Shown here one piece after another: positions 1-64,000 of a stretch of 64,000 bases of DNA; the first letter of the stretch is position 1; every line of letters starts with the position of its first letter. Location: NCBI RefSeq assembly GCF_004359965.1, contig NZ_SMRQ01000008.1:1-64000 (forward strand). The letters run 5' to 3'. The stretch comes from Cognatilysobacter segetis. GTDB taxonomy: Bacteria > Pseudomonadota > Gammaproteobacteria > Xanthomonadales > Xanthomonadaceae. The notes beneath the pieces were generated by a model. The model was not told the origin of the DNA. It did no database searches and was given only the letters and a program-made list of their open reading frames with translations. The position numbers and the translations under genes are program-made.

Positions 1-1856
1 TCGGCCTTGCCGTCACCGTTGACGTCGCCCGCACCGGCGAGGTTCCAGCCGGCCGGCGGGCGGCTCGAGACCGACACCGGCGTGCCGAGGACGCCACCCG
101 CGGCACCCATCGAGACGTACACCGTCTGGCTGGCCACCGACATCACGTCGGCGAAGCCATCGCCGTTGAAGTCGCCGATCGCGATCGCGGACGTGCCCGC
201 CGGGAGCGAGCCACTGTTCTGACTCACTGCGAGGGTCGTGCCGTTCATCAGCCACGTGCCGAGCTGCCCGCCGGCCGTGTTCTGCCAGACGATGTCGGAC
301 ATGCCATCGCCATTGAGATCGCGCGCCACCTTGCGGACGGCCGGCGGCGTGTCCGCGACCTTGGCGGCGCGGAACGTCGCGATGGTCGGGATCGTCTGCG
401 TCAGCGTCCGCGCATTGTCCGCCTCGTTCTCGACGCCGCAGGCGAGCCCGCCGCACATGGTGGTGCGGGGATTGGAGAACACGCGATAGCTCGTCTGGCC
501 GGAATCGCCGTAGGCCATGACGGTGTAGAAGTTGCCATTGGTCGCGGTCGTCTTGTAACCGAACGAATACGTGAACGCGCCGTACTCGTTGTTCTGCAAC
601 GTGTTGTCCGAGCCCATGGAGGTGGCGCGGTCGTGCGCGGCGCCCATGTTGTGGCCAAGCTCGTGCGCGAGCGTCTCCTCGCGGCAGAAGTAGGTCTTGC
701 CGTCGGTGCCCTGGTCACGGCCGTCGCTGACGACGGAATAGCCGAAGTACTCGTCGCTCTGCGTGACCGTGTCGCGGCCGCCACCGATCAGCCAGGCGAT
801 GCCGCAGCCGTCGTGTTCCGGGTCGTAGAAGCGGCGCACCAGCGACACCACGTCCGCGCCGTACGTCTCGCGTGCCTGTCGCAGTGCGCTGAACGCCGCG
901 TTCGGCGTGGTCTGGCCACCGCCGGTGCCGGACTTGTAGCCCGTCAGCTCTTCAAGCGCGGTCGAATTGGAGTTGAGCTCGGTGTAGTTCACCGCCAGCG
1001 TCTTGACCAGGCGCACGCGCGCGGCCACCTGGCTGTTCACGTACGCCTGGTTGGTGATGTCCACCATGTTGTTCAATCGGGTCTGCGCCTGCGACTCGCC
1101 GCCGTAGTACGTGACGAAGCCGGGCGTGTAGCCGAGCACGAGATCCACCACGGTGTTGCCCTGCGCATCCAGCGCTGCGGCGGTGGCGCCTGCCGCGGAC
1201 GGCTGCGCACCCGACGTGCTGTCCAGGCCCTCCGCGCTCGGCGGCAGCAGCGCATCGGTTTCCGTCGGCCGCGTGGCGCGGTTCTCGATCGTCGCCAGCC
1301 GGACCGGATCGGTTTCGATCATCCACGCGACGCCGTCCTTGATCGTGAGACGCAGGGGCAGGCCCGCGCTCTGGCCGATGGTGCCGAAGGCGGCCTTGGC
1401 GCCGAAGGTGATGATCGCCTCCCGACCGCGCGCGCCATCGAGGGCGCCGACCCACGTCCAGTCCCCGTTTTCGTGCTCGACGTGACGCTCGTAGCGGAAA
1501 CGCAACTGTTCGCCGGAAGGCGAACGCAGGGAAAGCGTGCCGCCGATCGCCGCGCGCGCATGCGCTTCGCTGACATCCGCGCGATGCCAGGTATAGGCGC
1601 CGTCGTAGCGGACGACGGGCGTCGAGGGATAGGCGAGCAGATCGCCGCGGTCCGGCGTGGAGGCGAATCGATGCAGCGTGGCGAGCGCAGCGGGCCCACC
1701 CGCGAGGCCCGCGGTCGACCCCTGGACGGTTGCAGTCGGCATCGACCGCGCGGCGGCGGGCATGTCGTTCGCCTGCGAGGCCGACCCCTGCCGCTCGGAC
1801 GAACAGGCGGCCATCGCGAGCGCCGCGGCCAGAATCAGCGGAAAACGGAAGTTCAT
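1..1856 (-). CDS. Lipoprotein metzincin-type metallopeptidase with FG-GAP repeats (C-terminus cut by window edge)
   Basis: About 618 codons are visible and the frame is still open at base 1, so the C-terminus lies outside the window. The N-terminus is a lipoprotein signal (hydrophobic LILAAALAMAAC, lipobox Cys18). Residues 398-409 read HELGHNMGAAHD, the extended HExxHxxGxxHD zinc site of reprolysin-like (M12-type) metzincins, with Met404 inside it. After about residue 505 come calcium-binding-like FG-GAP/VCBS units with DxNGDG motifs (near residues 510, 560 and 613). The likely role is an exported or outer-membrane-anchored zinc protease. Such proteins are common T2SS clients in this family, and a T2SS lies in this window, but that link is inference. 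The ATG at 1856 was chosen because it gives the signal sequence. Confidence 0.88.
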   Translation of the reverse strand, partial: MNFRFPLILAAALAMAACSSERQGSASQANDMPAAARSMPTATVQGSTAGLAGGPAALATLHRFASTPDRGDLLAYPSTPVVRYDGAYTWHRADVSEAHARAAIGGTLSLRSPSGEQLRFRYERHVEHENGDWTWVGALDGARGREAIITFGAKAAFGTIGQSAGLPLRLTIKDGVAWMIETDPVRLATIENRATRPTETDALLPPSAEGLDSTSGAQPSAAGATAAALDAQGNTVVDLVLGYTPGFVTYYGGESQAQTRLNNMVDITNQAYVNSQVAARVRLVKTLAVNYTELNSNSTALEELTGYKSGTGGGQTTPNAAFSALRQARETYGADVVSLVRRFYDPEHDGCGIAWLIGGGRDTVTQSDEYFGYSVVSDGRDQGTDGKTYFCREETLAHELGHNMGAAHDRATSMGSDNTLQNNEYGAFTYSFGYKTTATNGNFYTVMAYGDSGQTSYRVFSNPRTTMCGGLACGVENEADNARTLTQTIPTIATFRAAKVADTPPAVRKVARDLNGDGMSDIVWQNTAGGQLGTWLMNGTTLAVSQNSGSLPAGTSAIAIGDFNGDGFADVMSVASQTVYVSMGAAGGVLGTPVSVSSRPPAGWNLAGAGDVNGDGKA

Positions 1857-1995
1857 GGATCACCCCACCCCTAAGCTACGGGTGATGGTGAGGTGAACCC
1901 GGCGCGGGTGCAATCGGATCCCATCCACAATCCGCGTATTCCGGCGCGTTTTCCGCTGCCGCTCATCGCGTGTTAACCGAACGCCGCCGCCCCGT

Positions 1996-3420
1996 TCAGG
2001 AACGTCCGTACACGTCCTCCAGCCGGACGATGTCGTCCTCGCCCAGATAAGCGCCGGACTGCACCTCGATGAGTTCCACCGGCTCGCTTCCGCGGTTGCG
2101 CAGCCGGTGCACGCTGCCCTGCGGAATGAAGGTGCTCTCGTTGGCGCGCAGGTCGAACACGCGATCGTCGCAGGTGACTTCCGCCACGCCCGAGACGACG
2201 ATCCAGTGCTCGGCCCGACGCGAATGCTTCTGCAGGCTCAGCGCCGCGCCCGGCTTGACCACGATGCGCTTGACCTGGAAGCCCGGGCCGACCGCGAGCG
2301 AGTCGTAGCTGCCCCACGGGCGATAGACCTTGCGGTGCACGAGATGCTCCGTGCGGCCCGCGGCCTTGAGGCGGTCGACCAGCAGCTTGACGTCCTGGAC
2401 GCGATCCTTGCGCGCCACCAGCGTCGCGTCGGGCGTGTCCGCGATGACCAGGTCCTCGACGCCGAGCGTCGCGATCATGCGGCGCTCGGAGGCGCGCACG
2501 AGGCAGCCGCGACTGTCGACCGCGATCACGTCGCCGTCGAGCCGGTTGTCGTCGGCATCGCGCTGCGCGACCGACCACAGCGCCGACCACGAGCCGATGT
2601 CGCTCCAGCCGCAACTGACCGGTACCACCGCCGCGCGATCGGTCTTCTCCATCACGGCGTAGTCGATCGAGTCGCTCGGGCCGCGCGCGAACGCCTCCGC
2701 GTCGATGCGGATGAAGTCGAGGTCGGCCTGTGCGCTGGCGTACGCCTCGCGCGCCGCGGCCGCGATCGCCGGCGCATGACGCTCGAGCTCCTCGAGGTAG
2801 CGCGTCGCACGGAACAGGAACATGCCGGAATTCCACGAATATCCGCCATGCTCGAGGTACGCCCCCGCGGTCGCGAGATCGGGCTTCTCGACGAAGCGCT
2901 CCACCGCGAAGCCGGCGCCGTCCAGTGGCGCGCCGCGCAGGATGTAGCCGTACCCGGTCTCGGCGTAGTCGGGCCGGATGCCGAAGGTGACCAGCCACCC
3001 GGCGTCGGCGAGGCCGACCGCATGGGCGACCGCGTCGCGGAACGCAGACTCGTCCTCGATCAGGTGGTCGGCCGGCAGCACCAGCATCAACGCGTCCGGA
3101 TCGCGCGCGGCCAGGTGCGAGGCCGCCAGCGCGATCGCGGGCGCCGTGTTGCGCGCCGCGGGCTCCAGCAGGATGCCGCCGTTGCCGAGGCCGACCGCCT
3201 GCAGCTGTTCGCCGACCATGAAGCGGTGGTCGTCCGCGCAGACCGTGACCGGCGCGGCCGCGCCGGGCAGCCGGCTCGCGCGCAGGAGCGTCTCCTGGTA
3301 GAGCGAGCGGTCGCCGACCAGGGCGAGGAACTGCTTGGGCTGGTTCTGGCGCGACAGCGGCCACAGCCGCGTACCGCTGCCACCGCTCAGCACGACGGGA
3401 TGCAGCATCGGTTCGTCCAC
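1996..3420 (-). CDS. manC: Mannose-1-phosphate guanylyltransferase / mannose-6-phosphate isomerase (bifunctional)
   Basis: The protein has 474 aa, the usual size of XanB/ManC/CpsB type II enzymes. The N-terminal nucleotidyltransferase domain opens with the pyrophosphorylase signature LSGGSGTRLWPLSR (residues 10-23) and contains FVEKPD. The last ~120 residues form the cupin phosphomannose isomerase domain (QKHSRRAEHW). It makes GDP-mannose from mannose-6-P and GTP, and isomerizes fructose-6-P. The product would feed exopolysaccharide or LPS sugars, which fits the glycosyltransferase clusters nearby. An alternative start is the internal ATG at 3408, just before the HPVVLSGG sequence. It is divergent from etfB across 111 bases. 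Confidence 0.95.
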   Translation of the reverse strand: MDEPMLHPVVLSGGSGTRLWPLSRQNQPKQFLALVGDRSLYQETLLRASRLPGAAAPVTVCADDHRFMVGEQLQAVGLGNGGILLEPAARNTAPAIALAASHLAARDPDALMLVLPADHLIEDESAFRDAVAHAVGLADAGWLVTFGIRPDYAETGYGYILRGAPLDGAGFAVERFVEKPDLATAGAYLEHGGYSWNSGMFLFRATRYLEELERHAPAIAAAAREAYASAQADLDFIRIDAEAFARGPSDSIDYAVMEKTDRAAVVPVSCGWSDIGSWSALWSVAQRDADDNRLDGDVIAVDSRGCLVRASERRMIATLGVEDLVIADTPDATLVARKDRVQDVKLLVDRLKAAGRTEHLVHRKVYRPWGSYDSLAVGPGFQVKRIVVKPGAALSLQKHSRRAEHWIVVSGVAEVTCDDRVFDLRANESTFIPQGSVHRLRNRGSEPVELIEVQSGAYLGEDDIVRLEDVYGRS

Positions 3421-3478
3421 AGGGAAGGCCGCGACAGGATACGCCGGTCGCCCCTCACGCCCGGCAGGCGCAGTCGGC

Positions 3479-3484
3479 TAAAAT
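3479..3484 (+). promoter_or_regulatory. Possible -10 box for etfB-etfA-galE
   Basis: TAAAAT lies 48 bases before the etfB ATG in the 111-bp divergent region with manC. No convincing -35 was found at 16-18 bp spacing, so this is a weak call. Confidence 0.3.
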
Positions 3485-3531
3485 CGGCCGCCTCCAGCGC
3501 GCGCCGCGCGCCCGACACGGAATTCCACCCG

Positions 3532-4284
3532 ATGAAGATCCTCGTCGCCTACAAGCGCGTGGTGGACTACAACGTCCGCATCCAGGTCAAGCCCGACGGC
3601 ACCGGCGTCGTCACCGAGGGCGTCAAGCTCTCGCCGAACCCGTTCGACGAGATCGCGCTCGAAGAAGCACTGCGCCTGCGCGACAAGGGCATCGCGACCG
3701 AGGTCGTGGTCGCCACCATCGCCCCGGCCGACGCCCAGCCGCACCTGCGCAACGGCCTCGCGATGGGCGCGAACCGCGCGATCCACGTGGTGGTCGACGC
3801 CGGCACGGACGTGCAGCCGCTCACCGCGGCGCGGGCGCTGCTCAAGCTGGTCGAGCGCGAGCAGCCCGACCTCGTCATCCTCGGCAAGCAGGCGATCGAC
3901 GACGACGCCAGCCAGACCGGCCAGATGCTGGCCACGCTGTGGGGCCGTCCGCAGGCGACCTTCGCCTCCAAGCTCGACGTCGCCGACGGCAAGGCCACCG
4001 TGGTGCGCGAGGTCGACGCCGGCCTCGAGACGCTCGAGGTCGACCTGCCGGCGGTGGTCACCACCGACCTGCGCCTCAACGAGCCGCGCTTCATCAAGCT
4101 GCCCGACATCATGAAGGCCAAGAGCAAGCCGCTCGAGACGCTGCCCTTCGCCGACCTGGGCGTCGACGCGGGCGCGGGCCTGACGACGACGTCGTTCGCG
4201 CCGCCGGCCAAGCGCTCGAAGGGCATCATGGTCAAGGACGCCGCCGAGCTCATCGCGACACTGAAGCAGCGCGGCCTGCTGTAA
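3532..4284 (+). CDS. etfB: Electron transfer flavoprotein beta subunit
   Basis: The protein has 250 aa, typical of EtfB. It begins MKILVAYKRVVDYN and contains the ETF-beta region with NPFDEIALEEALRLRD near residue 37. EtfB binds AMP and, with EtfA, carries electrons from acyl-CoA and other dehydrogenases to ETF-ubiquinone oxidoreductase. The ATG at 3532 was chosen over a long upstream read-through that is antisense to manC. etfA follows 84 bases later. The pair, plus galE, forms one plus-strand unit. Confidence 0.96.
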   Translation: MKILVAYKRVVDYNVRIQVKPDGTGVVTEGVKLSPNPFDEIALEEALRLRDKGIATEVVVATIAPADAQPHLRNGLAMGANRAIHVVVDAGTDVQPLTAARALLKLVEREQPDLVILGKQAIDDDASQTGQMLATLWGRPQATFASKLDVADGKATVVREVDAGLETLEVDLPAVVTTDLRLNEPRFIKLPDIMKAKSKPLETLPFADLGVDAGAGLTTTSFAPPAKRSKGIMVKDAAELIATLKQRGLL

Positions 4285-4368
4285 CGCATCGCCGGCGGAC
4301 CGCGCTGCGCGCGACCGCCCGGCACGTCGGTTCCCGCACGCGGGAACACCGAAACCGAGGAGACAACG

Positions 4369-5307
4369 ATGTCCAAGGTCCTGATCGTCGCCGAGCACCT
4401 GGGCGGCCACCTCAACGCCTCCACCGCCAAGTGCGTCACCGCCGCGAAGGCGCTGTCGCCCGAGTCGATCGACGTCGTCGTGCTCGCCGACGACGCGTCG
4501 GCGGTCGCCGCCGAGGCGGCGAAGCTCGCGGGCGTCACCCGGGTGCTCACCGTGTCGAACCCCGCGAACGCGCACGCGATCGCGCAGGTGCTCGCGCCGC
4601 AGGTCGCGCAGCTCGCCGCGGGCTACACGCACGTGTTCGGGCCCAGCACCACGTTCGGCAAGGACCTGATGCCCTGCGTCGCCGCGCTGCTGAACGCGCC
4701 GCAGGTGTCGGACGCGATGGCCGTCGACGGCCCGCGAACGTTCAAGCGGCCGATCTACGCCGGCAACGCGATCGTGACGGTGGAGGTCCCGGAGGGCGTG
4801 GTCGTCGTCGCGACGATCCGCACGGCCTCCTTCGCCGAGATCGCGCGCGACGGCAACGCGGCCGTCGAGGCGGTGAATGTCGATGCCGCGCTGCCGGCGC
4901 ACACGCGTTTCGTCGGCCTCGCCGCGGGCTCCAGCGACCGCCCCGACCTGCAGAGCGCCAAGCGCGTCGTCTCGGGCGGCCGCGGCGTCGGCTCGGCGGA
5001 GAACTTCAGGATCGTCTACGAGCTGGCCGACAAGCTCGGCGCCGCCGTCGGCGCCTCGCGCGCAGCGGTCGACGCGGGCTACGTGCCGAACGAGATGCAG
5101 GTCGGCCAGACCGGCAAGATCATCGCGCCCGAGCTCTACATCGCCGTCGGCATTTCCGGCGCGATCCAGCATCTGACCGGCATCAAGGACGCCGGCACGA
5201 TCGTCGCGATCAACAAGGACCCGGATTCGGCGATCTTCGAGATCGCGGATATCGGGCTGGTGGGGGATCTGTTCCAGATTCTCCCGGAGGTCGCGGCAGC
5301 TCTCTGA
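4369..5307 (+). CDS. etfA: Electron transfer flavoprotein alpha subunit
   Basis: The protein has 312 aa. The C-terminal FAD domain shows SGGRGVGSAENF and the ETF-alpha signature around LYIAVGISGAIQH (near residue 260). It forms the FAD-containing heterodimer with EtfB. A GAGGAG-like ribosome site lies just before the ATG at 4369 (accgaggagacaacg). It ends two bases before the galE start, so galE is probably co-transcribed with it. Confidence 0.96.
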   Translation: MSKVLIVAEHLGGHLNASTAKCVTAAKALSPESIDVVVLADDASAVAAEAAKLAGVTRVLTVSNPANAHAIAQVLAPQVAQLAAGYTHVFGPSTTFGKDLMPCVAALLNAPQVSDAMAVDGPRTFKRPIYAGNAIVTVEVPEGVVVVATIRTASFAEIARDGNAAVEAVNVDAALPAHTRFVGLAAGSSDRPDLQSAKRVVSGGRGVGSAENFRIVYELADKLGAAVGASRAAVDAGYVPNEMQVGQTGKIIAPELYIAVGISGAIQHLTGIKDAGTIVAINKDPDSAIFEIADIGLVGDLFQILPEVAAAL

Positions 5308-5309
5308 CG

Positions 5310-6317
5310 ATGCGGATTCTCGTCACCGGAGGCACCGGGTACATCGGCTCGCATACCTGCGTGGAGCTGCTGGAGCGCGGTCACGACGTCGTCGTCCTGG
5401 ACAACCTGGTGAACAGCCACCGCTCGGTCCTCGACCACGTCTCGGCGGTCGCGGGCCGCGCTCCGGTGTTCGTGGAAGCCGACGTGCGCGACGCCGGCCG
5501 GGTGGCGGACGTGCTCTCCGCATATCGGATCGAGGCCGTGCTGCACTTCGCTGCCCTGAAGGCGGTCGGCGAATCCTGGAGCTATCCGCTCGAGTACTAC
5601 GACACCAACGTGGGTGGCACGCTGGCGCTTCTCGGCGCCATGCGCACGTCGGGCGTCTCGACGCTCGTCTTCAGTTCGACGGCGACCGTTTACGGCGAAC
5701 CCGACCACTGCCCCGTCGGCGAGGATGCGCCCCGCGTGGGCGTCAATCCTTACGGTCGCACGAAGTTGATGGTCGAGCATGCGCTCGAAGACCTCGACCG
5801 CGCGTGGCCGGAACTGCGCGTGGCCGTGCTGCGCTATTTCAATCCCGTCGGTGCGCACCCGTCGGGGCAGCTGGGCGAGGATCCGCGCGGCACCCCCAAC
5901 AACCTCATGCCGCTGGTCGCGCTGGCGGCTGCCGGCCACCTCGAACGGCTGCAGGTGTTCGGCGACGATTACCCCACGCCCGACGGAACCGGCGTCCGCG
6001 ACTACATCCACGTGGTCGACCTCGCGCAAGCGCACGTGGAAGCCCTCGGACACCTCGTGCGCGCAGGTGAATCGATCACGCTCAACCTCGGCACCGGTCG
6101 CGGTTACAGCGTGCTTGAAGTGATTCGCGCGTTCGAGCGCGCGTCCGGGCGTGTCGTCCCGTACGAGGTGGTTGCGCGTCGTCCGGGTGACGCCGCCCGC
6201 AGCTACGCCGACCCGACGCGCGCGAACGCGCTCCTTGGCTGGAAAGCACGCCTCGGGCTCGACGCGATGTGCGAAGACGCGTGGCGGTGGAGGCAGCACC
6301 TCGACGCGCTGCAGTGA
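5310..6317 (+). CDS. galE: UDP-glucose 4-epimerase
   Basis: The protein has 335 aa (E. coli GalE 338). It starts with the Rossmann NAD motif TGGTGYIGSH and contains FSSTATVYG and the catalytic YGRTK (YxxxK) of extended short-chain dehydrogenases. It interconverts UDP-glucose and UDP-galactose, supplying galactosyl donors for surface glycans. The ATG lies two bases after the etfA stop, with no separate promoter visible. Its tail converges on the minus-strand glycan gene train that begins at 6322. Confidence 0.94.
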   Translation: MRILVTGGTGYIGSHTCVELLERGHDVVVLDNLVNSHRSVLDHVSAVAGRAPVFVEADVRDAGRVADVLSAYRIEAVLHFAALKAVGESWSYPLEYYDTNVGGTLALLGAMRTSGVSTLVFSSTATVYGEPDHCPVGEDAPRVGVNPYGRTKLMVEHALEDLDRAWPELRVAVLRYFNPVGAHPSGQLGEDPRGTPNNLMPLVALAAAGHLERLQVFGDDYPTPDGTGVRDYIHVVDLAQAHVEALGHLVRAGESITLNLGTGRGYSVLEVIRAFERASGRVVPYEVVARRPGDAARSYADPTRANALLGWKARLGLDAMCEDAWRWRQHLDALQ

Positions 6318-6321
6318 AGCG

Positions 6322-6918
6322 TCACCGCGCGGTGGACTGGAATACCGCGTGCAGCTCGTTGTAGACGAACACGTCGCCCGCGCGCCGGAATGGAAACGGG
6401 AAGTAGAAGCTGCGGCGGATGGACCAGTGTTGGTCCTGCGCCCGGTCCAGCATCGCCGCATCGACGAACACCCGATGCGTCGAATCGATCTTGAACCCTG
6501 CGCGCCCCGGAACGATGACCAGGATCCGTTCGATCTTCAGGCGACGCGCCGCTTCGAGCAGCTGGCGCAACACATCGAGCGGCTCGTCGAGATGCTCCAG
6601 CACGTGGCTGATCACCATCGACCGCAAGCCCTCGTTGCCATCGAGCAGGGACAGGCTCCAACCGTCCTGGAAGCCGTCGTAGAAATCGACGGGCAACCCG
6701 TTCGAGCGGCAATACTCGACCGTCGCCTTGTTGTATTCGAGTCCGCGCGATCCCGCGGGCAGGTAACCGAGCAGTTCACCGACGCCGCAGCCGAAGTCGA
6801 GGGTCGGCCCCTCGACCTGCGCCGCGGCACGCTTCAGGTAGATCCGCCGCACATACTTGCGCAGCGCGCTCCGGTCGGCTTGATAGCGGGTGTAGTCCGA
6901 ATCGAATTCAGTCGCCAA
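6322..6918 (-). CDS. Class I SAM-dependent methyltransferase
   Basis: The protein has 198 aa from a TTG start. That start was chosen because a textbook AAGGAGG lies 6 bases upstream; an in-frame ATG at 6960 would add 14 basic residues and overlap the DUF2304 gene by 53 bases. Motif I is LDFGCGVGELLGYL, followed by a VISHVLEHLDEP-like motif II, typical of Methyltransf_11/23 enzymes in glycan clusters. The substrate is unknown, perhaps a lipid-linked or polymer sugar. It is the last gene of the minus-strand glycan train and its end converges on galE. Confidence 0.85.
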   Translation of the reverse strand: MATEFDSDYTRYQADRSALRKYVRRIYLKRAAAQVEGPTLDFGCGVGELLGYLPAGSRGLEYNKATVEYCRSNGLPVDFYDGFQDGWSLSLLDGNEGLRSMVISHVLEHLDEPLDVLRQLLEAARRLKIERILVIVPGRAGFKIDSTHRVFVDAAMLDRAQDQHWSIRRSFYFPFPFRRAGDVFVYNELHAVFQSTAR

Positions 6919-7282
6919 GGCCGCCTCCTTCCGTCGGGCGCGCCGTCGGAACTTCTTCACGATCCTTCGGCATGCGCACGGTCGACATCGAGATGTGGCG
7001 CGCGAGGTCGGTGATCGACTGATGCAACTCGCGCTGTTTCAGGGCGAGGTTGAGCAGCATCACGAAGCTCGTCGCGCTGTAGCAGTACAGCACGAGGTCG
7101 GCGCCGCGCGTGACCCCGGACATGCCCGCGATCCGGTCGGCGACCGCCGGAAACCAGACGAGGAACATGCCTGCCAGGCTGATGCCGATCAGCGAGAGCC
7201 CGACGAGTTTCGAGCGCCGCCATTCGCGCAGCCCGTAGGCGATGACGAGGAGACCGAACGCGGAAAGTAGATACCGGATCAC
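6908..7282 (-). CDS. DUF2304 small membrane protein
   Basis: The protein has 124 aa with three hydrophobic segments (start YLLSAFGLLVIAYGL, then LVGLSLIGISLAGMFLVW, then a region near LVLYCYSATSFVMLL), followed by a polar tail. Its GTG start overlaps the stop of the upstream GT2 gene (GTGA). DUF2304 proteins are often found beside GT2 polyprenyl-phosphate sugar synthases and may anchor them to the membrane. That role is inferred from the pairing, not proven by sequence. Confidence 0.85.
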   Translation of the reverse strand: MIRYLLSAFGLLVIAYGLREWRRSKLVGLSLIGISLAGMFLVWFPAVADRIAGMSGVTRGADLVLYCYSATSFVMLLNLALKQRELHQSITDLARHISMSTVRMPKDREEVPTARPTEGGGLGD

Positions 7283-7971
7283 TTGCGGATCCTCGCCAGA
7301 AGCAGGTCGAGCAGGATATTGAAGGCACCGAAACCCGATTGCCCCTTCGCCATGGAGTAGTCGGTGTAGCGGATGATCACCGGCGCCTCGACGTAGGTGA
7401 AGCCGTGGCGCGCGATCTCTTCCAGGATTTCGGAAGCGTGGGCCATCCGGTTCTGGCGGATGCGGATCGTCGCCGCCGCGTCCGACCGCAGTACGCGAAG
7501 CCCGTTGTGCGCGTCCGTCACCCGCAAACCGGTGGTGATCCGCGTGAACACCGTCGCGGCCTTCAACAGCAGGCGCCGGCTGGCGCGGATGTTTTCGGCG
7601 CTGCCGAGGAACCGGCTTCCGAGCGCCACCTGCGCACCCTGCTCGTGCAGGCGCCGCAGCATTTCGGCTGCGTCCTCCGGACGGTGCTGGCCGTCCGCGT
7701 CGAAGGTGACCACGTGATCGAAGCCCGCCCGGCAGGCCCACGCGATACCCGTCTGCAGCGCCGCGCCCTGTCCGAGGTTGATGGGATGAGTGAGGACCGT
7801 GGCGCCAGCGGCGAGCGCGCGTTCGCCCGTGTCGTCCCTCGATCCGTCGTCTACGACCACCACGTGCGGGAAAAGCCGCATCGCGTCCACGACGACGCCG
7901 TGGATCATCGCCGCTTCGTTGTACGCGGCAATTACGACAGCCGCTCGCTCGTTGAGTATCGACGCCGCCAT
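7279..7971 (-). CDS. GT2 glycosyltransferase, polyprenyl-phosphate sugar synthase-like
   Basis: The protein has 230 aa. It shows GT-A motifs VVIAAYNEA, VVVVDDGSRDDT, NLGQGAALQTG and the metal-binding FDADGQHRPED (DxD), then LGSRF, the pattern of the DPM1/ArnC-like GT2 branch. It likely loads a sugar from an NDP donor onto undecaprenyl phosphate at the inner leaflet. It has no long C-terminal membrane domain, and the overlapping DUF2304 gene may supply one. The ATG at 7971 was preferred because the extra upstream frame has no GT motif. Confidence 0.9.
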   Translation of the reverse strand: MAASILNERAAVVIAAYNEAAMIHGVVVDAMRLFPHVVVVDDGSRDDTGERALAAGATVLTHPINLGQGAALQTGIAWACRAGFDHVVTFDADGQHRPEDAAEMLRRLHEQGAQVALGSRFLGSAENIRASRRLLLKAATVFTRITTGLRVTDAHNGLRVLRSDAAATIRIRQNRMAHASEILEEIARHGFTYVEAPVIIRYTDYSMAKGQSGFGAFNILLDLLLARIRK

Positions 7972-8000
7972 GACCTCGCCTCCTCCACCGGCTCCAGGGC

Positions 8001-8372
8001 TCACTTCTGCGTTGCCACGAAAAGCACGCCCGTCGAGATCATCAGGATGCCCGCCCACTGCAGCGAGCTCAGCCGCTCGCCGTAGAAGTACCAGCCCGCG
8101 AACGCGGTGATGGTGTACACCATCGCTCCGCTGATCGCGAAGGACACGGCGAGCTTCTCGCGCGTCAGCACGAAGAACCAGGTGACGTAGCCGGCGACCT
8201 GCAGGACCAGCGCGAGCCAGACCAGCGGATTGAGCGCCGCGCCCAGCACGAAGTCCACGGGACCGTGCGCCAGCGCGACCTTCATGGCCGGCATGTTGAC
8301 CGCCTTCTTGAGGATCATCTGTGCCACCAGCGTGCACAGCGTGGTGGTCGCGATCAGAACGTAGGTCAGCAC
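8001..8372 (-). CDS. SMR/EamA-type four-helix transporter, ArnE/F-like flippase candidate
   Basis: The protein has 123 aa with four predicted helices (start LIATTTLCTLVAQMILKK; end WAGILMISTGVLFVA) and the GWYFYGERLS stretch typical of DMT-family single-domain transporters. Its size matches ArnE/ArnF, which flip lipid-linked aminoarabinose. Between two GT2 genes, a role in flipping a polyprenyl-phosphate sugar is the best inference. The GTG start shares one base with the stop of the upstream GT2 gene. A drug-efflux SMR role is less likely here. Confidence 0.82.
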   Translation of the reverse strand: MLTYVLIATTTLCTLVAQMILKKAVNMPAMKVALAHGPVDFVLGAALNPLVWLALVLQVAGYVTWFFVLTREKLAVSFAISGAMVYTITAFAGWYFYGERLSSLQWAGILMISTGVLFVATQK

Positions 8373-9214
8373 TAGATGTATCCCTGGTAGGAGCGTCGGT
8401 ACAGGCGACCGAGGAGGACGGCCACGGGTTCGGGCCACAGGGCCCGGAAGACCATCAGGTCCTCGCGCGCCCGACTGCCGTCGTCGAGGCATCGCGCGGT
8501 TTCGCTCGAGGTGTGTACGCGATGGTCCATCAGCTGCCCGGGCACGCGGGTCACGCGTCCGGCGGCCGACAGGTCGAGCCACGCCAGCCAGTCCATGTTC
8601 GTGCGCAGGTCTTCGCGGAAGCGGAATCCGGGAGCCACGGCCCGGTTGATGCTGACCGCGGGGCAGACCACGGGATTTCCGAACCCGAACAGCATGCGTC
8701 GCGCCAGCGGCCCGGCAATGGACCGCCGGCCCAGGAACGCCAAGGCCACCATCAGCCGTTTGACGCGCGCATTGGAGCCGGATGCACGACGCTCGCCGCT
8801 CTCGCTGATCTCGCCGGCGTCGCAGAAGTACATCGCGGACCCCGGCGCCCGCGAATGGGCATCGAGCAGCGCGGCAACGAAGCGGGCGTCGTAGACGTCG
8901 TCCTGGTGCGCGATCGTGACCAGCGGGGTCTCGGCGGCATCGAGCGCTGCATTCCAGTCCCGCCCGATCCCGCCATTGGGCCCGTGCACCACGAGGCGCG
9001 CGCCGAAGGCGCGGCAGGTCGCGTCCAGCCCGTCGAACGGCGTCGACGTGGCCACGACCACGCGCCCCGGCGCGGTCTGACCGGCCAGCGACTGCAGGCA
9101 GGCCTCGAGATGCGGCGATCGGCCGTATGCAGGCACGACGAAGGTATGTTGCGGGCCCGCGGCCGAAGCCGCACCCGCGGCGCGCCCGCCGGCTGCGCCG
9201 GATTCGCGGCTCAC
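8372..9214 (-). CDS. GT2 family glycosyltransferase
   Basis: The protein has 280 aa. The GT-A fold shows TFVVPAYGRSPHLEACLQSL near residue 20, GRDWNAALDAAETPLVTIAHQDDVY (metal-binding region with QDD instead of DxD) near residue 85, and a later NMDWLAWLDLS segment. It probably adds a sugar to a surface glycan intermediate. The GTG start overlaps the stop of the membrane protein gene upstream (GTGA), so translation is probably coupled. The acceptor and donor cannot be told from sequence. Confidence 0.85.
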   Translation of the reverse strand: MSRESGAAGGRAAGAASAAGPQHTFVVPAYGRSPHLEACLQSLAGQTAPGRVVVATSTPFDGLDATCRAFGARLVVHGPNGGIGRDWNAALDAAETPLVTIAHQDDVYDARFVAALLDAHSRAPGSAMYFCDAGEISESGERRASGSNARVKRLMVALAFLGRRSIAGPLARRMLFGFGNPVVCPAVSINRAVAPGFRFREDLRTNMDWLAWLDLSAAGRVTRVPGQLMDHRVHTSSETARCLDDGSRAREDLMVFRALWPEPVAVLLGRLYRRSYQGYI

Positions 9215-10656
9215 GGGCGCCGCCGTCCGAACGCCGGGCGGCCGCGTGCCGCGCCGAGCCACACGAGCCACAGCATCGAGACGAGGCAGACCGCCGGATA
9301 CAGATAGCGGAAGTCGCAGGCGATGGAGGTCGGTAGGTAGGACGCGTACAACAGCGCCGTTCCGATCGCCACCGGCACCGTGCCGCGCTTGAGTCGCGCA
9401 TGCATCGGCGAGAACAGGATCAGCAGCGTTACCAGCACGAGCGCGATCGCGTAGGCGAAGTGGCGGAAGATCGGCCAGTAGACGAGCCCGCGCGACGCGT
9501 CGTAGATCGACTGGTCGTAGCGGTCGAGTCCGGGCACGAAGCCCAGCCGGCTCAGCCGCGCATTGTCGCCGTCGATGCCGACGTGCACCGGCAGGCAGGC
9601 CTTGACGCCGTCGACGTCGAGAATGGACCGGAACACCGCGAGTCGATGGGCGGCGTACGCCTTCGGTTCCGCGCGCACCATCGCCCACCACATCTTCCGC
9701 ACGCCGCCGTAGCCCGGCAGCGACAGCCATTGGGTGACGGCCGGGCTGTACCACAGGAAGTCGCCGCGATCCGCGGAGTACACGCTGCGTACCTGCGCCC
9801 GGAGCTCGTCGTTCATGGCGATGGGCAGCCGGTCGCTCGGCGTCTGCGATCGCGCCACCATGCCGGCGATGTCGTACTGCATCAGGCCGTTGAAGCCGAC
9901 CTGGCTGCCGAAGCGGTCGTCCTGATGGATGGTGCGTGCCACCGCGGCATCGAAGACGACGAGACCGGCCCCGAACGCCAGCACGATCGACAGTGCTGCC
10001 GCCGCGGCACGGGATCGCGACAGGCCGCGCAGCGACGCAGCCCCCAGCATCGGCAGCACCAGCAGGACCGGTGCCATGAAGATGCCCTGCTGCCGCACCC
10101 GCATCGCGAACGCGAGCAGAAGCGCCGACGCCACGGCCCATGCGATCGCCGGGCGTCGCGCTGCGACGCAGGACATCAGGCCGGCGGCGACCCCTGCCGC
10201 GAGGAAGGTCGCGAACACCACGTCCTTCCAGACGATCCCGACGTAGATGCCGATGACCGGGTTCGCGATCACCAGGATCGCGGCCGCTGCGCGCATCACG
10301 ATACTGCGCGGCGAGCGCAGCGGTCCGGCGCGGAACGCCGCGACCGCCGAGAGCGCGAGCGCCAGGTACGTGCAGATGGCATTGAAGGCCATCAACCGGC
10401 CGACCCCGGCGGGACCGGGGCCGAACCAGCGCAGCAAGGCGCTCGTATGGGGCGGATTCCAGGTTTCCGACCGCCCCGTGCTGGCCTCGATCACCTGCAT
10501 GCTCGAGTCCATCGAGATGTGGCCGGGGTAGTGCAGCCAGATGGCGACGGCCGACAACACCGCTGCCAGCAGGATCATCACCATCGCGGGCCAGCGGGGT
10601 CCCTCGGCCACGACGTCGTGGCCGTCCCGCCAGGACGCCGATGCGGTGGGGTCCAC
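9211..10656 (-). CDS. Polytopic membrane protein, GT-C-like glycosyltransferase candidate
   Basis: The protein has 481 aa with about ten hydrophobic helices. Right after the first helix comes a periplasmic-side acidic motif (PGHISMDSSMQVIEA), and a WKD motif follows two helices later. This is the layout seen in GT-C enzymes that use lipid-phosphate sugars. A soluble segment of ~170 residues sits between the middle and last helices. The GTG start at 10656 has AGGAG 6 bases upstream. With the neighbouring GT2, flippase and DUF2304 genes it could be the acceptor transferase of a periplasmic glycosylation module. No family name could be assigned from memory. Confidence 0.75.
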   Translation of the reverse strand: MDPTASASWRDGHDVVAEGPRWPAMVMILLAAVLSAVAIWLHYPGHISMDSSMQVIEASTGRSETWNPPHTSALLRWFGPGPAGVGRLMAFNAICTYLALALSAVAAFRAGPLRSPRSIVMRAAAAILVIANPVIGIYVGIVWKDVVFATFLAAGVAAGLMSCVAARRPAIAWAVASALLLAFAMRVRQQGIFMAPVLLVLPMLGAASLRGLSRSRAAAAALSIVLAFGAGLVVFDAAVARTIHQDDRFGSQVGFNGLMQYDIAGMVARSQTPSDRLPIAMNDELRAQVRSVYSADRGDFLWYSPAVTQWLSLPGYGGVRKMWWAMVRAEPKAYAAHRLAVFRSILDVDGVKACLPVHVGIDGDNARLSRLGFVPGLDRYDQSIYDASRGLVYWPIFRHFAYAIALVLVTLLILFSPMHARLKRGTVPVAIGTALLYASYLPTSIACDFRYLYPAVCLVSMLWLVWLGAARGRPAFGRRRP

Positions 10657-10679
10657 GGAGCGCTCCTGGAGCCGGGTGA

Positions 10680-11270
10680 TCAGCGGATGCTGATCGACTG
10701 GTTCGTCGCGCAGGACACCTTCTTGTCGGTGCCGTTGTCGACGAAGTAGATCGCGTAGTCACCCGGGTCGACGTTGCTGAAGGCGACATCGGCCATGTAG
10801 CCGGACTTGTCGAATGCGGGCGTCTTGAAGAAGTCGGCGACATCCTGGCGCGGGCGGCCGGTCTCGACCGGCAGGCGGTAGCTCTTGATGCCGGAAAGCA
10901 CGATGTCGACCTTGGCGGGAACCGTGCCTGCGTCCTTGTTCACGGCGAAGCCGACGACGCGGTAGCTCTTGTCGCGCGTCGCCACGTAGCTGTTGGGCTT
11001 CGCGCCGGGGCTCGACTGGTTTTCGGGCACGGTCACGACGTTCTCGACCGAGCAGACGCCGCTGTTCAGCGACTGCGTGATGGCATCGACGGTCTCCTGC
11101 GCGGCCTCGAACTGCGCACCGGCCGGCAGCACCTTGGGCGCGGACGCGGGGTTGGCCGAGCTCGTCTGCGGCGCAGGCTGATCCATCTTTTCGCTGCAAC
11201 CGGCAGCGACGACGCAGAACGACACGAGGGCGAGAAAACGGGTGGCAAGCACGGCTCGACGGGGAATCAT
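10680..11270 (-). CDS. Lipoprotein of unknown function
   Basis: The protein has 196 aa. The N-terminus MIPRRAVLATRFLALV is a signal sequence ending in lipobox VAAGC, so a lipid-anchored product is likely. The mature part has a low-complexity Ala/Pro/Ser linker, then a compact domain with two Cys (SGVCSVEN and KKVSCATN). Homology could not be recognised. The ATG at 11270 has GGAG upstream (ggagattcccatg). It is separated from the upstream glycosyltransferase gene by about 280 bases (or by 114 bases if the frameshifted tail of that gene is real), so it may have its own promoter. Confidence 0.8.
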   Translation of the reverse strand: MIPRRAVLATRFLALVSFCVVAAGCSEKMDQPAPQTSSANPASAPKVLPAGAQFEAAQETVDAITQSLNSGVCSVENVVTVPENQSSPGAKPNSYVATRDKSYRVVGFAVNKDAGTVPAKVDIVLSGIKSYRLPVETGRPRQDVADFFKTPAFDKSGYMADVAFSNVDPGDYAIYFVDNGTDKKVSCATNQSISIR

Positions 11271-11384
11271 GGGAATCTCCGGACAGGGGAAGTCGGTGGC
11301 AAGGCGGGCGGCGAACCGCGGGACCGGCCGTTCAGGCGCGCCATAATCCCAGCAACGCGCCGGCAGGGGCAAGGTGAGGCGGGA

Positions 11385-11543
11385 TCAGACGATGGAATGC
11401 CCGGAGCGCCGACCGGTCAGGACGGCCCGCGCGACGCTGCGCCAGCCGCCTGCCCGGTAGAGGGACACGACGGCATCCATGCGCGCCCGGCGCGCGCGCG
11501 GGTCACGCAGGCACGCCAGCGCGACTCGCGCCAGCGCACGCAT
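11385..11543 (-). other. 52-codon open frame, candidate frameshifted C-terminal extension of the upstream glycosyltransferase
   Basis: The frame reads on the minus strand from an ATG at 11543 to TGA at 11385. It lies in the -1 frame relative to the glycosyltransferase and is open back to the A9 run at 11562-11570. The peptide is Arg/Ala-rich with SLYRAGGWRSVARAV near its end, resembling basic amphipathic tails of glycosyltransferases. The AGG directly touching the ATG is a poor ribosome site, so an independent gene is less likely than an extension. Confidence 0.5.
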
Positions 11544-11551
11544 CCTGCCCG

Positions 11552-12622
11552 TCAGGCGATCTTTTTTTTTAGCGCAAGACTGTCGTATTCGAGCGGCCCC
11601 TGGTGCTCCATCCAGCCACGGAGGCCCGCGCCCGACGTGACGTCGAACGGATCGGGGAACGCGTCCTGGAGGTCGGGGCGCTCGCGATAGATACGGCGAT
11701 GCAGCAGCGGAATGGGCGTCCCGTCGGAATACGCGCCGAAGGCCCAGGGCAACCGCGAAACCGGTTCATCGTCGTCGAAGCGCGCTTCGCTCGAGTACCA
11801 GTTCACCAGTGCCTCGACCGACGCGTTCCCGCCGGCGTTCTTGGCCGCCATGGCGCGGTGCGCGCCGCTGTCAAAACCGGTGAAGTGATAGAAGCCCAGG
11901 GGCTGTCCGTCGACGGTGAATCCGGAGGCGAGATCGCCCGCGAGCGCGCGCTGCGTGAGGTTCCACGTCGCCACGTTGAACCGGGGGCTCTTGAGGATTT
12001 CGACACCGTCGAAAAACGCGGGTGCAAGATCGATCCAGCGCTGGTCGGTGAAGAGCCCGCCCGGGATGTCCGCGACGCAGAAGTGATAGATGCGATCGGC
12101 CCACCATTGCGCGAACCGCTGCCCCTCGGCGGTTTTCCTGACGCCGAGAAAGCCGAGGTTGTAGATGCCGTGCTTCAGCGCGGCGATCTCGTTGTCCCGG
12201 ATCGCATCGAGCGTGGTTTCCGGAACCGTGAGGTGCGGCGTCAGCGCGACGTCGCCGCGATCGAGTTGCTCGAGGAGATCGTCCAGTCGCGAGAACAGCA
12301 CCATGTCCGGATCGAAATACAGCACGCGATCCACGTCCGGGCGCGCCAGCGTCTCGACCAGGACGAACGGCTTGATCGCGGTCGCGAGCTCGACGATCGA
12401 GTGGAAGAACGTCCAGCGGCGACGATCGGGAATGTCGAGGTCGGCCAACGCCACGACCCGGTCGATCGGCTCGGCGCTGAGGTCGAAGGCGGGATTCCGC
12501 TCGTCCGCAAGCGCGAGGACGATCTCGAACTCGGGGTGGTGGCGCCGAATCGAGGCGCAGAGCTTGCGCACCTTGGGCAGGTAGTTCAGCGCTGCGGACG
12601 TGTATGCGACGGTCTTTCCCAC
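11552..12622 (-). CDS. Glycosyltransferase, GT8-like nucleotide-sugar fold, possible frameshifted 3' end
   Basis: The zero-frame product has 356 aa. It has a DxD-type site in RVLYFDPDMVLFSRLDD (near residue 105), a conserved NLGFLGVR region and a FTDQRWIDLAP segment, as in GT8/nucleotide-diphospho-sugar transferases. It starts with GTG at 12622. The end is odd: a run of nine A on the coding strand (11562-11570) forms A-AAA-AAG in frame, and the stop follows three codons later. A -1 shift would continue in a 58-codon open frame to 11385. A sequencing error in the homopolymer, transcriptional slippage or true truncation are all possible. Confidence 0.85.
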   Translation of the reverse strand: MGKTVAYTSAALNYLPKVRKLCASIRRHHPEFEIVLALADERNPAFDLSAEPIDRVVALADLDIPDRRRWTFFHSIVELATAIKPFVLVETLARPDVDRVLYFDPDMVLFSRLDDLLEQLDRGDVALTPHLTVPETTLDAIRDNEIAALKHGIYNLGFLGVRKTAEGQRFAQWWADRIYHFCVADIPGGLFTDQRWIDLAPAFFDGVEILKSPRFNVATWNLTQRALAGDLASGFTVDGQPLGFYHFTGFDSGAHRAMAAKNAGGNASVEALVNWYSSEARFDDDEPVSRLPWAFGAYSDGTPIPLLHRRIYRERPDLQDAFPDPFDVTSGAGLRGWMEHQGPLEYDSLALKKKIA

Positions 12623-12641
12623 TACGACGGCTCCCGGGGGA

Positions 12642-14237
12642 CTACGCGAACGGAATCGTGGCCCGCTCGGCGAGCCGCATGATATCCGCGAGCGCCGCCT
12701 CCGCGGTGATGTCCGTCGTCACGGCACCTAAGGTATAGCGCGCGACGCGCTCGGCCGGCGCGCCGATCCCGAACACGACGAGCGGCATCTCCATCGCCAT
12801 GATCTCGTCGGTTACGAAGGAATACGTTTCCGGGCAGACGGACGGCATCAGGCACACGTCGACGCCGTATCGCTCGAGAAGCTCGGGAAGGTCATGCGGA
12901 ACGAACGCGCCGTGCACGTGCAGCGCCCGCGAGGCAGCCGCATTGGACTGCAGCGTGCCGAACACGACGATCCGCATCGGCAGTTGCCGCGCTTCGACGA
13001 GCGCGGCCAGTGCGTGCACCACGTCCGAGCCTTTCGCGCGGCTGATGTTGCCGATGACGCCCACGGTCACGACGTTGGACGCGACTCGCCGGACAGGCCG
13101 CAGATGGGAGAGGTCGGGGCGATGCGGACGCAGCTCGACCCGGAATAGGTGGGAGCGCTCCGGATAGGCCCGCGACAGGATATCGACCGACACCTGCGAA
13201 AACGCGACGATGCGATCGGCGGCCGTCAGGAGGTCCGCCCATCCCTCGCGCCACGCCCGGTTATCGGGCGGCGCGGGGAAGCCCAGCAGATTGGCGGCGT
13301 TGCGCGGCAGGCACGCGCGACACGCGTCCGGCGCGGGGACGCCGCAATAACGGCCGTCCGCGTCGATCAGCGTGAATGCGGGGCATACCGAGTGGAAATC
13401 GTGCAGGTAGAACACGAGTTCGCCGCCCGCCGCGCGACGATCCACGCACCACCGCACGATCGCGAGCGGATCGTCGAACGACACCAGGTTGTTCACTTCG
13501 ATCGTTGCGATGCGAAAGCGCGACAACTCGTGCAGCAACCGCTCGACGGTCGGCGCGCGCCGCTCGCGCGTCCGCCTGCCCGGGCGCATGAGCGACAGGA
13601 CGTAGTCCAGGCGCGCCACGTCCGGACTGACACGAAGCACCGCGCGGCCTTCCGCCAGCAGACTTTCGATGCGTGCGTCGCGGAACGCGTTTGCGCCCCC
13701 GCCCAGTGCGTGATCGAACACCACGGTGAGGGGCGTGCCGATCCAGCCGGCGAGATAGAACGCGACCGACTCGGCCATGCCGCGCACCGACGCCTGCGCG
13801 CGACGACCGACCGCGCGTGCGGCCGCCGCCAGGCCGATCTCCCGAAGCCGCGCAGGGATTCCACGCAGCCCGCGGCCGGGGCGGTCCTGCAGCGGAAGCG
13901 AGGTGACGGGGATGGCGAACTCGTGCATCCGGCCGTCCCGGAGTCGCGCGACGAAGCGCGCCGATCCGCCGAAGTCGACGGTGCCCGCCAGCGAGCCCAT
14001 GAGCATGAAGCCCGCATTTCCCGCATGCGCGACGTCCGGAAACACCGCGGCCACGTCGGCGCGCGTCGCACCTTCGACGCAGGCGATGCTCGCGACGCCC
14101 CCGTCGAGGAGCGGCAGCTCGAGCGCGGCGGTCGCGACGAGCGCATCGGTGTCGAGGAACCACCCCCAACCGAACACGCGTCCATTCCGTACGGTCAGCG
14201 CATCGATGGCGAGATGGCTAGTCACGTTCGACGCCAC
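12642..14237 (-). CDS. GT4-like glycosyltransferase with N-terminal extra domain
   Basis: The protein has 531 aa. The first ~110 residues form a beta-rich domain of unknown role (NGRVFGWGWFLDTDALV). A GT-B-like fold follows, with VVTVGVIGNISRAKGSDVV near residue 385 and a Cys-containing CRACLPRNAAN segment near 305. The late motif MPSVCPETYSFVTDEIMAM is the conserved ExxxxxxxE-type end of GT4 enzymes. Its start is uncertain: GTG at 14237 overlaps the upstream gene by 20 bases and GTG at 14225 by 8. It ends 20 bases before the next glycosyltransferase gene. Confidence 0.82.
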   Translation of the reverse strand: MASNVTSHLAIDALTVRNGRVFGWGWFLDTDALVATAALELPLLDGGVASIACVEGATRADVAAVFPDVAHAGNAGFMLMGSLAGTVDFGGSARFVARLRDGRMHEFAIPVTSLPLQDRPGRGLRGIPARLREIGLAAAARAVGRRAQASVRGMAESVAFYLAGWIGTPLTVVFDHALGGGANAFRDARIESLLAEGRAVLRVSPDVARLDYVLSLMRPGRRTRERRAPTVERLLHELSRFRIATIEVNNLVSFDDPLAIVRWCVDRRAAGGELVFYLHDFHSVCPAFTLIDADGRYCGVPAPDACRACLPRNAANLLGFPAPPDNRAWREGWADLLTAADRIVAFSQVSVDILSRAYPERSHLFRVELRPHRPDLSHLRPVRRVASNVVTVGVIGNISRAKGSDVVHALAALVEARQLPMRIVVFGTLQSNAAASRALHVHGAFVPHDLPELLERYGVDVCLMPSVCPETYSFVTDEIMAMEMPLVVFGIGAPAERVARYTLGAVTTDITAEAALADIMRLAERATIPFA

Positions 14238-16059
14238 CGGTCAGGCGCGCGAGACGTCTGTACGCCCACCAGAGTCGGGAACCGCGTATCCGCGCGAGTT
14301 CGGTATGCGCGTCCGCGAGCGCGCGGCCGCGCGACTCGCCTTCGCGCCGGAGTCCGTGGATTTCGTCCTGCTGCGCTTCGGCGAGGCGCCCATGCTCCGA
14401 AACGGTGGCCCGCAGCGTATCGATCTCGACGAGGCGTTCGGCAGCAACTGCTTCGGCTCGCGCCAAGGCGTCGGCAAGGGCTTGCATCTCGTCCAGCCGT
14501 TCGTGCGCGAGCTGCTCGGCAACGGCCTTCGCCGACTCCAGTCGACCGATCAGGCCGAGGCGCTCGACTGCCAGTGTCTCGACGCGCGCGAGCGTGTCGG
14601 CGAGAACCTGCAGCTCCTGCAGCCGTTCGTGCGCGATCCGCTCGGCAACGGCCTTCGCCGCGTCCAGACGCTCGATGAACTCGAGGCGTTCCGCGGCGAT
14701 CGCCTCCGCCTGCGATTTCGCGGATTCGAGTGCCGCGGTCTGCGCTGTCTGCGCCTCCAGCAGGCGTTCGGCCCGGCGCAATGCGTCCTCGCCGGCCGCG
14801 ATGCGCGCATCGAAGTCGCGCAGATCGTGCTCGCGCTGGATCGCGAGAGCCTCGACCTGAGCCAACGCGGCTTCCACCTCATGGATGCGGTCGTGGGCGA
14901 GGTGCAGGTCCGCCTGCCCGCCGTCGACGAGCGATTCGGCGCGCGCCAGCGCCTCGGCCATCTGGCCGAGGCGTCCGTCGAGTTCGGCCGCCTGGTCGCC
15001 GTATCGCTTCACCAGCGCCTCGGCATCGGCGAGCGCGGCCTGGAGCTGCCGGTTCGCGGCGTCGAGTTCGGCGAGTTCGCGGACATGCTGCGATGCCAGC
15101 CCGGTCGCGCGATCCAGCGCCTGCTGCAAGGTCTCGGCACGGCGCTCGGCCCCGAGCTGCGCGTCGGCGGCGTGGCGTCGACGGCGATCGGCGCCGAGCG
15201 CGGCGGCGCCGAGGGCGTCGATCCACTCGCCCTGCGACGCCTCGATGCTCTCCAGACGCGCGAGCAGTCCCGGCAGCGCCTCCCGCCACGCCGGGGAGGC
15301 GAGCTCGGCGTGCGCGTCGAGCGCCAGCGCATGGATCTCGTCGAGCGCCGTCGACGCATCGACGAGGTGGTGCCGCGCCGACGGGTCGACGAAGTCATCC
15401 AGAACGCCCGGGTTGAACCGGATCGGAAGATCGAGCGCGGTGGCGACGTGCCGAAGGCACGCGGCCGGATCGGCGAGGAAACGATCGTAGGTCACCACGA
15501 TGCTGCGCGGCGGCGCGTGTTCGGCGGCCTCCAGCGTGTGCCGGATCCAGAGCAGGTTGGCGGCGCGCGCATGCATCGCATCACGGCGCGCGAGCGAGGC
15601 CGCGACTTCGTCCGGGTGTCGCAGGACGAGCAGCCCGAGCGGCTCGACGCCGTCGGCGCCAAGCACCCTCAGCCACAGGGGAAGCAGGCGGCACATGCGT
15701 GGGTCCTTCACCGCCCACACGGATTCGCCGCGAAAGGGAGCCAAGACCCGGGACGCGATGGCGTCGGCGGCCTCGCCGGCGGCCGGGGATGCCTCCCAGC
15801 CCCCGGGCAGGCGACGGACGTCGTCCCAGGCTCGCCCCAGCGCCGCCAGGAGTCCCTCGTCCGCGAGCACCGCGTCCGCGTGCTCGAAGTAGCCGCCGGG
15901 GTTGTCGGGAGCGCCCTCGATCAGACGGTCGCCCAATGCGATGCCGCATCGGCCGAGCGCGCCGGCGACGGCCGACGTTCCGGAACGATGCATTCCCAGG
16001 ACCAGCAGTGCGCGGGATCCGCCGGGCCCGGGGAATGTCGGCTCCGCCGCTGTCGTCAT
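14218..16059 (-). CDS. Sulfotransferase-like P-loop protein fused to a long coiled coil with 42-residue repeats
   Basis: The protein has 613 aa. Residues 1-250 resemble PAPS sulfotransferases: P-loop GMHRSGTSA (22-30) and the 3'-phosphate-binding-like VLRHPDEVAASLARR. From about residue 260 to 590 it is a charged Ala/Glu/Arg/Leu coiled coil. Residues 457-498 and 499-540 are two near-identical 42-aa repeats. The last residues GSRLWWAYRRLARL look like an amphipathic basic tail. ATG overlaps the gspD stop as ATGA, linking it to the T2SS genes. It may sulfate a surface glycan, while the coil could measure length or scaffold other enzymes; both are inference. Confidence 0.82.
   Translation of the reverse strand: MTTAAEPTFPGPGGSRALLVLGMHRSGTSAVAGALGRCGIALGDRLIEGAPDNPGGYFEHADAVLADEGLLAALGRAWDDVRRLPGGWEASPAAGEAADAIASRVLAPFRGESVWAVKDPRMCRLLPLWLRVLGADGVEPLGLLVLRHPDEVAASLARRDAMHARAANLLWIRHTLEAAEHAPPRSIVVTYDRFLADPAACLRHVATALDLPIRFNPGVLDDFVDPSARHHLVDASTALDEIHALALDAHAELASPAWREALPGLLARLESIEASQGEWIDALGAAALGADRRRRHAADAQLGAERRAETLQQALDRATGLASQHVRELAELDAANRQLQAALADAEALVKRYGDQAAELDGRLGQMAEALARAESLVDGGQADLHLAHDRIHEVEAALAQVEALAIQREHDLRDFDARIAAGEDALRRAERLLEAQTAQTAALESAKSQAEAIAAERLEFIERLDAAKAVAERIAHERLQELQVLADTLARVETLAVERLGLIGRLESAKAVAEQLAHERLDEMQALADALARAEAVAAERLVEIDTLRATVSEHGRLAEAQQDEIHGLRREGESRGRALADAHTELARIRGSRLWWAYRRLARLTGGVERD
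14440..14691 (-). repeat. Two tandem 126-bp coding repeats in the coiled coil
   Basis: Unit 1 is 14566-14691 and unit 2 is 14440-14565. Both encode ERL..I.RL.(A/S)AKAVAE.(I/L)AHERL, then an ADxLAR segment. The repeat is exactly six coiled-coil heptads long (42 aa). A partial third copy follows (ERLVEIDTL). Confidence 0.85.
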
Positions 16060-18254
16060 TGTCCCTTCGGCCGCGGCGGCAGCGGCTTCGGACCCACCGG
16101 TGCTCCCGACTGCGCCGGCAGATCGATCAGGTCGAGGCGGTCGCCGATCGAACGCGTGAGCGCGGCGGCCTGCGTATCCGATTCGACGATGTACGGGACG
16201 ATCATCAGCACCAGTTCCGTACGCGTGCGGCCGCGCGTCTGCGTCTTGAACAGGTTGCCGACCAACGGCACGTCCTTGAGCAGCGGAACGCCGCTGGTAC
16301 CGTTGTTCTGGCGGCTCGACATCAAACCGCCGATCAGTATGGCGCTGCCGTCGCGCAGGCTCAGGTTCGTGCTGACCGACCGATTGAAGATCGAAGGCGA
16401 CTTGACCGCCTCGTTCGCGCTGAGCGGCAGTGCTTCGCTGACTTCCTGCCGCACCTTCAGGTCGATGCGGTTGTCGGAATACACGATCGGCTGGATGTTC
16501 AGGATGATGCCGGTTTTGCGGTACTCGATGGACTGCAGCAGGTTGGACGTGCCTTCGGTCTGTTGGACCGAGGCGGTCTGCGTGGTGACCGTCGGAACCT
16601 CGGTGCCGACGTCGATGCTTGCTTCCTCGCCGCTCTTGACCATGAGGCGCGGAGTCGACAGAACCGTCAGCCGGTTGTCCTCGGCATAGGCCTTGAGTTG
16701 CGCGCGCGCTTCACCGCCCACGTCCAGCAGATAGGTCAGGCCGGAGAACACCTTGGCCGCCGTACCGGAACCGGAACCGGAATTACCCGACCCGAGGGTT
16801 CCCGACGTCACCGTGCCGTGGAACCGACCGAGATTGGCGCTCTTGGCGAGCCAGCTGACGCCGAATTCCTGGTTGTTGTCGAGCGTGACCTCGGCGATGG
16901 TCACTTCGATCATCACCTGACGTGCCGCGCGATCCATCTGCTTCACGAGCGGCAGCAAACGCGACCAATCCGCGGCGGTACCCTGGAAAATGATGCCGTT
17001 GCGCGGTGCGTCGAGGACGAGTTGATTGGCACCGGCAACCGCGCCGCCGCTGGTCGGCTGCGGTGCCACGGCGGTCGTCGACGTGGGCGCGGGCGCGCCT
17101 GCCGTGATGGTCTGTCCCGACACGGACTGCGCCGCCGCCGCATTGCTCGCCGCGGCACGCACGCCGCCGAGCGTCGCCACGATGTCCTCCGCGCGCGTGT
17201 TCTGCACCTGGTAATAGAAGAGGCTGTTACCGCTGGCGGTCGGATTGGGGCGGTCGATGGTCTGCGCCCATTCGATCGCGTGGTCGAGCACCGCACGCTC
17301 CGCGGCGAACACCAGCACGGTGTTGGCCTGCGCGATCGGCAGCACGATGACCGCGGCGCTCTGCACCACGCCCTGCCCCGTGTGCAGCGACGCGCCGTAG
17401 CCTTCCGCGACCAGCACGTCGACGAGGCGTCGACCGAGCTCGTCGGCCGACACGAAGGCGGGCTCGAGCCGGGTGCTGACGCGCCCGCGCATGTACGGCC
17501 GATCCAGCACGCGGATCGCGGCCGCGGCCTGGGCGACGATGTCGGGACGGCCATACAGGACGACCGCGTTGCGGTTGAGGTCGTCCTGGATCTCCAGTGC
17601 GTCGGTCTTGAAAGCCGTCCGCAGCCACTGGTTGACGTCGGACGTGCGCACCGACTGGAGTTCGACCAGCTGGAACACCGGTCGATGCGACACCGGCACT
17701 TCAGGCAGGGCGCGCCCGCTCATGAAGAGCGGCGGCTCGAACGTCGTGCCCTTGGCGTCGCGCGTGAAGAACAGGCGGCCACTCTCGTACGAGGTGCTCA
17801 CGCCATAGGTCTGGAGCACCCGTGTCGCCAGCCGGTAGAAGTCCTGCGGCGCCTGCGGCCCCGACGTGCGCAGCGTGACGAGGTCGGTCATCTTCGCGAC
17901 CGCCGGGTCCATCTGGAACGTGGTCTTCAGCACGTTGCCGAAGAACTCGTTGATGAACGTCGGGACCGGCACGGCCTCGATGTTCACATTGATCGGCTGC
18001 CCGCGAAGCGGCGGAATGCCCGCGGTCGTCGAAACGCCCGAGATCGCCGCGCCGCCGTTGGGGGGCACCGGCGTATCGGACTGCTGCAGGCTCGTCGGGC
18101 GTCGCCCCGCCTCGCCGATCACCGTCACGTTCGACGAATTGGCCGCGTCCTTCCGCGGCGACTCCACCGGCGGCGGAACGTCCACGCGCACGGGCTGGGC
18201 GCACGCGGCGAGGGCAAGGGCGCCCACGATGGGGACGACACGGAGGGTCTTCAT
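16056..18254 (-). CDS. gspD: Type II secretion outer-membrane secretin
   Basis: The protein has 732 aa and is lipoprotein-like at its start (LALAACAQP). N-terminal N0/N1-N3 domains span residues ~75-400 (RGQPINVNIEAVPVP onward), with a Ser/Thr/Gly/Pro-rich linker in N3. The secretin core ends with GVPLLKDVPLVGNLFK (near residue 660), the classic secretin signature. It forms the outer-membrane pore of the T2SS. The ATG at 18254 overlaps the stop of the gspC/N-like gene (ATGA), and its own stop overlaps the ATG of the sulfotransferase/coiled-coil gene. The order matches xpsN-xpsD. Confidence 0.95.
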   Translation of the reverse strand: MKTLRVVPIVGALALAACAQPVRVDVPPPVESPRKDAANSSNVTVIGEAGRRPTSLQQSDTPVPPNGGAAISGVSTTAGIPPLRGQPINVNIEAVPVPTFINEFFGNVLKTTFQMDPAVAKMTDLVTLRTSGPQAPQDFYRLATRVLQTYGVSTSYESGRLFFTRDAKGTTFEPPLFMSGRALPEVPVSHRPVFQLVELQSVRTSDVNQWLRTAFKTDALEIQDDLNRNAVVLYGRPDIVAQAAAAIRVLDRPYMRGRVSTRLEPAFVSADELGRRLVDVLVAEGYGASLHTGQGVVQSAAVIVLPIAQANTVLVFAAERAVLDHAIEWAQTIDRPNPTASGNSLFYYQVQNTRAEDIVATLGGVRAAASNAAAAQSVSGQTITAGAPAPTSTTAVAPQPTSGGAVAGANQLVLDAPRNGIIFQGTAADWSRLLPLVKQMDRAARQVMIEVTIAEVTLDNNQEFGVSWLAKSANLGRFHGTVTSGTLGSGNSGSGSGTAAKVFSGLTYLLDVGGEARAQLKAYAEDNRLTVLSTPRLMVKSGEEASIDVGTEVPTVTTQTASVQQTEGTSNLLQSIEYRKTGIILNIQPIVYSDNRIDLKVRQEVSEALPLSANEAVKSPSIFNRSVSTNLSLRDGSAILIGGLMSSRQNNGTSGVPLLKDVPLVGNLFKTQTRGRTRTELVLMIVPYIVESDTQAAALTRSIGDRLDLIDLPAQSGAPVGPKPLPPRPKGQ

Positions 18255-18769
18255 TTGGCGGCTTGATCCGGTGACTTGCTGGGCGCCGCCGACGAAGCGG
18301 CGGCACACGAACCGTCGACGGGCGAATCCGTCGAGGAATAGAGGAGCCGTTCGAACCCGCATCCGTCCCTCACGAAGGTGAGGCCGTTCGCGCCAATCGC
18401 CCGGAGCGTGCCGCCGTCAGGCAGTGCATCGCCGACCTTCAGATGCAGCGATTCGCGGCCGGATCCGGCGGCGACCAGGGCGATGGGTTCGGGAAGGCTC
18501 ATGATACCGATAAGTTTCCATGACGCCGCCTTAACAGTGGCGGCGCCGGCAGTCGCTCCCCAGATCGGCGCCGCACGCACCCGGCTGAACTCGGGTTCCG
18601 TGACGCGTGCCACGGCCTGCGGACCCGGTACCCGCCAGCCCCGCCGGGCCGCCGCGCCGGCGCCCGGCGATGCAGGCGGAATGATCGCCCCGATCGCGAG
18701 TCCGACCAGGGCGCCGCCCACCAGGGCGACCGCGATGCGGTGCCGCAGCACCCGTTCAAGGCGCGACAT
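18251..18769 (-). CDS. XpsN/GspC-like T2SS inner-membrane protein
   Basis: The protein has 172 aa with a single N-terminal helix (AVALVGGALVGLAIGAIIP) and a periplasmic HR/PilP-like domain: WKLIGIMSLPEPIALVAAG, then LHLKVGDALPDGGTLRAIG. This is the homology region by which GspC contacts the secretin. Its place between gspM and gspD matches xpsN of Xanthomonas. No other gspC is in the cluster and no PDZ domain is present, so it may be the minimal inner/outer membrane connector. It overlaps gspM by 14 bases and gspD by 4. Confidence 0.85.
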   Translation of the reverse strand: MSRLERVLRHRIAVALVGGALVGLAIGAIIPPASPGAGAAARRGWRVPGPQAVARVTEPEFSRVRAAPIWGATAGAATVKAASWKLIGIMSLPEPIALVAAGSGRESLHLKVGDALPDGGTLRAIGANGLTFVRDGCGFERLLYSSTDSPVDGSCAAASSAAPSKSPDQAAK

Positions 18770-19343
18770 CGCTTCCCCCGCCGATCCGATAGAAGAACAC
18801 CACGGTCAGTGAGAACGTGCGGTTCTCGCGGTTCAGCACGCTCGACTGCTCGATCACCGCGAGCCGCGACGAGGACTCGATCGCCTGCATCAGCTGCACC
18901 ACCTGCGCGGGGTCCGCCGCGCCCGACAGGACGACGGGCACCCGCCAGAGTCCGTGATTCCCCTCGACTTCCGCCGGCGGCTGCGTCGCGATCTGCACCT
19001 GTCCGCCGACGGCGGCGGCCCGGTCGCGTGCCCAGGCCTGCACCTCGGCCTCGGCGATGCCCGCCGTCGCGGCATGGCCGATCTGGGCCTGCAGGCCCTT
19101 GCGCAGGCGCGCCGCCGACTGAGCGCGTTCGAGCCACTCGGGCTGCCGCGCGAGCGCACGCAGGGAGCGCATTTCGGCAACCCGTTCGGCGTAATCCGAT
19201 GCCAGCCGACCGCGCAGGTCGATCAACGCGAGCAGCAGGTAGGCAGCCAGCAGCATCGCGATCAGCACGGCAGCGATGCCGAGGCGCGGATTCGACCGGA
19301 ACTGCCGCGCGATATCGTCGACGATACGTGGAACCGTTCTCAA
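18756..19343 (-). CDS. gspM: Type II secretion protein GspM
   Basis: The protein has 195 aa with a short cytoplasmic N-terminus, one membrane helix (IAAVLIAMLLAAYLLLALI, near residue 30), then a coiled-coil and a ferredoxin-like periplasmic domain. This is the GspM layout. Its partner GspL is encoded just upstream. The TTG start at 19343 overlaps the gspL stop (TTGA). No other start gives a correct N-terminus. Confidence 0.85.
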   Translation of the reverse strand: MRTVPRIVDDIARQFRSNPRLGIAAVLIAMLLAAYLLLALIDLRGRLASDYAERVAEMRSLRALARQPEWLERAQSAARLRKGLQAQIGHAATAGIAEAEVQAWARDRAAAVGGQVQIATQPPAEVEGNHGLWRVPVVLSGAADPAQVVQLMQAIESSSRLAVIEQSSVLNRENRTFSLTVVFFYRIGGGSDVAP

Positions 19344-20410
19344 GGCAGATCCCCCGCGACGGTGGCCTTGATGACCATTTCGTCCGGTCGTTGGCCAATG
19401 TTGACGCTCACGGCCTCGAGGTACGGCGAGTCCTCCAGCGTGCGCACGAGCGTCCGCGGATCGCCGCCCGGCAGCCTTACCGTGGCCTCGAGCGACGTCG
19501 GATCGGGCGTCCGCCACTCCAGAAGCGTCCAGCCGGCGGGCAGCATCTGCGTCAACGCGGCGAGCAGGCGAACCTGCCCGGCCGCGGGCCGCAGCGCCAG
19601 CAGGTCCGCCGCCATGCCGGCGTCGGCTTCCGCGGCGTCGCGTGCGACGCGGATCTCGTGGACGAGCTGTTCCTGTTTCTTGATCGCGCGCTCCAGGCCG
19701 GCCCGCTCCACGAGGATCCGCAGCATCGAGCCCGCCGGAACGCAGAGCACCGCCGCCGCGAGGGCCAGCGCGATCGGTGCGAGCGTGGCACGGTGGCGCG
19801 CGAAGTCGAGGGATGCCCCCGACTGGCGGCGCGTCCACGCCGCGTCCGCGAGCGGCGCCACTGCCGACGCCGGCAGTTCCGCGACGGCACCGAGCCCTGC
19901 GCCGCGCCGGAACATGTTCCAGATCGCCAGGTCGGGCGGCGCCGGCCACCAGACGCTGGCGGTGAGCAGCCCATTGCGCCACACGCGGCCTTCGACGCCT
20001 TCATCCATTTCGACGAGGTCGGCCCCGGCGTCGAGCGCTTGGCCCCGGAACAGCGATTCGGGCAGGAGGCGTCGCGGCAGACGCTCGCCGGACATCCGCG
20101 CAGGCTCGAGCACCGCGCCCGCCGACCAGGCCCAGACCATCACGCGGTCGCCGATCCATTCCGTGTGGAAGGACGGATCGGGGAACGGCGCCCAGCGCCG
20201 CGCTTGGCCCAACGCAAATGCCTTGCGACGCCCGGAGGGGACGCCGGCGCCATCCAGGACGGTGTAGGCGCTCAACCCACGCGCGACGATCCAGTCCCCC
20301 GCGCCGGTGCCGGCGCGGACCTGCGCGACACCGTCAAGGCGGCGAAGCTTCAGGCCGGGCGAAAATCGTCGCTGGACTCGCGCGGACCACGCCTTCAGCC
20401 GCTCGATCAT
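19340..20410 (-). CDS. gspL: Type II secretion protein GspL
   Basis: The protein has 356 aa from the ATG at 20410. An actin-like cytoplasmic half is followed by one helix (LAPIALALAAAVLCVPAGSM, near residue 210) and a periplasmic ferredoxin-like domain with a GDPRTLVRTLEDSPYLEAVSV segment. GspL recruits the GspE ATPase to the inner membrane. The start overlaps the end of gspK by 77 bases, which is unusually long in this cluster. A TTG at 20425 is another option. Confidence 0.85.
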   Translation of the reverse strand: MIERLKAWSARVQRRFSPGLKLRRLDGVAQVRAGTGAGDWIVARGLSAYTVLDGAGVPSGRRKAFALGQARRWAPFPDPSFHTEWIGDRVMVWAWSAGAVLEPARMSGERLPRRLLPESLFRGQALDAGADLVEMDEGVEGRVWRNGLLTASVWWPAPPDLAIWNMFRRGAGLGAVAELPASAVAPLADAAWTRRQSGASLDFARHRATLAPIALALAAAVLCVPAGSMLRILVERAGLERAIKKQEQLVHEIRVARDAAEADAGMAADLLALRPAAGQVRLLAALTQMLPAGWTLLEWRTPDPTSLEATVRLPGGDPRTLVRTLEDSPYLEAVSVNIGQRPDEMVIKATVAGDLP

Positions 20411-21413
20411 CGTTGGGAAGCGCAAATTCGTAATCCTCGCGCCAGGGCCGACCGCCCCGGTCGAACGGAGTCAGCGTCCAGTGCAGCACACGGGTGGCCC
20501 CTCCCCTGGGCGACGAAAGCGCCAAGGTGCCGGAGTCCATAGGATACAGGGACAGTAGACCTTCATCGCCGAGCGCGGCCCCGAGGACCTGGTACACCGA
20601 GGTCATGGAGGTGAAGGGCCTGAGCCTGCGGGCGTCGACGATGCGTTGGGCCATCGCGGCGTCGATGCCGGGAATGGACCGGAGGACTTCGGCGGACGCG
20701 GTGTTGGCATTGATCGAGGCGGACCGGACCGTCGTCAGCGTGCGCACCAGGTCGGCGTCGCTGATCCGCGCCAGCGCGAGGTCCCAGCCCATCACGCGCC
20801 GCAGCTCGAGCGGCGTCACAAGGGGCCGGTTCGTGGGCGGGCGACGCCGTTGCGACGCGTAGCCGTCCTGCTCCGCACTGTTGAGCCGGTAGAGATCGTC
20901 GGGATCCTGATAGTCGGCCAGCAGATTGGCGAGCCTCACGGCGGCGGCGGCCTCCGGCTTTCCGGTGGAATCCAGGTAACGCTCGATCGAAGACGCCGGC
21001 ACCCAGTTGACGGGCAGCCGGCCGCGGTCGTCCTGCAGGGCGAAGCGGACCTCGCCCGACCCGGCGTACAGACTGCCGTCCAGCGTGATCTCGTTGCCGA
21101 CCGGCATCAGCGACAGCGCACCCGCGTCATCGCCTGCCCCCGCCGCGACGCGCTCGTCTTCGCTGAGCGCCACCCGGCTGTCGACGGTGAGTCCGCCGAA
21201 GGTGCGGCGCTGGGTGAGCAGCAGGTAGGTGACGGACGCGCGCGTGTCGGCCATGTCCAACGCATCGAGCATCGCCTGCTGGCGATCGCTTTCCTCGTCC
21301 CGCAACCGCTGCACGGTCACCGCAACGCCCGACGCGAGCAGCGACAGGATGACCAGGATCCCCAGCACGAGGACGAGGATGAATCCGCCCTGGGACGAAC
21401 GCCCGCGACTCAT
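20334..21413 (-). CDS. gspK: Type II secretion minor pseudopilin GspK
   Basis: The protein has 359 aa, the size expected for the largest minor pseudopilin. The prepilin peptidase site is SQGG/FILVLVLGILVILSL near residue 10, and Glu at +5 of the pilin consensus is absent as is usual in GspK. The long globular domain includes SINANTASAEVLRSIPGID, a GspK helix-hairpin-helix-like repeat. It caps the pseudopilus tip with GspI and GspJ. The ATG overlaps the gspJ stop (ATGA). Confidence 0.92.
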   Translation of the reverse strand: MSRGRSSQGGFILVLVLGILVILSLLASGVAVTVQRLRDEESDRQQAMLDALDMADTRASVTYLLLTQRRTFGGLTVDSRVALSEDERVAAGAGDDAGALSLMPVGNEITLDGSLYAGSGEVRFALQDDRGRLPVNWVPASSIERYLDSTGKPEAAAAVRLANLLADYQDPDDLYRLNSAEQDGYASQRRRPPTNRPLVTPLELRRVMGWDLALARISDADLVRTLTTVRSASINANTASAEVLRSIPGIDAAMAQRIVDARRLRPFTSMTSVYQVLGAALGDEGLLSLYPMDSGTLALSSPRGGATRVLHWTLTPFDRGGRPWREDYEFALPNDDRAAEGVVRASPATIFARPEASPP

Positions 21414-21973
21414 TCGCGTTCCATCTCGAACACGTCCTTGCGCGGCTCGAGCGGCCCGAGCACCGAAGCGAGCTCGACCTGGCCATCGCGCAGCAGCGCG
21501 ACGGACGCCGGCAGCGGTGTCTGCGCCCCGAGCGCCGGAGGCCATTGCCGGGACGTCTCGCCGTTCGCGGCGTAGTACAGGAAGCCGGGCGCTTCGGCCG
21601 CCTCGATCGGCGCCGACCAGCGCACCTGCCCGTCCTCGGAATATTCGAGCGCCCACCGATCGCCGTCGCGTTTGAAGGCCCACTCGACGTCGGCCGGTGC
21701 ACCCGGCGTTCCGAACAGGGGATTCAGCGTGGTCGCCACCAGCCGTTCCGTGGTTCCCCGCAGCGGCGCGCCATCGACGGCCACCAGCCCGTGGATGCTG
21801 TCGGTGAACCACGCCTGCACCAGCGCGCGACGGTCGATGCCCGCGGCCTGCGCGGCCACGCGCTCGCGAGCGATGCGGTACGTGCCGAGCATCTGGAAAA
21901 GTGCAGCGGTCGTCAGGGAGACGATCACCAGCACCACCAGGGTCTCCATGAGCGTGAAACCCCGCGGGCGCAT
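21410..21973 (-). CDS. gspJ: Type II secretion minor pseudopilin GspJ
   Basis: The protein has 187 aa. The class 3 signal is MRPRG/FTLMETLVVLVIVSL with Glu at mature position 5. The rest is a beta-rich globular domain, as expected for GspJ. It forms the GspI-J-K tip complex of the pseudopilus. The ATG shares a base with the gspI stop (TGATG). Confidence 0.92.
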   Translation of the reverse strand: MRPRGFTLMETLVVLVIVSLTTAALFQMLGTYRIARERVAAQAAGIDRRALVQAWFTDSIHGLVAVDGAPLRGTTERLVATTLNPLFGTPGAPADVEWAFKRDGDRWALEYSEDGQVRWSAPIEAAEAPGFLYYAANGETSRQWPPALGAQTPLPASVALLRDGQVELASVLGPLEPRKDVFEMERE

Positions 21974-22398
21974 CAGAGATCGTCGTCCGGGTTGCCACCG
22001 ACGTCGCGGTACCCCACCTGGCGCACGTCGAATGCGTCGACCTCACGCCCTTCTCTGAGCACCCGCACGTGCAGCTGGTACAGGCCGACCAGGAACGGGG
22101 TGGCCACGCCGACCTGCGTCACCGCGCGCCGCGGCGGCGCGACAGCCCGTGCAGCCCATTCGATGCGCAGGTCGCCGGCTGCGCGGCTGCCCGTGGCGTC
22201 CTGCATCGGATTCACCCGCCTGACCGCGTCCAGGGCGGCCGTCATGAGGGCCGAGCGTTCGCGACTTGCCTGCACCCGTTCCAGAGCCTGGATGTTGGTC
22301 GCGAGCCATCCATACAGGGCCACCGCGCCGAGGCTGAAGATCACCAGTGCGACGATGGCCTCCAGCAGGGTGAAGCCCGCCGAGCGAGACCGGCTCAC
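21973..22398 (-). CDS. gspI: Type II secretion minor pseudopilin GspI
   Basis: The protein has 141 aa from a GTG start that overlaps the gspH stop (GTGA). The prepilin site is RSAG/FTLLEAIVALVIFSL with Glu5. GspI is the core of the tip complex with GspJ and GspK. Start choice follows the usual short basic leader of prepilins; a longer frame exists upstream but overlaps gspH. Confidence 0.9.
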   Translation of the reverse strand: MSRSRSAGFTLLEAIVALVIFSLGAVALYGWLATNIQALERVQASRERSALMTAALDAVRRVNPMQDATGSRAAGDLRIEWAARAVAPPRRAVTQVGVATPFLVGLYQLHVRVLREGREVDAFDVRQVGYRDVGGNPDDDL

Positions 22399-22793
22399 TG
22401 CGCCACCTCGGTGTCGCAGAACGGCGCGGCCGCACGGATCGTCCACTCGCGGGCGCCGCGACGCAGAACGACGTCACCGCCTTCGCAGTAGCCGTTGCCC
22501 TGGACGCTCCACGGTTTCGGCACGGACACCGCCCACTCGTCGTCGAGCTCGAACGGGAGCCGAGTGCCATCGGCTCCCAGCGCGATGCTGCGCCCCGACG
22601 TGCGAGCGCGCATCGGAAGCCCCTGGACCTGGTCGCGCAGTCGGTCGACCGTGTCGCGCGATCGCCAGCTCTCGATGCCGTTGAGCAGGCTCGGCGCCGC
22701 CAGCGCGGCCGCCAGGCCCATGATCGTCAGCACGACCACGAGCTCCAGCAGCGTGAAGCCGGACGCGCTAGCGGGACGGCAGGCGGCCGACAT
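22395..22793 (-). CDS. gspH: Type II secretion minor pseudopilin GspH
   Basis: The protein has 132 aa. The prepilin signal is RPASASG/FTLLELVVVLTIMGL with Glu5, followed by a GspH-type globular domain with two Cys near the C-terminus (GYCEGGD and PFCDTE). It lies at the pseudopilus between the GspG shaft and the tip. Its ATG at 22793 overlaps the end of gspG by 26 bases; an in-frame ATG at 22799 is an alternative. Confidence 0.9.
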   Translation of the reverse strand: MSAACRPASASGFTLLELVVVLTIMGLAAALAAPSLLNGIESWRSRDTVDRLRDQVQGLPMRARTSGRSIALGADGTRLPFELDDEWAVSVPKPWSVQGNGYCEGGDVVLRRGAREWTIRAAAPFCDTEVAQ

Positions 22794-23211
22794 CGGCATC
22801 GTTGCCCTCGCCGCCCGGCTTGCCGTCGGCGCCGTACGACCACAGCGCGAAGGGCTGCGTGCCGCTCGCCGTCGGCTCGTACTGGTAGGCATTGCCCCAC
22901 GGATCCTCGGGCAGGCCTTCCTCGAGGTAGGGGCCGGCCCACCGCTTCGCGGCCTTGGGATCCGCGGGACGCTCGGCCAGGATGCCGAGTCCTTCCTCCT
23001 TGGTCGGCAGCCTGCCCAGGTCGAGACGCAGCGTCTGCACCGCACCGCCGAGCATCTTGACCTGCGTGTTCGCGGTCTGGACCTTCGCCTTCTCCGCCTG
23101 GCCGAACAGGCGGGGCCCGACGAGGCCCATGATCAGGCCGATGATGACCAGCACCACGATCATCTCCAGCAGGGTGAAACCGGACTGGCGGTTGGTTCGC
23201 ATCACTTTCAT
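22768..23211 (-). CDS. gspG: Type II secretion major pseudopilin GspG
   Basis: The protein has 147 aa. The prepilin site is NRQSG/FTLLEMIVVLVIIGL. The conserved GspG C-terminal half includes LPTKEEGLGIL, WAGPYLEE and DPWGNAYQYE, with calcium-site-like GADGKPGGEGNDAD at its end. It builds the pseudopilus shaft that drives substrates through GspD. The ATG at 23211 (MKVMRTNR) gives a normal length leader. Confidence 0.96.
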   Translation of the reverse strand: MKVMRTNRQSGFTLLEMIVVLVIIGLIMGLVGPRLFGQAEKAKVQTANTQVKMLGGAVQTLRLDLGRLPTKEEGLGILAERPADPKAAKRWAGPYLEEGLPEDPWGNAYQYEPTASGTQPFALWSYGADGKPGGEGNDADVGRLPSR

Positions 23212-23221
23212 TGAAGCCTCA

Positions 23222-24421
23222 TCAGATGGCGAGATCGTTGGCGCTGGTGATCGCGAGGATGACACCGAGGATGATCGTGCCGATCACGGAGCCGATCACC
23301 AGAATCGCGGCGGGTTCCATCAGGATCAGGACCCGCTTCATCCGGCTGCGCCCTGACTCCTCGTAAAGCTTCGCGAGCGACCCGAGCATCGCCGCCAGGC
23401 GGCCGGAGCGCTCGCCGACCCGCACCAGGTTGTATGCGGTCGCGGTCATTACCTCGTGGTCTTCGAGCGCATCGGCGAGGCCGCTGCCGCCGCGTACCGC
23501 GCGTGCCACTTCGTCGAAGTGGGCGCGGCGCGACGGGATCGCCACGCCACCCCGCGCGAGCTCGAGCGCGCGCAGCAGGGGAACACGGTTGCCCAGCAGC
23601 GCCGCGAGTACCTTGGCCCAGCGCGCGGTGTCGGACTCGACGATCCACGGCCCGATGATCGGCAGTCGCGCAGCGCCTTCCAGCGCGCGCTCCCGTACGC
23701 CCGGGTTGCGGAAGGCCACGACGGCGCCGCCGATCACCGCCGCCAGGCCGCCCAGCGCGAGAACGAAATGGCTGCGGAACCAGACGCCGGTGCCGAGAAC
23801 GGCCCACGCCAGGAACGGGAGATCGTCCGCACGCTTGAGCAGCGTGGCGAACTTGGGGACCACGAAAACGAACATGATCGAAACCGCGAGCGCGCCGGCA
23901 GCGACGAGCACCGCGGGATAGATCATGGCGTTGCGCATCTCGGCGCGGAGGCGGTGCTCGTAGTCCATCTGCGCCGCGGCGTCCGCAAGCGCGCGGCCGA
24001 GTTCGCCGGTCATCTCGCCGGCCTTGGCCAGCTGTCCCACGTAAGTCGGCATGGGCAGGCCGCTGCCGACCAGCGCGGTCGAAAACGCCTGGCCCCGCTG
24101 CAGTTCGCGCGAGATGACGGCGAATGCTTCACGCACGCGCGGGTGCGCGGAGGAGAGCGACTGCGACTGGACCGATTCCGCGATCGCCACGCCGGACAGG
24201 AGCATCGTCGACAGTTCCTGCAGGGCAAGCATCACGTCGGCATGGCCGAGCGATCGCTGGCGCGCAAGGCGCCCCTTGGCGACGCCCTCCTCATCGACCG
24301 TGACGACCGTCAGGCCGCGGCGCTCGAGCTGGCGTGCCGCCGCGCGATCGCTGGGTGCGCGCAGCACCCCTTCGATGGGCCGTCCCTCGGTGTTGATCGC
24401 CTGGTAAGCGAAACGCCTCAC
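23222..24421 (-). CDS. gspF: Type II secretion inner-membrane platform protein GspF
   Basis: The protein has 399 aa. The first ~60 residues carry a cytoplasmic GspF N-terminal domain (FAYQAINTEGRPIEGVLRA). Two tandem GspF domains with three membrane helices follow (near residues 165, 215 and 370), with a GERSGRLAAML repeat motif. It is the platform on which GspE works. It starts with GTG at 24421, one base after the gspE stop codon. Confidence 0.95.
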   Translation of the reverse strand: MRRFAYQAINTEGRPIEGVLRAPSDRAAARQLERRGLTVVTVDEEGVAKGRLARQRSLGHADVMLALQELSTMLLSGVAIAESVQSQSLSSAHPRVREAFAVISRELQRGQAFSTALVGSGLPMPTYVGQLAKAGEMTGELGRALADAAAQMDYEHRLRAEMRNAMIYPAVLVAAGALAVSIMFVFVVPKFATLLKRADDLPFLAWAVLGTGVWFRSHFVLALGGLAAVIGGAVVAFRNPGVRERALEGAARLPIIGPWIVESDTARWAKVLAALLGNRVPLLRALELARGGVAIPSRRAHFDEVARAVRGGSGLADALEDHEVMTATAYNLVRVGERSGRLAAMLGSLAKLYEESGRSRMKRVLILMEPAAILVIGSVIGTIILGVILAITSANDLAI

Positions 24422-24422
24422 G

Positions 24423-26114
24423 TCAGGTACCCGTCACCCGAAGCACTTCCTCGAAGGTGGTCTGCCCGCGCCAGGCCTTGAGGAGCCCGTCCTCGCGCAG
24501 CGAACGATGACCCTGCGACCGGGCGAGCGCCTTCATTTCATTGACGCTCGCGCGCCGCACGATGAGGTCCTGCATCGGCTCCGTGACCGGAATCATCTCG
24601 TAGATGCCCAGGCGGCCGCGGTAGCCCGTGCCCATGCAGGCCGGGCAACCGACGGCCTCGCGCCAGTCGGCGGCTTGGCCGGGCAGCACGCGCGCGGCGA
24701 TCGGCCCGGCCTCGTGCTCGAGGGTGCGCGCGACGGCAGCCGGGCGCGAGCAGGCCGGGCACAGCCGGCGCACGAGCCGCTGCGCCTGGACGGCCCGGAC
24801 AGGCGTCGCCACGAGGAACGGCTCCACGCCCATGTCGATCAAGCGCGTGAACGCGCTGATCGCATCGTTCGTATGCAGCGTCGACAGCACCAGGTGGCCG
24901 GTGAGCGCGGCCTGGACGGCGATCTCGGCCGTTTCGAGGTCGCGGATTTCGCCGATCATGATGACGTCGGGGTCCTGGCGCAGGATCGACCGCAGCGCAT
25001 TGGCGAAGCTGAGGCCGATGTCCGAATGCGCCTGGACCTGCGTGATGCCGGGAATCTGGAACTCGACCGGATCCTCGACGGTGATGATCTTCTTGAGCCC
25101 GTCGTTCGCCGCGGCGAGCGCGCCGTAGAGCGTCGTCGACTTGCCCGAGCCGGTCGGACCGGTGACCAGCACGATGCCGTGCGCCTCCGACGTCCAGTCC
25201 CGCATCATCGCCAGGTGGTCCTGCTCGAAGCCCAGGCGCTCGAGTTCGAGCTCGCGCCGTTCCTTGGGGAGCAGACGCATGACGATCGATTCGCCATGCA
25301 CCCCCGGCAATGCCGACATTCGGACGTCCATCTCCTGGCCGCCGACACGGGCGGACAACCGTCCGTCCTGCGGAAGCCGCCGCTCGGCGATGTCCATGCC
25401 GGAGATCAGCTTGAGCCGCGAGGCCACGGCGTCGTAGCGCTGGCGCGGCAGGTTGAGCCGCGTGTGCAGTACGCCGTCGATGCGGAACCGAACCGCGAAC
25501 TCATGCTCCTGCGGCTCGAGATGGATGTCGGACGAGCGTTGCTCGACGGCCTGCGCGAGCAGGTTGTTGACCAGCTCGACGACCGGCGCCTCCTCGGCCA
25601 TCTCCCGGAGGTGGTCGACGTCGGTGCCGGACGGCGTCTCGGCGGCCGACCGCGCGAGCGCATCGAGGAGGCGGTCGAGGTCCTGCGCGCGGCACAGCGC
25701 CATGCGGACCGCGCGGCCGGGAAAGGCATGGCGCAAGGCGTCGCCCAGGGCGGGATGAAGCGGATCGCGGGCCGTGCACCAGAGTTCGCCGGCGTCGTCG
25801 CTCCACAGCAGGACCTGCTGGTCCAGGGACCAATCCAGGCCGGGCGGAGCGAGCGCGGCGGTGGCGCGCACCAGCGCGATGTCGGGGAGCGGCACGTCCT
25901 GGCCGACGACCGGCATGCCGAGTTGCGCTGCCAGCACCTGCAGGAGGTTGTCCTCGCTCACCGCACCCAGGCGCGTCAGCACGTTGCCGAGCCGACCGCC
26001 CAGCTGGTCCTGCACCGCCAGCGCGCGTTCGATGTCGGCCTCGGCGGCGAGCTGGCGTTCGAGGAGCAACTCGCCCAGTCGACGCAGCGAAGGCTCGGCG
26101 AGATCAGAGGACAT
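24423..26114 (-). CDS. gspE: Type II secretion ATPase GspE
   Basis: The protein has 563 aa. The N-terminal MshEN-like domain holds LGELLLERQ. It then shows Walker A GPTGSGKST (near residue 320), an Asp box, Walker B-like MIGEIRDLETA, and the zinc-binding Cys4 pair RLCPACSRP (near 450) and VGCPACMG (near 490). It is the cytoplasmic ATPase that powers pseudopilus assembly. Its ATG overlaps the end of the Wzm-like permease gene by 11 bases, tying the T2SS to the glycan exporter. Confidence 0.96.
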   Translation of the reverse strand: MSSDLAEPSLRRLGELLLERQLAAEADIERALAVQDQLGGRLGNVLTRLGAVSEDNLLQVLAAQLGMPVVGQDVPLPDIALVRATAALAPPGLDWSLDQQVLLWSDDAGELWCTARDPLHPALGDALRHAFPGRAVRMALCRAQDLDRLLDALARSAAETPSGTDVDHLREMAEEAPVVELVNNLLAQAVEQRSSDIHLEPQEHEFAVRFRIDGVLHTRLNLPRQRYDAVASRLKLISGMDIAERRLPQDGRLSARVGGQEMDVRMSALPGVHGESIVMRLLPKERRELELERLGFEQDHLAMMRDWTSEAHGIVLVTGPTGSGKSTTLYGALAAANDGLKKIITVEDPVEFQIPGITQVQAHSDIGLSFANALRSILRQDPDVIMIGEIRDLETAEIAVQAALTGHLVLSTLHTNDAISAFTRLIDMGVEPFLVATPVRAVQAQRLVRRLCPACSRPAAVARTLEHEAGPIAARVLPGQAADWREAVGCPACMGTGYRGRLGIYEMIPVTEPMQDLIVRRASVNEMKALARSQGHRSLREDGLLKAWRGQTTFEEVLRVTGT

Positions 26115-26940
26115 CCGCGAATCCGGTTCTCAACAGGTGGAACACGCGCCGCCCCGCGAAGAACAGCGCGAACGATGCAAGCGTATAGAGCGACAGCATG
26201 CCCCAATCGGGCCACGCATGTTCGAACAGCACCCGACGCGCCTGCTCGATGGGCACCGTCACGGGATTCAGGAGGAGCCAGCCTTGCAGCGCGGCGGGCA
26301 TGGCGCTGCGCGGATAAAAGACCGGCCCCAGGAACATCAGCATCATGAGCAACGGGCCGACCGCTTGCGCGAGGTCGCGGACGTAAACGCCGAGCGCCGC
26401 CAGGATCCAGACCAGGCCGAGCACCGCGGGGACGAGGGGAAGGACCACGAGCGGAAAGGCGAGCTGTGTCAGCGACAGCCCGCCGCCCCAGATCGCGTTC
26501 ACCAGAACGAGGAGCACCAGGCCCACCGCGGTGTGGAACGCGGCCGTCAGCACATCGACCCAGCCCAGCACTTCCAGCGGAAACACGACCTTCGTCACGT
26601 AATTGGGCTGGGAGACGACGACCAGCGGTGCCCGGGCCACCGCTTCGGCGAGAAAGCCGTGCAGCAGCATGCCCGTGAGCAACCGAAGGGCGAACCCCGC
26701 CATGCCGCCTTCGTGCGGTGCCGTCGGCCACCGGGCCGGGAGGACCACGCCGAAGACGAGCGTGTAGACCCCCAGCATCAGCAAGGGGGTGGCCACCGCC
26801 CAGAAGTAGCCCAGCAGCGATCCCCGGTAGCGCCCCGCGAGCTCGCGCCGGGTCAGCACCATCACGAGTTGGCGGTCCCGCCAGAAGCCCGGACGGGCCA
26901 TGCGTGGCGGGGCTTCCGGTACGGCCGTGGAGCTGGTCAA
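26104..26940 (-). CDS. ABC-2 type polysaccharide/O-antigen exporter permease (Wzm-like)
   Basis: The protein has 278 aa from a TTG start at 26940 with AGGA upstream. ATG 26901 (MARPGFWRD) is an alternative. It has six hydrophobic helices and the family opening VLTRRELAGRYRGSLLGYFWA. The late segment PVFYPRSAMPAALQGWLLLNPVT is typical of O-antigen permeases. It pairs with the Wzt-like ATPase encoded at 30608, beyond the surface protein gene and on the opposite strand. It is the first gene of the train that runs into gspE, so a promoter should lie in 26941-27060. Confidence 0.88.
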   Translation of the reverse strand: MTSSTAVPEAPPRMARPGFWRDRQLVMVLTRRELAGRYRGSLLGYFWAVATPLLMLGVYTLVFGVVLPARWPTAPHEGGMAGFALRLLTGMLLHGFLAEAVARAPLVVVSQPNYVTKVVFPLEVLGWVDVLTAAFHTAVGLVLLVLVNAIWGGGLSLTQLAFPLVVLPLVPAVLGLVWILAALGVYVRDLAQAVGPLLMMLMFLGPVFYPRSAMPAALQGWLLLNPVTVPIEQARRVLFEHAWPDWGMLSLYTLASFALFFAGRRVFHLLRTGFADVL

Positions 26941-27058
26941 GGGGGCATTCCTGGGCGTCGGGCGCGCAAGTCTAAGGCTCGGGCAGAACGGCCGAGCAGT
27001 CACTCCGCGTTCACCGAAATGCCCTTCTCCTGTCTAGGAACGGTTCAGTCTCGTCGCG

Positions 27059-27087
27059 TTGACGTTAACTAAACGCTGGGTTAACTT
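27059..27087 (+). promoter_or_regulatory. Candidate sigma-70 promoter with twin GTTAAC sites upstream of the surface protein gene
   Basis: TTGACG (27059-27064) and TAACTT (27082-27087) are spaced by 17 bases. Two GTTAAC palindromes (27064-27069 and 27080-27085) lie 16 bases apart start to start and overlap the -35 end and the -10, so a repressor or activator could act there. The start of transcription would be near 27094, giving a leader of about 190 nt. Confidence 0.5.
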
Positions 27088-27176
27088 CGCGCGGCACAGC
27101 TGGAGCGTCTCCGGGAACGGGGATAAAGCGGGAGAGGCCCCCTGCTTGTCTTCGACCTGACATCCAGGCCTGAGAC

Positions 27177-27233
27177 AACTGGTTGCCAGGAGCAGATTGC
27201 CTTCTGGTACCAGGCGATTACGGGCAACCAGTT
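27177..27233 (+). promoter_or_regulatory. Structured mRNA leader: 11-bp stem with inner hairpin
   Basis: AACTGGTTGCC (27177-27187) pairs perfectly with GGCAACCAGTT (27223-27233). Inside the loop, GCCTTCTGGTACCAGGC (27199-27215) can form a second hairpin. The fold sits about 50 nt before the ATG and after the candidate start site. It may stabilise the message or control translation. Confidence 0.6.
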
Positions 27234-27282
27234 CGGGCTGTGTACAAGCGTTTCAAAATTCCTGACAGGAGCTACAAACAAC

Positions 27283-28767
27283 ATGTCTATCAAGAAGAAC
27301 GTCCTCGCCGTCGCCCTCGTGGTCGGCCTGGGCATGACGGGCGCGGCTTCCGCGTACACGATGACCACCAACGGCAATGCGACGCCGGAGAAGGTCGCGA
27401 CGTCGGATATCACCAGCGCGTCCACCGTCGTCACGATGACCGAGAGCATCGAGGTCAAGATTGACAACCTCGACTTCATCGTCGGCCGTACGACCGGCTT
27501 CAACGTCCGCGTCGAGCTGAACAACGGCGCCAAGTTCGCTGCCAACCCGGCTCCGACGCCGGGCGGTCAGTTGCCGGCCGGCTGGACGGTGACCCGCGTC
27601 GCCGGTGGCGCTGGCCAGACGTATGCCGTGTTCTCGGTGAACCCGCCGAGCACCAACCCGGTTCCGGGCATCCAGCCGGGCACCATCTTCACGATCGCCG
27701 GCGCCCAGCTGACCAACCTCACGACGCTGCAGACCAGCGGCGCCACGATTGTCGGCACCGCCCGCTTCATCGACCCGGTCGGCGCGAGCGAGATCGGTTC
27801 GGCCGTCACCCCGCTGCTGCAGTCGGGCAACCCGGTCCAGCTGAGCTGCGACGCGAACGCGGGTGACACCGCCACGCGCATCGACGTCGGCCAGAACGAG
27901 TCGCACGGCTCGAAGACCTACTTCTCGTCGACCGGCGCCATCGGCTACCTGGACGAGAACACGATCGACCTGGGCGACGTGACCGTCGACGCCGATCCGG
28001 CCTTCGCTTCGTTCGCCTACACGGGCACGGACGAGTTCACCACGACCGTCACGGGCGACGTCTCGGCGTTCTTCGCTGCCGGCAACTCGCTGTACCTGTC
28101 GAACGACAACTGCGCCTCGCCGATCTCGGCGGACGTGACGACCAACGAGTCGACCGGCACCACGACGTTCACCTACACGGCCGCCGACGCGGGCTTCGAC
28201 GGTACGGGCGGCGCGCTGCAGCTCTGCGGCCAGGTCGCTGGCGACAACACCACGGTCATCGACGCTTCGTCGATCTCGGTGCGCACGGTGTTCAGCCGCT
28301 CGGGCACGCCGGACGTCAATGGCGCCTCGTGCTCGCTGCTGCCGCTGCAGTACAACGGCTCGGTGATCCGCGTGTACAACGTCAACCCGGCCGGTAACTC
28401 GACCGCGCAGTCGTTCGTCCGCGTCATCAACCAGAGCACCACCTCGGGTCGCGTCTCGATCGTCGGTATCGACGACAACGGCGTGCAGCGTGGTCCGGTC
28501 GTGTTCAACCTGGGCGCGCTGAAGTCGATGCAGGTGAACTCGGAAGACCTCGAGGCGGGCAACGCCGCCAAGGGTCTGTCGGGCTCGCTGGGCGACGGCG
28601 CCGGCAAGTGGCGTCTGTTCGTGACGGGTGAGTTCTCGGGCATGGTTGTCCAGAGCCTCAACCGCAACGCGACGGACGGCACGGTCACCAACCTGACCGA
28701 CGCGGACACCCGCGGCGAGCAGCTGTGGCACGACGTGGTCGAGAACGAAGGTTTCGGCCCGCTCTGA
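27283..28767 (+). CDS. Abundant secreted surface protein (S-layer-like candidate)
   Basis: The protein has 494 aa. It has a Sec signal (MSIKKNVLAVALVVGLG, cleavage after AASA near residue 24). The mature part is rich in Thr, Asn, Gly, Ala, Ser and Asp, very poor in Lys, and predicted mostly beta. Four Cys (LSCDAN, DNCASP, LCGQ, ASCSL) could form two disulfides. The last ~110 residues (from IRVYNVNP) resemble a C-terminal domain I recall in large surface proteins of gammaproteobacteria, but no family name is certain. AGGAG lies 11 bases before ATG. Strong terminator, long leader and uniform GC-ending codons suggest high expression. It could be a T2SS substrate; that is inference. Confidence 0.85.
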   Translation: MSIKKNVLAVALVVGLGMTGAASAYTMTTNGNATPEKVATSDITSASTVVTMTESIEVKIDNLDFIVGRTTGFNVRVELNNGAKFAANPAPTPGGQLPAGWTVTRVAGGAGQTYAVFSVNPPSTNPVPGIQPGTIFTIAGAQLTNLTTLQTSGATIVGTARFIDPVGASEIGSAVTPLLQSGNPVQLSCDANAGDTATRIDVGQNESHGSKTYFSSTGAIGYLDENTIDLGDVTVDADPAFASFAYTGTDEFTTTVTGDVSAFFAAGNSLYLSNDNCASPISADVTTNESTGTTTFTYTAADAGFDGTGGALQLCGQVAGDNTTVIDASSISVRTVFSRSGTPDVNGASCSLLPLQYNGSVIRVYNVNPAGNSTAQSFVRVINQSTTSGRVSIVGIDDNGVQRGPVVFNLGALKSMQVNSEDLEAGNAAKGLSGSLGDGAGKWRLFVTGEFSGMVVQSLNRNATDGTVTNLTDADTRGEQLWHDVVENEGFGPL

Positions 28768-28786
28768 TCTAGGTAACTGCGTAACG

Positions 28787-28816
28787 AGAGGGCGGCTTCG
28801 GCCGCCCTCTTTTTTT
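28787..28816 (+). terminator. Strong intrinsic terminator of the surface protein gene
   Basis: Perfect 10-bp stem AGAGGGCGGC / GCCGCCCTCT closed by a TTCG tetraloop and followed by a run of T. It is 20 bases after the stop codon and among the strongest terminators in the window. Confidence 0.95.
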
Positions 28817-28839
28817 GTGTGGACCGAGCATTCGCTGCC

Positions 28840-29838
28840 ATGAACCCCGACCTGCTCTTCATCAATGGCGTACCGGACGACCTGAAGGTCTTCTGCGTCC
28901 TGTCTCCGAAGGGAAACGGACCGACGTACGTCTTCCCGGGCGCCGCCAGCTTCCTGACCGACGCGATCCGTGCGATTCCCCGATCCGAGGTCGCACTGCT
29001 GGGACCCGGATTCGATATCCGGCTCAACCCCGACCGGGCGCCGAGAGCGCTGGTCAACCACATCGGCGATCCCGACACCTGCGCGGAAGGACTTCGCCGC
29101 TGCGAAGCGCTGCGTCGCAGCACCGGGGTCCCCTGCTTCAACCTTCCCGAGCGCGTCATGCGCACTTCGCGCGACGGCGTGGCCGAGCAGCTCCACGGAG
29201 TCGCAGGCGTGCACATGCCGCGCACGCTCCGCGTCGAGCCCAAGCGGCCGTCCGACCTGACCGACGCCGCTGCCCATGCGGGCCTCCGCTATCCCCTGAT
29301 CGTCCGGATCGCCGGCGACCATGGCGGCCGCTCCATGGTGCGCATGGACAGCGCGGACGACCTCGATCCGCTGTTCTCGATCCCTTGGGGTGGACGCACG
29401 GTCTATCTCACCGAGTTCGTCGACTTCGCGGATCCGGACGGCTACTACCGCAAGATGCGCCTCGTGGTCGTCGGCGACGACTTCTTCGTCCGCCACCGCG
29501 TGCGCGGCGAGCAGTGGAAACTCCACGTGGCCGACCGCGGCGCCGCCTCCGTCGACGAGGAGCGCGGATTCCTCGAGTCCTTCGAAACCGCCCTCAAGCC
29601 ACGGCTGGAACCGGTCGTCGACGCCATCCGTGAGCGACTCGGCCTGGACTATTTCGGCATCGACTGCAGCCTGCGACCCGACGGATCGCTGCTGATCTTC
29701 GAGGCGAACGTGTGCATGAAGATCCTGCACAACTCGTTCCCGTCCCCCAACGTCTGGGATGCGCCGATCGCGCGCATCGAACAGGCCCTCGTCGCGCTTC
29801 TCAGGGAGCCGTCGCGCTGGCGTTCGCAACGGGGCTGA
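28840..29838 (+). CDS. ATP-grasp-like protein, function unknown
   Basis: The protein has 332 aa. It shows ATP-grasp traits: RYPLIVRIAGDHGG (phosphate-binding region near residue 155), VYLTEFVDFAD (hinge), and FGIDCSLRPDGSLLIFEANVCM (metal-binding end near residue 270), as in RimK/D-Ala ligase-like enzymes. The N-terminus FINGVPDDLKVF holds a Rossmann-like half. Such enzymes join an amino group to a carboxylate, and the target here is unknown. It starts 24 bases after the terminator hairpin of the surface protein gene. The methyltransferase gene begins two bases after its stop. Confidence 0.78.
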   Translation: MNPDLLFINGVPDDLKVFCVLSPKGNGPTYVFPGAASFLTDAIRAIPRSEVALLGPGFDIRLNPDRAPRALVNHIGDPDTCAEGLRRCEALRRSTGVPCFNLPERVMRTSRDGVAEQLHGVAGVHMPRTLRVEPKRPSDLTDAAAHAGLRYPLIVRIAGDHGGRSMVRMDSADDLDPLFSIPWGGRTVYLTEFVDFADPDGYYRKMRLVVVGDDFFVRHRVRGEQWKLHVADRGAASVDEERGFLESFETALKPRLEPVVDAIRERLGLDYFGIDCSLRPDGSLLIFEANVCMKILHNSFPSPNVWDAPIARIEQALVALLREPSRWRSQRG

Positions 29839-29840
29839 CC

Positions 29841-30566
29841 GTGCACCTCGACTACGCTGCGATCTTCGCCATCCGCGGCGAGCGATACCACCGCGCGATG
29901 ACACGCTCACCCGGGGCGCGCGCCGCGGAATTCGCGCGGCTGTTCGATCGCCATCCGGTGGAAGCGGGACAGCATGTCCTCGACCTGCCGGCAGGCGGCG
30001 GCTACCTCGGCAGCTACCTGCCACGAGGCGCTCGACTCACGGCGAGGGAACTCACGCCGGGGTTCCACGGCAACGTCGAGGTGGTGCCGCTCACGGGAAC
30101 CGACCTGACGGGCCTGGGCCCGTTCGACCACGCCGTCTGCCTGGCGGCGCTGCACCACGTCGAGGATCCGGCCGCGGTCCTCGCGCGGATGGCCGGCCGG
30201 CTGGCGCCCGGCGGCGTGCTCCACTTCGCCGACGTCGCGCAGGGGAGCGGCATCTCCCGCTTTCTCGACGGCTTCGTGGGTCGGTACAACGAGACCGGTC
30301 ATGACGGCCGCTACCTGGACGCGGACGCGCTGCCCCTGTCCCCGGACCTGGGCGGGGCGGTGACGCGGGTCGAGGACGCGGCCTGTCCCTGGCACTTCGC
30401 CGACGAGGCGGAGATGCTCGCGTTCTGCAGCGACCTTTTCGGACTCAGCGACTGCCCGCGCCAGGCGCTGCTCGATGCGCTGGCGCGCGACGTCGGGATC
30501 GACGCGACCGGCGACGGCATCTGCCTGCGCTGGCGCCTGACCTACGTGGACGTGCAGCCGGGCTGA
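29841..30566 (+). CDS. Class I SAM-dependent methyltransferase
   Basis: The protein has 241 aa from a GTG start two bases after the ATP-grasp stop. Motif I is VLDLPAGGGYLGSYL, then a VCLAALHHVEDP motif II-like segment and LAPGGVLHFADV. These match Methyltransf_11. The target is unknown. The two genes look translationally linked, so the pair may act on one substrate, perhaps a glycan or the surface protein. Confidence 0.85.
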   Translation: MHLDYAAIFAIRGERYHRAMTRSPGARAAEFARLFDRHPVEAGQHVLDLPAGGGYLGSYLPRGARLTARELTPGFHGNVEVVPLTGTDLTGLGPFDHAVCLAALHHVEDPAAVLARMAGRLAPGGVLHFADVAQGSGISRFLDGFVGRYNETGHDGRYLDADALPLSPDLGGAVTRVEDAACPWHFADEAEMLAFCSDLFGLSDCPRQALLDALARDVGIDATGDGICLRWRLTYVDVQPG

Positions 30567-30607
30567 GCGGGCGGGCCGGTACAATCCGCCGTTTCCACGG
30601 CTCCGGG

Positions 30608-31882
30608 ATGACGTTGAACAGCCCCAGCGCGCTGTCGGCCACGCACGTCGGCAAGACCTACCGCATGTGGCCGAGCCCCGCGGCACGCCTGACGGCGCCC
30701 GCGCTGCATCGACTCGGCGGCCTGCTGGCCCGGGTCGCCCCGTCGTGGGGCCTTCGGATCCAGGCCCATGCGCGGAACCGCGTGCATACCCACGACGCGC
30801 TGTCGGACGTGACGTTCGAGCTCGCGCGCGGCGAGGCGCTGGGCATCATCGGCCTGAACGGCAGCGGCAAGAGCACGCTGCTGCAGATCGTCGCCGGTGT
30901 GCTTCCGCCGTCGACCGGCGCCGTGCAGGTGAACGGCCGCGTGGCAGCGCTGCTGGAGCTGGGCTCGGGCTTCAACCCCGAGCTCAGCGGCCGCGAGAAC
31001 ATCTACATCAATGCCGCGATCCTCGGGCTGGACCGCGCCTACGTCGAGGCGCGCCTGCAGGACATCATCGCGTTCGCCGACATCGGCGATTACGTCGACG
31101 AGCCGGTCAAGACCTACAGCTCCGGCATGGTGGTGCGCCTGGCATTCGCCGTGCTCGCCCACACTCAGCCGGACATCCTGATCGTGGACGAGGCGCTCGC
31201 CGTGGGCGACGCGGCCTTCCAGGCGAAGGCCATGTCCAAGATCGAGGAGATCCTCGCGCAGGGCACCACGCTGCTGTTCGTCGGCCACGATCTGAACGCG
31301 GTCAAGGCGTTCTGCCATCGCGCGATGCTGCTGGAACGCGGGCGGATCGTCATGGAAGGCCTTCCGGACGAGGTGATTACCGAGTACCTGCTCCGCGTGC
31401 ATCGCCGCGCGCTCGAGCAGACGCGTCGCGAGGGACCGATCGAGCCCATCGAGCGACTGGACGACGGCTACGGCAGCGTCGAGGCGCGCGTCGACCGCGC
31501 GAGCGTCAACGGCGCGCACCACGTGACGCTGCGCCACGGCGACGCGCTGGAGCTGGAGTTCGAGGTGCGGCTTGGCCCCGGAATCGCCCACCCCGCGCTG
31601 ATCGTCGACGTCATGGACGGCAAGGGCCTGCAGCTCACGGGTCGCCGGATCGCGCTGCCGCCGTCGCCGGCATCGGGGCGCTGCACCATACGCGTGGCGA
31701 TGGACGCGATCTTCCAGCAGGGCGTGTACCGGGTCCGCACGCGGGTGGTCGATGCACCCTCGCTCGATCAGACCTCCGTGCTCTCCCGCCAGGAAGGCAA
31801 GCTCTCGTTCGAGGTCGTGGACGATTGCCGCGAGCGGTTTACCGGACTTTTCCCGGTTCCGATGACCATCGAGGTCGATTGA
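30608..31882 (+). CDS. Polysaccharide/O-antigen ABC exporter ATPase with Wzt-type C-terminal domain
   Basis: The protein has 424 aa. Residues 1-250 carry the ATPase: Walker A IIGLNGSGKST, signature KTYSSGMVVRLAFA, and Walker B PDILIVDEALAVGDAAFQ. Residues ~270-424 form a beta-sandwich typical of the carbohydrate-binding domain of Wzt, which recognises the polymer cap before export. Its permease partner is the Wzm-like gene at 26104-26940. The stop shares a base with the ATG of the GT4 (TGATG). Confidence 0.93.
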   Translation: MTLNSPSALSATHVGKTYRMWPSPAARLTAPALHRLGGLLARVAPSWGLRIQAHARNRVHTHDALSDVTFELARGEALGIIGLNGSGKSTLLQIVAGVLPPSTGAVQVNGRVAALLELGSGFNPELSGRENIYINAAILGLDRAYVEARLQDIIAFADIGDYVDEPVKTYSSGMVVRLAFAVLAHTQPDILIVDEALAVGDAAFQAKAMSKIEEILAQGTTLLFVGHDLNAVKAFCHRAMLLERGRIVMEGLPDEVITEYLLRVHRRALEQTRREGPIEPIERLDDGYGSVEARVDRASVNGAHHVTLRHGDALELEFEVRLGPGIAHPALIVDVMDGKGLQLTGRRIALPPSPASGRCTIRVAMDAIFQQGVYRVRTRVVDAPSLDQTSVLSRQEGKLSFEVVDDCRERFTGLFPVPMTIEVD

Positions 31883-32799
31883 TGCGGGACGTGTGGTTCC
31901 ACCGCCGTTTCCACGGTTACAGCGGCGGCCACGGCAAGGTCTTCGACTACTTCGGGCACGTCGCCGCGCACCCGGCTTTCAGGCCGCGCCTGTTCCTCAC
32001 GCCCGACAGCGTCGACACCGACAATCCATGGCGACGGGCGGGCGTGGCGGCCGCGGAGGACTGGCACCCCGACGCCGCGGACGTCCTTTTTCTTGGCGGC
32101 ATGGATTGGACCGCCGTTCCGGACGATCTTCCGCAGCGGCCCGTCATCAACCTGGTCCAGCACGTTCGACACGCCGACCCGGACGGCCCGCTGATCGGGT
32201 TCCTGTCGCGTCGCGCGATCCGGATCTGCGTCAGCCAGCCGGTGGCCGCCGCGATCGCATCGACGTCGCGCGTGAACGGCCCCGTGCTGGCCATCGAGGC
32301 GGGGCTGGCCTTGCCCGACGTGGAACGTGGAAGCGTCGCGCCGGGGCGCGTGTTCATCGCCGCGGCCAAACAGCCCGAGATCGGAACCGCGCTCGCCGCG
32401 GCCCTCGTGGCCCAGGGGCGCGACGTCGATCTCTGCATCGAGTGGACGTCGAGGGCCGAGTTCCTGCGGCGCCTCGCAGCGGCCGAACGGGCGGTGATGC
32501 TGCCGTTCGCGACCGAGGGCTTCTTCCTGCCCGGGCTCGAGGCGATGTCGCTGGGCATCGCGTGCGTGGTGCCCGACTGCGTCGGCAATCGCGACTACCT
32601 CGAGCCGGGCGTCAACGCGCTGTCGCCCGACATGCGCGTCGAAGCGTTGCTGGATGCCGTGGTCCGACTCGACGCCGCGTCGGTGCGCGGCCGGCTTGCC
32701 GCGGCCGGAACGGCCACCGCCGAGCGTTTCTCGCTCACGCGCGAGCGCGCGGCCTTCCACGCAGTCCTCGATCGGCTGGATTCGCTGTGGACGTCCTGA
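31882..32799 (+). CDS. Glycosyltransferase, GT4-like
   Basis: The protein has 305 aa. It is short for GT4 but has the family ending: TEGFFLPGLEAMSLGIACVV (ExxxxxxxE type), then NRDYLEPGVNAL. The first half, starting WFHRRFHGYSGGHGKVFDYF, has a GT-B Rossmann-like acceptor part. It probably transfers a sugar to the exported glycan. It overlaps the Wzt-like gene by one base and the following sulfotransferase-like gene by 13 bases. Confidence 0.82.
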   Translation: MRDVWFHRRFHGYSGGHGKVFDYFGHVAAHPAFRPRLFLTPDSVDTDNPWRRAGVAAAEDWHPDAADVLFLGGMDWTAVPDDLPQRPVINLVQHVRHADPDGPLIGFLSRRAIRICVSQPVAAAIASTSRVNGPVLAIEAGLALPDVERGSVAPGRVFIAAAKQPEIGTALAAALVAQGRDVDLCIEWTSRAEFLRRLAAAERAVMLPFATEGFFLPGLEAMSLGIACVVPDCVGNRDYLEPGVNALSPDMRVEALLDAVVRLDAASVRGRLAAAGTATAERFSLTRERAAFHAVLDRLDSLWTS

Positions 32800-33632
32800 G
32801 CGGGCGGAACATCGCGCTGACGGGCTTGCCGCGCGGAGGCACGACGCTGGCGTGCCAGCTGCTCGGCGGCTGCATCGACACCGTCGGGCTTTTCGAGCCG
32901 ATGGACGTGATGTCGCTGCCGGTGGACCGGGCGGCGGCGATCGCGCAGGTGGCCTCGTTCTTTTCCTCGAGCCGTGAATCGCTCCAGGCCTCCGGCCGCG
33001 CGCGCAGCAAGCAGGCACATGGCCGGGTGCCGGACAACCCGTTCGCTGCACCCGATGCCGACGGGCGTCGACGCCAGATCGTGGAGCCGGGCTGGATCGA
33101 AGTGAGTCCGCCCCGTGCCGGCTTCGCGCTGGTCGTCAAGCACAACGCCGCGTTCGCCGCCCTGCTGCCCGAACTCGCGCAGCGCTTCGAGACGGTGGCG
33201 ATCGTGCGCAACCCCGTGGCTGCCCTCGGTTCGTGGTGGTCGGTCGACCTCCCGGTCAGCCAGGGCCGCGCTCCCGCCGCCGAGCGCTTCGACGCATCCC
33301 TCAGGTCGCGGCTTGATGCATGCACCTCGCCCGGCCGGCGGCAGATCGCGCTGCTCGACTGGTTCTTCTCCGCGTTCGCCACGCTGCCGCCGTCGCGCGT
33401 CATCCGGTACGAAGACATCGTGGCGAGCGATGGCCGCGCGTTGTTCGATCGGGTCGGACGAACGCCGTCCACGGCGCGGACGCTGCAGAGCCGCAACGCG
33501 AGCCGCGTGTATCCGCTCGATCGCGACTCCGGCACGCTCGATGCGCTGGTGGCATACGACGGCGCGTGGCGCCGGTGGTATCCGCAGGACGCGCTGGCCA
33601 CGCTGGCGGCCCGGTCCGGCGCACCGGAATGA
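32787..33632 (+). CDS. Sulfotransferase-like P-loop protein
   Basis: The protein has 281 aa from GTG 32787, within the end of the GT4 gene. It has the P-loop ALTGLPRGGTTLACQL and a later VAIVRNPVAALGSWW that matches the 3'-phosphate-binding region of PAPS sulfotransferases. A conserved RVIRYEDIV motif follows. It may sulfate a sugar of the surface glycan. It overlaps the next sulfotransferase gene by four bases (ATGA). Confidence 0.8.
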   Translation: MDVLSGRNIALTGLPRGGTTLACQLLGGCIDTVGLFEPMDVMSLPVDRAAAIAQVASFFSSSRESLQASGRARSKQAHGRVPDNPFAAPDADGRRRQIVEPGWIEVSPPRAGFALVVKHNAAFAALLPELAQRFETVAIVRNPVAALGSWWSVDLPVSQGRAPAAERFDASLRSRLDACTSPGRRQIALLDWFFSAFATLPPSRVIRYEDIVASDGRALFDRVGRTPSTARTLQSRNASRVYPLDRDSGTLDALVAYDGAWRRWYPQDALATLAARSGAPE

Positions 33633-34405
33633 AGCCCCGCGTCGACTTCGTGATCGGCGGTGCCCAGAAGGCCGGCACGACCGCACTTGCACGCTATCTG
33701 TCGCGCCATCCGGACGTCGCGCTGCCCGCCCGCAAGGAGGCGCATGTCTTCGATGCGCCGGATTTCGACGACGACTGGGGCGTCGCCGAAGTGGATGCCC
33801 GTTACGCGCCCCACTTCCCCGAGGCGGGCGGGCACGCACTGCTGGGCGATGCCACGCCGATCTACATGCTGCATCCGCGACTCATCCGGCGGATCGCGCG
33901 CTACAACCCGTCGATGCGCTGGATCGTCCTTCTGCGCGATCCCGTCGATCGCGCGATTTCCCAGTACCACATGGAACGACGGCGGCATCTGGAGACGTGG
34001 CCGCTGCCCGCTGCGCTTGCGCTGGAGCCGCTGCGGCTGGCGGGTCATGCCGACGACTTCTCCGATGCGTCACCGCTTCGCACGAAGAGCTACCTGCGGC
34101 GCGGGCGGTACGCCGATCAGCTCGATGCCATCCACTCGTGCTTTCCCACGACGCAGGTGCTCGTTCTGCTGAGCGACGACCTGCGATGCGACCCCGCGTC
34201 GGTGATCGCACGCGTCTGCACGTTCCTGGAAATTCCCCAGCCCCCGGAGCCGCCGGTACCCGAGCGCGTGCACGAAGGTGCATACGCACCGCCCGGCGCG
34301 TTCGTGCGCGGGCTGGCGCGACTGCTGCTCTGGCAACCGTCGCGCCGGCTGCGGCAACGCTACGGGATCAGCTTCCCGCGAGGGCGCGGTCCAAGTCGCG
34401 CCTGA
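33629..34405 (+). CDS. Sulfotransferase (PAPS-dependent type)
   Basis: The protein has 258 aa. It shows FVIGGAQKAGTTALARYLS (5'-phosphosulfate loop), VLLRDPVDRAISQYHM (3'-phosphate loop) and KSYLRRGRYADQL, the standard order of bacterial carbohydrate sulfotransferases (NodH/HSST-like). The ATG overlaps the upstream stop. Its 3' end converges with and overlaps the minus-strand cystathionine gene by 38 bases. Confidence 0.9.
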   Translation: MKPRVDFVIGGAQKAGTTALARYLSRHPDVALPARKEAHVFDAPDFDDDWGVAEVDARYAPHFPEAGGHALLGDATPIYMLHPRLIRRIARYNPSMRWIVLLRDPVDRAISQYHMERRRHLETWPLPAALALEPLRLAGHADDFSDASPLRTKSYLRRGRYADQLDAIHSCFPTTQVLVLLSDDLRCDPASVIARVCTFLEIPQPPEPPVPERVHEGAYAPPGAFVRGLARLLLWQPSRRLRQRYGISFPRGRGPSRA

Positions 34406-35543
34406 GGTCGGCCACGTCTTCCACACCCACGCTCAGCCGCACGAGATTGTCGAACAGCCCGAGCTGCGCGCGACGCTCCGCCGGCACCGACGCATGGGTC
34501 ATGATCGCCGGGTGGTTGACGAGGCTCTCGACACCGCCGAGCGACTCGGCCAGCGCGAACAGCTCGGTACGCTCGCAGAAGCGCTTAGCCGCGTCGAGCC
34601 CGCCTTTCACGAAGATGGTCACCATGCCGCCGAATCCGTCCATCTGGCGCTTGGCGAGTTCGTGCTGCGGATGCGACGGAAGCCCCGGATAGATCACCCG
34701 CTCGATCGCCGGATGCGTCTGCAGCCATTCCGCCAGCGCCAATGCATTCTCGCAATGCGCCTTCATCCGCAGGTGCAATGTCTTCAGGCCGCGCAGCGCG
34801 AGGAAGCTGTCGAACGGACCCTGCACGCCGCCGATCGCGTTCTGCAGGAACGCCATCTGCTCGGCGAGTTCCGTGTCGTCGCCCACCACCGCCATGCCGC
34901 CGACGATGTCCGAGTGGCCGTTGAGGTACTTGGTCGCCGAGTGCATGACGATGTGCGCGCCCAGCGCGAGCGGGCGCTGCAGGATCGGCGAGCTGAACGT
35001 GTTGTCCACGACGACGATCAGGCCCCGCGCGCGCGCGATCGATGCGATGCGTTCGATGTCTACGAGCTTGAGCAGCGGATTGGTCGGCGTCTCGATCCAG
35101 ACCATCTTCGTTTCGGGGCGGATCGCCGCCTCGAACGCCGCGGGATCGGTGAGGTCGACCCAGCTGAAGTCCAGGCCCGCACTGCGGCGACGCACGCGCT
35201 CGAACAGGCGGTAGGTGCCGCCGTAGACGTCGTCCATCGCGATCACGTGGCTGCCGCTGTCGAGCATCTCGAGGATGGTCGAGGTGGCCGCCAGGCCCGA
35301 GGCGAACGCGAAGCCGCGCGTGCCGCCTTCCAGCGCGGCCACGCAGCGCTCGTAGGCGAAACGGGTCGGGTTGTGGCTGCGCGAGTACTCGAAACCCTGG
35401 TGCTCGCCCGGGCTTTTCTGCACGTACGTGGACGTCGCGTAGATCGGCGTCATCACCGCGCCGGTCGAGGGGTCGGGTGACTGCCCGGCATGGATGGCGA
35501 GCGTCCCGAGGCCCGGGGCGTGGCGATCGTCGTTCGAGTGCAT
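34368..35543 (-). CDS. PLP-dependent cystathionine gamma-synthase/lyase family enzyme
   Basis: The protein has 391 aa. It belongs to the Cys/Met metabolism PLP family: YSRSHNPTRFAYERCVAALEGG, PLP lysine in HSATKYLNGHSD (near residue 205), and SLGGVESLVNHPA near the end. It either joins cysteine to O-acyl homoserine or cleaves cystathionine; sequence alone does not settle this. It lies beside a cystathionine beta-synthase gene (91 bases apart), which favours reverse transsulfuration (lyase). Confidence 0.92.
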   Translation of the reverse strand: MHSNDDRHAPGLGTLAIHAGQSPDPSTGAVMTPIYATSTYVQKSPGEHQGFEYSRSHNPTRFAYERCVAALEGGTRGFAFASGLAATSTILEMLDSGSHVIAMDDVYGGTYRLFERVRRRSAGLDFSWVDLTDPAAFEAAIRPETKMVWIETPTNPLLKLVDIERIASIARARGLIVVVDNTFSSPILQRPLALGAHIVMHSATKYLNGHSDIVGGMAVVGDDTELAEQMAFLQNAIGGVQGPFDSFLALRGLKTLHLRMKAHCENALALAEWLQTHPAIERVIYPGLPSHPQHELAKRQMDGFGGMVTIFVKGGLDAAKRFCERTELFALAESLGGVESLVNHPAIMTHASVPAERRAQLGLFDNLVRLSVGVEDVADLRRDLDRALAGS

Positions 35544-35633
35544 CGTGGTGGTTTCCTCGTTGAAGCGCGGATGCGATACGGGGCAGGCGACGCCGGGCGA
35601 CGTGGCGGCCCCGCGGGTTCGTTCAAGCAGGCG

Positions 35634-37010
35634 TCACTGCACGCGCCGCCGCAGGTAGTTCAACAGGTCGATGCGCGTGATCAGGCCGAGGAATCGCGGC
35701 CCGTCGGTGATGATCGCCACGTGGCCCCGGTCGAACACGGGCAGCAGCGCCTCGATCGGCGAGCGCACGTCGATCTTGTCGAGCTTGCTGACCATCGCGG
35801 TCGACACCGGATCGCGGAAGCGCTGCTCGTCGCCGTACACGTGCAGCAACACGTCGGACTCGTCGACGATGCCGACGAGCTGGTCGCCGTCCATGACGGG
35901 CAGCTGCGAGACGTCGTAGAGCTTCATGCGCTGGTAGGCGGTGACCAGCAGGTCGTTCGGGCCGACGACGACCGTGTCGCGCTGCGAATACGGGCGCAGG
36001 ATGAGGTCGCGCAGGTCGCCGTGCTGCTCGCGCTCGAGGAAGCCGTTGTCGAGCATCCAGTAGTCGTTGTACATCTTCGACAGGTACTTGTTGCCCGTGT
36101 CGCAGACGAAGACCAGCACCTTCTTCGGCGTGGTCTGCTCCCGGCAGTAGCGCAGCGCGGCGGCGAGCAGCGTGCCGGTCGAGGAGCCGCCGAGGATGCC
36201 TTCCTTCTCCAGCAGCTCGCGCGCGGTGAGGAAGCTCTCCTTGTCGGAAATCGCGTAGGCCTTCTTGACGCGCGAGAAGTCGGAAATGCCCGGCAGGAAG
36301 TCCTCGCCGATGCCCTCGACCATCCAGCTGCCCGACTTCTCTGACAGCGTGCCGCGGTTGATGTACTCCTCGAGGATCGAGCCGACGGGATCGGCGAGGA
36401 TCAATTCCGTGGCCGGCGACTTCTCGGCGAAGCAGCGCGACAGGCCGGTCATCGTGCCGGAGCTGCCGCAGCCGAAAACGATCGCGTCGAGCCCGCCGAC
36501 CTCGGCCATCTGCTCGAGGATCTCGGGCCCGGTGCCGAACTCGTGCGCGGCCGGGTTGTCCGGGTTGCCGAACTGGTTGATGAAGTACGCGCCCGGCGTC
36601 TCGCTCGCGATGCGCGCGGCCATGTCCTGGTAGTAGTCGGGATGGCCCTTCGCGACGTCGCTGCGCGTGAGCACCACCTGCGCGCCCATCGCCTTGAGGT
36701 TGAAGATCTTCTCGCGGCTCATCTTGTCCGGCACGACGAGGATCAGTCGGTAGCCCTTCTGCTGCGCGACGAGCGCGAGGCCGATGCCGGTATTGCCCGC
36801 GGTGCCCTCGACGAGCGTGTCGCCGGGCTTGATGTCGCCGCGCTTCTCCGCGGCCTCGATCATCTTCAGGCCGATGCGGTCCTTGATCGACCCGCCGGGG
36901 TTCTGGCTCTCGAGCTTGAGGTAGAGCTCGCAGACGCCGGTGTCGAGGCGTTGCGCCTTCACGATCGGCGTGTGGCCGATCAGCTCGAGAACGGTCTGGT
37001 GGACGGGCAT
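35634..37010 (-). CDS. Cystathionine beta-synthase with two C-terminal CBS domains
   Basis: The protein has 458 aa. The PLP fold shows KLESQNPGGSIKDRIG (lysine of the Schiff base), GTAGNTGIGLALVAQ and GCGSSGTMTGLS. Residues ~335-455 hold two CBS motifs (VVVGPNDLLVTAYQRM and PIEALLPVFDRGHVAII). It condenses serine with homocysteine to cystathionine; the CBS pair may sense an effector. It is in the same direction as the gamma-synthase/lyase gene and probably co-transcribed. Confidence 0.94.
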   Translation of the reverse strand: MPVHQTVLELIGHTPIVKAQRLDTGVCELYLKLESQNPGGSIKDRIGLKMIEAAEKRGDIKPGDTLVEGTAGNTGIGLALVAQQKGYRLILVVPDKMSREKIFNLKAMGAQVVLTRSDVAKGHPDYYQDMAARIASETPGAYFINQFGNPDNPAAHEFGTGPEILEQMAEVGGLDAIVFGCGSSGTMTGLSRCFAEKSPATELILADPVGSILEEYINRGTLSEKSGSWMVEGIGEDFLPGISDFSRVKKAYAISDKESFLTARELLEKEGILGGSSTGTLLAAALRYCREQTTPKKVLVFVCDTGNKYLSKMYNDYWMLDNGFLEREQHGDLRDLILRPYSQRDTVVVGPNDLLVTAYQRMKLYDVSQLPVMDGDQLVGIVDESDVLLHVYGDEQRFRDPVSTAMVSKLDKIDVRSPIEALLPVFDRGHVAIITDGPRFLGLITRIDLLNYLRRRVQ

Positions 37011-37121
37011 GGCGGATCCGTGCGGCCTGGGAATCGCGCCATTCTACCGGGGCGTGCCGCGCCACCCGGCGGCCGCCGCCGCGAAGGCGGCGACGGCCAG
37101 GAATCGATCATCGAACGACGA

Positions 37122-37340
37122 TCAATGGATCATCGTGTCGGCCATGCGGACCAGGCGGTCCTTGGCGGCGAGCTTCTCCCGCTTGAGGCGGGTGAGCTCG
37201 AGGTCGTCCACCGGATTGATGCCGAGCTCGGCATTCATCACGCGCCGGTCGAGGTCCTGATGCTGCTGGTAGAGCTGCCGGAATTCGGGATTGGACTTCA
37301 GCAGCGTGTCGACTTCGCCGGCGGACCGTTCTTCGAACAT
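37122..37340 (-). CDS. YdcH-family (DUF465) small protein
   Basis: The protein has 72 aa. It begins MFEERSAGEVDTLLKSNPEF and has the helix-rich QLYQQHQDLDRRV and LKREKLAAKDRLVRM regions typical of YdcH/DUF465. GAGGAGG lies 5 bases before the ATG. The cellular role is unknown. It is the only gene between the CBS gene and the OmpA-family gene. Confidence 0.9.
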   Translation of the reverse strand: MFEERSAGEVDTLLKSNPEFRQLYQQHQDLDRRVMNAELGINPVDDLELTRLKREKLAAKDRLVRMADTMIH

Positions 37341-37586
37341 GCAAACCTCCTCAGCACTTGCGCCCGGCGGGATCGACCGCCGGAGACGGTGATGGCCGGA
37401 TCGCATGTCCGCATGTGCTGCCGGCGGCGCGCGACCCGGCGTTATCGGGCCCGTCGAAGCGGGCCGTCGACTCGACCGTACTCCCCCGCCCGGACCGCCG
37501 GCAAGCGGCCGTGGCGCAGGGCCGACAGCCGGTCGTCATGTCGCTGAAGAGGTCGCGAAAAGTGCGTTAAACCCGCGAAAAATCCG
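37341..37586. other. Non-coding stretch, nothing clear
   Basis: This 246-base region holds the upstream side of the ydcH gene and the downstream side of the OmpA-family gene. Direct copies of CGCGAAAA occur near 37555 and 37576. No terminator, RNA gene or repeat could be supported. Confidence 0.4.
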
Positions 37587-38861
37587 CTATTTCTGCGTGA
37601 CGACAACCTCGACCCGGCGGTTCTTCGCGCGCCCGGCGGCGGTGCCGTTGTCGGCCACCGGCGTACCGGCGCCATGACCCGCGACGTCGATGCGGACGTC
37701 GCCCGCACCGCCCGCAACCAGCGCCTGCCGGACCGCGTCGGCCCGCCGCTGCGACAGCGCCTGATTGGCCTCCGGCGCCCCCTGGTTGTCGGTGTAGCCG
37801 TCCACCCGCACGCCAGCGGCGCGGGCGACATCGATGTAGTGCGCGAGCGCCTTCAGGCTGGCTGCCGCCTTGGCGGTGAGCGTGGCCTGCCCGGAAGCGA
37901 ACGCGTCGCCGGCCAGGGTGAAGACCTCGCCGCGGGCATCGCGCCGCACGGGCGGCAGCTTGGCGCCCGCGACCAGCTCGGCTTCCTCGCGTGCGAGCGA
38001 CAGCTCCTTCTCCCGCGCGGCACCCGCTTTCGCCGCCTGTTGCGTGGCCGCGCCCTGCAGCGCCTGCTCGGCCTGCAGGCGCGCCTGTTCCTGGTCCGCC
38101 GCCTGCTGGCGCAGGCGCTCGGTCTCCTCCGCGCGCATCTGCGCTTCCATCCGCAGCCGGTCGGCCTCGGCACGGGCCGCCGCGGCCTCGCGGCGCGTGG
38201 CTTCCAGCTGCAGCTCGGAGTGGGTGCGCTCGAGGCGGTCGTTGTCGCGCTGGAGCGCCTGCGCGTACGCGGCGAGCTCGGCGGCGCGGACGCGGCGCTC
38301 GGCCAGCGCTTCCGCGGCGGGCCGCTGCTTGGCGCGCGCGACGGCCAGCTCGTCGATCGCCTGCTGCGCCCGGGCGCGTTCGAGCTCGGCCAGCCCCGAC
38401 AGGCGCGGGTCCGCGACCAGCGCCTGCAACCGGCCCGCGTAGTTGCCGTACGCATCGGCAGGCGCCCCGGGCAGCGCGGCCGGCGCGTCCGCGTCGAGCT
38501 GCAGCCGCGACTGCAGCTCGGCGACCTCGCGCTCGCGCTGCGCATGTGCCGCGGCGGCCACCGCCGCACGGCTGCGCGCCACCGCGAGCGCGGCGTCGGC
38601 TTCGGCGAGCAGCGCCAGACGACGCGCGTCGTCGTCGCGTCCCGCGGACAGCGCCGCCTGCGCCTGCGAAAGCTCCGCCTGCGCCGCCGCGAACTCCGCC
38701 TGCGCGTACTGCTCGGCATCGGCCTGGGCGGCGCGACCGACCGCCTGCTGCGCCGCCGCCAGCTCACCGGTCGGTGGCGGCAGGGTGGCGCAGGACGCGA
38801 GTGTCACGGTGAGAACGGCAGCAAGAAGCGCGCTGCGGGGATGTGCGAAGCTTGGACGCAT
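37587..38861 (-). CDS. OmpA-family lipoprotein with DUF4398-like coiled coil
   Basis: The protein has 424 aa. Lipobox: VTLASCATLPPP. Residues ~30-80 form a DUF4398-like helix (AQAELSQAQAALSAGRDDDARR), followed by a long Ala/Glu/Arg coiled coil to ~290. The last ~115 residues are an OmpA-like peptidoglycan-binding domain: VRVDGYTDNQG (near residue 350), NQALSQRRADAVRQAL and RAKNRRVEV. It probably links outer membrane to peptidoglycan. It is divergent from pilU by 90 bases. Confidence 0.92.
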   Translation of the reverse strand: MRPSFAHPRSALLAAVLTVTLASCATLPPPTGELAAAQQAVGRAAQADAEQYAQAEFAAAQAELSQAQAALSAGRDDDARRLALLAEADAALAVARSRAAVAAAAHAQREREVAELQSRLQLDADAPAALPGAPADAYGNYAGRLQALVADPRLSGLAELERARAQQAIDELAVARAKQRPAAEALAERRVRAAELAAYAQALQRDNDRLERTHSELQLEATRREAAAARAEADRLRMEAQMRAEETERLRQQAADQEQARLQAEQALQGAATQQAAKAGAAREKELSLAREEAELVAGAKLPPVRRDARGEVFTLAGDAFASGQATLTAKAAASLKALAHYIDVARAAGVRVDGYTDNQGAPEANQALSQRRADAVRQALVAGGAGDVRIDVAGHGAGTPVADNGTAAGRAKNRRVEVVVTQK

Positions 38862-38951
38862 GGGGACCCGGACCGTGGCGTGGGGACGCGCGGTCATTGT
38901 GGCCATGCCGGCTGTACCGGCGCAAACCTGCATGCCATACGAGGAGACTGC

Positions 38952-40061
38952 ATGGACATCGGCTACTTCCTGAAGCTGATGACGGAGAAGAACGCGTCGG
39001 ACATGTTCCTGACGACGGGCGCGCCGGTCTATATCAAGGTCGAGGGAAAGCTGCAGCCGCTCGGCAACACCGGCCTGCCGGCGGGCATGGTCAAGAAGAT
39101 CGCCTACTCGCTGATGGACGAGGGCCAGGTACCGGAGTTCGAGACCAACCTCGAGCTCAACATGGCCTATGCCCTGCCCGACTCGGGCCGCTTCCGCGTC
39201 AACGTGTTCAAGCAGCGCGGCGAAGTCGGCATGGTGATCCGCGCGATCAAGAACGTGATCCCGTCGATCGAGGAGCTGCAGCTGCCGCAGGTGCTGAAGG
39301 AGATCATCACCTCGCCGCGCGGGCTCGTGCTCATCGTCGGCAGTACCGGGTCGGGCAAGTCGACCACGCTCGCGTCGATGATCGACTATCGCAACAGCAA
39401 CATGCCCGGCCACATCCTCACCATCGAGGATCCGATCGAATTCCTGCACCGCCACAAGAAGTCGATCGTCAACCAGCGCGAGGTCGGCCTCGATACGCAC
39501 AGCTTCCACAACGCGCTGAAGAACGCGATGCGCGAGGCGCCGGACGTCATCCTCATCGGCGAGATCCTCGACGCGACGACGATGGAAGCGGCGATCGCGT
39601 TCGCCGAGACCGGCCACCTGTGCCTGGCGACGCTGCACTCGAACAACGCCGACCAGACGCTCGAGCGCATCCTCAACTTCTTCCCGGAATCCGCGCACAA
39701 GAACGTGCTGATGAACCTCGCGCTGAACCTGCGCGCGGTGGTGAGCCAGCGCCTCGTGGTGGGCGTCGACGGCCGCCGCCTGCCGGCGACCGAGGTGCTG
39801 ATCAACACGCCGCACGTGCGCGACCTCATGCGTCGCGGCCAGGTGCACGAGATCAAGCACGCGATGGAGGAATCCCTGGAGGAAGGCATGGAAACCTTCG
39901 ACCAGTGCCTGTTCCGGCTGGCCAAGGAAGGCCGCATCGACATGGAGAGCGCATTGCGCGCAGCGGATTCGCGTGACGGCCTCGCGCTGAAGTTCCGGCT
40001 TTCGGAAGGCGCCGGCGCCGAGCACGATCCCTACGCGGACATGTACAACCCGGTGCAATAA
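38952..40061 (+). CDS. pilU: Type IV pilus retraction ATPase, PilU type
   Basis: The protein has 369 aa. It has the PilT/PilU N-domain (KNASDMFLTTGAPVYIKVEG), Walker A VGSTGSGKSTT (near residue 132), VILIGEILD (where PilT usually has GEMRD), and ATLHSNNADQTLERI. The GEILD variant and C-terminal tail fit PilU, the accessory retraction motor. A GAGGAG ribosome site lies just before the ATG (gaggagactgcatg). No pilT is in the window. Confidence 0.92.
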   Translation: MDIGYFLKLMTEKNASDMFLTTGAPVYIKVEGKLQPLGNTGLPAGMVKKIAYSLMDEGQVPEFETNLELNMAYALPDSGRFRVNVFKQRGEVGMVIRAIKNVIPSIEELQLPQVLKEIITSPRGLVLIVGSTGSGKSTTLASMIDYRNSNMPGHILTIEDPIEFLHRHKKSIVNQREVGLDTHSFHNALKNAMREAPDVILIGEILDATTMEAAIAFAETGHLCLATLHSNNADQTLERILNFFPESAHKNVLMNLALNLRAVVSQRLVVGVDGRRLPATEVLINTPHVRDLMRRGQVHEIKHAMEESLEEGMETFDQCLFRLAKEGRIDMESALRAADSRDGLALKFRLSEGAGAEHDPYADMYNPVQ

Positions 40062-40087
40062 GTCGCACCGGCGCTGCATGGAAACGA

Positions 40088-40114
40088 CGACGCCTCGCGG
40101 CGTCGCCGTTTTTT
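40088..40114 (+). terminator. Intrinsic terminator after pilU
   Basis: CGACGCC / GGCGTCG stem with a TCGC loop, then a T run (40109-40114). It separates pilU from the convergent maiA. Confidence 0.85.
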
Positions 40115-40123
40115 ATTGAAGGC

Positions 40124-40795
40124 TCAGGCGCGCTGGGACTCGGGACAGTCGGGCTGCCTCTCCGGCCGCGCCGCGTCGAAGGCAGGCAGCGCGAGGCAGG
40201 CCGCCTCGATGCGTGCGATCGTCGGCCAGCGCGCGATGTCCACGCCGAAGCGCCGCGCGTTGTAGGCCTGCGGCACGAGGCAGCAGTCGGCGAGCGTCGG
40301 CACGTCGCCCTCGCAGAATTCACCCGTGGCCGGGTTGTCGACCAGCGACGCCTCCAGGGCATCGAAGCCGAGCGCGATCCAGTGCCGCACCCAGTCCTCG
40401 CGCTCCGGCTGCGGCGCGTTCCACTCGTGCTCGAGGTACTGCAGCACGCGCAGGTTGTTCAGCGGATGGATGTCGCAGGCGACCAGCTGCGCGAGCGCCC
40501 GCACGCGGGCCCGGTCGCGGGCGAGCGCGGGCAGCAGCGGGGTGTCGGGCCAGGTCTCGTCGAGATATTCGAGGATCGCCAGCGACTGCCGGTACAGGCG
40601 GCTGCCGTGCTGCAGCACGGGCACCAGCTCCTGCGGATTGGTCTCGCGGAAGGCCTCGCTGTGCTGCTCGCCGCCGTCGCGGACCAGGTGCACCGGCACG
40701 GTCTCGTACGGCAGCTCCTTCAGCGCGAGGCCGATCCGCACGCGGTAGGCGGCGCTCGACCGCCAGTAGGAGTACAGGCGCAGCGGCTCGGTCAC
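40124..40795 (-). CDS. maiA: Maleylacetoacetate isomerase (zeta-class GST)
   Basis: The protein has 223 aa. The N-terminal thioredoxin fold has SYWRSSAAYRVRIGLALK, the zeta-class S-S-x-x-x-R-V-R-I motif, and QSLAILEYLDETWP. The C-terminal helix bundle holds IHPLNNLRVLQYL. It isomerises maleylacetoacetate to fumarylacetoacetate in tyrosine/homogentisate breakdown. fahA is just upstream in the same direction, 76 bases away. Confidence 0.93.
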   Translation of the reverse strand: MTEPLRLYSYWRSSAAYRVRIGLALKELPYETVPVHLVRDGGEQHSEAFRETNPQELVPVLQHGSRLYRQSLAILEYLDETWPDTPLLPALARDRARVRALAQLVACDIHPLNNLRVLQYLEHEWNAPQPEREDWVRHWIALGFDALEASLVDNPATGEFCEGDVPTLADCCLVPQAYNARRFGVDIARWPTIARIEAACLALPAFDAARPERQPDCPESQRA

Positions 40796-40871
40796 GGCAG
40801 TCGGCTCATGCGGCGGGACGCAAACGTTAGCGCGTCGGCGTGCACGCGGCGTGCGGCGGCCCGGCCGTCCG

Positions 40872-41858
40872 TCAGCGGACGTGCGGCTCGATGCGCTGCT
40901 CGATGGCGCCGAAGACGCTGCGGCCGTCGCGGTCGAGCATTTCGATGCGCACGCTGTCGCCGTACTTCATGAAGGGGGTGACCGGCTTGCCCTGCTCGAG
41001 CGTCTCGACGGTGCGGCGCTCGGCGAAGCAGGACGCGCCGAGGGAGGTGTCCTCGTTGGCGACGGTGCCGGAGCCGACGATCGTGCCCGCGCTCAGCGGG
41101 CGCGTCTTGGCGGCATGGGCGACCAGCTGCGCGAAGTCGAACTGCATGTCGACGCCGGCCTCGGGCGCGCCGAACCATTCGCCGTTGACGTGCGTCAGCA
41201 TCGGCAGGTGCACCTTGTTGCCGCGCCACGCATCGCCGAGCTCGTCGGGCGTCACGAACACGGGCCCGAGCGCCGAACGCGGCTTGGACTGCAGGAAGCC
41301 GAACCCCTTGGCCAGCTCGTCCGGGATCAGCGCGCGCAGCGAGACGTCATTGATCAGGCCGACGAGCTGGATGTGAGACGCGGCCTCCTCCGGCGAGACC
41401 GCCATCGGCACGTCGTCGGTCACGACCACGACCTCGGCCTCGAGGTCGATGCCGTAGCTCTCGCTCGGCACGCGCACCGGATCGCGCGGCGCGAGGAAGC
41501 CCGCGCTGGTGGCCTGGTACATCAGCGGATCGGTGTAGAAGCTCTCGGGCACCTGCGCGCCGCGGGCGCGGCGCACCCGCTCCACGTGCGGCAGGTAGGC
41601 GGAGCCGTCGACGAACTCGTAGGCGCGCGGCAGCGGCGCGGCGAGCTGGGCGACGTCGAGGTCGAACGCGCCATCGACGGTGCCGGCCTCGAGCGATTCG
41701 AACAGGGCATTGAGCCGCGGCGCGAGGTTCGACCAGTCCTCCAGCGCGCGCTGCATGGTCGGCGCGATGCCGTCGGCGCGCACCGCGCGCGTCAGGTCGC
41801 GCGACACGACGACGAGCGTGCCGTCGCGGCCGCCTTCCTTCAGGGATCCCAGCTTCAT
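40872..41858 (-). CDS. fahA: Fumarylacetoacetate hydrolase family protein
   Basis: The protein has 328 aa. FAH fold with metal ligands in GIDLEAEVVVVTDD and the late PLSAGTIVGSGTVANED segment. It cleaves fumarylacetoacetate to fumarate and acetoacetate. Pairing with maiA supports a tyrosine catabolic role. The 173 bases upstream (41859-42031) show no gene. Confidence 0.9.
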   Translation of the reverse strand: MKLGSLKEGGRDGTLVVVSRDLTRAVRADGIAPTMQRALEDWSNLAPRLNALFESLEAGTVDGAFDLDVAQLAAPLPRAYEFVDGSAYLPHVERVRRARGAQVPESFYTDPLMYQATSAGFLAPRDPVRVPSESYGIDLEAEVVVVTDDVPMAVSPEEAASHIQLVGLINDVSLRALIPDELAKGFGFLQSKPRSALGPVFVTPDELGDAWRGNKVHLPMLTHVNGEWFGAPEAGVDMQFDFAQLVAHAAKTRPLSAGTIVGSGTVANEDTSLGASCFAERRTVETLEQGKPVTPFMKYGDSVRIEMLDRDGRSVFGAIEQRIEPHVR

Positions 41859-42031
41859 CGGAGGCTCCAGAGAACGGGCGCCGGGCGGCGCGATGGTTTC
41901 AATTGTAACGATGGTGCGGGCGATGTACTTCCCACGCCGGGCACGCCACGCGCGACGCGGCGGGTTCCGCCATCGGCGCTCGCGCGTGCGCGCAATCCCG
42001 CCGTGCGCCGTTGCCTGCGGCGTCGACGCGC

Positions 42032-42772
42032 CTAGTCGCCCTGGAACCCGTCCGCGCGATAGGTCAGCACCAGCGTGTCGCGATGCCCGGGATGCGCCGG
42101 ATCGAGCGGTTGGATCGGCGTCGATTCGTGGATCACGCGGGTGTCGTCGAGCAGCAGCGCCGACCCCGGCTGGTCGAGCGTGAAGCGCTCACCCGCCGGG
42201 CCGTCGGCCTCGAACACGCGCGTCTCGCCGCCCTTGATTCCCTGGCGCGCCACCAGCATCACGGCCACGAAATCGACGCCGTCGCGATGCGCGCCTTCGG
42301 GCGTGGGACGCCCGACGCCGTCGGCGGTGTCGATGCGGAACTGATGGGCTTCGACGTACCAGCGCGCCGCGCCGCGCACGTCGGAAAACACGCGGCCCAG
42401 GCCACGCACCAGCGCGCCGAACGCCGGCGCGTCGACGATCGCCGGCGTCACCGGCTCGAACCAGCGGCGCATGCCGCCGTGCAGCGCGTTGTAGTCGACC
42501 GGCTGCCAGTGCGCGCGATGCGGCACCTGCGTGACCGCCCCGCCCTCGACGACGAAGCACGAATGCCGGCGATGGCGGTAGCGGCCGCCGTCGCGGAGAT
42601 AGGTATCCGGTGGCAGGGTGTCCCAGGACGGTGCCAACGCCGCCAGGTCGGCGACGGTCGTCGCCGCGAGCGTCGCGGTGCCGGGGGCATCCACCACCGC
42701 ATACCCGCGCGAGGCGAGGCGCTCGCGAACATCGGTGGGGGCGACGATCGGCGGCGGAAAGCGGGCGACCAT
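42032..42772 (-). CDS. 2OG-Fe(II) dioxygenase family protein
   Basis: The protein has 246 aa. It fits the 2OG-Fe dioxygenase family (PF10014-like, which includes L-isoleucine dioxygenases): HRDGVDFVAVMLVARQG supplies the His-x-Asp, VIHESTPIQPL the distal His, and HRDTLVLTYR the 2OG-binding Arg. The substrate is unknown. ATG 42772 has CAGGAG upstream at 5 bases. It lies just past the tRNA-Gln gene terminator. Confidence 0.85.
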   Translation of the reverse strand: MVARFPPPIVAPTDVRERLASRGYAVVDAPGTATLAATTVADLAALAPSWDTLPPDTYLRDGGRYRHRRHSCFVVEGGAVTQVPHRAHWQPVDYNALHGGMRRWFEPVTPAIVDAPAFGALVRGLGRVFSDVRGAARWYVEAHQFRIDTADGVGRPTPEGAHRDGVDFVAVMLVARQGIKGGETRVFEADGPAGERFTLDQPGSALLLDDTRVIHESTPIQPLDPAHPGHRDTLVLTYRADGFQGD

Positions 42773-42795
42773 GGCGGCTCCTGAGCCCGGAAACG

Positions 42796-42822
42796 CGAAG
42801 ACCCGCACGCGGCGGGTCTTCG
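42796..42822 (-). terminator. Probable terminator downstream of tRNA-Gln
   Basis: 11-bp perfect stem CGAAGACCCGC / GCGGGTCTTCG with a five-base loop. On the minus strand it lies 24 bases past the tRNA 3' end. The T tail is weak (CGCGTTTCC), so it could also act as an RNA processing or stability element. Confidence 0.6.
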
Positions 42823-42846
42823 GGCGGTTGCGATGCAACCTTGGTA

Positions 42847-42921
42847 TGGCAGCCCCGGATGGATTCGAACCACCGAATGCCTGAGTCAGAGTCAGGTGCC
42901 TTACCGCTTGGCGACGGGGCT
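42847..42921 (-). tRNA. tRNA-Gln (anticodon CTG)
   Basis: This 75-nt cloverleaf reads on the minus strand. The acceptor stem AGCCCCG pairs with CGGGGCT and the 3' GCCA is encoded. The anticodon stem CCTGA/TCAGG has the loop CTCTGAC (anticodon CTG). T-arm GTGGTTCGAATCCAT is present. Confidence 0.97.
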
Positions 42922-42984
42922 ATGCAGCTGATTTTACCGCGGTGGATGCTGACGGCAAGCCCGTCAGCATCCTGCGAAGCGCGA

Positions 42985-43377
42985 TTAGCGCTTCGAGAAC
43001 TGCGTGGCGCGACGGGCCTTGTGCAGGCCGACCTTCTTGCGCTCGACCTCGCGGGCGTCGCGCGTCATGAAGCCGGCGCGGCGCAGGTCGCCCTTCAGGC
43101 CTTCGTCGAACTCGACCAGCGCACGGGCGATGCCGAGGCGGATCGCACCGGCCTGGCCGGTGATGCCACCGCCGGCGACCGTCACGACGACGTCGAACTT
43201 GTCCGTGGACTGCGTCAGCTCGAGCGGCTGGCGCACGATCATGCGCGCCGTCTCGCGGCCGAAGAACTCGTCCAGCGGACGCTGGTTGATGGTGATGTTG
43301 CCCGTGCCGCGGCGCAGGAACACGCGGGCGGTGGAGGACTTGCGGCGGCCGGTGCCGTAATTCTGCTGGGTTGCCAT
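42985..43377 (-). CDS. rpsI: 30S ribosomal protein S9 (uS9)
   Basis: The protein has 130 aa. It begins [20 protein letters not shown] and ends with the conserved basic tail [17 protein letters not shown], where the C-terminal KR contacts the P-site tRNA. It follows rplM in the usual L13-S9 operon, 12 bases after the rplM stop. Confidence 0.99.
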
Positions 43378-43389
43378 GTTCGTCGGACC

Positions 43390-43818
43390 TTAGATATCGA
43401 GCGGCTGCGGCTGCTGCGCGGCGTGCGGGTGCTCGGCACCCTTGTAGACCTTGAGCTTGCGATACATCGCACGGCCCAGCGGGCCCTTCGGCAGCATGCC
43501 CTTGACGGCGATTTCGATCACGCGCTCCGGGTGGCGCTCGAGCGCCTGCGCGAGGGTCTCGGTCTTGAGGTTGCCGACGTAGCCGGTGAAGCGGTGGTAC
43601 TTCTTGTCCGCCAGCTTGTTGCCGGTGACCGCGATCTTGTCCGCGTTCACGACGATCAGGTAATCACCCGTGTCGACGTGCGGGGTAAAGACGGGCTTGT
43701 GCTTGCCGCGAAGGCGGCGGGCGAGCTCCGAGGCCAGGCGGCCGAGGGTCTTGCCGGAGGCGTCGACGAGATACCAGTCGCGCTGGACGGTCTCGGACTT
43801 GGCGATAAAGGTCTTCAT
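43390..43818 (-). CDS. rplM: 50S ribosomal protein L13 (uL13)
   Basis: The protein has 142 aa. It starts [20 protein letters not shown] and contains the L13 signature ending [12 protein letters not shown]. It is the first gene of the rplM-rpsI operon. AAGAG lies 9 bases before ATG. In E. coli, L13 represses its own message, and the ~90-nt leader here could serve the same role. Confidence 0.99.
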
Positions 43819-43915
43819 GACAAAACTCTTGGTGGGTGCCTGGTCGGGCTGGTTGGGATCGCCCGAGGGCCGATCCGAACGTCGCCGCGCGTTTTGGGCG
43901 GAACAAAGAAGCGGA

Positions 43916-43944
43916 ACTATAGCCGCGCGCCGAGCCGCGTGCAA
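43916..43944 (-). promoter_or_regulatory. Sigma-70 promoter of rplM-rpsI
   Basis: On the minus strand TTGCAC (43944-43939) and TATAGT (43921-43916) are spaced by exactly 17 bases. The start of transcription is expected near 43909, about 90 bases before rplM. Confidence 0.75.
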
Positions 43945-43974
43945 GCCGTGTCAAGACCGCGCTAGCATCCGGTG

Positions 43975-45126
43975 ATGCCCCTGCCCCGACCGCCCTCGGC
44001 CGACCCGCTGGTCGCGCTGGCCGACCAGTGCGTGCAGTGCGGCCTGTGCCTGCCGGCCTGCCCGACCTACCGGCACGAGCGAATCGAGGCCGAGTCGCCG
44101 CGGGGCCGCATCGCGCTGGCACGCGGCTGGGCGCTCCAGGCGCTGGAGCCCACCACCGCGGGCGATACGCATCTCGACCAGTGCCTGGCCTGCCGCCGCT
44201 GCGAGGCCGTCTGCCCGGCGGGCGTGAAGTATGGCGAACTCCTCGTGGAGGCGCGCCGCCGCCAGCGGACCCGGCGGAAGCCCGCCGTCCCCCAGCGCGC
44301 GATCGAATGGCTGGCGGCGCGTCCCGCCGCGCTGCGTCGCCTGATGGCGGCCTACCGGTGGCTTTGGCCGCTGCTGCCCGCCCCGCTGCGCCGCCTGCCG
44401 CGGCCGCCGGAGGCCGTCGCCGCCCCGCCGCGCATCGACGCCCGCTCTGACCGGCCGGTCGCGGCGCTGTTCGTCGGCTGCATCGCACCTGCCTATGAAG
44501 GTGCGGCACACGCCGCGCTCGCGACCCTGTTCGAGGCCTGCGGCATCGGATTGCGGATCCCCACGGGGCAGACGTGCTGCGGGAGCCTGCACGCGCATGC
44601 CGGCGACACGGACACCGCAGCCGACCTCGCCCGCCGCAACGCCCGGGCCTTCGCGGACGCGGCGCAGGTGGTGACGCTCGCCAGCGGCTGCCACGGCGCG
44701 GTCGCCGCCGCGCTCGCTCCGGGCGCGCGCGTCGCCGACGCGCTCGATGTCCTCGACGCCGCGCGCGACCGGCTGCGCTTTCGTCCCTGCGATGCCCGCA
44801 TCGCGCTGCACCTGCCGTGCACGCAGCAGGCCGTGGCGGGCAGCGCCGGCGCGTTGCGTCGCCTGCTGGCCGCCATTCCGGGCCTCGAGATCGTCGTCCT
44901 GGATGCCGGTTTCGGCTGCTGTGGCGCCGCCGGTACTGCGATGTTCATGGACGCGACGCGCGCCGCGTCGTTCCGCGCGCCACTGCTCGCGCAACTGGAA
45001 TCGAGCGGCGCGACACGCCTGCTCAGCGCGAACATCGGCTGTCGCCTGCACCTCGCGAACGGCACCGCGGTGCCGGTGCAGCATCCGATCGAGTTCCTGG
45101 CGTCGCAGCTCGCCACGTCGTGCTGA
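43975..45126 (+). CDS. GlcF-like glycolate oxidase iron-sulfur subunit
   Basis: The protein has 383 aa from ATG 43975. It carries two 4Fe-4S ferredoxin sites (CVQCGLCLPACP near residue 20 and CLACRRCEAVCP near 70). Two CCG domains follow (QTCCGSLHAHAGD and GCCGAAGTAMF) that usually bind heterodisulfide-type clusters. It fits GlcF, but glcD and glcE are not in the window, so an alternative (S)-2-hydroxy acid or lactate-type oxidoreductase role is possible. It is divergent from rplM. Confidence 0.88.
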   Translation: MPLPRPPSADPLVALADQCVQCGLCLPACPTYRHERIEAESPRGRIALARGWALQALEPTTAGDTHLDQCLACRRCEAVCPAGVKYGELLVEARRRQRTRRKPAVPQRAIEWLAARPAALRRLMAAYRWLWPLLPAPLRRLPRPPEAVAAPPRIDARSDRPVAALFVGCIAPAYEGAAHAALATLFEACGIGLRIPTGQTCCGSLHAHAGDTDTAADLARRNARAFADAAQVVTLASGCHGAVAAALAPGARVADALDVLDAARDRLRFRPCDARIALHLPCTQQAVAGSAGALRRLLAAIPGLEIVVLDAGFGCCGAAGTAMFMDATRAASFRAPLLAQLESSGATRLLSANIGCRLHLANGTAVPVQHPIEFLASQLATSC

Positions 45127-45149
45127 ACCGCGCGCAGTAGACTGCGCAC

Positions 45150-45797
45150 ATGCCTGCCCATGCCCGCCGACTTACCGCCATCGACCGCTGGATCGACACG
45201 GCGCAGCGCGCCCTCGAGACCGTTGCCGGCAATCCTCCGGCGCAGCGCCGCAATCCCGCCGACACGCAGCCCGACATCGTGCTGGACGATGCCGAACGAC
45301 GGCATGCCGCCGGATTGATGCGCATCAACCACGTCGGCGAGGTCTGCGCGCAGGCGCTGTACGTCGGGCAGGCCTCCGTCGCGCGCGACGCGCACACGCG
45401 CGAACACCTGCTGCAGGCCGCGCAGGAGGAAACCGACCACCTCGCCTGGTGCGCCGATCGCCTGCGCGAGCTCGACAGCCGCCCGAGCCTGCTCAATCCG
45501 CTCTGGTTCGCGGGCAGCTACGCGATCGGCCTCGCCGCCGGCCTGCGCGGCGACGGCTGGAACCTGGGCTTCGTGGTCGAGACCGAGCGACAGGTCGAGA
45601 TGCACATCGACGAACACCTCGAATCGCTGCCGGCGGCCGACGCGCGCAGCCGCGCGATCCTCGAGGTGATGAAGGACGACGAGGTGCGCCATGCCGACAA
45701 CGCCGAGGCCGCGGGTGCACGCGCGCTGCCCATGCCGATCCCGCAGCTCATGGCGGCGGCGTCGAAGCTGATGAAGACGGTCGCGTACCGCGTGTGA
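45150..45797 (+). CDS. coq7: 2-polyprenyl-3-methyl-6-methoxy-1,4-benzoquinone monooxygenase
   Basis: The protein has 215 aa. It has the ferritin-like di-iron motifs [24 protein letters not shown], and [14 protein letters not shown] (ExxH). It hydroxylates the ubiquinone precursor in ubiquinone synthesis. It lies 23 bases after the GlcF-like gene and ends at a two-way terminator. Confidence 0.94.
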
Positions 45798-45840
45798 TGC
45801 GCCGATCCCGCGTGCGCTCGCGTCGCGCCATGCAAACGAA

Positions 45841-45866
45841 AAAAGGCCGGCAATCGCCGGCCTTTT
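45841..45866. terminator. Bidirectional terminator between coq7 and speD
   Basis: Perfect stem AAAAGGCCGGC / GCCGGCCTTTT with an AATC loop. It has T runs on both strands, serving the convergent coq7 and speD. Confidence 0.92.
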
Positions 45867-45884
45867 CCGTTTCGGAAGCACCGG

Positions 45885-46679
45885 TCAGTCGACCAGGTTG
45901 CGCCCGTGGTAAAGCTCCTCGATCTCGCGCTTGAGGCGCGCCTCGACCTTCATGCGGTCCTTGAACGAGAGGTTCTTCGCCTTCTCCTCGAACAGGTACG
46001 TGTCGAGGTCGAACTCCTTCAGGTGCATCTTCGTGTGGAAGATGTTTTCCTGGTAGACGTTGACGTCGAGCATCTCGTAGCGGTTGCGCACGTTCTTCGC
46101 CAGGTAGTCCTGGATCGAATTGATCTTGTGGTCGATGTAGTGCTTCCTGCCCTTCACGTCGCGCGTGAAGCCACGGACGCGGTAGTCCATGATCACGATG
46201 TCGGACTCGAAGCTCTCGATCAGGTAGTTCAGCGCCTTCAGCGGCGAGATCACGCCGCAGGTCGCCACGTCGATGTCCGCGCGGAAAGTCGCGATGCCGT
46301 TGTCCGGATGGGTTTCCGGATACGTGTGCACCGTGATGTGCGACTTGTCCATGTGCGCGACGACGGCGTCGGAGATCAGCTCCTTGCCGGCGTCCTTCTT
46401 GTCGATCACCGGCTCTTCCGAGATCAGGATCGTCACCGACGCGCCCTGCGGGTCGTAGTCCTGCCGCGCGATGTTCAGGATGTTGGCGCCGATGATCTCG
46501 GCGACGTCCGTGAGGATCTGCGTCAGCCGGTCGGCGTTGTACGCCTCGTCGATGTACTGGATGTAGCGCTGGCGCTCATCCTCCGAGGCGGCGTAGGAGA
46601 TGTCGTAGATATTGAACGACAGCGCCTTGGTCAGGTTGTTGAATCCCTGGAGCCGCAGGCGCGGCAGTGGCTTGACCAC
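45885..46679 (-). CDS. speD: S-adenosylmethionine decarboxylase proenzyme, E. coli type
   Basis: The protein has 264 aa, equal in size to E. coli SpeD. The self-cleavage Ser is residue 113 in [13 protein letters not shown], which yields the pyruvoyl group. The large-subunit part contains [19 protein letters not shown]. It produces decarboxylated SAM for spermidine synthesis. It starts with GTG 46679 and is divergent from clp across 184 bases. Confidence 0.97.
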
Positions 46680-46806
46680 GTGCGTGGATCCCGGTGTCTG
46701 GAGGAAGGCGCGGCATTATGGGGCATGCGGGGTGACGGGGGAACGAACGCCGCGGAACGCGGCACGATCCGGCTGCGAACCCCGGCAAACGCAAAGGGTG
46801 ACGGGA

Positions 46807-46837
46807 TTGGCCCTTAGCGCGCGATGGTCTATATAGT
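46807..46837 (+). promoter_or_regulatory. Possible clp promoter
   Basis: TATAGT (46832-46837) is a good -10. The best -35 is TTGGCC (46807-46812) at a 19-base spacing, which is wide. The start site would be near 46844, about 20 bases before the clp ATG. Confidence 0.4.
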
Positions 46838-46863
46838 CGGTTAATTCCTCCAGAGCCCGGCCC

Positions 46864-47550
46864 ATGTCCCCCGACCTGGCACACCCGACGGCGCCGAGGC
46901 GCCCGCAGAGCCCGTTGATGCCCGACAACGCGGCGATCGACCGGTTCCTCGCGCACTGCCACCGCCGTCGCTATCCGTCCCGTACCGACGTCTTCCGCCC
47001 CGGCGATGCCGCGACCACCCTCTATTTCGTGATCTCCGGCTCGGTGAGCATCATCAACGAGGAAGAGGACGGCCGCGAGCTGGTGCTCGGCTATTTCGGC
47101 CCCGGCCAGTTCGTCGGCGAGATGGGCCTGTTCATCGAAAGCGACCGTCGCGAGGTGACCCTGCGCACCCGCACCGCCTGCGAACTCGCGGAGATCGGCC
47201 ACGAGCGCTTCTACGACCTGCTGATGACGCGTCTGTCCGGCGACGCGCCCAAGCTCCTCTATTCGATCGGCGCGCAGATCTCCCGGCGCCTGCTCGACAC
47301 CAGCCGCAAGGCCGGTCGCCTCGCCTTCCTCGACGTCACCGACCGCATCGTGCGCACCCTGCACGACCTGGCCAAGGAGCCCGAGGCGATGAGCCATCCG
47401 CAGGGCACGCAGATCCGCGTGTCGCGCCAGGAGCTCTCGCGCCTGGTGGGCTGTTCGCGCGAAATGGCCGGCCGCGTGCTGAAGAAGCTCCAGGCCGACG
47501 GCCTGCTGCACGCCCGCGGCAAGACCGTCGTCCTGTACGGCACGCGCTGA
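46864..47550 (+). CDS. clp: CRP-like global regulator Clp
   Basis: The protein has 228 aa. It has a CRP cyclic-nucleotide domain and a winged helix (SRQELSRLVGCSREMAGRV, near residues 180-200). Alignment with E. coli CRP shows the cAMP-binding Ser83 replaced by Glu (GLFIESDRREV), while the Thr-Ser of the dimer helix is kept (LLDTSRK). Xanthomonas Clp is known to be inhibited by cyclic di-GMP rather than activated by cAMP. In that group it controls secreted enzymes and exopolysaccharide, which makes the T2SS/glycan region a plausible target. Divergent from speD. Confidence 0.95.
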   Translation: MSPDLAHPTAPRRPQSPLMPDNAAIDRFLAHCHRRRYPSRTDVFRPGDAATTLYFVISGSVSIINEEEDGRELVLGYFGPGQFVGEMGLFIESDRREVTLRTRTACELAEIGHERFYDLLMTRLSGDAPKLLYSIGAQISRRLLDTSRKAGRLAFLDVTDRIVRTLHDLAKEPEAMSHPQGTQIRVSRQELSRLVGCSREMAGRVLKKLQADGLLHARGKTVVLYGTR

Positions 47551-47557
47551 GCCGGAC

Positions 47558-48004
47558 GTGATCGAGGCCGGCGGCATCCGCGTCCGCGATGCACGCATCG
47601 GCGACGCCCACGACGTCGCCCGGCTGCTCGAGGCCCTCGGCTATCCCTGCGACCGCGACGAGGCGTCCGAACGCATCGTCGCGGTGCTCGGCGACCCCCG
47701 CCAGCGGCTGCTGCTGGCCGAGATCGACGGGCACGCCTGCGGCCTCGCCGGTATGGACCTGCGCTATTCCCTGGCCCGCGGCGCCGAACAGGCGCGGATC
47801 ACCGCGCTGGTGGTCCTGCCCGAGTGCGAACGCCAGGGCGTCGGCCGTCGGCTGCTGCGCGAGGTCGAGGCGATCGCCCGCCAGGCCGGCGCCGCGCGGA
47901 TCGAGGTGACCAGCGCGTCCAGTCGCGCGAACGCGCACACCTTCTATCGCGACTGCGGCTATACCGAGGCCTCGCTGCACTTCGCGAAACTGCTGGGCGA
48001 TTGA
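47558..48004 (+). CDS. GNAT-family N-acetyltransferase
   Basis: The protein has 148 aa from GTG 47558, seven bases after the clp stop. It shows the acetyl-CoA loop VLPECERQGVGRRLL (Q/RxxGxG/A) and a C-terminal NAHTFYRDCGY motif. The substrate is unknown. Probably co-transcribed with clp. Confidence 0.85.
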   Translation: MIEAGGIRVRDARIGDAHDVARLLEALGYPCDRDEASERIVAVLGDPRQRLLLAEIDGHACGLAGMDLRYSLARGAEQARITALVVLPECERQGVGRRLLREVEAIARQAGAARIEVTSASSRANAHTFYRDCGYTEASLHFAKLLGD

Positions 48005-48094
48005 GCCGCGGCCGCGACGCGGCATTGCCACCCAGCGTCTAGAATCCGCGATCCGCTGCGTCCCCCGCCGGTGTCGTTTCCTCGCTGCCCACCG

Positions 48095-48742
48095 ATGCGC
48101 CGAAAGCCCGACCCCTTCCGCATCGCCGCGATCTCGTTCGCGATCGCCTTCCATGCAGCCATTGCGGTCGTCGTGTTCCGCCCCGCCGCACCGCTGCGTC
48201 CGGCGGCGACGGACGACGCCGTGACGATCCAGCTCGTGCGCGTGGCGCCGCCTCCGCCCGCCCCGCCGCCACCGCGGCCTACGCGGCCTACGCCGCCGAT
48301 CCCGCCGCCGCGCCCCGCGCCGGTTGCACCCTCGAAGACGCAGCCTGCGGCGACGAGTCCGGCCGCGGGGCCGGGCGGCGATAGCGAATTCGTCTGGCGA
48401 TACGATCCCGACGCGGGCGTCGGCATCGTCGTGTATGGCGATCGCGGTGCCGTCGACGTCCCGATTCCCGACCAGCCGCCGCGCGAACTCCCGGGCTACC
48501 GCATCGGCTTCGACCCCGCGTCGATCGACGGCCTGAACGGCCCCGCGTCGGGCGGCTCCGCTACGTTCGACGTACTGGTCGACGAGTCCGGAATGCCGAC
48601 GTCCGCCGTCATCGTGCAGCAGGCCTGCGGCGAGCGCGCCCTTGAGATCGCGGTGTCGGTGATCAGCCAGTGGCGATTCGCGCCGGCGATGCGCGAGGGC
48701 GTGCCGGTTGCCGGATGGCTGCGGGTTCCGCTGCAGTTCTAG
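48095..48742 (+). CDS. TonB-like energy-transducer protein
   Basis: The protein has 215 aa. It has a single N-terminal helix (AAISFAIAFHAAIAVVVF), a long Pro-rich spacer (PPPPAPPPPRPTRPTPPIPPP), and a TonB C-terminal-like domain with GSATFDVLVDESGMPTSAVIV and QWRFAPAMREGVPV. It probably transduces proton motive force to an outer-membrane receptor, though ExbB/ExbD are not nearby. ATG 48095 was preferred to GTG 48071. Its stop shares CTAG with the stop of the HAD gene. Confidence 0.85.
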   Translation: MRRKPDPFRIAAISFAIAFHAAIAVVVFRPAAPLRPAATDDAVTIQLVRVAPPPPAPPPPRPTRPTPPIPPPRPAPVAPSKTQPAATSPAAGPGGDSEFVWRYDPDAGVGIVVYGDRGAVDVPIPDQPPRELPGYRIGFDPASIDGLNGPASGGSATFDVLVDESGMPTSAVIVQQACGERALEIAVSVISQWRFAPAMREGVPVAGWLRVPLQF

Positions 48743-49497
48743 GCGTCCGTCACCGCATCGCCGACCCGCCCCGGGCAGCCCCAGTTGAGCATCGGCGTCC
48801 CGACCGGCAGGCGCTCGCGGAAGAAGGCGATACCGTCGGGCTTGGGATTGACCACCACGGGCCGCGCGGCCGCCTGCAGCAGCGGCAGGTCGGCGGTGCT
48901 ATCGGAGTAGGCGGCGGCAATCGGCGCGTCGAAGCCCGCTTCGCGCAGCATCGTCATCTTCATCGCGTGGTGGCAGTGGCGCGAGGCACGCAGTCCGCCC
49001 ATGAACCGCTCGAGCTGCGTGCCGACCACCGGCAGGTCCTCGTGCGCGACGAAACCGAGGATCGCGCGCGCCAGCCGCGGCGGCGCCCCGGTGGCGACGA
49101 CCACGCGGTCGCCCGCGCGCCGGTGGCGATGCAGCACGTCCAGCGCCACCGGCAGCAGGCGCGCGCGGATGCCGTCGACGTGCCGGCGCACGTACGCGTC
49201 CACCAGCGCGTCGAAAGGTTCGCGCTCGAACAGCGTGCCGACCCAGACGAACGCGCCGATGCCGTGGCGACGCGTGGGCAGGAACGCGACCATCGGGCCG
49301 GCGACGGGCGCGATCAGCAGCGCCAGTGCCTTGCGCCAGGCACTGCGGCGGATCAGCCAGGCGAACAGGTGGCTGCCCGAATCGCCGTCGTACAAGGTGT
49401 GGTCGAAGTCGAACACGACGAGGGGCGCGTCCGCGACCGGCGCGGGGTAGGCCGCTTCGCCTGTAACTCCCGACACGTTCAATGCGTCGACACTCAT
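48739..49497 (-). CDS. HAD-IB family phosphatase (SerB-like fold)
   Basis: The protein has 252 aa. Motif I is [14 protein letters not shown] (DxDxT), motif II is VVVATGAPP, and motif IV is [12 protein letters not shown]. These fit the HAD-IB group of phosphoserine phosphatase-like enzymes. The substrate is unknown. The ATG overlaps the trpC stop (ATGA), so it is the last gene of the trpGDC operon. Confidence 0.88.
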
Positions 49498-50282
49498 CCG
49501 AACAACCGCTGCAGCGCCGCGCCCGGATCCTTCTCGCGCATGAAGCTCTCGCCGACGAGGAACGTCTCCACCCCGGCCGCGCGCATCTTCGCGACGTCGG
49601 CCTGCGTGGCGATGCCGCTTTCGGTCACCAGGATGCGGTCGGTCGGCACCGCCTGCTTCAGCTCGAGCGTGGTGTCGAGCGAGACCTCGAACGTGCGCAG
49701 GTTGCGATTGTTGACGCCGATCAGCGGGCAGTCGGTCTGCAGTGCGCGCTCGAGCTCGTCGATGTCGTGCACCTCGACCAGCACGTCCATGCCGAGTTCC
49801 ATCGCGAGGTTCGCCATCTCCACCAGCGGGCCGTCCTCGAGCGCCGCGACGATCAGCAGGATCGCGTCGGCGCCGATGAAGCGCGCCTCATAGACCTGGT
49901 AGGGATCGATCGTGAAGTCCTTGCGCAGGATAGGCAGCGCGCAGGCGCGATGCGCAAGCCCGAGGTAGAGGTTGCTGCCCTGGAAGAAGTCGACGTCGGT
50001 CAGCACCGACAGGCAGGCCGCGCCGCCGGCCTCATAGCTGCGCGCGATCTGCGCCGGATCGAAGTCGGGCCGGATCAGGCCCTTCGACGGGCTCGCCTTC
50101 TTCGCCTCGGCGATGACGGCGGGCAGGCCCTGCGCATGCTTCGCGCGGATCGCCTCGACGAAACCGCGTGGCGGCGGCGCGTCGGCCGCGCGCGCCTTCA
50201 GGTCGGCGAGCGAGCGGATGCGCGAGCGCTGCTCGATCTCCTCGGCCTTGCGCGCGAGGATGGTGTTGAGGATGTCGCTCAT
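49494..50282 (-). CDS. trpC: Indole-3-glycerol phosphate synthase
   Basis: The protein has 262 aa. It has [13 protein letters not shown] (catalytic Lys), [18 protein letters not shown] and [14 protein letters not shown]. It makes indole-3-glycerol-P in tryptophan synthesis. Its ATG overlaps the stop of the small monooxygenase gene (ATGA). Confidence 0.97.
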
Positions 50283-50620
50283 GCATCGGCCCTGCGGGAA
50301 TAGGCGCGCTCGACCTTCGCCACGCGCACTTCGAAATGGTCGTACCACTGCGCGCGACCGTACTCGCGGATCGCGCGGTGCTCGGCATGCTCGCGCCACG
50401 CGGCGATGGAGGCTTCATCGGCCCAGTAGGACAGCGTGATGCCGAAGCCGTCCGCGTCGCGCACCGACTCCATGCCGAGGAAGCCCGGCTGGGTCGAGGC
50501 GAGCGCGAACATGCGCTCGGCGGCGTCGGCATACGCATCGACCTCCCGCGCATTGCGCTGCGAGGTGAACGTCACCACCCAGTACGGCGGCGGGGGCGTG
50601 CGGGCGAAACCGGCGCTCAC
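50279..50620 (-). CDS. Antibiotic biosynthesis monooxygenase (ABM) domain protein
   Basis: The protein has 113 aa. It is a ferredoxin-like ABM fold: [39 protein letters not shown] and [20 protein letters not shown]. The GTG start overlaps the trpD stop and its own stop overlaps trpC, so it is wedged in the trp operon. The role is unknown; a heme-degrading-type or quinone-type enzyme are both possible. Confidence 0.82.
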
Positions 50621-51657
50621 GTGGCCGCCAATGCCTGCGTGGTGGCGACGAACTCGTGCAGCTTGGCGCGCGCGGCGCCCGACGCGAGGGTGCGCCGCGC
50701 GAGCGCGATGCCGTCGGCGATCGACTCCGCAAGTCCTGCCGCATACAACGCCGCACCCGCATTGAGCGCGACGATCTCGCGTGGCAGCCCGGCCTCGTCG
50801 TCGAGCGCGCGCATCAGCATCGTGCGCGACTCGGCCGCATCGGCGACGCGCAGGTTGCGGCTCGCCGCCATGGCGATGCCGAAATCCTCCGGATGCACCT
50901 CGTACTCGCGCACCACGCCGTCGCGCAGTTCGCCGACCAGGGTCGCCGCGCCGAGCGAGAGCTCGTCCATGCCGTCGCGGCCCCAGACGACCAGCGCGCG
51001 CTCGGCACCGAGCTCCTGCAGCACGCGCACCTGGATGCCGACGAGGTCCGGATGGAACACGCCCATCAGGATGTTCGGCGCGCCGGCGGGGTTCGTGAGC
51101 GGACCGAGGATGTTGAACAGCGTGCGCACGCCCATCTCGCGGCGCACCGGCGCGACGACCTTCATCGCGGGATGGTGCAGCGGCGCGAACATGAAGCCGA
51201 TGCCGGTGCGCGCGATGCACTCCGACACCTTCTCCGGCGACAGCTCGATGTGCGCACCCAGCGCCTCCAGCACGTCCGCGCTGCCCGAGCTCGACGACAC
51301 GCTGCGCCCGCCGTGCTTGGCGACTTTCCCGCCCGCGGCGGCGACCACGAACATACTGGCCGTGGAGATGTTGAACGTGCTGGCGCCGTCGCCGCCGGTG
51401 CCGACGATGTCGACCATGTGCGAGCGATCCGCGACGTCGACCGGCAGCGCGAACTCGCGCATCACCGTGGCGGCGCCGGCGATCTCGCCGACGGTCTCCT
51501 TCTTGACGCGCAGCCCGGTGAGGATCGCCGACGTCATCACCGGGCTGACCTCGCCGCGCATGATCATGCGCATCAGCCCGACCATCTCGTCGAAGAAGAT
51601 CTCGCGGTGCTCGATCGTGCGTTGCAGCGCCTGCTGGGGCGTGAGGGACATGCTCAT
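50617..51657 (-). CDS. trpD: Anthranilate phosphoribosyltransferase
   Basis: The protein has 346 aa. It has the PRPP motif [18 protein letters not shown] and [21 protein letters not shown]. It transfers the phosphoribosyl group to anthranilate. Its ATG overlaps the trpG stop (ATGA). Confidence 0.97.
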
Positions 51658-52232
51658 CGCTCCAGGAAGTTCCTCAGCAGCGCGTGGCCGTGCTGGGTGA
51701 GGATCGATTCGGGATGGAACTGCACACCCTCGACCGGGTGCTCGCGATGGCGCAGGCCCATGATCTCGTCGAACGCGCCGTCGTCGCCCTCGGTCCACGC
51801 GGTGATCTCCAGCGCCTGCGGCAGCGTGTCCTTCGCGACGACCAGCGAGTGGTAGCGCGTCGCCTCGTACGCATCGGGTAGGCCGGCGAAGACGCCCTGT
51901 CCCTCGTGGCGGATGCGCGACGTCTTGCCGTGCATGATCGTCTTCGCCCGCACCACGTCGCCGCCGTACGCCTGCCCGATCGACTGGTGGCCCAGGCAGA
52001 CGCCGAGCGTGGGGATGCGCGCCCCGAGCTCGCGGATCACGTCGACGCAGACGCCCGCCTCGTTCGGCGTGCAGGGCCCCGGTGAGATGACGATGCGCTC
52101 GGGCGCGAGCGCCTCGATCTGCGCGACGCTCAGCTCGTCGTTGCGCACGACCTTCACCTCGGCCCCGAGCGACTGCAGGTACTGCACGAGGTTCCAGGTG
52201 AAGCTGTCGTAGTTGTCGATCATCAGCAGCAT
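51654..52232 (-). CDS. trpG: Anthranilate synthase component II (glutamine amidotransferase)
   Basis: The protein has 192 aa. Class I GATase motifs: VISPGPCTP, the nucleophile Cys in [13 protein letters not shown], and GVQFHPESI. It supplies ammonia to TrpE, encoded separately at 55738-57219. GAGG lies 9 bases before the ATG. It is preceded by the leader described at 52335-52463. Confidence 0.97.
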
Positions 52233-52334
52233 GCGGTCGGCCTCGGACGACGGGCGCGGCCGGCCGGCGCCCGGCGGGACGCGGCGGCGGAAGGACGGAA
52301 GGCGATCGCCCGTGGGGCGATGCGGGACGAGCTG

Positions 52335-52463
52335 TCAGGTCGGGATGCGTACGGCACGCGCGGGTTCCTCGGATGGCGACGGGGCAAGGCGGACGATGGC
52401 GCGGGGCCACCATCGCCAGCCGGCGTCGGCATGCGGGAACGGACGGGGCGCATTGCGGTGCAT
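52335..52463 (-). CDS. trpL: trp leader peptide upstream of trpG (candidate)
   Basis: This is a 42-aa open frame with the motif GWRWWP near residues 15-20, three Trp within four codons. The TGG codons lie in the 5' arm of a hairpin (CGATGG...CCATCG). Its start and core closely match the leader in front of trpE. A -10-like TACAGT (52475-52470) ends 6 bases before the ATG, so the message could be leaderless. The long tail past the hairpin may not be needed. It ends 103 bases before trpG. Confidence 0.7.
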
Positions 52464-52469
52464 CGGCCT

Positions 52470-52475
52470 ACTGTA
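52470..52475 (-). promoter_or_regulatory. -10 box of the trpGDC leader
   Basis: TACAGT within the shared sequence GAGCCGCTAyAGT that also precedes the trpE leader. No good -35 at normal spacing. It lies 31 bases past the histidine kinase stop. Confidence 0.5.
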
Positions 52476-52505
52476 GCGGCTCGCCGCGCGCGGCGCGACC
52501 GCAAC

Positions 52506-53849
52506 TCAGTCGGCGAGCGGCAGGCTGACGCGCACGCCGAGGCCGGGCGCGCGGTCGACGAGGCGCACATGCCCGCCGTGACGCAGCACGATCGCGCGCA
52601 CGAGGCTCAGGCCGAGGCCGATGCCCGGCGAGCCCCGGTGGGCCTCGAGGCGCTGGAAGCGGTCGAACACGCGCTCGCGCTCGGCTTCGGGTACGCCCGG
52701 GCCCTCGTCGTCGACCGCCAGCAGGGCCTGGCCGTCCACGCGGTCCAGCCGCAGCGCGACGGTCGTGCCGCGCGGCGCGTACTTGAGCGCGTTGTCGAGC
52801 AGGTTCACCAGCAACTGGAACAGCTGGTCGCGATCGCCGCGGACCCGGCAGGGCACGGCCGACACCTCGAGCCGCAGCCCGAGCTCGAGCGCGCTCGGCG
52901 TATAGAGCTCGGCGGCATCCGCCACGAGTTCGGAGAGGTCGACCGCCGGCGCGTCCGCGACCGCGGGCTGCGACTCGATGCGTGCCAGGCGCAGCAGCGC
53001 GCCGAACGCCTGCAGCAGCTGGTCGGTTTCGGCGAGCGCGGCGTCGAGCACGGCGCGACGGTCGGCGTCGTCGCGATGGCGCGCTTCCTCGAGGCGGTTG
53101 CGCAGGCGCGTCAGCGGCGTGCGCAGGTCGTGGGCGATGTGGTCGGTCGCGTGGCGGACCGCGCCAAGCAGGTCCTCGATGCGGTCGAGCATGGCGTTGA
53201 AGCGGCGCGCGAGGCGGTCGAATGCGTCGTCACTGCCGTCGATGGGCACGCGCAGGCCGAGCTCGCCCTCACCGACGCGGCCGGCCGTCTCGTCGAGCGC
53301 GCGCAGGCGGCGGGACACCCAGCGCGAGGTGAGCCAGCCGGTGAGTGCGCCGAGCGTTGCGGCCACCAGCGCGGCGGCCAGCGCCGTACGCAGCATCAGC
53401 GCGAGGAACCGGTCCTGCGAGCGCGTGCGCTGGCCGGTGACCAGGCGCCAGCCGTCGGGGAAGCGGTGCACGCGCGCGATGACGCGCCCGCGCCCGGCGC
53501 CGTCGTCCTGCACGTACTCGACCCAGCCCTGTGCGTTGCGCGGGCCCGGCAGGCGCACGGGCGCGCCGAGCACGCGTCGGCCCGCGCGGTCGAACACGGC
53601 GTAGACCGACGCGGGATCGTCGGCGTCGACGCGATCGCGCACCTCGTCGAGCAGCGCGCCGCGGCCCTCGTCGCGGGCCACCTCGAGCAGCCCCGCCTCG
53701 TCTGCGCGCACGACGTCGCGCGTGTCGCCGTCGAGCATGGTCGAGACGGTGAAGCGCACGCCGACGCCGAGCACGAGGAACGCGACGAAGAACGACAGCG
53801 TGACCGCGATCGCGAGGCGCGCGCTGGTCGAGCGCAGCGAGGGGATCAC
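52506..53849 (-). CDS. Sensor histidine kinase
   Basis: The protein has 447 aa. It has two N-terminal helices (LAIAVTLSFFVAFLVLGVG; LMLRTALAAALVAATLGALTG) flanking a periplasmic sensor of ~120 residues, a HAMP domain, and the phospho-acceptor HIAHDLRTPLTRLRNRL (His near residue 238). The ATPase shows LLDNALKYAP (N box), DEGPGVP (G1) and GIGLGLSL (G2). GTG start overlaps the response regulator stop (GTGA). The signal is unknown. Confidence 0.93.
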   Translation of the reverse strand: MIPSLRSTSARLAIAVTLSFFVAFLVLGVGVRFTVSTMLDGDTRDVVRADEAGLLEVARDEGRGALLDEVRDRVDADDPASVYAVFDRAGRRVLGAPVRLPGPRNAQGWVEYVQDDGAGRGRVIARVHRFPDGWRLVTGQRTRSQDRFLALMLRTALAAALVAATLGALTGWLTSRWVSRRLRALDETAGRVGEGELGLRVPIDGSDDAFDRLARRFNAMLDRIEDLLGAVRHATDHIAHDLRTPLTRLRNRLEEARHRDDADRRAVLDAALAETDQLLQAFGALLRLARIESQPAVADAPAVDLSELVADAAELYTPSALELGLRLEVSAVPCRVRGDRDQLFQLLVNLLDNALKYAPRGTTVALRLDRVDGQALLAVDDEGPGVPEAERERVFDRFQRLEAHRGSPGIGLGLSLVRAIVLRHGGHVRLVDRAPGLGVRVSLPLAD

Positions 53850-54520
53850 GCGGCGAGCCGGTAGCCGGCGCCGCGCACGGTATGCAGCAGCGGCTTCGGG
53901 AAGCCCGCATCGATCTTCTGGCGCAGGCGGCTGATGTGCACGTCGATGACGTTGGTCTGCGGGTCGAAGTGGTAGTCCCAGACGGCTTCGAGCAGCATCG
54001 TGCGCGTCACCACGCGGCCGGCCTGCTTCATCAGGTATTCGAGCAGGCGGAACTCGCGCGGCTGCAGCTCGATGCGCTTGTCGCCGCGGCGCGCCTCGCG
54101 GCTCAGCAGGTCGAGCTCGAGATCGCCGACGCGCAGCTTCGTCGGTTCGCTTCCGCCGGACGCACCGCGGCGCGCGATCGAGTCGAGGCGCGCGCTCAGT
54201 TCGGAATACGCGAACGGCTTCACCAGATAGTCGTCGGCACCGGCGCGCAGGCCCTCGACGCGATGGTCGACGTCGCCCAGCGCGGTGAGCAGCAGCACGG
54301 GCACCGCGTTGCCGGCACCGCGCAACGTCTTGAGCAGCGTCAGGCCGTCGACGCCCGGCAGCATGCGGTCGAGCACCAGCGCGTCGTAGGGTTCGGTGGT
54401 CGCCATGAACAGGCCGTCGCGGCCGGTGTCGGCCGTGTCGACGGTATGGCCGTCCTCGCGCAGCCCCTTGGCGATGAAGGCGGCGGTGTGCGGGTCGTCC
54501 TCGACGAGCAGGATGCGCAT
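53846..54520 (-). CDS. OmpR-family response regulator
   Basis: The protein has 224 aa. Receiver domain: MRILLVEDDPHTA, phospho-acceptor Asp in ALVLDRMLPGVDG, and Lys in DYLVKPFAYSEL. The C-terminal winged helix has LLEYLMKQAGRVVTRTMLLEAVW. It pairs with the kinase downstream. A terminator hairpin of the neighbouring small gene lies only ~23 bases upstream, so the promoter is very close, or transcription reads through from the small gene. Confidence 0.94.
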   Translation of the reverse strand: MRILLVEDDPHTAAFIAKGLREDGHTVDTADTGRDGLFMATTEPYDALVLDRMLPGVDGLTLLKTLRGAGNAVPVLLLTALGDVDHRVEGLRAGADDYLVKPFAYSELSARLDSIARRGASGGSEPTKLRVGDLELDLLSREARRGDKRIELQPREFRLLEYLMKQAGRVVTRTMLLEAVWDYHFDPQTNVIDVHISRLRQKIDAGFPKPLLHTVRGAGYRLAA

Positions 54521-54542
54521 GGGAAGCCCGGTGCGTCGGTGG

Positions 54543-54580
54543 AAAAAAGATACCCCGCCGGCTCGCGCCGACGGGGTATC
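54543..54580 (-). terminator. Intrinsic terminator of the Ala/Lys/Pro-rich small gene
   Basis: Stem GATACCCCG / CGGGGTATC with inner pairs, followed on the minus strand by TTTTTT. It lies between the small gene (54618-54860) and the response regulator. Confidence 0.9.
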
Positions 54581-54617
54581 CCGCCCGGGGAACGTCGGGC
54601 CTGGGGGCTGCGGGCGA

Positions 54618-54860
54618 TCAGCCCTTCTTCTTGGCGACCGTCTTCGCCGGCGCTACGGCCTTGGCGGGGGCGGCCTTGGCGATTGCTTTCGCCTGGACGG
54701 CCTTGGTGGCGGTCCCGGCGGTCGCCTTGGCCGGCGCGGCCTTCGCCGGGGCGGCAGCGGCCGGCTTCGTGCCGGTCTTGGCCGGGGCCGGAGCGGCGGC
54801 GAACGCGGCGCCGGCGACGGCGAAGGCGGCGGTGGCGAGCAGCAGGTGGCGGAGATTCAT
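54618..54860 (-). CDS. Small exported Ala/Lys/Pro-rich protein (Asr-like)
   Basis: The protein has 80 aa. It has a signal peptide (MNLRHLLLATAAFAVAGAAFA) and a mature part made almost only of Ala, Lys, Pro, Thr and Val with AKAAPAKA-type units. It resembles acid-shock protein Asr or histone-like tails, but is exported. The real function is unknown. It shares exact length (80 aa) and direction with the next small gene. Confidence 0.75.
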   Translation of the reverse strand: MNLRHLLLATAAFAVAGAAFAAAPAPAKTGTKPAAAAPAKAAPAKATAGTATKAVQAKAIAKAAPAKAVAPAKTVAKKKG

Positions 54861-54985
54861 GAGCGGAGGTCCTGGACGAGGAGGGTTGCGGAACGGCGGT
54901 GCGGGCCGCCTCGGAATCGAGACTGCGCGTACGCCCTTCGCCTGCCGATGTCCGGGGCATGAAACATCGGTAATGCGCCCGTGAA

Positions 54986-55012
54986 GAAAAAACCCCGCAC
55001 GGCGGCGGGGTT
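54986..55012 (-). terminator. Intrinsic terminator of the His-rich small gene
   Basis: Stem AACCCCGC / GCGGGGTT, then TTTTCTTC on the minus strand. Confidence 0.9.
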
Positions 55013-55033
55013 CTTTCCACGACGTCGGCCGGA

Positions 55034-55276
55034 TCAGCCGCTGCCGTTCGCCGGCTTGGCCGGCTTGGCCGGCATCGCGTGCTTCATCGCGTGGTGGGTG
55101 CGCGCGACGTGGCGTCGGGCGTGATGCGTGCGGTGCTTGTGGTGTTGGGCCATCGGCTTCGCGGCCGCCGGCTTGGCGGGGGCCGCGGGGGTCGCCGGCG
55201 TGGCGGGCGGGGCGGCGAACGCGACGCCGGCGGCGGCCGTCATCGCGACGGCCAGAACGAGTGCATGCAGTTTCAT
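55034..55276 (-). CDS. Small exported His/Ala/Pro-rich protein (Asr-like)
   Basis: The protein has 80 aa. It has a signal peptide (MKLHALVLAVAMTAAAGVAFA), a Pro/Ala spacer, and a His-cluster (QHHKHRTHHARRHVARTHH) that could bind metal or buffer acid. AGGAG lies 8 bases before the ATG. It has its own terminator and is separated from the other small gene by 173 bases. Homology to Asr is only by composition. Confidence 0.75.
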   Translation of the reverse strand: MKLHALVLAVAMTAAAGVAFAAPPATPATPAAPAKPAAAKPMAQHHKHRTHHARRHVARTHHAMKHAMPAKPAKPANGSG

Positions 55277-55485
55277 GGGGAACTCCTGACAGAGTTGGAT
55301 TTCCGGACGGGCGTCGATGCCCGCCACCGCACGTTGCGCCCCCTGCCTTGGGCAGGAGGTGGCGCCCCCATGAACGTTTTTTAATGCGCAAGCCCCCTCG
55401 AACGCGCATCCAGCGCAACAGCCGCCTTCACGCGCTGCGTCGCCCGTGGGCCGGACGCTGGCGCTCCCCGCCGCAGGAGATCGTC
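55277..55485. other. Non-coding stretch with a hairpin
   Basis: A GC-rich hairpin (about 55334-55366; CCTGCC / GGCAGG with outer GCGCC / GGCGC) is followed by a T run at 55377-55382. Its position fits neither neighbouring gene's end on the plus strand. It probably serves as part of the upstream region of the minus-strand His-rich gene. Confidence 0.35.
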
Positions 55486-55731
55486 ATGAGCCGACTGGAC
55501 GAACAGCATCGCGACCGCATGGACGCCCGCGAGTTCGCCTTCCCGAAACAGCGCAAGGAACCGCTCGAGGATGCCGAACACGTGCGCAACGCGGTCGCAC
55601 GCTTCGACCAGGTCGAAGGCGTCAGCGATGCCGAGCGCGACGACGCATGGGACCGCATCCAGCGCGCCGCGAAGAAGTTCGGCGTCGACCTGCAGGAGAA
55701 GAGCTGGCGCGAACTCGGCAAGCCGCACTGA
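55486..55731 (+). CDS. Small conserved hypothetical protein (DUF6582-like)
   Basis: The protein has 81 aa. It is charged and helix-rich, with REFAFPKQRKEPLEDAEHVRNAV, a pattern I recall in small DUF6582 proteins. CAGGAG lies 7 bases before ATG 55486. It ends six bases before the convergent trpE stop. The role is unknown. Confidence 0.75.
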   Translation: MSRLDEQHRDRMDAREFAFPKQRKEPLEDAEHVRNAVARFDQVEGVSDAERDDAWDRIQRAAKKFGVDLQEKSWRELGKPH

Positions 55732-55737
55732 GCGGCG

Positions 55738-57219
55738 TCAGAGCCCCTTCGCCGCCTGCGCCACCGCGCGGAACAGCGCGCGGCCCTTGTTCATCGTCTC
55801 TTCCCACTCCTTCTGCGGGTCGGAGTCGTAGACGATGCCGGCGCCGGCCTGCACGTACAGGCGGCCGTCCTGGATGACGGCCGTGCGGATCGCGATCGCC
55901 GTGTCCGCATCGCCGTGCCAGCCGATGTAGCCGATGCTGCCGGCGTAGACGTTGCGCTTGATCGGCTCGAGCTCGCGGATCACTTCGAGCGCGCGGATCT
56001 TCGGCGCACCGCTCACCGTGCCCGCGGGGAACGTTGCGCGCAGCACGTCGGCATAGCTCAGGCCGTCCTTCAGGCGCCCCGTCACCTCGCTGACGATGTG
56101 CATGACGTGGCTGTAGCGCTCGATCACGAACTGCTCGCCGACTTCGACCGTGCCCGGCTCGCTCACGCGGCCGACGTCGTTGCGGCCGAGGTCGATCAGC
56201 ATCAGGTGCTCGGCGCGCTCCTTCGGATCGGCGAGCAGCTCGGCCTCGAGCGCGGCGTCCTCCTCGGGCGTGGCGCCGCGCGGCCGCGTGCCGGCGATCG
56301 GCCGCACCGTGACTTCGCCATCCTGCAGGCGCACGAGGATCTCGGGCGAGCTGCCGACCACCTGCATGTCGCCGACGTCCAGGAAGTACATGTACGGCGA
56401 CGGGTTCAATGCGCGCAGCGCGCGGTACACGTCGACCGGGCGCGCCTCGAACGGCACCGACAGGCGCTGGCTCAGCACGACCTGGAAGATGTCGCCGGCG
56501 CGGATGTAGTCCTTCGATTTCTCGACGGCCGCGATGAAGCCTTCGCGCGTGAAACCGGACACGAAGTCGGCCTCGTCGAGCGCGGCGGCATGCAACGTCT
56601 CCGGGTAACCCGGCCCGCCCTGCCGCAGGCGGTGCGTCAGTTCGTCGAGCCGCCGCTGCGCGCGCGCGAACGCGCGCTCCTCGCGCGGGTCCGCGTGCAC
56701 GATCAGATACAGCCGGCCCTTGAGGTTGTCGAAGACCGCGACCTCCTCGCTGAGCATCAGCAGGATGTCGGGCGTACCGAGCTGGTCTTCCTTGCCGCGG
56801 CCGGCCGCGGCGAGGCGCGGCTCGATGTAGTCGATGCACTCGAAGCCGAACCATCCGACGAGGCCGCCGGTGAATCCGGGCAGGCCGTCGATCTTCGGGA
56901 CCGAGTGCGCGGTGCGCAGCGCCTCGACTTCGGCGAACGGATCCTCGACCTCGCGCGACTCGACCAGCTCGCCGTCCTCGGTCACGAACAGCACGTGGCC
57001 GGCGAACGCGTAAACACGCTTCGCCGGTAGGCCGATGATCGAGTAGCGCCCGAAGCGCTCGCCACCCTCGACCGATTCGAAGAGATAGGTGTGCGGCCCG
57101 TCCGCCAGCTTCAGGTAGACCGACAGCGGCGTGTCGAGGTCGGACAGCACCTCGCGGACGACGGGAATGCGGGTGTGGCCGGCGGCGGCCTGCTGCTGGA
57201 ACGACTCGAGCGATGTCAC
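55738..57219 (-). CDS. trpE: Anthranilate synthase component I
   Basis: The protein has 493 aa from GTG 57219 with GAGGAA 9 bases upstream. A longer ATG start at 57300 would swallow the leader. The feedback-site LLESVE-type segment is [16 protein letters not shown], and the chorismate-binding end has [23 protein letters not shown] and [14 protein letters not shown]. It makes anthranilate from chorismate with TrpG. It is expressed separately from trpGDC and lies downstream of rpe. Confidence 0.96.
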
Positions 57220-57265
57220 GCGGGAATTCCTCGGAAGAACGAGCGGGATGACGGACGACGATGGC

Positions 57266-57322
57266 TCAGGGCCACCATCGCCACCCCGTGGCGAGGACAT
57301 GCAGGTGCGCGTGACGGTTCAT
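57266..57322 (-). CDS. trpL: trp leader peptide upstream of trpE (candidate)
   Basis: This is an 18-aa open frame ending TGWRWWP then TGA. Three of its last five residues are Trp, encoded by TGG codons inside a hairpin (CGATGGTGGCCCTGAGCCATCG). TATAGT (57335-57330) ends 7 bases before the ATG, so the message may be leaderless. A small hairpin (GCCAC/GTGGC) precedes the Trp codons. Ribosome stalling at Trp codons could control trpE; no T-run terminator is seen, so the exact attenuation step is open. Confidence 0.78.
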
Positions 57323-57329
57323 GGGCCGG

Positions 57330-57335
57330 ACTATA
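57330..57335 (-). promoter_or_regulatory. -10 box of trpL-trpE
   Basis: TATAGT within GAGCCGCTATAGT, shared with the trpG leader region. The -35 is weak. The predicted start site falls at or next to the trpL ATG. Confidence 0.6.
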
Positions 57336-57480
57336 GCGGCTCGTCACGGCCGCGCGAAACCGCGCGCCAGCCCGACCGCTCATGCCTCGGGGGAACGCGT
57401 GTCACGGGCGTGTCATCGAGCATCGGGAGCATGGAAGGCCATCGCAGGGACGACGGACAGGCAGGACGCCTCGCTCTCCC

Positions 57481-57516
57481 CGGCCGGTCGCCTTGCGGCG
57501 CCGGCCGTTCTTTTTG
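57481..57516 (+). terminator. Plus-strand intrinsic terminator between two minus-strand genes
   Basis: A long stem (CGGCCGG ... CCGGCCG with inner CGCC/GGCG) with a TTGC loop ends in TTCTTTTT on the plus strand. No plus-strand gene lies upstream within the window's nearby stretch, hinting at a small RNA. Confidence 0.75.
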
Positions 57517-57542
57517 GCCAGCGACTTCGCGCAGCCGATCCG

Positions 57543-58220
57543 TCAGCGACGGCGCGCGTCCGCCACCGCCGCCTTCATGCGGCCGATGACGTCGGCGTAG
57601 TCCGGCGCGTTGAAGATCGCCGAGCCGGCGACGAACGTGTCCGCGCCCGCGGCGGCGATCTCGGCGATGTTGTCGGCCTTGACGCCGCCATCGATCTCCA
57701 GCCGCACGTCGCGACCGCTCGCGTCGATCATCGAATGCACGCGGCGAAGCTTGTCGAGCGCGGACGGGATGAACGCCTGGCCGCCGAAGCCCGGGTTCAC
57801 CGACATCAGCAGCACCATGTCGATCTCCGACAGCACGTAGTCGAGCACGTCCACCGGCGTCGCCGGATTGAGCACGATGCCGGCCTGGCAGCCATGCGAC
57901 TTGATCAGCTGCACGGTGCGATGCACGTGGCGGCTCGCCTCCGGATGGAACGTGATCATCGACGCGCCCGCCTTGGCGAAGTCCGGCACGATGCGGTCGA
58001 CCGGCTCGACCATCAGGTGCACGTCGATCGGCGCGGTGACGCCGTGCTTTCGCAGGGCCTCGCAGACCAGCGGCCCGATGGTGAGGTTCGGCACGTAATG
58101 GTTGTCCATCACGTCGAAGTGCACCCAGTCGGCGCCGGCCTTCAGCACGTGGTCGACCTCCTCGCCGAGCTTCGCGAAGTTCGCCGAGAGAATGGAGGGC
58201 GCGATGACGGTGGGCTGCAT
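57543..58220 (-). CDS. rpe: Ribulose-phosphate 3-epimerase
   Basis: The protein has 225 aa. TIM-barrel motifs: [32 protein letters not shown] and [17 protein letters not shown]. It interconverts ribulose-5-P and xylulose-5-P. It lies upstream of trpE, 220 bases from the trp leader, as in other xanthomonads as I recall. Confidence 0.97.
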
Positions 58221-58271
58221 TAGGGGTTCTCCCTGGCGATGACGGTCGATGGCATGGCGGCGCTTCCGGGT

Positions 58272-58613
58272 TCAGCGGGCGGGACGACGCATCGCCTGGA
58301 TGCGGTCGTAGGCGGCGTTGATCTCGCGGGTGCGCTTCTCGGCGCGCTGGCGCAGCTCGGGCGCGGCGGTGGCGAACTTGTCCGGGTGGTACTGCGACAT
58401 CAGCCGGCGCCAGGCCTGCTGGATCTCCGCGTCGTTCGCCTCGTCGCTGATGCCCAGCGTGCGGTAGGGGTCGTCGCGCAGGCGGAACCAGTCCGCGTCG
58501 AAGGCATGGCCGATCAGCAGGCCCAGCAGCGCGCCCAGCGGCGGCTCGGCGCGCAGCAGCGCGGCACCGGCGAGGAAGCCCAGCAATTTGCCGTACCACC
58601 GGGTCGTGCGCAC
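58272..58613 (-). CDS. Small J-domain (DnaJ) protein
   Basis: The protein has 113 aa from GTG 58613. Its N-terminal region is hydrophobic ([11 protein letters not shown]), and the J domain at the end has [20 protein letters not shown] with the HPD motif in SQYHPDKFA. It resembles the DjlA C-terminal half without the TerB domain. It likely stimulates DnaK at the membrane. Start is uncertain because the upstream frame is open. The gene is divergent from purC. Confidence 0.82.
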
Positions 58614-58720
58614 GCCACGGCCTGCCGCCAGAGGGGCCGGCAGTGTACCTGCAGGGCGCACGGGGCCGGCGTACACTGCCCGGCCCGCCGCCCACCCGGT
58701 GGCCGTGCCCGCGTGGTCCC

Positions 58721-59644
58721 ATGCGTCCCTCGCTGCTGACGTCCGATCTCCCCGGCCTGCACCTGCGCCACCGTGGCAAGGTCCGCGACGTATTCGACAT
58801 CCCCGCCGACCGCCTGCCGCCCGGCACCGACGGCGACTGCCTGCTGATGGTCGCGACCGACCGTCTCTCGGCCTTCGACGTCGTGCTGCCCGACCCGATT
58901 CCGGGCAAGGGCGAGATGCTCTGCCAGATCAGCAACTTCTGGTTCGGCAAGACCGCGCACATCGTGCCCAACCACCTGACCGGGATCGACGTCGCCAGTG
59001 TGCTGCCCGAAGGCGTCGACGCCTCGCTGTACGCGAAGCGCGCGGTGGTCACGCGCCGACTCAAGCCCGTACCGATCGAATGCATCGCGCGCGGCTACCT
59101 GATCGGCAGCGGCTGGAAGGACTACCAGCGTACCGGCCGCGTCTCGGGCATTCCGCTGCCCGACGGCCTTCGCCAGGCCGAGAAGCTGCCCGAGCCGATC
59201 TTCACCCCGTCGACCAAGGCCGCCGTGGGCGACCACGACGAGAACATCGACTTCGATGCCGCGGTGCGCCTGTGCGGCGCCGAGCTCGCCGAAGCCGTGC
59301 GCGACGCCACGTTGCGCCTCTACGCGTTCGCCGCCGAGTACGCCGCGCAGCGCGGCATCCTGCTCGCCGACACCAAGTTCGAGTTCGGCACCGATGCCGA
59401 CGGCCGCCTCTACGTCATGGACGAGATGCTGACGCCCGACTCGTCGCGCTACTGGCCCGCCGATTCGTACGCGGTAGGCACCAGCCCGCCGAGCTACGAC
59501 AAGCAGTTCGTGCGCGACTACCTCGAGGCGATCGGCTGGGACAAGACGCCGCCGGGCCCCGTGCTGCCCCCGGAGGTCATCGAGAAGACGCGCGCGAAGT
59601 ACGCGGAGGCGCTGGAACGCCTCGCGGGTCTGAGCATCGATTGA
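58721..59644 (+). CDS. purC: Phosphoribosylaminoimidazole-succinocarboxamide synthase
   Basis: The protein has 307 aa. It has [30 protein letters not shown] and the SAICAR synthetase motifs [17 protein letters not shown] and DTKFEFG. It joins aspartate to CAIR in purine synthesis. ATG 58721 is chosen over a longer frame. The Zn-ribbon gene starts two bases after its stop. Confidence 0.97.
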
Positions 59645-59646
59645 GG

Positions 59647-59973
59647 ATGGGCCGGCCCGTCTGGACCTGCCGGCGCTGCAGCGCCACCAATGCCGCCGAC
59701 CGCGCGCTGTGCCGCGACTGCGGCGCATGGCCCGACGGCTCGATCGATCCCGCTACGCCCGAAGCCGCACCGGGCGGCCGCGTCCTCGACTGCCTGCGGT
59801 GCCGCCAGCCGATGACGTTCCGCGGTTCCCAGCGCTTCCACGAAGGCAGCCAGGCGGCGCCCTTCCTGCTCGGCGGGCTCGGCGAGTTGCTGGTGAACCG
59901 GCAGACATTCGACGTTTTCGCCTGCTCCGGCTGCGGCAAGGTCGAGTTCTTCGTCGATTCGCTCGAGCGTTGA
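59647..59973 (+). CDS. Small zinc-ribbon protein
   Basis: The protein has 108 aa. Two Cys pairs at the N-terminus (CRRC and CRDC) and two more (CLRC and CSGC) form one or two zinc ribbons. The rest is MTFRGSQRFHEGSQAAPF with a hydrophobic centre. The role is unknown. GAGG precedes the ATG right after the purC stop, suggesting co-transcription. Confidence 0.75.
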   Translation: MGRPVWTCRRCSATNAADRALCRDCGAWPDGSIDPATPEAAPGGRVLDCLRCRQPMTFRGSQRFHEGSQAAPFLLGGLGELLVNRQTFDVFACSGCGKVEFFVDSLER

Positions 59974-60070
59974 CCGCCGGTTCGGCGGCGCACGCCAGCG
60001 TCCCGTACCCGCGACGCCGCCACGCAGGGCGCTGCGGCATCATGGTCGCCCACCGTTCGCGCCCGCCGCC

Positions 60071-60547
60071 ATGAACACCCTCGCCCGCCCGATCGACCGC
60101 TGGTTCGCGCACTACAGCGACGACCACCGCAACGCCGCCAACCAGCGCATACACGTGGTCTGCGTGCCGCTGATCCTGTGGAGCGTCATTGCGCTGCTGT
60201 GGACGATCCCGTCGCCGGCGGCGATGTTCAACGACGGCGTGTTCGCCGGCGTCGCGATGCTGCTGGCGGCACTGTTCTACTACCGGCAGTCGCGCACGCT
60301 CGGGCTCGGCATGGCGATCGCGTTCGTCGTGCTGGGGCTGCTGACGCGCCTGCTCCACGGCGCGCTGGGCACGCAGGGGCTGCTGGTGCTGGGGATCGCC
60401 GTGTTCGTCGTCGCGTGGATCGGCCAGTTCGTCGGCCACAAGCTCGAAGGCCGCAAGCCGAGCTTCCTCACCGACCTCACCTACCTGCTGATCGGCCCGG
60501 CCTGGGTGCTCGCGAAACTGCTGCGCCGCCTCGGCATCCCGTACTGA
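60071..60547 (+). CDS. Mpo1-like (DUF962) membrane protein
   Basis: The protein has 158 aa with four hydrophobic helices. It has HYSDDHRNAANQRIHVVCVP at the N-terminus and IGQFVGHKLEGRKPSFL near residue 120, which match DUF962/Mpo1, the yeast dioxygenase of fatty-acid alpha-oxidation. The bacterial role is not known. Its stop shares a base with the EamA gene start (TGATG). Confidence 0.88.
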   Translation: MNTLARPIDRWFAHYSDDHRNAANQRIHVVCVPLILWSVIALLWTIPSPAAMFNDGVFAGVAMLLAALFYYRQSRTLGLGMAIAFVVLGLLTRLLHGALGTQGLLVLGIAVFVVAWIGQFVGHKLEGRKPSFLTDLTYLLIGPAWVLAKLLRRLGIPY

Positions 60548-61455
60548 TGGCGCGCGCACCCGGCCTCGGCGGTCGCGACCTCGTGCTGGTGCTGCTGATC
60601 TGCCTCGCCTGGGCCGGCAATTTCCTCACCTCGGCGCTCGCGCTGCGCGAGATTCCGCCGTTCCTGTTCACCGCGCTGCGCTTCGCGATCCTCGGCCTCG
60701 CGTTGCTGCCGTTCCTGAAGCGCCCGGCGCCGGGCCAGTGGCCGCGCCTCGTGCTGGTCGGCCTCTGCCTCGGCGTGCTGCATTTCGGCCTGAGCTTCAC
60801 CGCGCTCAAGTTCGCGGGCGATCTCTCCTCGCCCGCGATCGTGATGCAGAGCTACGTGCCGATGACCGCACTGCTGGGCTGGGCGATGCTCGGCGAGCGC
60901 TTCGGCTGGCGCACGGGGCTGGCGATCGGCGTGAGCTTCGCCGGTGTGCTGGTGCTGGGCTTCGACCCGATCGTGCTCGACCATCCCGCATCGCTCGTCA
61001 CGATGCTCGTGTCCGCGGTGTTCCTCGCACTGGGCACCGTGCTGATGAAGCGCCTGCAGGGCCTCGACGTATTCAGCCAGCAGGGCTTCATCGCGCTGAT
61101 CGCACTCGCACCGCTGCTGGCGGTGAGCGCGATCGTCGAGCCGGGCGCGATCGCACGCCTCGGCCAGGCGTCGTGGGTGGCCTGGGCCGGTGCGGCGTAC
61201 GCGGCGTTCCTGTCGTCGCTGCTCGGGCACGGGCTGTTCTACGTGCTGGTCAAGCGGCATCCGGTGGCGCAGGTGACGCCGTGGCTGCTGATCTCGCCGG
61301 TGCTCGCGGTCGTGCTCGGCATCGTGTTCTGGGGCGACCGCCCGGGCCCGCGGCTGCTGGTCGGCGGCGCGATGGTGCTGGGCGGCGTGCTGATCATCGC
61401 GCTGCGCGCGCTGTCGAAGGCGCGGCCGGTGGCGACGGTACCGGAAGAGATCTAG
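60547..61455 (+). CDS. EamA-family (DMT) transporter
   Basis: The protein has 302 aa with ten predicted helices in two EamA halves. The start LICLAWAGNFLTSALALREIPP and a mid-repeat VSAVFLALGTVLMKRLQG fit the RhaT/YddG-like branch that exports amino acids or metabolites. The substrate is unknown. The stop TAG overlaps the stop of the epimerase gene within CTAG. Confidence 0.9.
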   Translation: MARAPGLGGRDLVLVLLICLAWAGNFLTSALALREIPPFLFTALRFAILGLALLPFLKRPAPGQWPRLVLVGLCLGVLHFGLSFTALKFAGDLSSPAIVMQSYVPMTALLGWAMLGERFGWRTGLAIGVSFAGVLVLGFDPIVLDHPASLVTMLVSAVFLALGTVLMKRLQGLDVFSQQGFIALIALAPLLAVSAIVEPGAIARLGQASWVAWAGAAYAAFLSSLLGHGLFYVLVKRHPVAQVTPWLLISPVLAVVLGIVFWGDRPGPRLLVGGAMVLGGVLIIALRALSKARPVATVPEEI

Positions 61456-62318
61456 GCCTCGCGACGCGGGAACATCGCCGCGGTCGGCGCGAACGCACGC
61501 CCCGCGTAGCCGAACGCATCGCGCGCTGGCGCGGCGTCGAACACCAGGTCGCGCCGCATGCGCTCGATCGCCGCATCGCCGAAGCCCGCCGCGATGCCGC
61601 GCGACTGCGCGACCCGCACCGCCCACTCGAACATCGGCAGCGGCAGCTCGACCAGGTGCGCAGGCGGCTCTAGCACGCGCAGCACGCGGCGCACCATCTC
61701 GCGATAGGGCAGCGTCTCCCCGCCCGGCAGGTCGAAGGCACGATCGCGCGCGGCCATCGATGCGATGCAATCCACCGCGGCATCGGCGAGGTCGTCGACG
61801 TGCACGGGCTGCCGCAGGCCGGTCGCGCGGCGCGGCAGCGGGAACGCACGCAGGCGTTGCGCGACGACGGCGATCCGGCTCAGCGTCGCGTCGCGCGCGG
61901 CGCCGTAGACCAGCGTCGGACGCAGCACGGTGAACGCGATCCCGCGCTCGCGCGATGCGGCGGCGAGCCGGTCTTCCGCCAGGCCCAACCGCTGCGCGAC
62001 GTCGCGCTCGGCATCGTCGACCGAATGCTGCTTCACGACCACGCTGGTGGAGCCGAATGCGACCACCCGCACCGCTTCGATGCGCGAGCGCGCGAACCAG
62101 TGCGAGAACGCGTCGAGCGGGCCCGCGCTGACGATCGCGTCGACGCTCGCCGGCAGTTCGGGCAGGTCGTCGAAGCCGCCCTGCCGCCAGCTCAGGCCCG
62201 GCCCGTCGCGGTGCGCGGTACGCGACACCGCCGTGACCCGCCAGCCTTCCGCGCGCAGGCGCACGAGCAGCGGCTCGCCGATCTGGCCAGTGCCGCCGAA
62301 CAGCAGCGCGTGCCGCAT
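61452..62318 (-). CDS. NAD-dependent epimerase/dehydratase-like protein
   Basis: The protein has 288 aa. It has the Rossmann start MRHALLFGGTGQIGEPLL and an atypical SDR-like core (RPTLVYGAARD near residue 145; HVDDLADAAV near 185). The catalytic YxxxK is not obvious. The function is unknown; this branch often has nucleotide-sugar or quinone-type substrates. Starts within the nhaA stop region (ATG 62318). Confidence 0.82.
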   Translation of the reverse strand: MRHALLFGGTGQIGEPLLVRLRAEGWRVTAVSRTAHRDGPGLSWRQGGFDDLPELPASVDAIVSAGPLDAFSHWFARSRIEAVRVVAFGSTSVVVKQHSVDDAERDVAQRLGLAEDRLAAASRERGIAFTVLRPTLVYGAARDATLSRIAVVAQRLRAFPLPRRATGLRQPVHVDDLADAAVDCIASMAARDRAFDLPGGETLPYREMVRRVLRVLEPPAHLVELPLPMFEWAVRVAQSRGIAAGFGDAAIERMRRDLVFDAAPARDAFGYAGRAFAPTAAMFPRREA

Positions 62319-63535
62319 CAGCGCCGGCCCCAGGCCAGCCGCAGCCAGCCGTAGCCCAGCAGCGCCGAGGCCACCGACGCGGCGAGCACGCCGAGCACCG
62401 CTTCCTCGTAGCGCGCGATGTCGTGGTACGCGAGCGAGGCGATGAACAGGCTCATGGTGAAGCCGATGCCGCAGAGCAGCCCCAGGCCGATCATGGCGCG
62501 CGCGTCCATGCCGTCCGGCAGCTGCGCCAGCCCGGCGGCACGCATGCCCATCGCCGCGCCGACGATGCCGACCGGCTTGCCCACCACCAGCGCCAGCGCG
62601 ATGCCCAGCGGCAACGCGCCGAGCATGTCGCCCGCACGGATGCCGCCCACCGCGAGGCCCGCGTTGGCGAACGCGAACAGCGGCAGGATCGCGTACGCGA
62701 CCCACGGATGCAGCGCGTGCTCGAGCGTCTCCAGCGCGGAGTGCTCGCTTTCGTCGTCGACGTGGTTGCGCTTGTCGACGTGCGGGATCATCAGCCCGGT
62801 GGCCACGCCCGCGAGCGTGGCGTGCACGCCCGACTTCAGCACGCACACCCACAGCGCCACACCGAGCAGGAGGTAGGGCGTCAGTGCGGTGACGTGCCGG
62901 CGATTGAGCAGGAACATGCCGCCCAGCGCGACCGCCGCCCAGCCCAGCGCCACGAACGACATGCCGTGCGAGTAGAAGATCGCGATGATCAGGATCGCGA
63001 TCAGGTCGTCCACCACCGCGATCGTCGACAGCAGCAGCTTCATGCCCACCGGCACGCGGGAGCCGAGCAGTGCGAGCACGCCCAGCGCGAACGCGATGTC
63101 GGTCGCGGTCGGCACCGCCCAGCCGCGCATCGCGGTCGCGTCGCCCCGGTTGAAGACGGTGAACAGCAGCGCTGGCGCGGCCACGCCCGCGCACGCGCAC
63201 ACGAGCGGAAGCACCAGCTGGTCGCGCCGCGCGAGCTGGCCGCTGGTGGCCTCGCGCTTGATTTCGAGCGCGACGAGCAGGAAGAACACGGCCATCAGGC
63301 CGTCGTTGATCCACAGCAGCAGCGGCTTGGCGAGCGAGACGTCGCCGATGCCCAGGAACAGCGGCATCTGGCGGAGGGCTTCGTAGCCGGCCGCCAGCGG
63401 CGAGTTCGCGCACAGCATCGCGAGCGCCGCGGCGGCGATCAGCACGATGCCGCCCGCGGCCTCCAGCCGGAAGAAGTCGGCGAGCGCGTGCACCGCGCGC
63501 GGCCCGATGGCGGTGGAGGAATCGTGTCCGGACAT
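62318..63535 (-). CDS. nhaA: Na+/H+ antiporter NhaA
   Basis: The protein has 405 aa. It has about 11-12 helices, the twin-Asp STIAVVDDLIAILIIAIFY (near residue 185; ion site), and WAVPTATDIAFALGVLALLG. It exchanges two protons for one sodium ion across the inner membrane. It is in the same direction as the truncated antiporter at the window end. Confidence 0.96.
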   Translation of the reverse strand: MSGHDSSTAIGPRAVHALADFFRLEAAGGIVLIAAAALAMLCANSPLAAGYEALRQMPLFLGIGDVSLAKPLLLWINDGLMAVFFLLVALEIKREATSGQLARRDQLVLPLVCACAGVAAPALLFTVFNRGDATAMRGWAVPTATDIAFALGVLALLGSRVPVGMKLLLSTIAVVDDLIAILIIAIFYSHGMSFVALGWAAVALGGMFLLNRRHVTALTPYLLLGVALWVCVLKSGVHATLAGVATGLMIPHVDKRNHVDDESEHSALETLEHALHPWVAYAILPLFAFANAGLAVGGIRAGDMLGALPLGIALALVVGKPVGIVGAAMGMRAAGLAQLPDGMDARAMIGLGLLCGIGFTMSLFIASLAYHDIARYEEAVLGVLAASVASALLGYGWLRLAWGRR

Positions 63536-63565
63536 GCGTCGAGTATATCGACGCGCGCGCGGGCC

Positions 63566-64000
63566 TCAGCGGTGCAGCTGCAGCGCCTCGAACGCCAGCC
63601 ACAGCAGCAGCGCGATGAAGAGCACCACGCCTTCGTTGCGCGAGACGCGCATGTCGCCGCGCAGTACGGGCAACAGCATCACCGCGAACGCGAGTGCGGC
63701 GGGCAGCTCGTAGCGCACGAACGAGCCCGGCATCGCGACGCCGTGGCCGATCAGCGCCATGCCGCCGAGCACCAGCAGGATGTTGACGAGGCTCGAGCCG
63801 ATCACGTGGCCCGCGACGAGATCGCCCTGCCCACGCCGCGCCGCGCCGATCCCGCCCGCCAGCTCCGGAAGCGCGGTGCCGATGGCCACCGGCAACAGGC
63901 CGGTCAACAACGGACTGAAGCCCAGGCTGCGGCCCATCGCGGGCGCATGACGCACCAGCAGCCAGGCACCGATACCGAGCGCCACCGCGGCGACGGCGAT
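63566..64000 (-). CDS. CaCA-family cation antiporter (sodium/calcium exchanger-like), N-terminus beyond window
   Basis: The visible C-terminal 144 residues hold GTALPELAGGIGAARRGQGD (the alpha-2 repeat with GxxxPE), then VIGSSLVNILLVLGGMALIG. These are the ion-binding repeats of CaCA proteins. The frame is open at base 64000, so the first half lies outside. It sits 30 bases upstream of nhaA. Confidence 0.9.
   Translation of the reverse strand: MAVAAVALGIGAWLLVRHAPAMGRSLGFSPLLTGLLPVAIGTALPELAGGIGAARRGQGDLVAGHVIGSSLVNILLVLGGMALIGHGVAMPGSFVRYELPAALAFAVMLLPVLRGDMRVSRNEGVVLFIALLLWLAFEALQLHR

Follow-up and report, generated by a model that had tools for sequence, protein, structure and literature searches.

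A candidate S-layer locus with its own type II secretion system and an O-antigen exporter in Cognatilysobacter segetis

What does a complete protein secretion machine do inside a cluster of glycan-export genes? The question is raised by a 64,000-nt stretch of DNA of Cognatilysobacter segetis (contig NZ_SMRQ01000008.1 of assembly GCF_004359965.1, positions 1-64,000 of the forward strand), which was analysed as a whole and is called the window here.

A complete type II secretion system among glycan genes

Searches with Pfam and NCBIfam profiles identified a complete type II secretion system (T2SS) in the order E-F-G-H-I-J-K-L-M-C-D, lying between metB and etfA amid glycan genes:

24423-26114, minus strand: gspE, ATPase with an MshEN / c-di-GMP-binding N-terminal domain (NF053729, 51.2 bits, over the cut-off; TIGR02533, 562.8 bits, below the cut-off of 630)
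23222-24421, minus strand: gspF (PF00482)
22768-23211, minus strand: gspG, major pseudopilin (TIGR01710, over the cut-off)
22395-22793, minus strand: gspH, minor pseudopilin (Pfam/NCBIfam)
21973-22398, minus strand: gspI, minor pseudopilin (N_methyl and position)
21410-21973, minus strand: gspJ, minor pseudopilin (N_methyl and position)
20334-21413, minus strand: gspK (T2SSK, T2SSK_1st)
19340-20410, minus strand: gspL (position and conservation only; 0 Pfam or NCBIfam matches)
18756-19343, minus strand: gspM (T2SSM_b, E 0.001, just under the cut-off)
18251-18769, minus strand: gspC, earlier labelled gspN (Pfam T2SSC in relatives, PDB, AlphaFold, Foldseek, VIA)
16056-18254, minus strand: gspD, divergent secretin (Secretin; TIGR02517, 315.6 bits, below the cut-off of 351)

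The set comprises a secretin (D), an ATPase (E), a platform (F, L and M, with GspL assigned by position and conservation), pseudopilins (G to K) and a connector (C). The original prediction had called the connector gene gspN, a label that proved wrong. Pfam T2SSC matches 14 of the 26 family members at E <= 1 (best 3.5e-6), with no match in the window copy itself, and the PDB sequences matched by the product are GspC (7e-4) and OutC (4e-3). Its AlphaFold model has one transmembrane helix and a six-stranded domain; PulC-HR and GspC-HR are the top Foldseek matches, at E values of only 0.07-0.1, and VIA gave a Z of 9.6 against GspC-HR (3oss_C).

Another T2SS-like set is found elsewhere in the genome, with E and F paired on contig C91 and a G and a D on contig C21. 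The contigs are unjoined, but we treat these genes as a single xps-like set, which makes the window T2SS the second of the genome. The two GspE proteins are 46% identical and the two GspD proteins 25%. The one prepilin peptidase of the genome lies outside the window, on contig C79, which also carries a GspE/PilB-like ATPase and a GspF-like protein.

The T2SS is surrounded by the following exporter and glycan genes:

26104-26940, minus strand (start at 26901 or 26940): wzm, ABC-2 permease of the O-antigen exporter (PF01061, ABC2_membrane, 76.7 bits)
30608-31882, plus strand: wzt, ABC ATPase with a Wzt C-terminal domain (PF00005, PF14524)
28819-30566, plus strand: ATP-grasp-like protein (weak match only) and methyltransferase, between slp (see below) and wzt (Pfam)
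14218-16059, minus strand: sulfotransferase-like N-terminal part and coiled coil (PF13469, E 4.5e-4, below the cut-off, in the first 393 residues; no Pfam match for the whole protein)
12642-14225, minus strand: glycosyltransferase of the Glyco_trans_1_4 type (PF13692)
6322-11372, minus strand: further O-antigen genes, namely GT2-type transferases, DUF2304 and a methyltransferase (Pfam; starts rough, some frames without a Pfam match)

The exporter is split, with wzt on the plus strand beyond slp and away from wzm, and the cluster is limited by etfBA (plus strand) at the end of the train and by metB-cbs at the other side. Two frames considered as minus-strand glycan genes (3478-5172 and 5136-6461) were discarded, having no Pfam match and facing etfBA, which occupies the plus strand there up to 5307. 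The profile matches thus bear out the predicted train of a Wzm-like permease, a T2SS and then sulfotransferase and glycosyltransferase genes.

The junctions, computed with gene starts picked by eye, likewise agree with the overlaps of 1-77 bases (ATGA, GTGA or TTGA) that had been described. The overlap is 11 bases at wzm/gspE; gspE/F and gspF/G are separated by 1 and 10 bases; the following overlaps are G/H 26, H/I 4, I/J 1, J/K 4, K/L 77, L/M 4, M/gspC 14 and gspC/D 4 bases; gspD overlaps the sulfotransferase gene by 4 bases, and the latter overlaps the glycosyltransferase gene by 8, after which a gap of 70 bases follows. Short overlaps alone are ordinary in compact bacterial operons.

A divergent gene for a candidate S-layer protein

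The original prediction also spoke of a surface protein fused to the T2SS and the exporter. The gene in question, slp, is a separate unit, divergent from wzm, with its own ribosome site and its own terminator, and as a member of the minus-strand train it was rejected on the grounds of its orientation and terminator:

27283-28767, plus strand: slp, candidate S-layer protein, 494 aa, acidic, secreted (AlphaFold, codon usage, family alignments)
28354-28698, plus strand: D3, conserved C-terminal domain of Slp, residues 358-472 (family alignment)
28786-28811, plus strand: intrinsic terminator directly 3' of slp (hairpin and T run)

Slp has a signal peptide, assumed to be cleaved after residue 24, a mature mass of about 48.2 kDa and a pI of 4.2, and its size resembles that of known S-layer proteins. 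Its gene shows the strongest codon bias among the 29 window genes tested, with the lowest ENC, 26.3, rpsI being next with 26.4; among the relatives, slp has the lowest ENC of the compared locus genes in 15 of 21, other genes being lower in the remaining 6. We call the terminator from its conservation, because a terminator scan found one where shuffles expect 1.2 by chance: a comparable hairpin and T run follows slp in 20 of the 20 cases tested (Lysobacterales, Rhodanobacter and other gammaproteobacteria). The Nitrincola terminator is weak, and Pseudomonas jinjuensis has none within only 60 bases examined after slp. A promoter scan found no sigma-70-like site.

The AlphaFold model (pLDDT 86.9) consists of three beta-sandwich domains. 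In fold searches the matches were all to generic Ig-like domains, as in adhesins, pilins, cohesins and integrins, and the VIA list barely covered residues past 359. Slp matched neither PDB sequences nor plasmids, and full-length Slp and 23 relatives gave no S-layer family match in Pfam at E 0.1.

The three domains are unequally conserved, with a mean pairwise identity of 0.44 for D3 against 0.26 for D1 and 0.28 for D2. Over all the loci gathered, D3 occurs once in 49 ORFs and four times in 18 distinct ORFs; none had more than four copies. The 18 belong to a smaller number of ortholog groups, and the final eight of them come from places where D3 matches were already known. In one distant protein (from G327) D3 was scored as two copies, three by eye. 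Slp proteins carry a single D3, and the four-copy proteins are large, of protease, ice-binding, leucine-rich and BNR types. The Slr4 family (PF19526) matches 3 of 23 isolated D3 domains (best E 0.0025) and 0 of 24 full-length Slp proteins. A class-wide search for D3 matched 2 of 369 genomes, the own genome included.

We consider it probable that the locus encodes an S-layer protein together with a T2SS dedicated to it and an O-antigen exporter, the exported glycan serving to hold the layer. One could also read Slp as an abundant secreted or fibrillar adhesin or matrix protein, a T2SS cargo that forms no crystalline layer, as its three Ig-like sandwiches resemble adhesins and pilins and copies of its C-terminal domain are found in large multidomain proteins. 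Such a reading is unlikely, however, since a mass of about 48 kDa, a pI of 4.2, extreme codon bias and a strong own terminator, with the precedents of Aeromonas, NpdA and Slr4, fit an S-layer better.

If Slp is an S-layer protein, one might tentatively speculate that D3 occupies a four-fold position in a tetragonal surface layer, or else binds the glycan anchor, and that four tandem copies form a single-chain 'pseudo-tetramer' tail, letting large protease, ice-binding, leucine-rich or BNR-repeat proteins, exported by the same T2SS, dock into the layer or anchor like it. The known layers of the S-layer/T2SS kind are tetragonal (PMC7821379, PMC3110197, PMC4483657, in the parts available). We found no publication on such docking in the literature covered, which lies outside subscription journals. 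Were the four-copy tail a docking module, it would provide a general means of presenting enzymes on the protein surface layers of Gram-negative bacteria.

Co-occurrence and linkage of slp and the secretion system

Among 297 family genomes, slp was matched in 26, the window-type GspE clade in 26 and both in 25 (Fisher p 4e-34, uncorrected for kinship). One of the 25 (G110) matches only through four-copy D3 proteins and has no single-copy slp. The single cases are G007, a 72% complete genome in which the locus lies at the end of a contig, and G018, in which slp and wzm are accompanied by no more of the T2SS than an E fragment, M, C and D. One retrieved stretch contains both slp and gspE in 21 of the 25 genomes, and slp and the T2SS are kept together through rearrangement, though wzm-E-F may diverge from G to D. 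The named relatives are Lysobacter xinjiangensis, L. ruishenii, Luteimonas, Thermomonas, Pseudoxanthomonas and Stenotrophomonas nitritireducens; a Rhodanobacter MAG has slp and the T2SS only. Tight linkage is not needed, because the slp-like and T2SS genes are dispersed in four genomes of genus g5 and G110 lacks a single-copy slp.

In the GspE tree, the slp clade (support 98) is separate from a sister clade (support 99). The tree was built quickly, leaves 27 forks open and has long outgroup branches, and it was used for the clade separation only. It covers 97 of 118 rows; the 21 left out are 17 rows whose genome another row already represents (L125, L127, L129 and the G-handle duplicates of named loci), the far outliers L197 and L198, the partial L119 (G281) and L054 (G279), a sole copy. 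G281 and G279 were assigned to clades by GspE identity (62% and 76%) and context. None of the 18 genomes carrying the T2SS of the sister clade has slp, or a wzm next to that T2SS.

That the window T2SS is a general second system for degradative enzymes, which landed in an O-antigen hot spot with slp as a passenger, seems very unlikely given the co-occurrence in 25 of 26 genomes, a linkage that persists through rearrangement and the separate xps-like T2SS already in the genome, even if the sister clade occupies the same chromosomal place, by cbs, in 14 of its 18 genomes without slp. O-antigen loci are integration hot spots, which we also counted in favour of this explanation. The idea of a machine dedicated to a surface protein or glycan is well supported for the protein, the T2SS clade and slp co-occurring almost one to one and side by side in many genera; for glycan as T2SS cargo there is no support, as T2SSs export folded proteins and nothing shows the passage of glycan.

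Beyond the family, the Slp profile matches secreted proteins beside related T2SSs in Nitrincola tapanii (98.5%), G629 (97.5%) and Pseudomonas jinjuensis (97.2%), against 0.2% for a gspD control; the corresponding protein of locus L213 gave no match (15.6%). In a class-wide GspE search (E <= 1e-140), 9 of 369 genomes were matched, among them that of C. segetis itself; within this sample the module is therefore uncommon beyond the family. The other eight comprise three with gspE alone, two with a T2SS without slp or wzm, one with wzt and a slp-like protein, one with a secreted protein without a profile match (L213) and one with another T2SS.

The wzm-gspE adjacency, for which a search across family genomes had been proposed, was found in 23 of 26, with wzm at most 400 bases upstream of gspE (distances from alignment ends); the genes overlap in 13 and lie 50-90 bases apart in 7. 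Elsewhere wzm is relocated (G231, G750 and Luteimonas deserti L141), and in Lysobacter spongiicola L128 it is absent from the stretch examined. In g5 and G715 the pair persists without the other T2SS genes beside it, and wzm is also directly upstream of gspE in P. jinjuensis, P. schmalbachii and Cellvibrio mixtus. All this would agree with a real physical or dosage coupling, compatible with an S-layer, in which wzm and gspE are co-translated so that protein and glycan anchor arrive together. We find such coupling rather doubtful, as the gaps of 50-90 bases, the moved or missing wzm and the fact that inheritance alone could keep the pair all count against it. The predicted physical coupling of secretion with polysaccharide assembly thus stands as regards gene position and the wzm/gspE overlap, and no further.

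A model of the locus

Under the S-layer interpretation, slp would be transcribed alone and at a high level up to its own terminator, with wzm and the T2SS forming a divergent operon. Slp would cross the inner membrane by means of its signal peptide and fold in the periplasm, and the adjacent T2SS would push it through the outer membrane, this T2SS being separate from the general xps-like one and probably sharing with it only the prepilin peptidase. Wzm and Wzt would export an O-antigen made by the surrounding glycosyltransferases, and Slp would assemble into a lattice held on the cell by this O-antigen, as in Aeromonas.

S-layers are accordingly predicted in Lysobacter, Luteimonas, Thermomonas, Pseudoxanthomonas and Stenotrophomonas nitritireducens, within the Lysobacteraceae. 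Of these, the publications available name only 'Lysobacter species', in the npdA-carrier table of PMC10765051, and beyond that table we found no publication on this locus in Lysobacteraceae in the literature covered, subscription journals being outside it.

Comparison with known systems

The window T2SS has the same gene order as the Xanthomonas Xps system, E-F-G-H-I-J-K-L-M-C-D, in which the former N is now recognised as GspC (PMC11981180). It differs in belonging to a distinct clade, whereas Xps serves extracellular enzymes, as judged by protease activity (PMC11981180).

NpdA of Delftia/Paracidovorax and other genera is a secreted S-layer protein of about 52 kDa encoded beside a cluster of 12 gsp genes, with orthologues tabled for 'Lysobacter species', Rhodanobacter and Nitrincola (PMC10765051). 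The listed carrier genera also yielded slp homologues here, the likeness being one of description; unlike in the window, O-antigen transport genes are unmentioned at npdA in the available part of that source. Slr4 of Pseudoalteromonas tunicata has a Sec signal peptide and an adjacent T2SS, and forms an S-layer with p4 symmetry (PMC7821379). Slp shares the signal peptide and the neighbouring T2SS, but the Slr4 profile matches few D3 domains, weakly, and no full-length Slp.

The closest parallel is the A-layer loci of Aeromonas, where an S-layer gene and a T2SS of the same gene order lie beside wzm in an ABC-type O-antigen cluster, so that the arrangement, at first thought unfamiliar, already had a precedent. 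The published accounts, as available, give wzm-sps genes-vapA-wzt for A. salmonicida and, for A. hydrophila AH-1, a truncated wzm, spsE F G H I J K L M, orf2, spsD and vapA, then a complete wzm and wzt (PMC4483657, PMC4413209). The likeness, judged from gene order and protein sizes, extends to most components: E, F, G, H, I, J, K, M, orf2 and D have 551, 399, 144, 123, 139, 201, 340, 198, 166 and 743 aa in AH-1, against 563, 399, 147, 132, 141, 187, 359, 195, 172 and 732 aa in the window, where GspC occupies the place of orf2. GspL has 356 aa, against 252 in AH-1 and 371 in A450. In the window, too, the candidate layer-protein gene adjoins a T2SS distinct from the general one and lies between wzm and wzt, in an O-antigen cluster between metB and etfA; unlike in Aeromonas, where the layer gene is downstream of spsD, slp diverges from wzm. 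The Aeromonas plan of a layer protein, a private T2SS and an O-antigen exporter together would thus recur in another order, which makes the coordination of O-antigen and layer export testable in environmental strains.

Gene content of the secretion train

Pfam and NCBIfam profile matches bear out the minus-strand T2SS train of the original prediction, naming gspE, F, G, H, K and D, with M just under the cut-off; gspI and gspJ were recognised by their pseudopilin motifs, and gspL was assigned by position and conservation. The predicted junction overlaps of 1-77 bases were also reproduced, with gene starts chosen by eye. The gene that had been called gspN is gspC instead, as judged from a family profile, a PDB profile search and a comparison of AlphaFold folds. 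Fourteen of the 26 members of this family match Pfam T2SSC at E <= 1 (best 3.5e-6), the window copy itself having no T2SSC match, and the family profile retrieves GspC (7e-4) and OutC (4e-3) from the PDB. The AlphaFold model (pLDDT 78.6) consists of one transmembrane helix and a six-stranded domain; Foldseek ranks PulC-HR and GspC-HR at the top, yet only at E 0.07-0.1, and VIA-align gives GspC-HR (3oss_C, Z 9.6, 2.0 A, 62 residues), with the related PilP domains next. Xanthomonas XpsN has likewise been renamed, and is given as XpsC in PMC11981180. The N-terminal domain of the window GspE (24423-26114) is of the c-di-GMP-binding MshEN type (NF053729, 51.2 bits), by virtue of which the putative layer-export ATPase may respond to c-di-GMP.

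Chromosomal setting and the second T2SS

The cluster sits at the site classically occupied by O-antigen genes in Xanthomonas, between two flanks:
34368-37010, metB-cbs, one flank of the cluster
up to 5307, plus strand, etfBA, the opposite flank

The exporter genes are split, wzm being inside the train and wzt on the opposite strand (30608-31882), with slp, the candidate S-layer protein gene (27283-28767), between them. The genome has another T2SS, with E and F on contig C91 and G and D on C21, two contigs that are not joined and were counted as one xps-like set; identity to these counterparts is 46% for the window GspE and 25% for GspD. A single prepilin peptidase, on the same contig (C79) as a PilB-like ATPase, must serve all systems. 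Elsewhere in the window, the C-terminal half of a 795-codon frame (37674-40061) is a PilT/PilU-type ATPase; since in relatives its N-terminal ~400 codons give a match of their own, the frame is either two genes or a fusion.

The candidate layer protein

The slp product has a signal peptide, with cleavage assumed after residue 24, and a mature form of 48.2 kDa, pI 4.2 and four cysteines. Of the 29 window genes tested, slp has the strongest codon bias (ENC 26.3; rpsI 26.4); across 21 related loci, it has the lowest ENC of the genes compared in 15. The gene is followed by:
28786-28811, terminator 3' of slp, 11-pair stem and T run (1.2 such sites expected by the scan in shuffled sequence)

A strong terminator is found 3' of slp in all 20 Lysobacterales, Rhodanobacter or other gammaproteobacterial relatives tested, out of 22 tested in all; that of Nitrincola is weak, and Pseudomonas jinjuensis has none within the 60 bases examined. 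The AlphaFold model (pLDDT 86.9) shows three beta-sandwich domains, whose structural matches are generic Ig-like folds. One Lysobacteraceae MAG locus (L138) carries three tandem slp paralogues. In Lysobacter spongiicola (L128 / L050) the slp sequence runs across two different reading frames, and the fetched stretch contains neither wzm nor wzt; this strain may have lost the layer, or a sequencing error may explain the split.

Co-occurrence of slp and the T2SS

Among 297 family genomes, slp was matched in 26 and GspE in 44 (E <= 1e-150). The GspE tree divides these 44 into a slp-bearing clade (26) and a sister clade (18), two genomes being placed by identity and context rather than by the tree, and slp occurs in none of the 18. 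A slp match and a slp-clade GspE are found together in 25 genomes, slp alone in 1, GspE alone in 1 and neither in 270; one of the 25 (G110) matches solely through proteins with four copies of D3, the C-terminal domain of slp. For 21 of these 25 genomes a single fetched stretch contains both genes; the remaining four are genus g5. The sister-clade T2SS (L102-L119), which has no adjacent wzm, adjoins cbs, and hence occupies the same chromosomal place, in 14 of 18. In a larger draw, D3 was present in 33 of 395 genomes, including seven further slp genomes: gspE or a T2SS adjoins slp in five, and the contig ends after slp in two. Gene order differs between groups and gene content is kept. In one genome (G018, locus L052) the T2SS is down to a gspE fragment, M, C and D, with slp, wzm and wzt retained, an apparent decay of the dedicated machine.

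Named relatives among the best 80 matches (79 loci) come from, among others, Lysobacter, Luteimonas, Thermomonas, Pseudoxanthomonas, Stenotrophomonas nitritireducens and a Rhodanobacter MAG. Further secreted proteins match the slp profile after gspD in P. jinjuensis (97.2%) and Nitrincola tapanii (98.5%) and beside gspD in genome G629 (97.5%); that of locus L213 does not (15.6%), and gspD, as a control, gave 0.2%.

The original prediction also held that protein secretion is coupled to glycan export, which stands for gene position only, the wzm-gspE pairing being conserved though not universal. In 23 of the 26 slp-clade genomes a wzm lies no more than 400 bases upstream of gspE, against none of the 18 sister-clade genomes; wzm also precedes gspE in P. 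jinjuensis, P. schmalbachii and Cellvibrio mixtus. In genus g5 the pair persists with gspF kilobases from gspE, and the stretches fetched showed none of the other gsp genes. Such conserved pairing fits co-regulation. By eye, the genes that separate gspE from gspF in g5 resemble a tgt-yajC-secDF run; an adjacent wzm-gspE pair is kept in L096-L099 and L268, with the remaining T2SS genes not next to it.

The D3 domain

D3 (residues 358-472) is the best conserved part of mature slp (mean pairwise identity 0.44 vs 0.26 and 0.28). Over all loci, one copy occurs in 49 ORFs, counted as distinct by their last 150 residues and some of them cut or split, and four copies in 18; a distant protein in G327 has two copies as scored and three by eye. 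The four-copy proteins are encoded in six family genomes (G004, G056, G084, G110, G049, G715) and in two MAGs (L157, L174), where they adjoin a related T2SS. The copies are C-terminal in 17 of 18 and near the N-terminus in L262. The remaining parts were scanned in six of the 18: they match reprolysin-like proteases with Calx-beta, leucine-rich repeats, ice-binding-like, BNR and passenger repeats, except in a single protein that gives no match. The four-copy proteins of L218, L221, L260-L267, L157, L174 and others are large and secreted-looking, with the copies in tandem. The natural reading of the four copies is a docking or anchoring tail, whose copy number may stem from either four-fold symmetry or simple avidity.

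Comparison with known layer systems

Our analysis establishes the genes, the second T2SS, their linkage, the expression signals in the sequence and the predicted fold. We propose that slp would form a surface layer, that the adjacent second T2SS would export it, and that O-antigen exported via wzm/wzt would hold the layer. In the O-antigen cluster of Aeromonas salmonicida A450, as described in PMC4483657 and PMC4413209, a T2SS and vapA lie between complete wzm and wzt; the A. hydrophila AH-1 order is truncated wzm - spsE F G H I J K L M orf2 spsD vapA - complete wzm - wzt, and the A-layer is a tetragonal, LPS-tethered array of a 49-kDa protein (PMC4483657, PMC4413209). The genes for the layer proteins NpdA (PMC10765051) and Slr4 (PMC7821379) are likewise reported to adjoin T2SS clusters. 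Because these loci place a layer protein gene beside a T2SS, as the window does with its candidate slp, and VapA and NpdA are set beside slp by locus plan, the window locus probably works as they do, and would be an S-layer locus of an already known kind.
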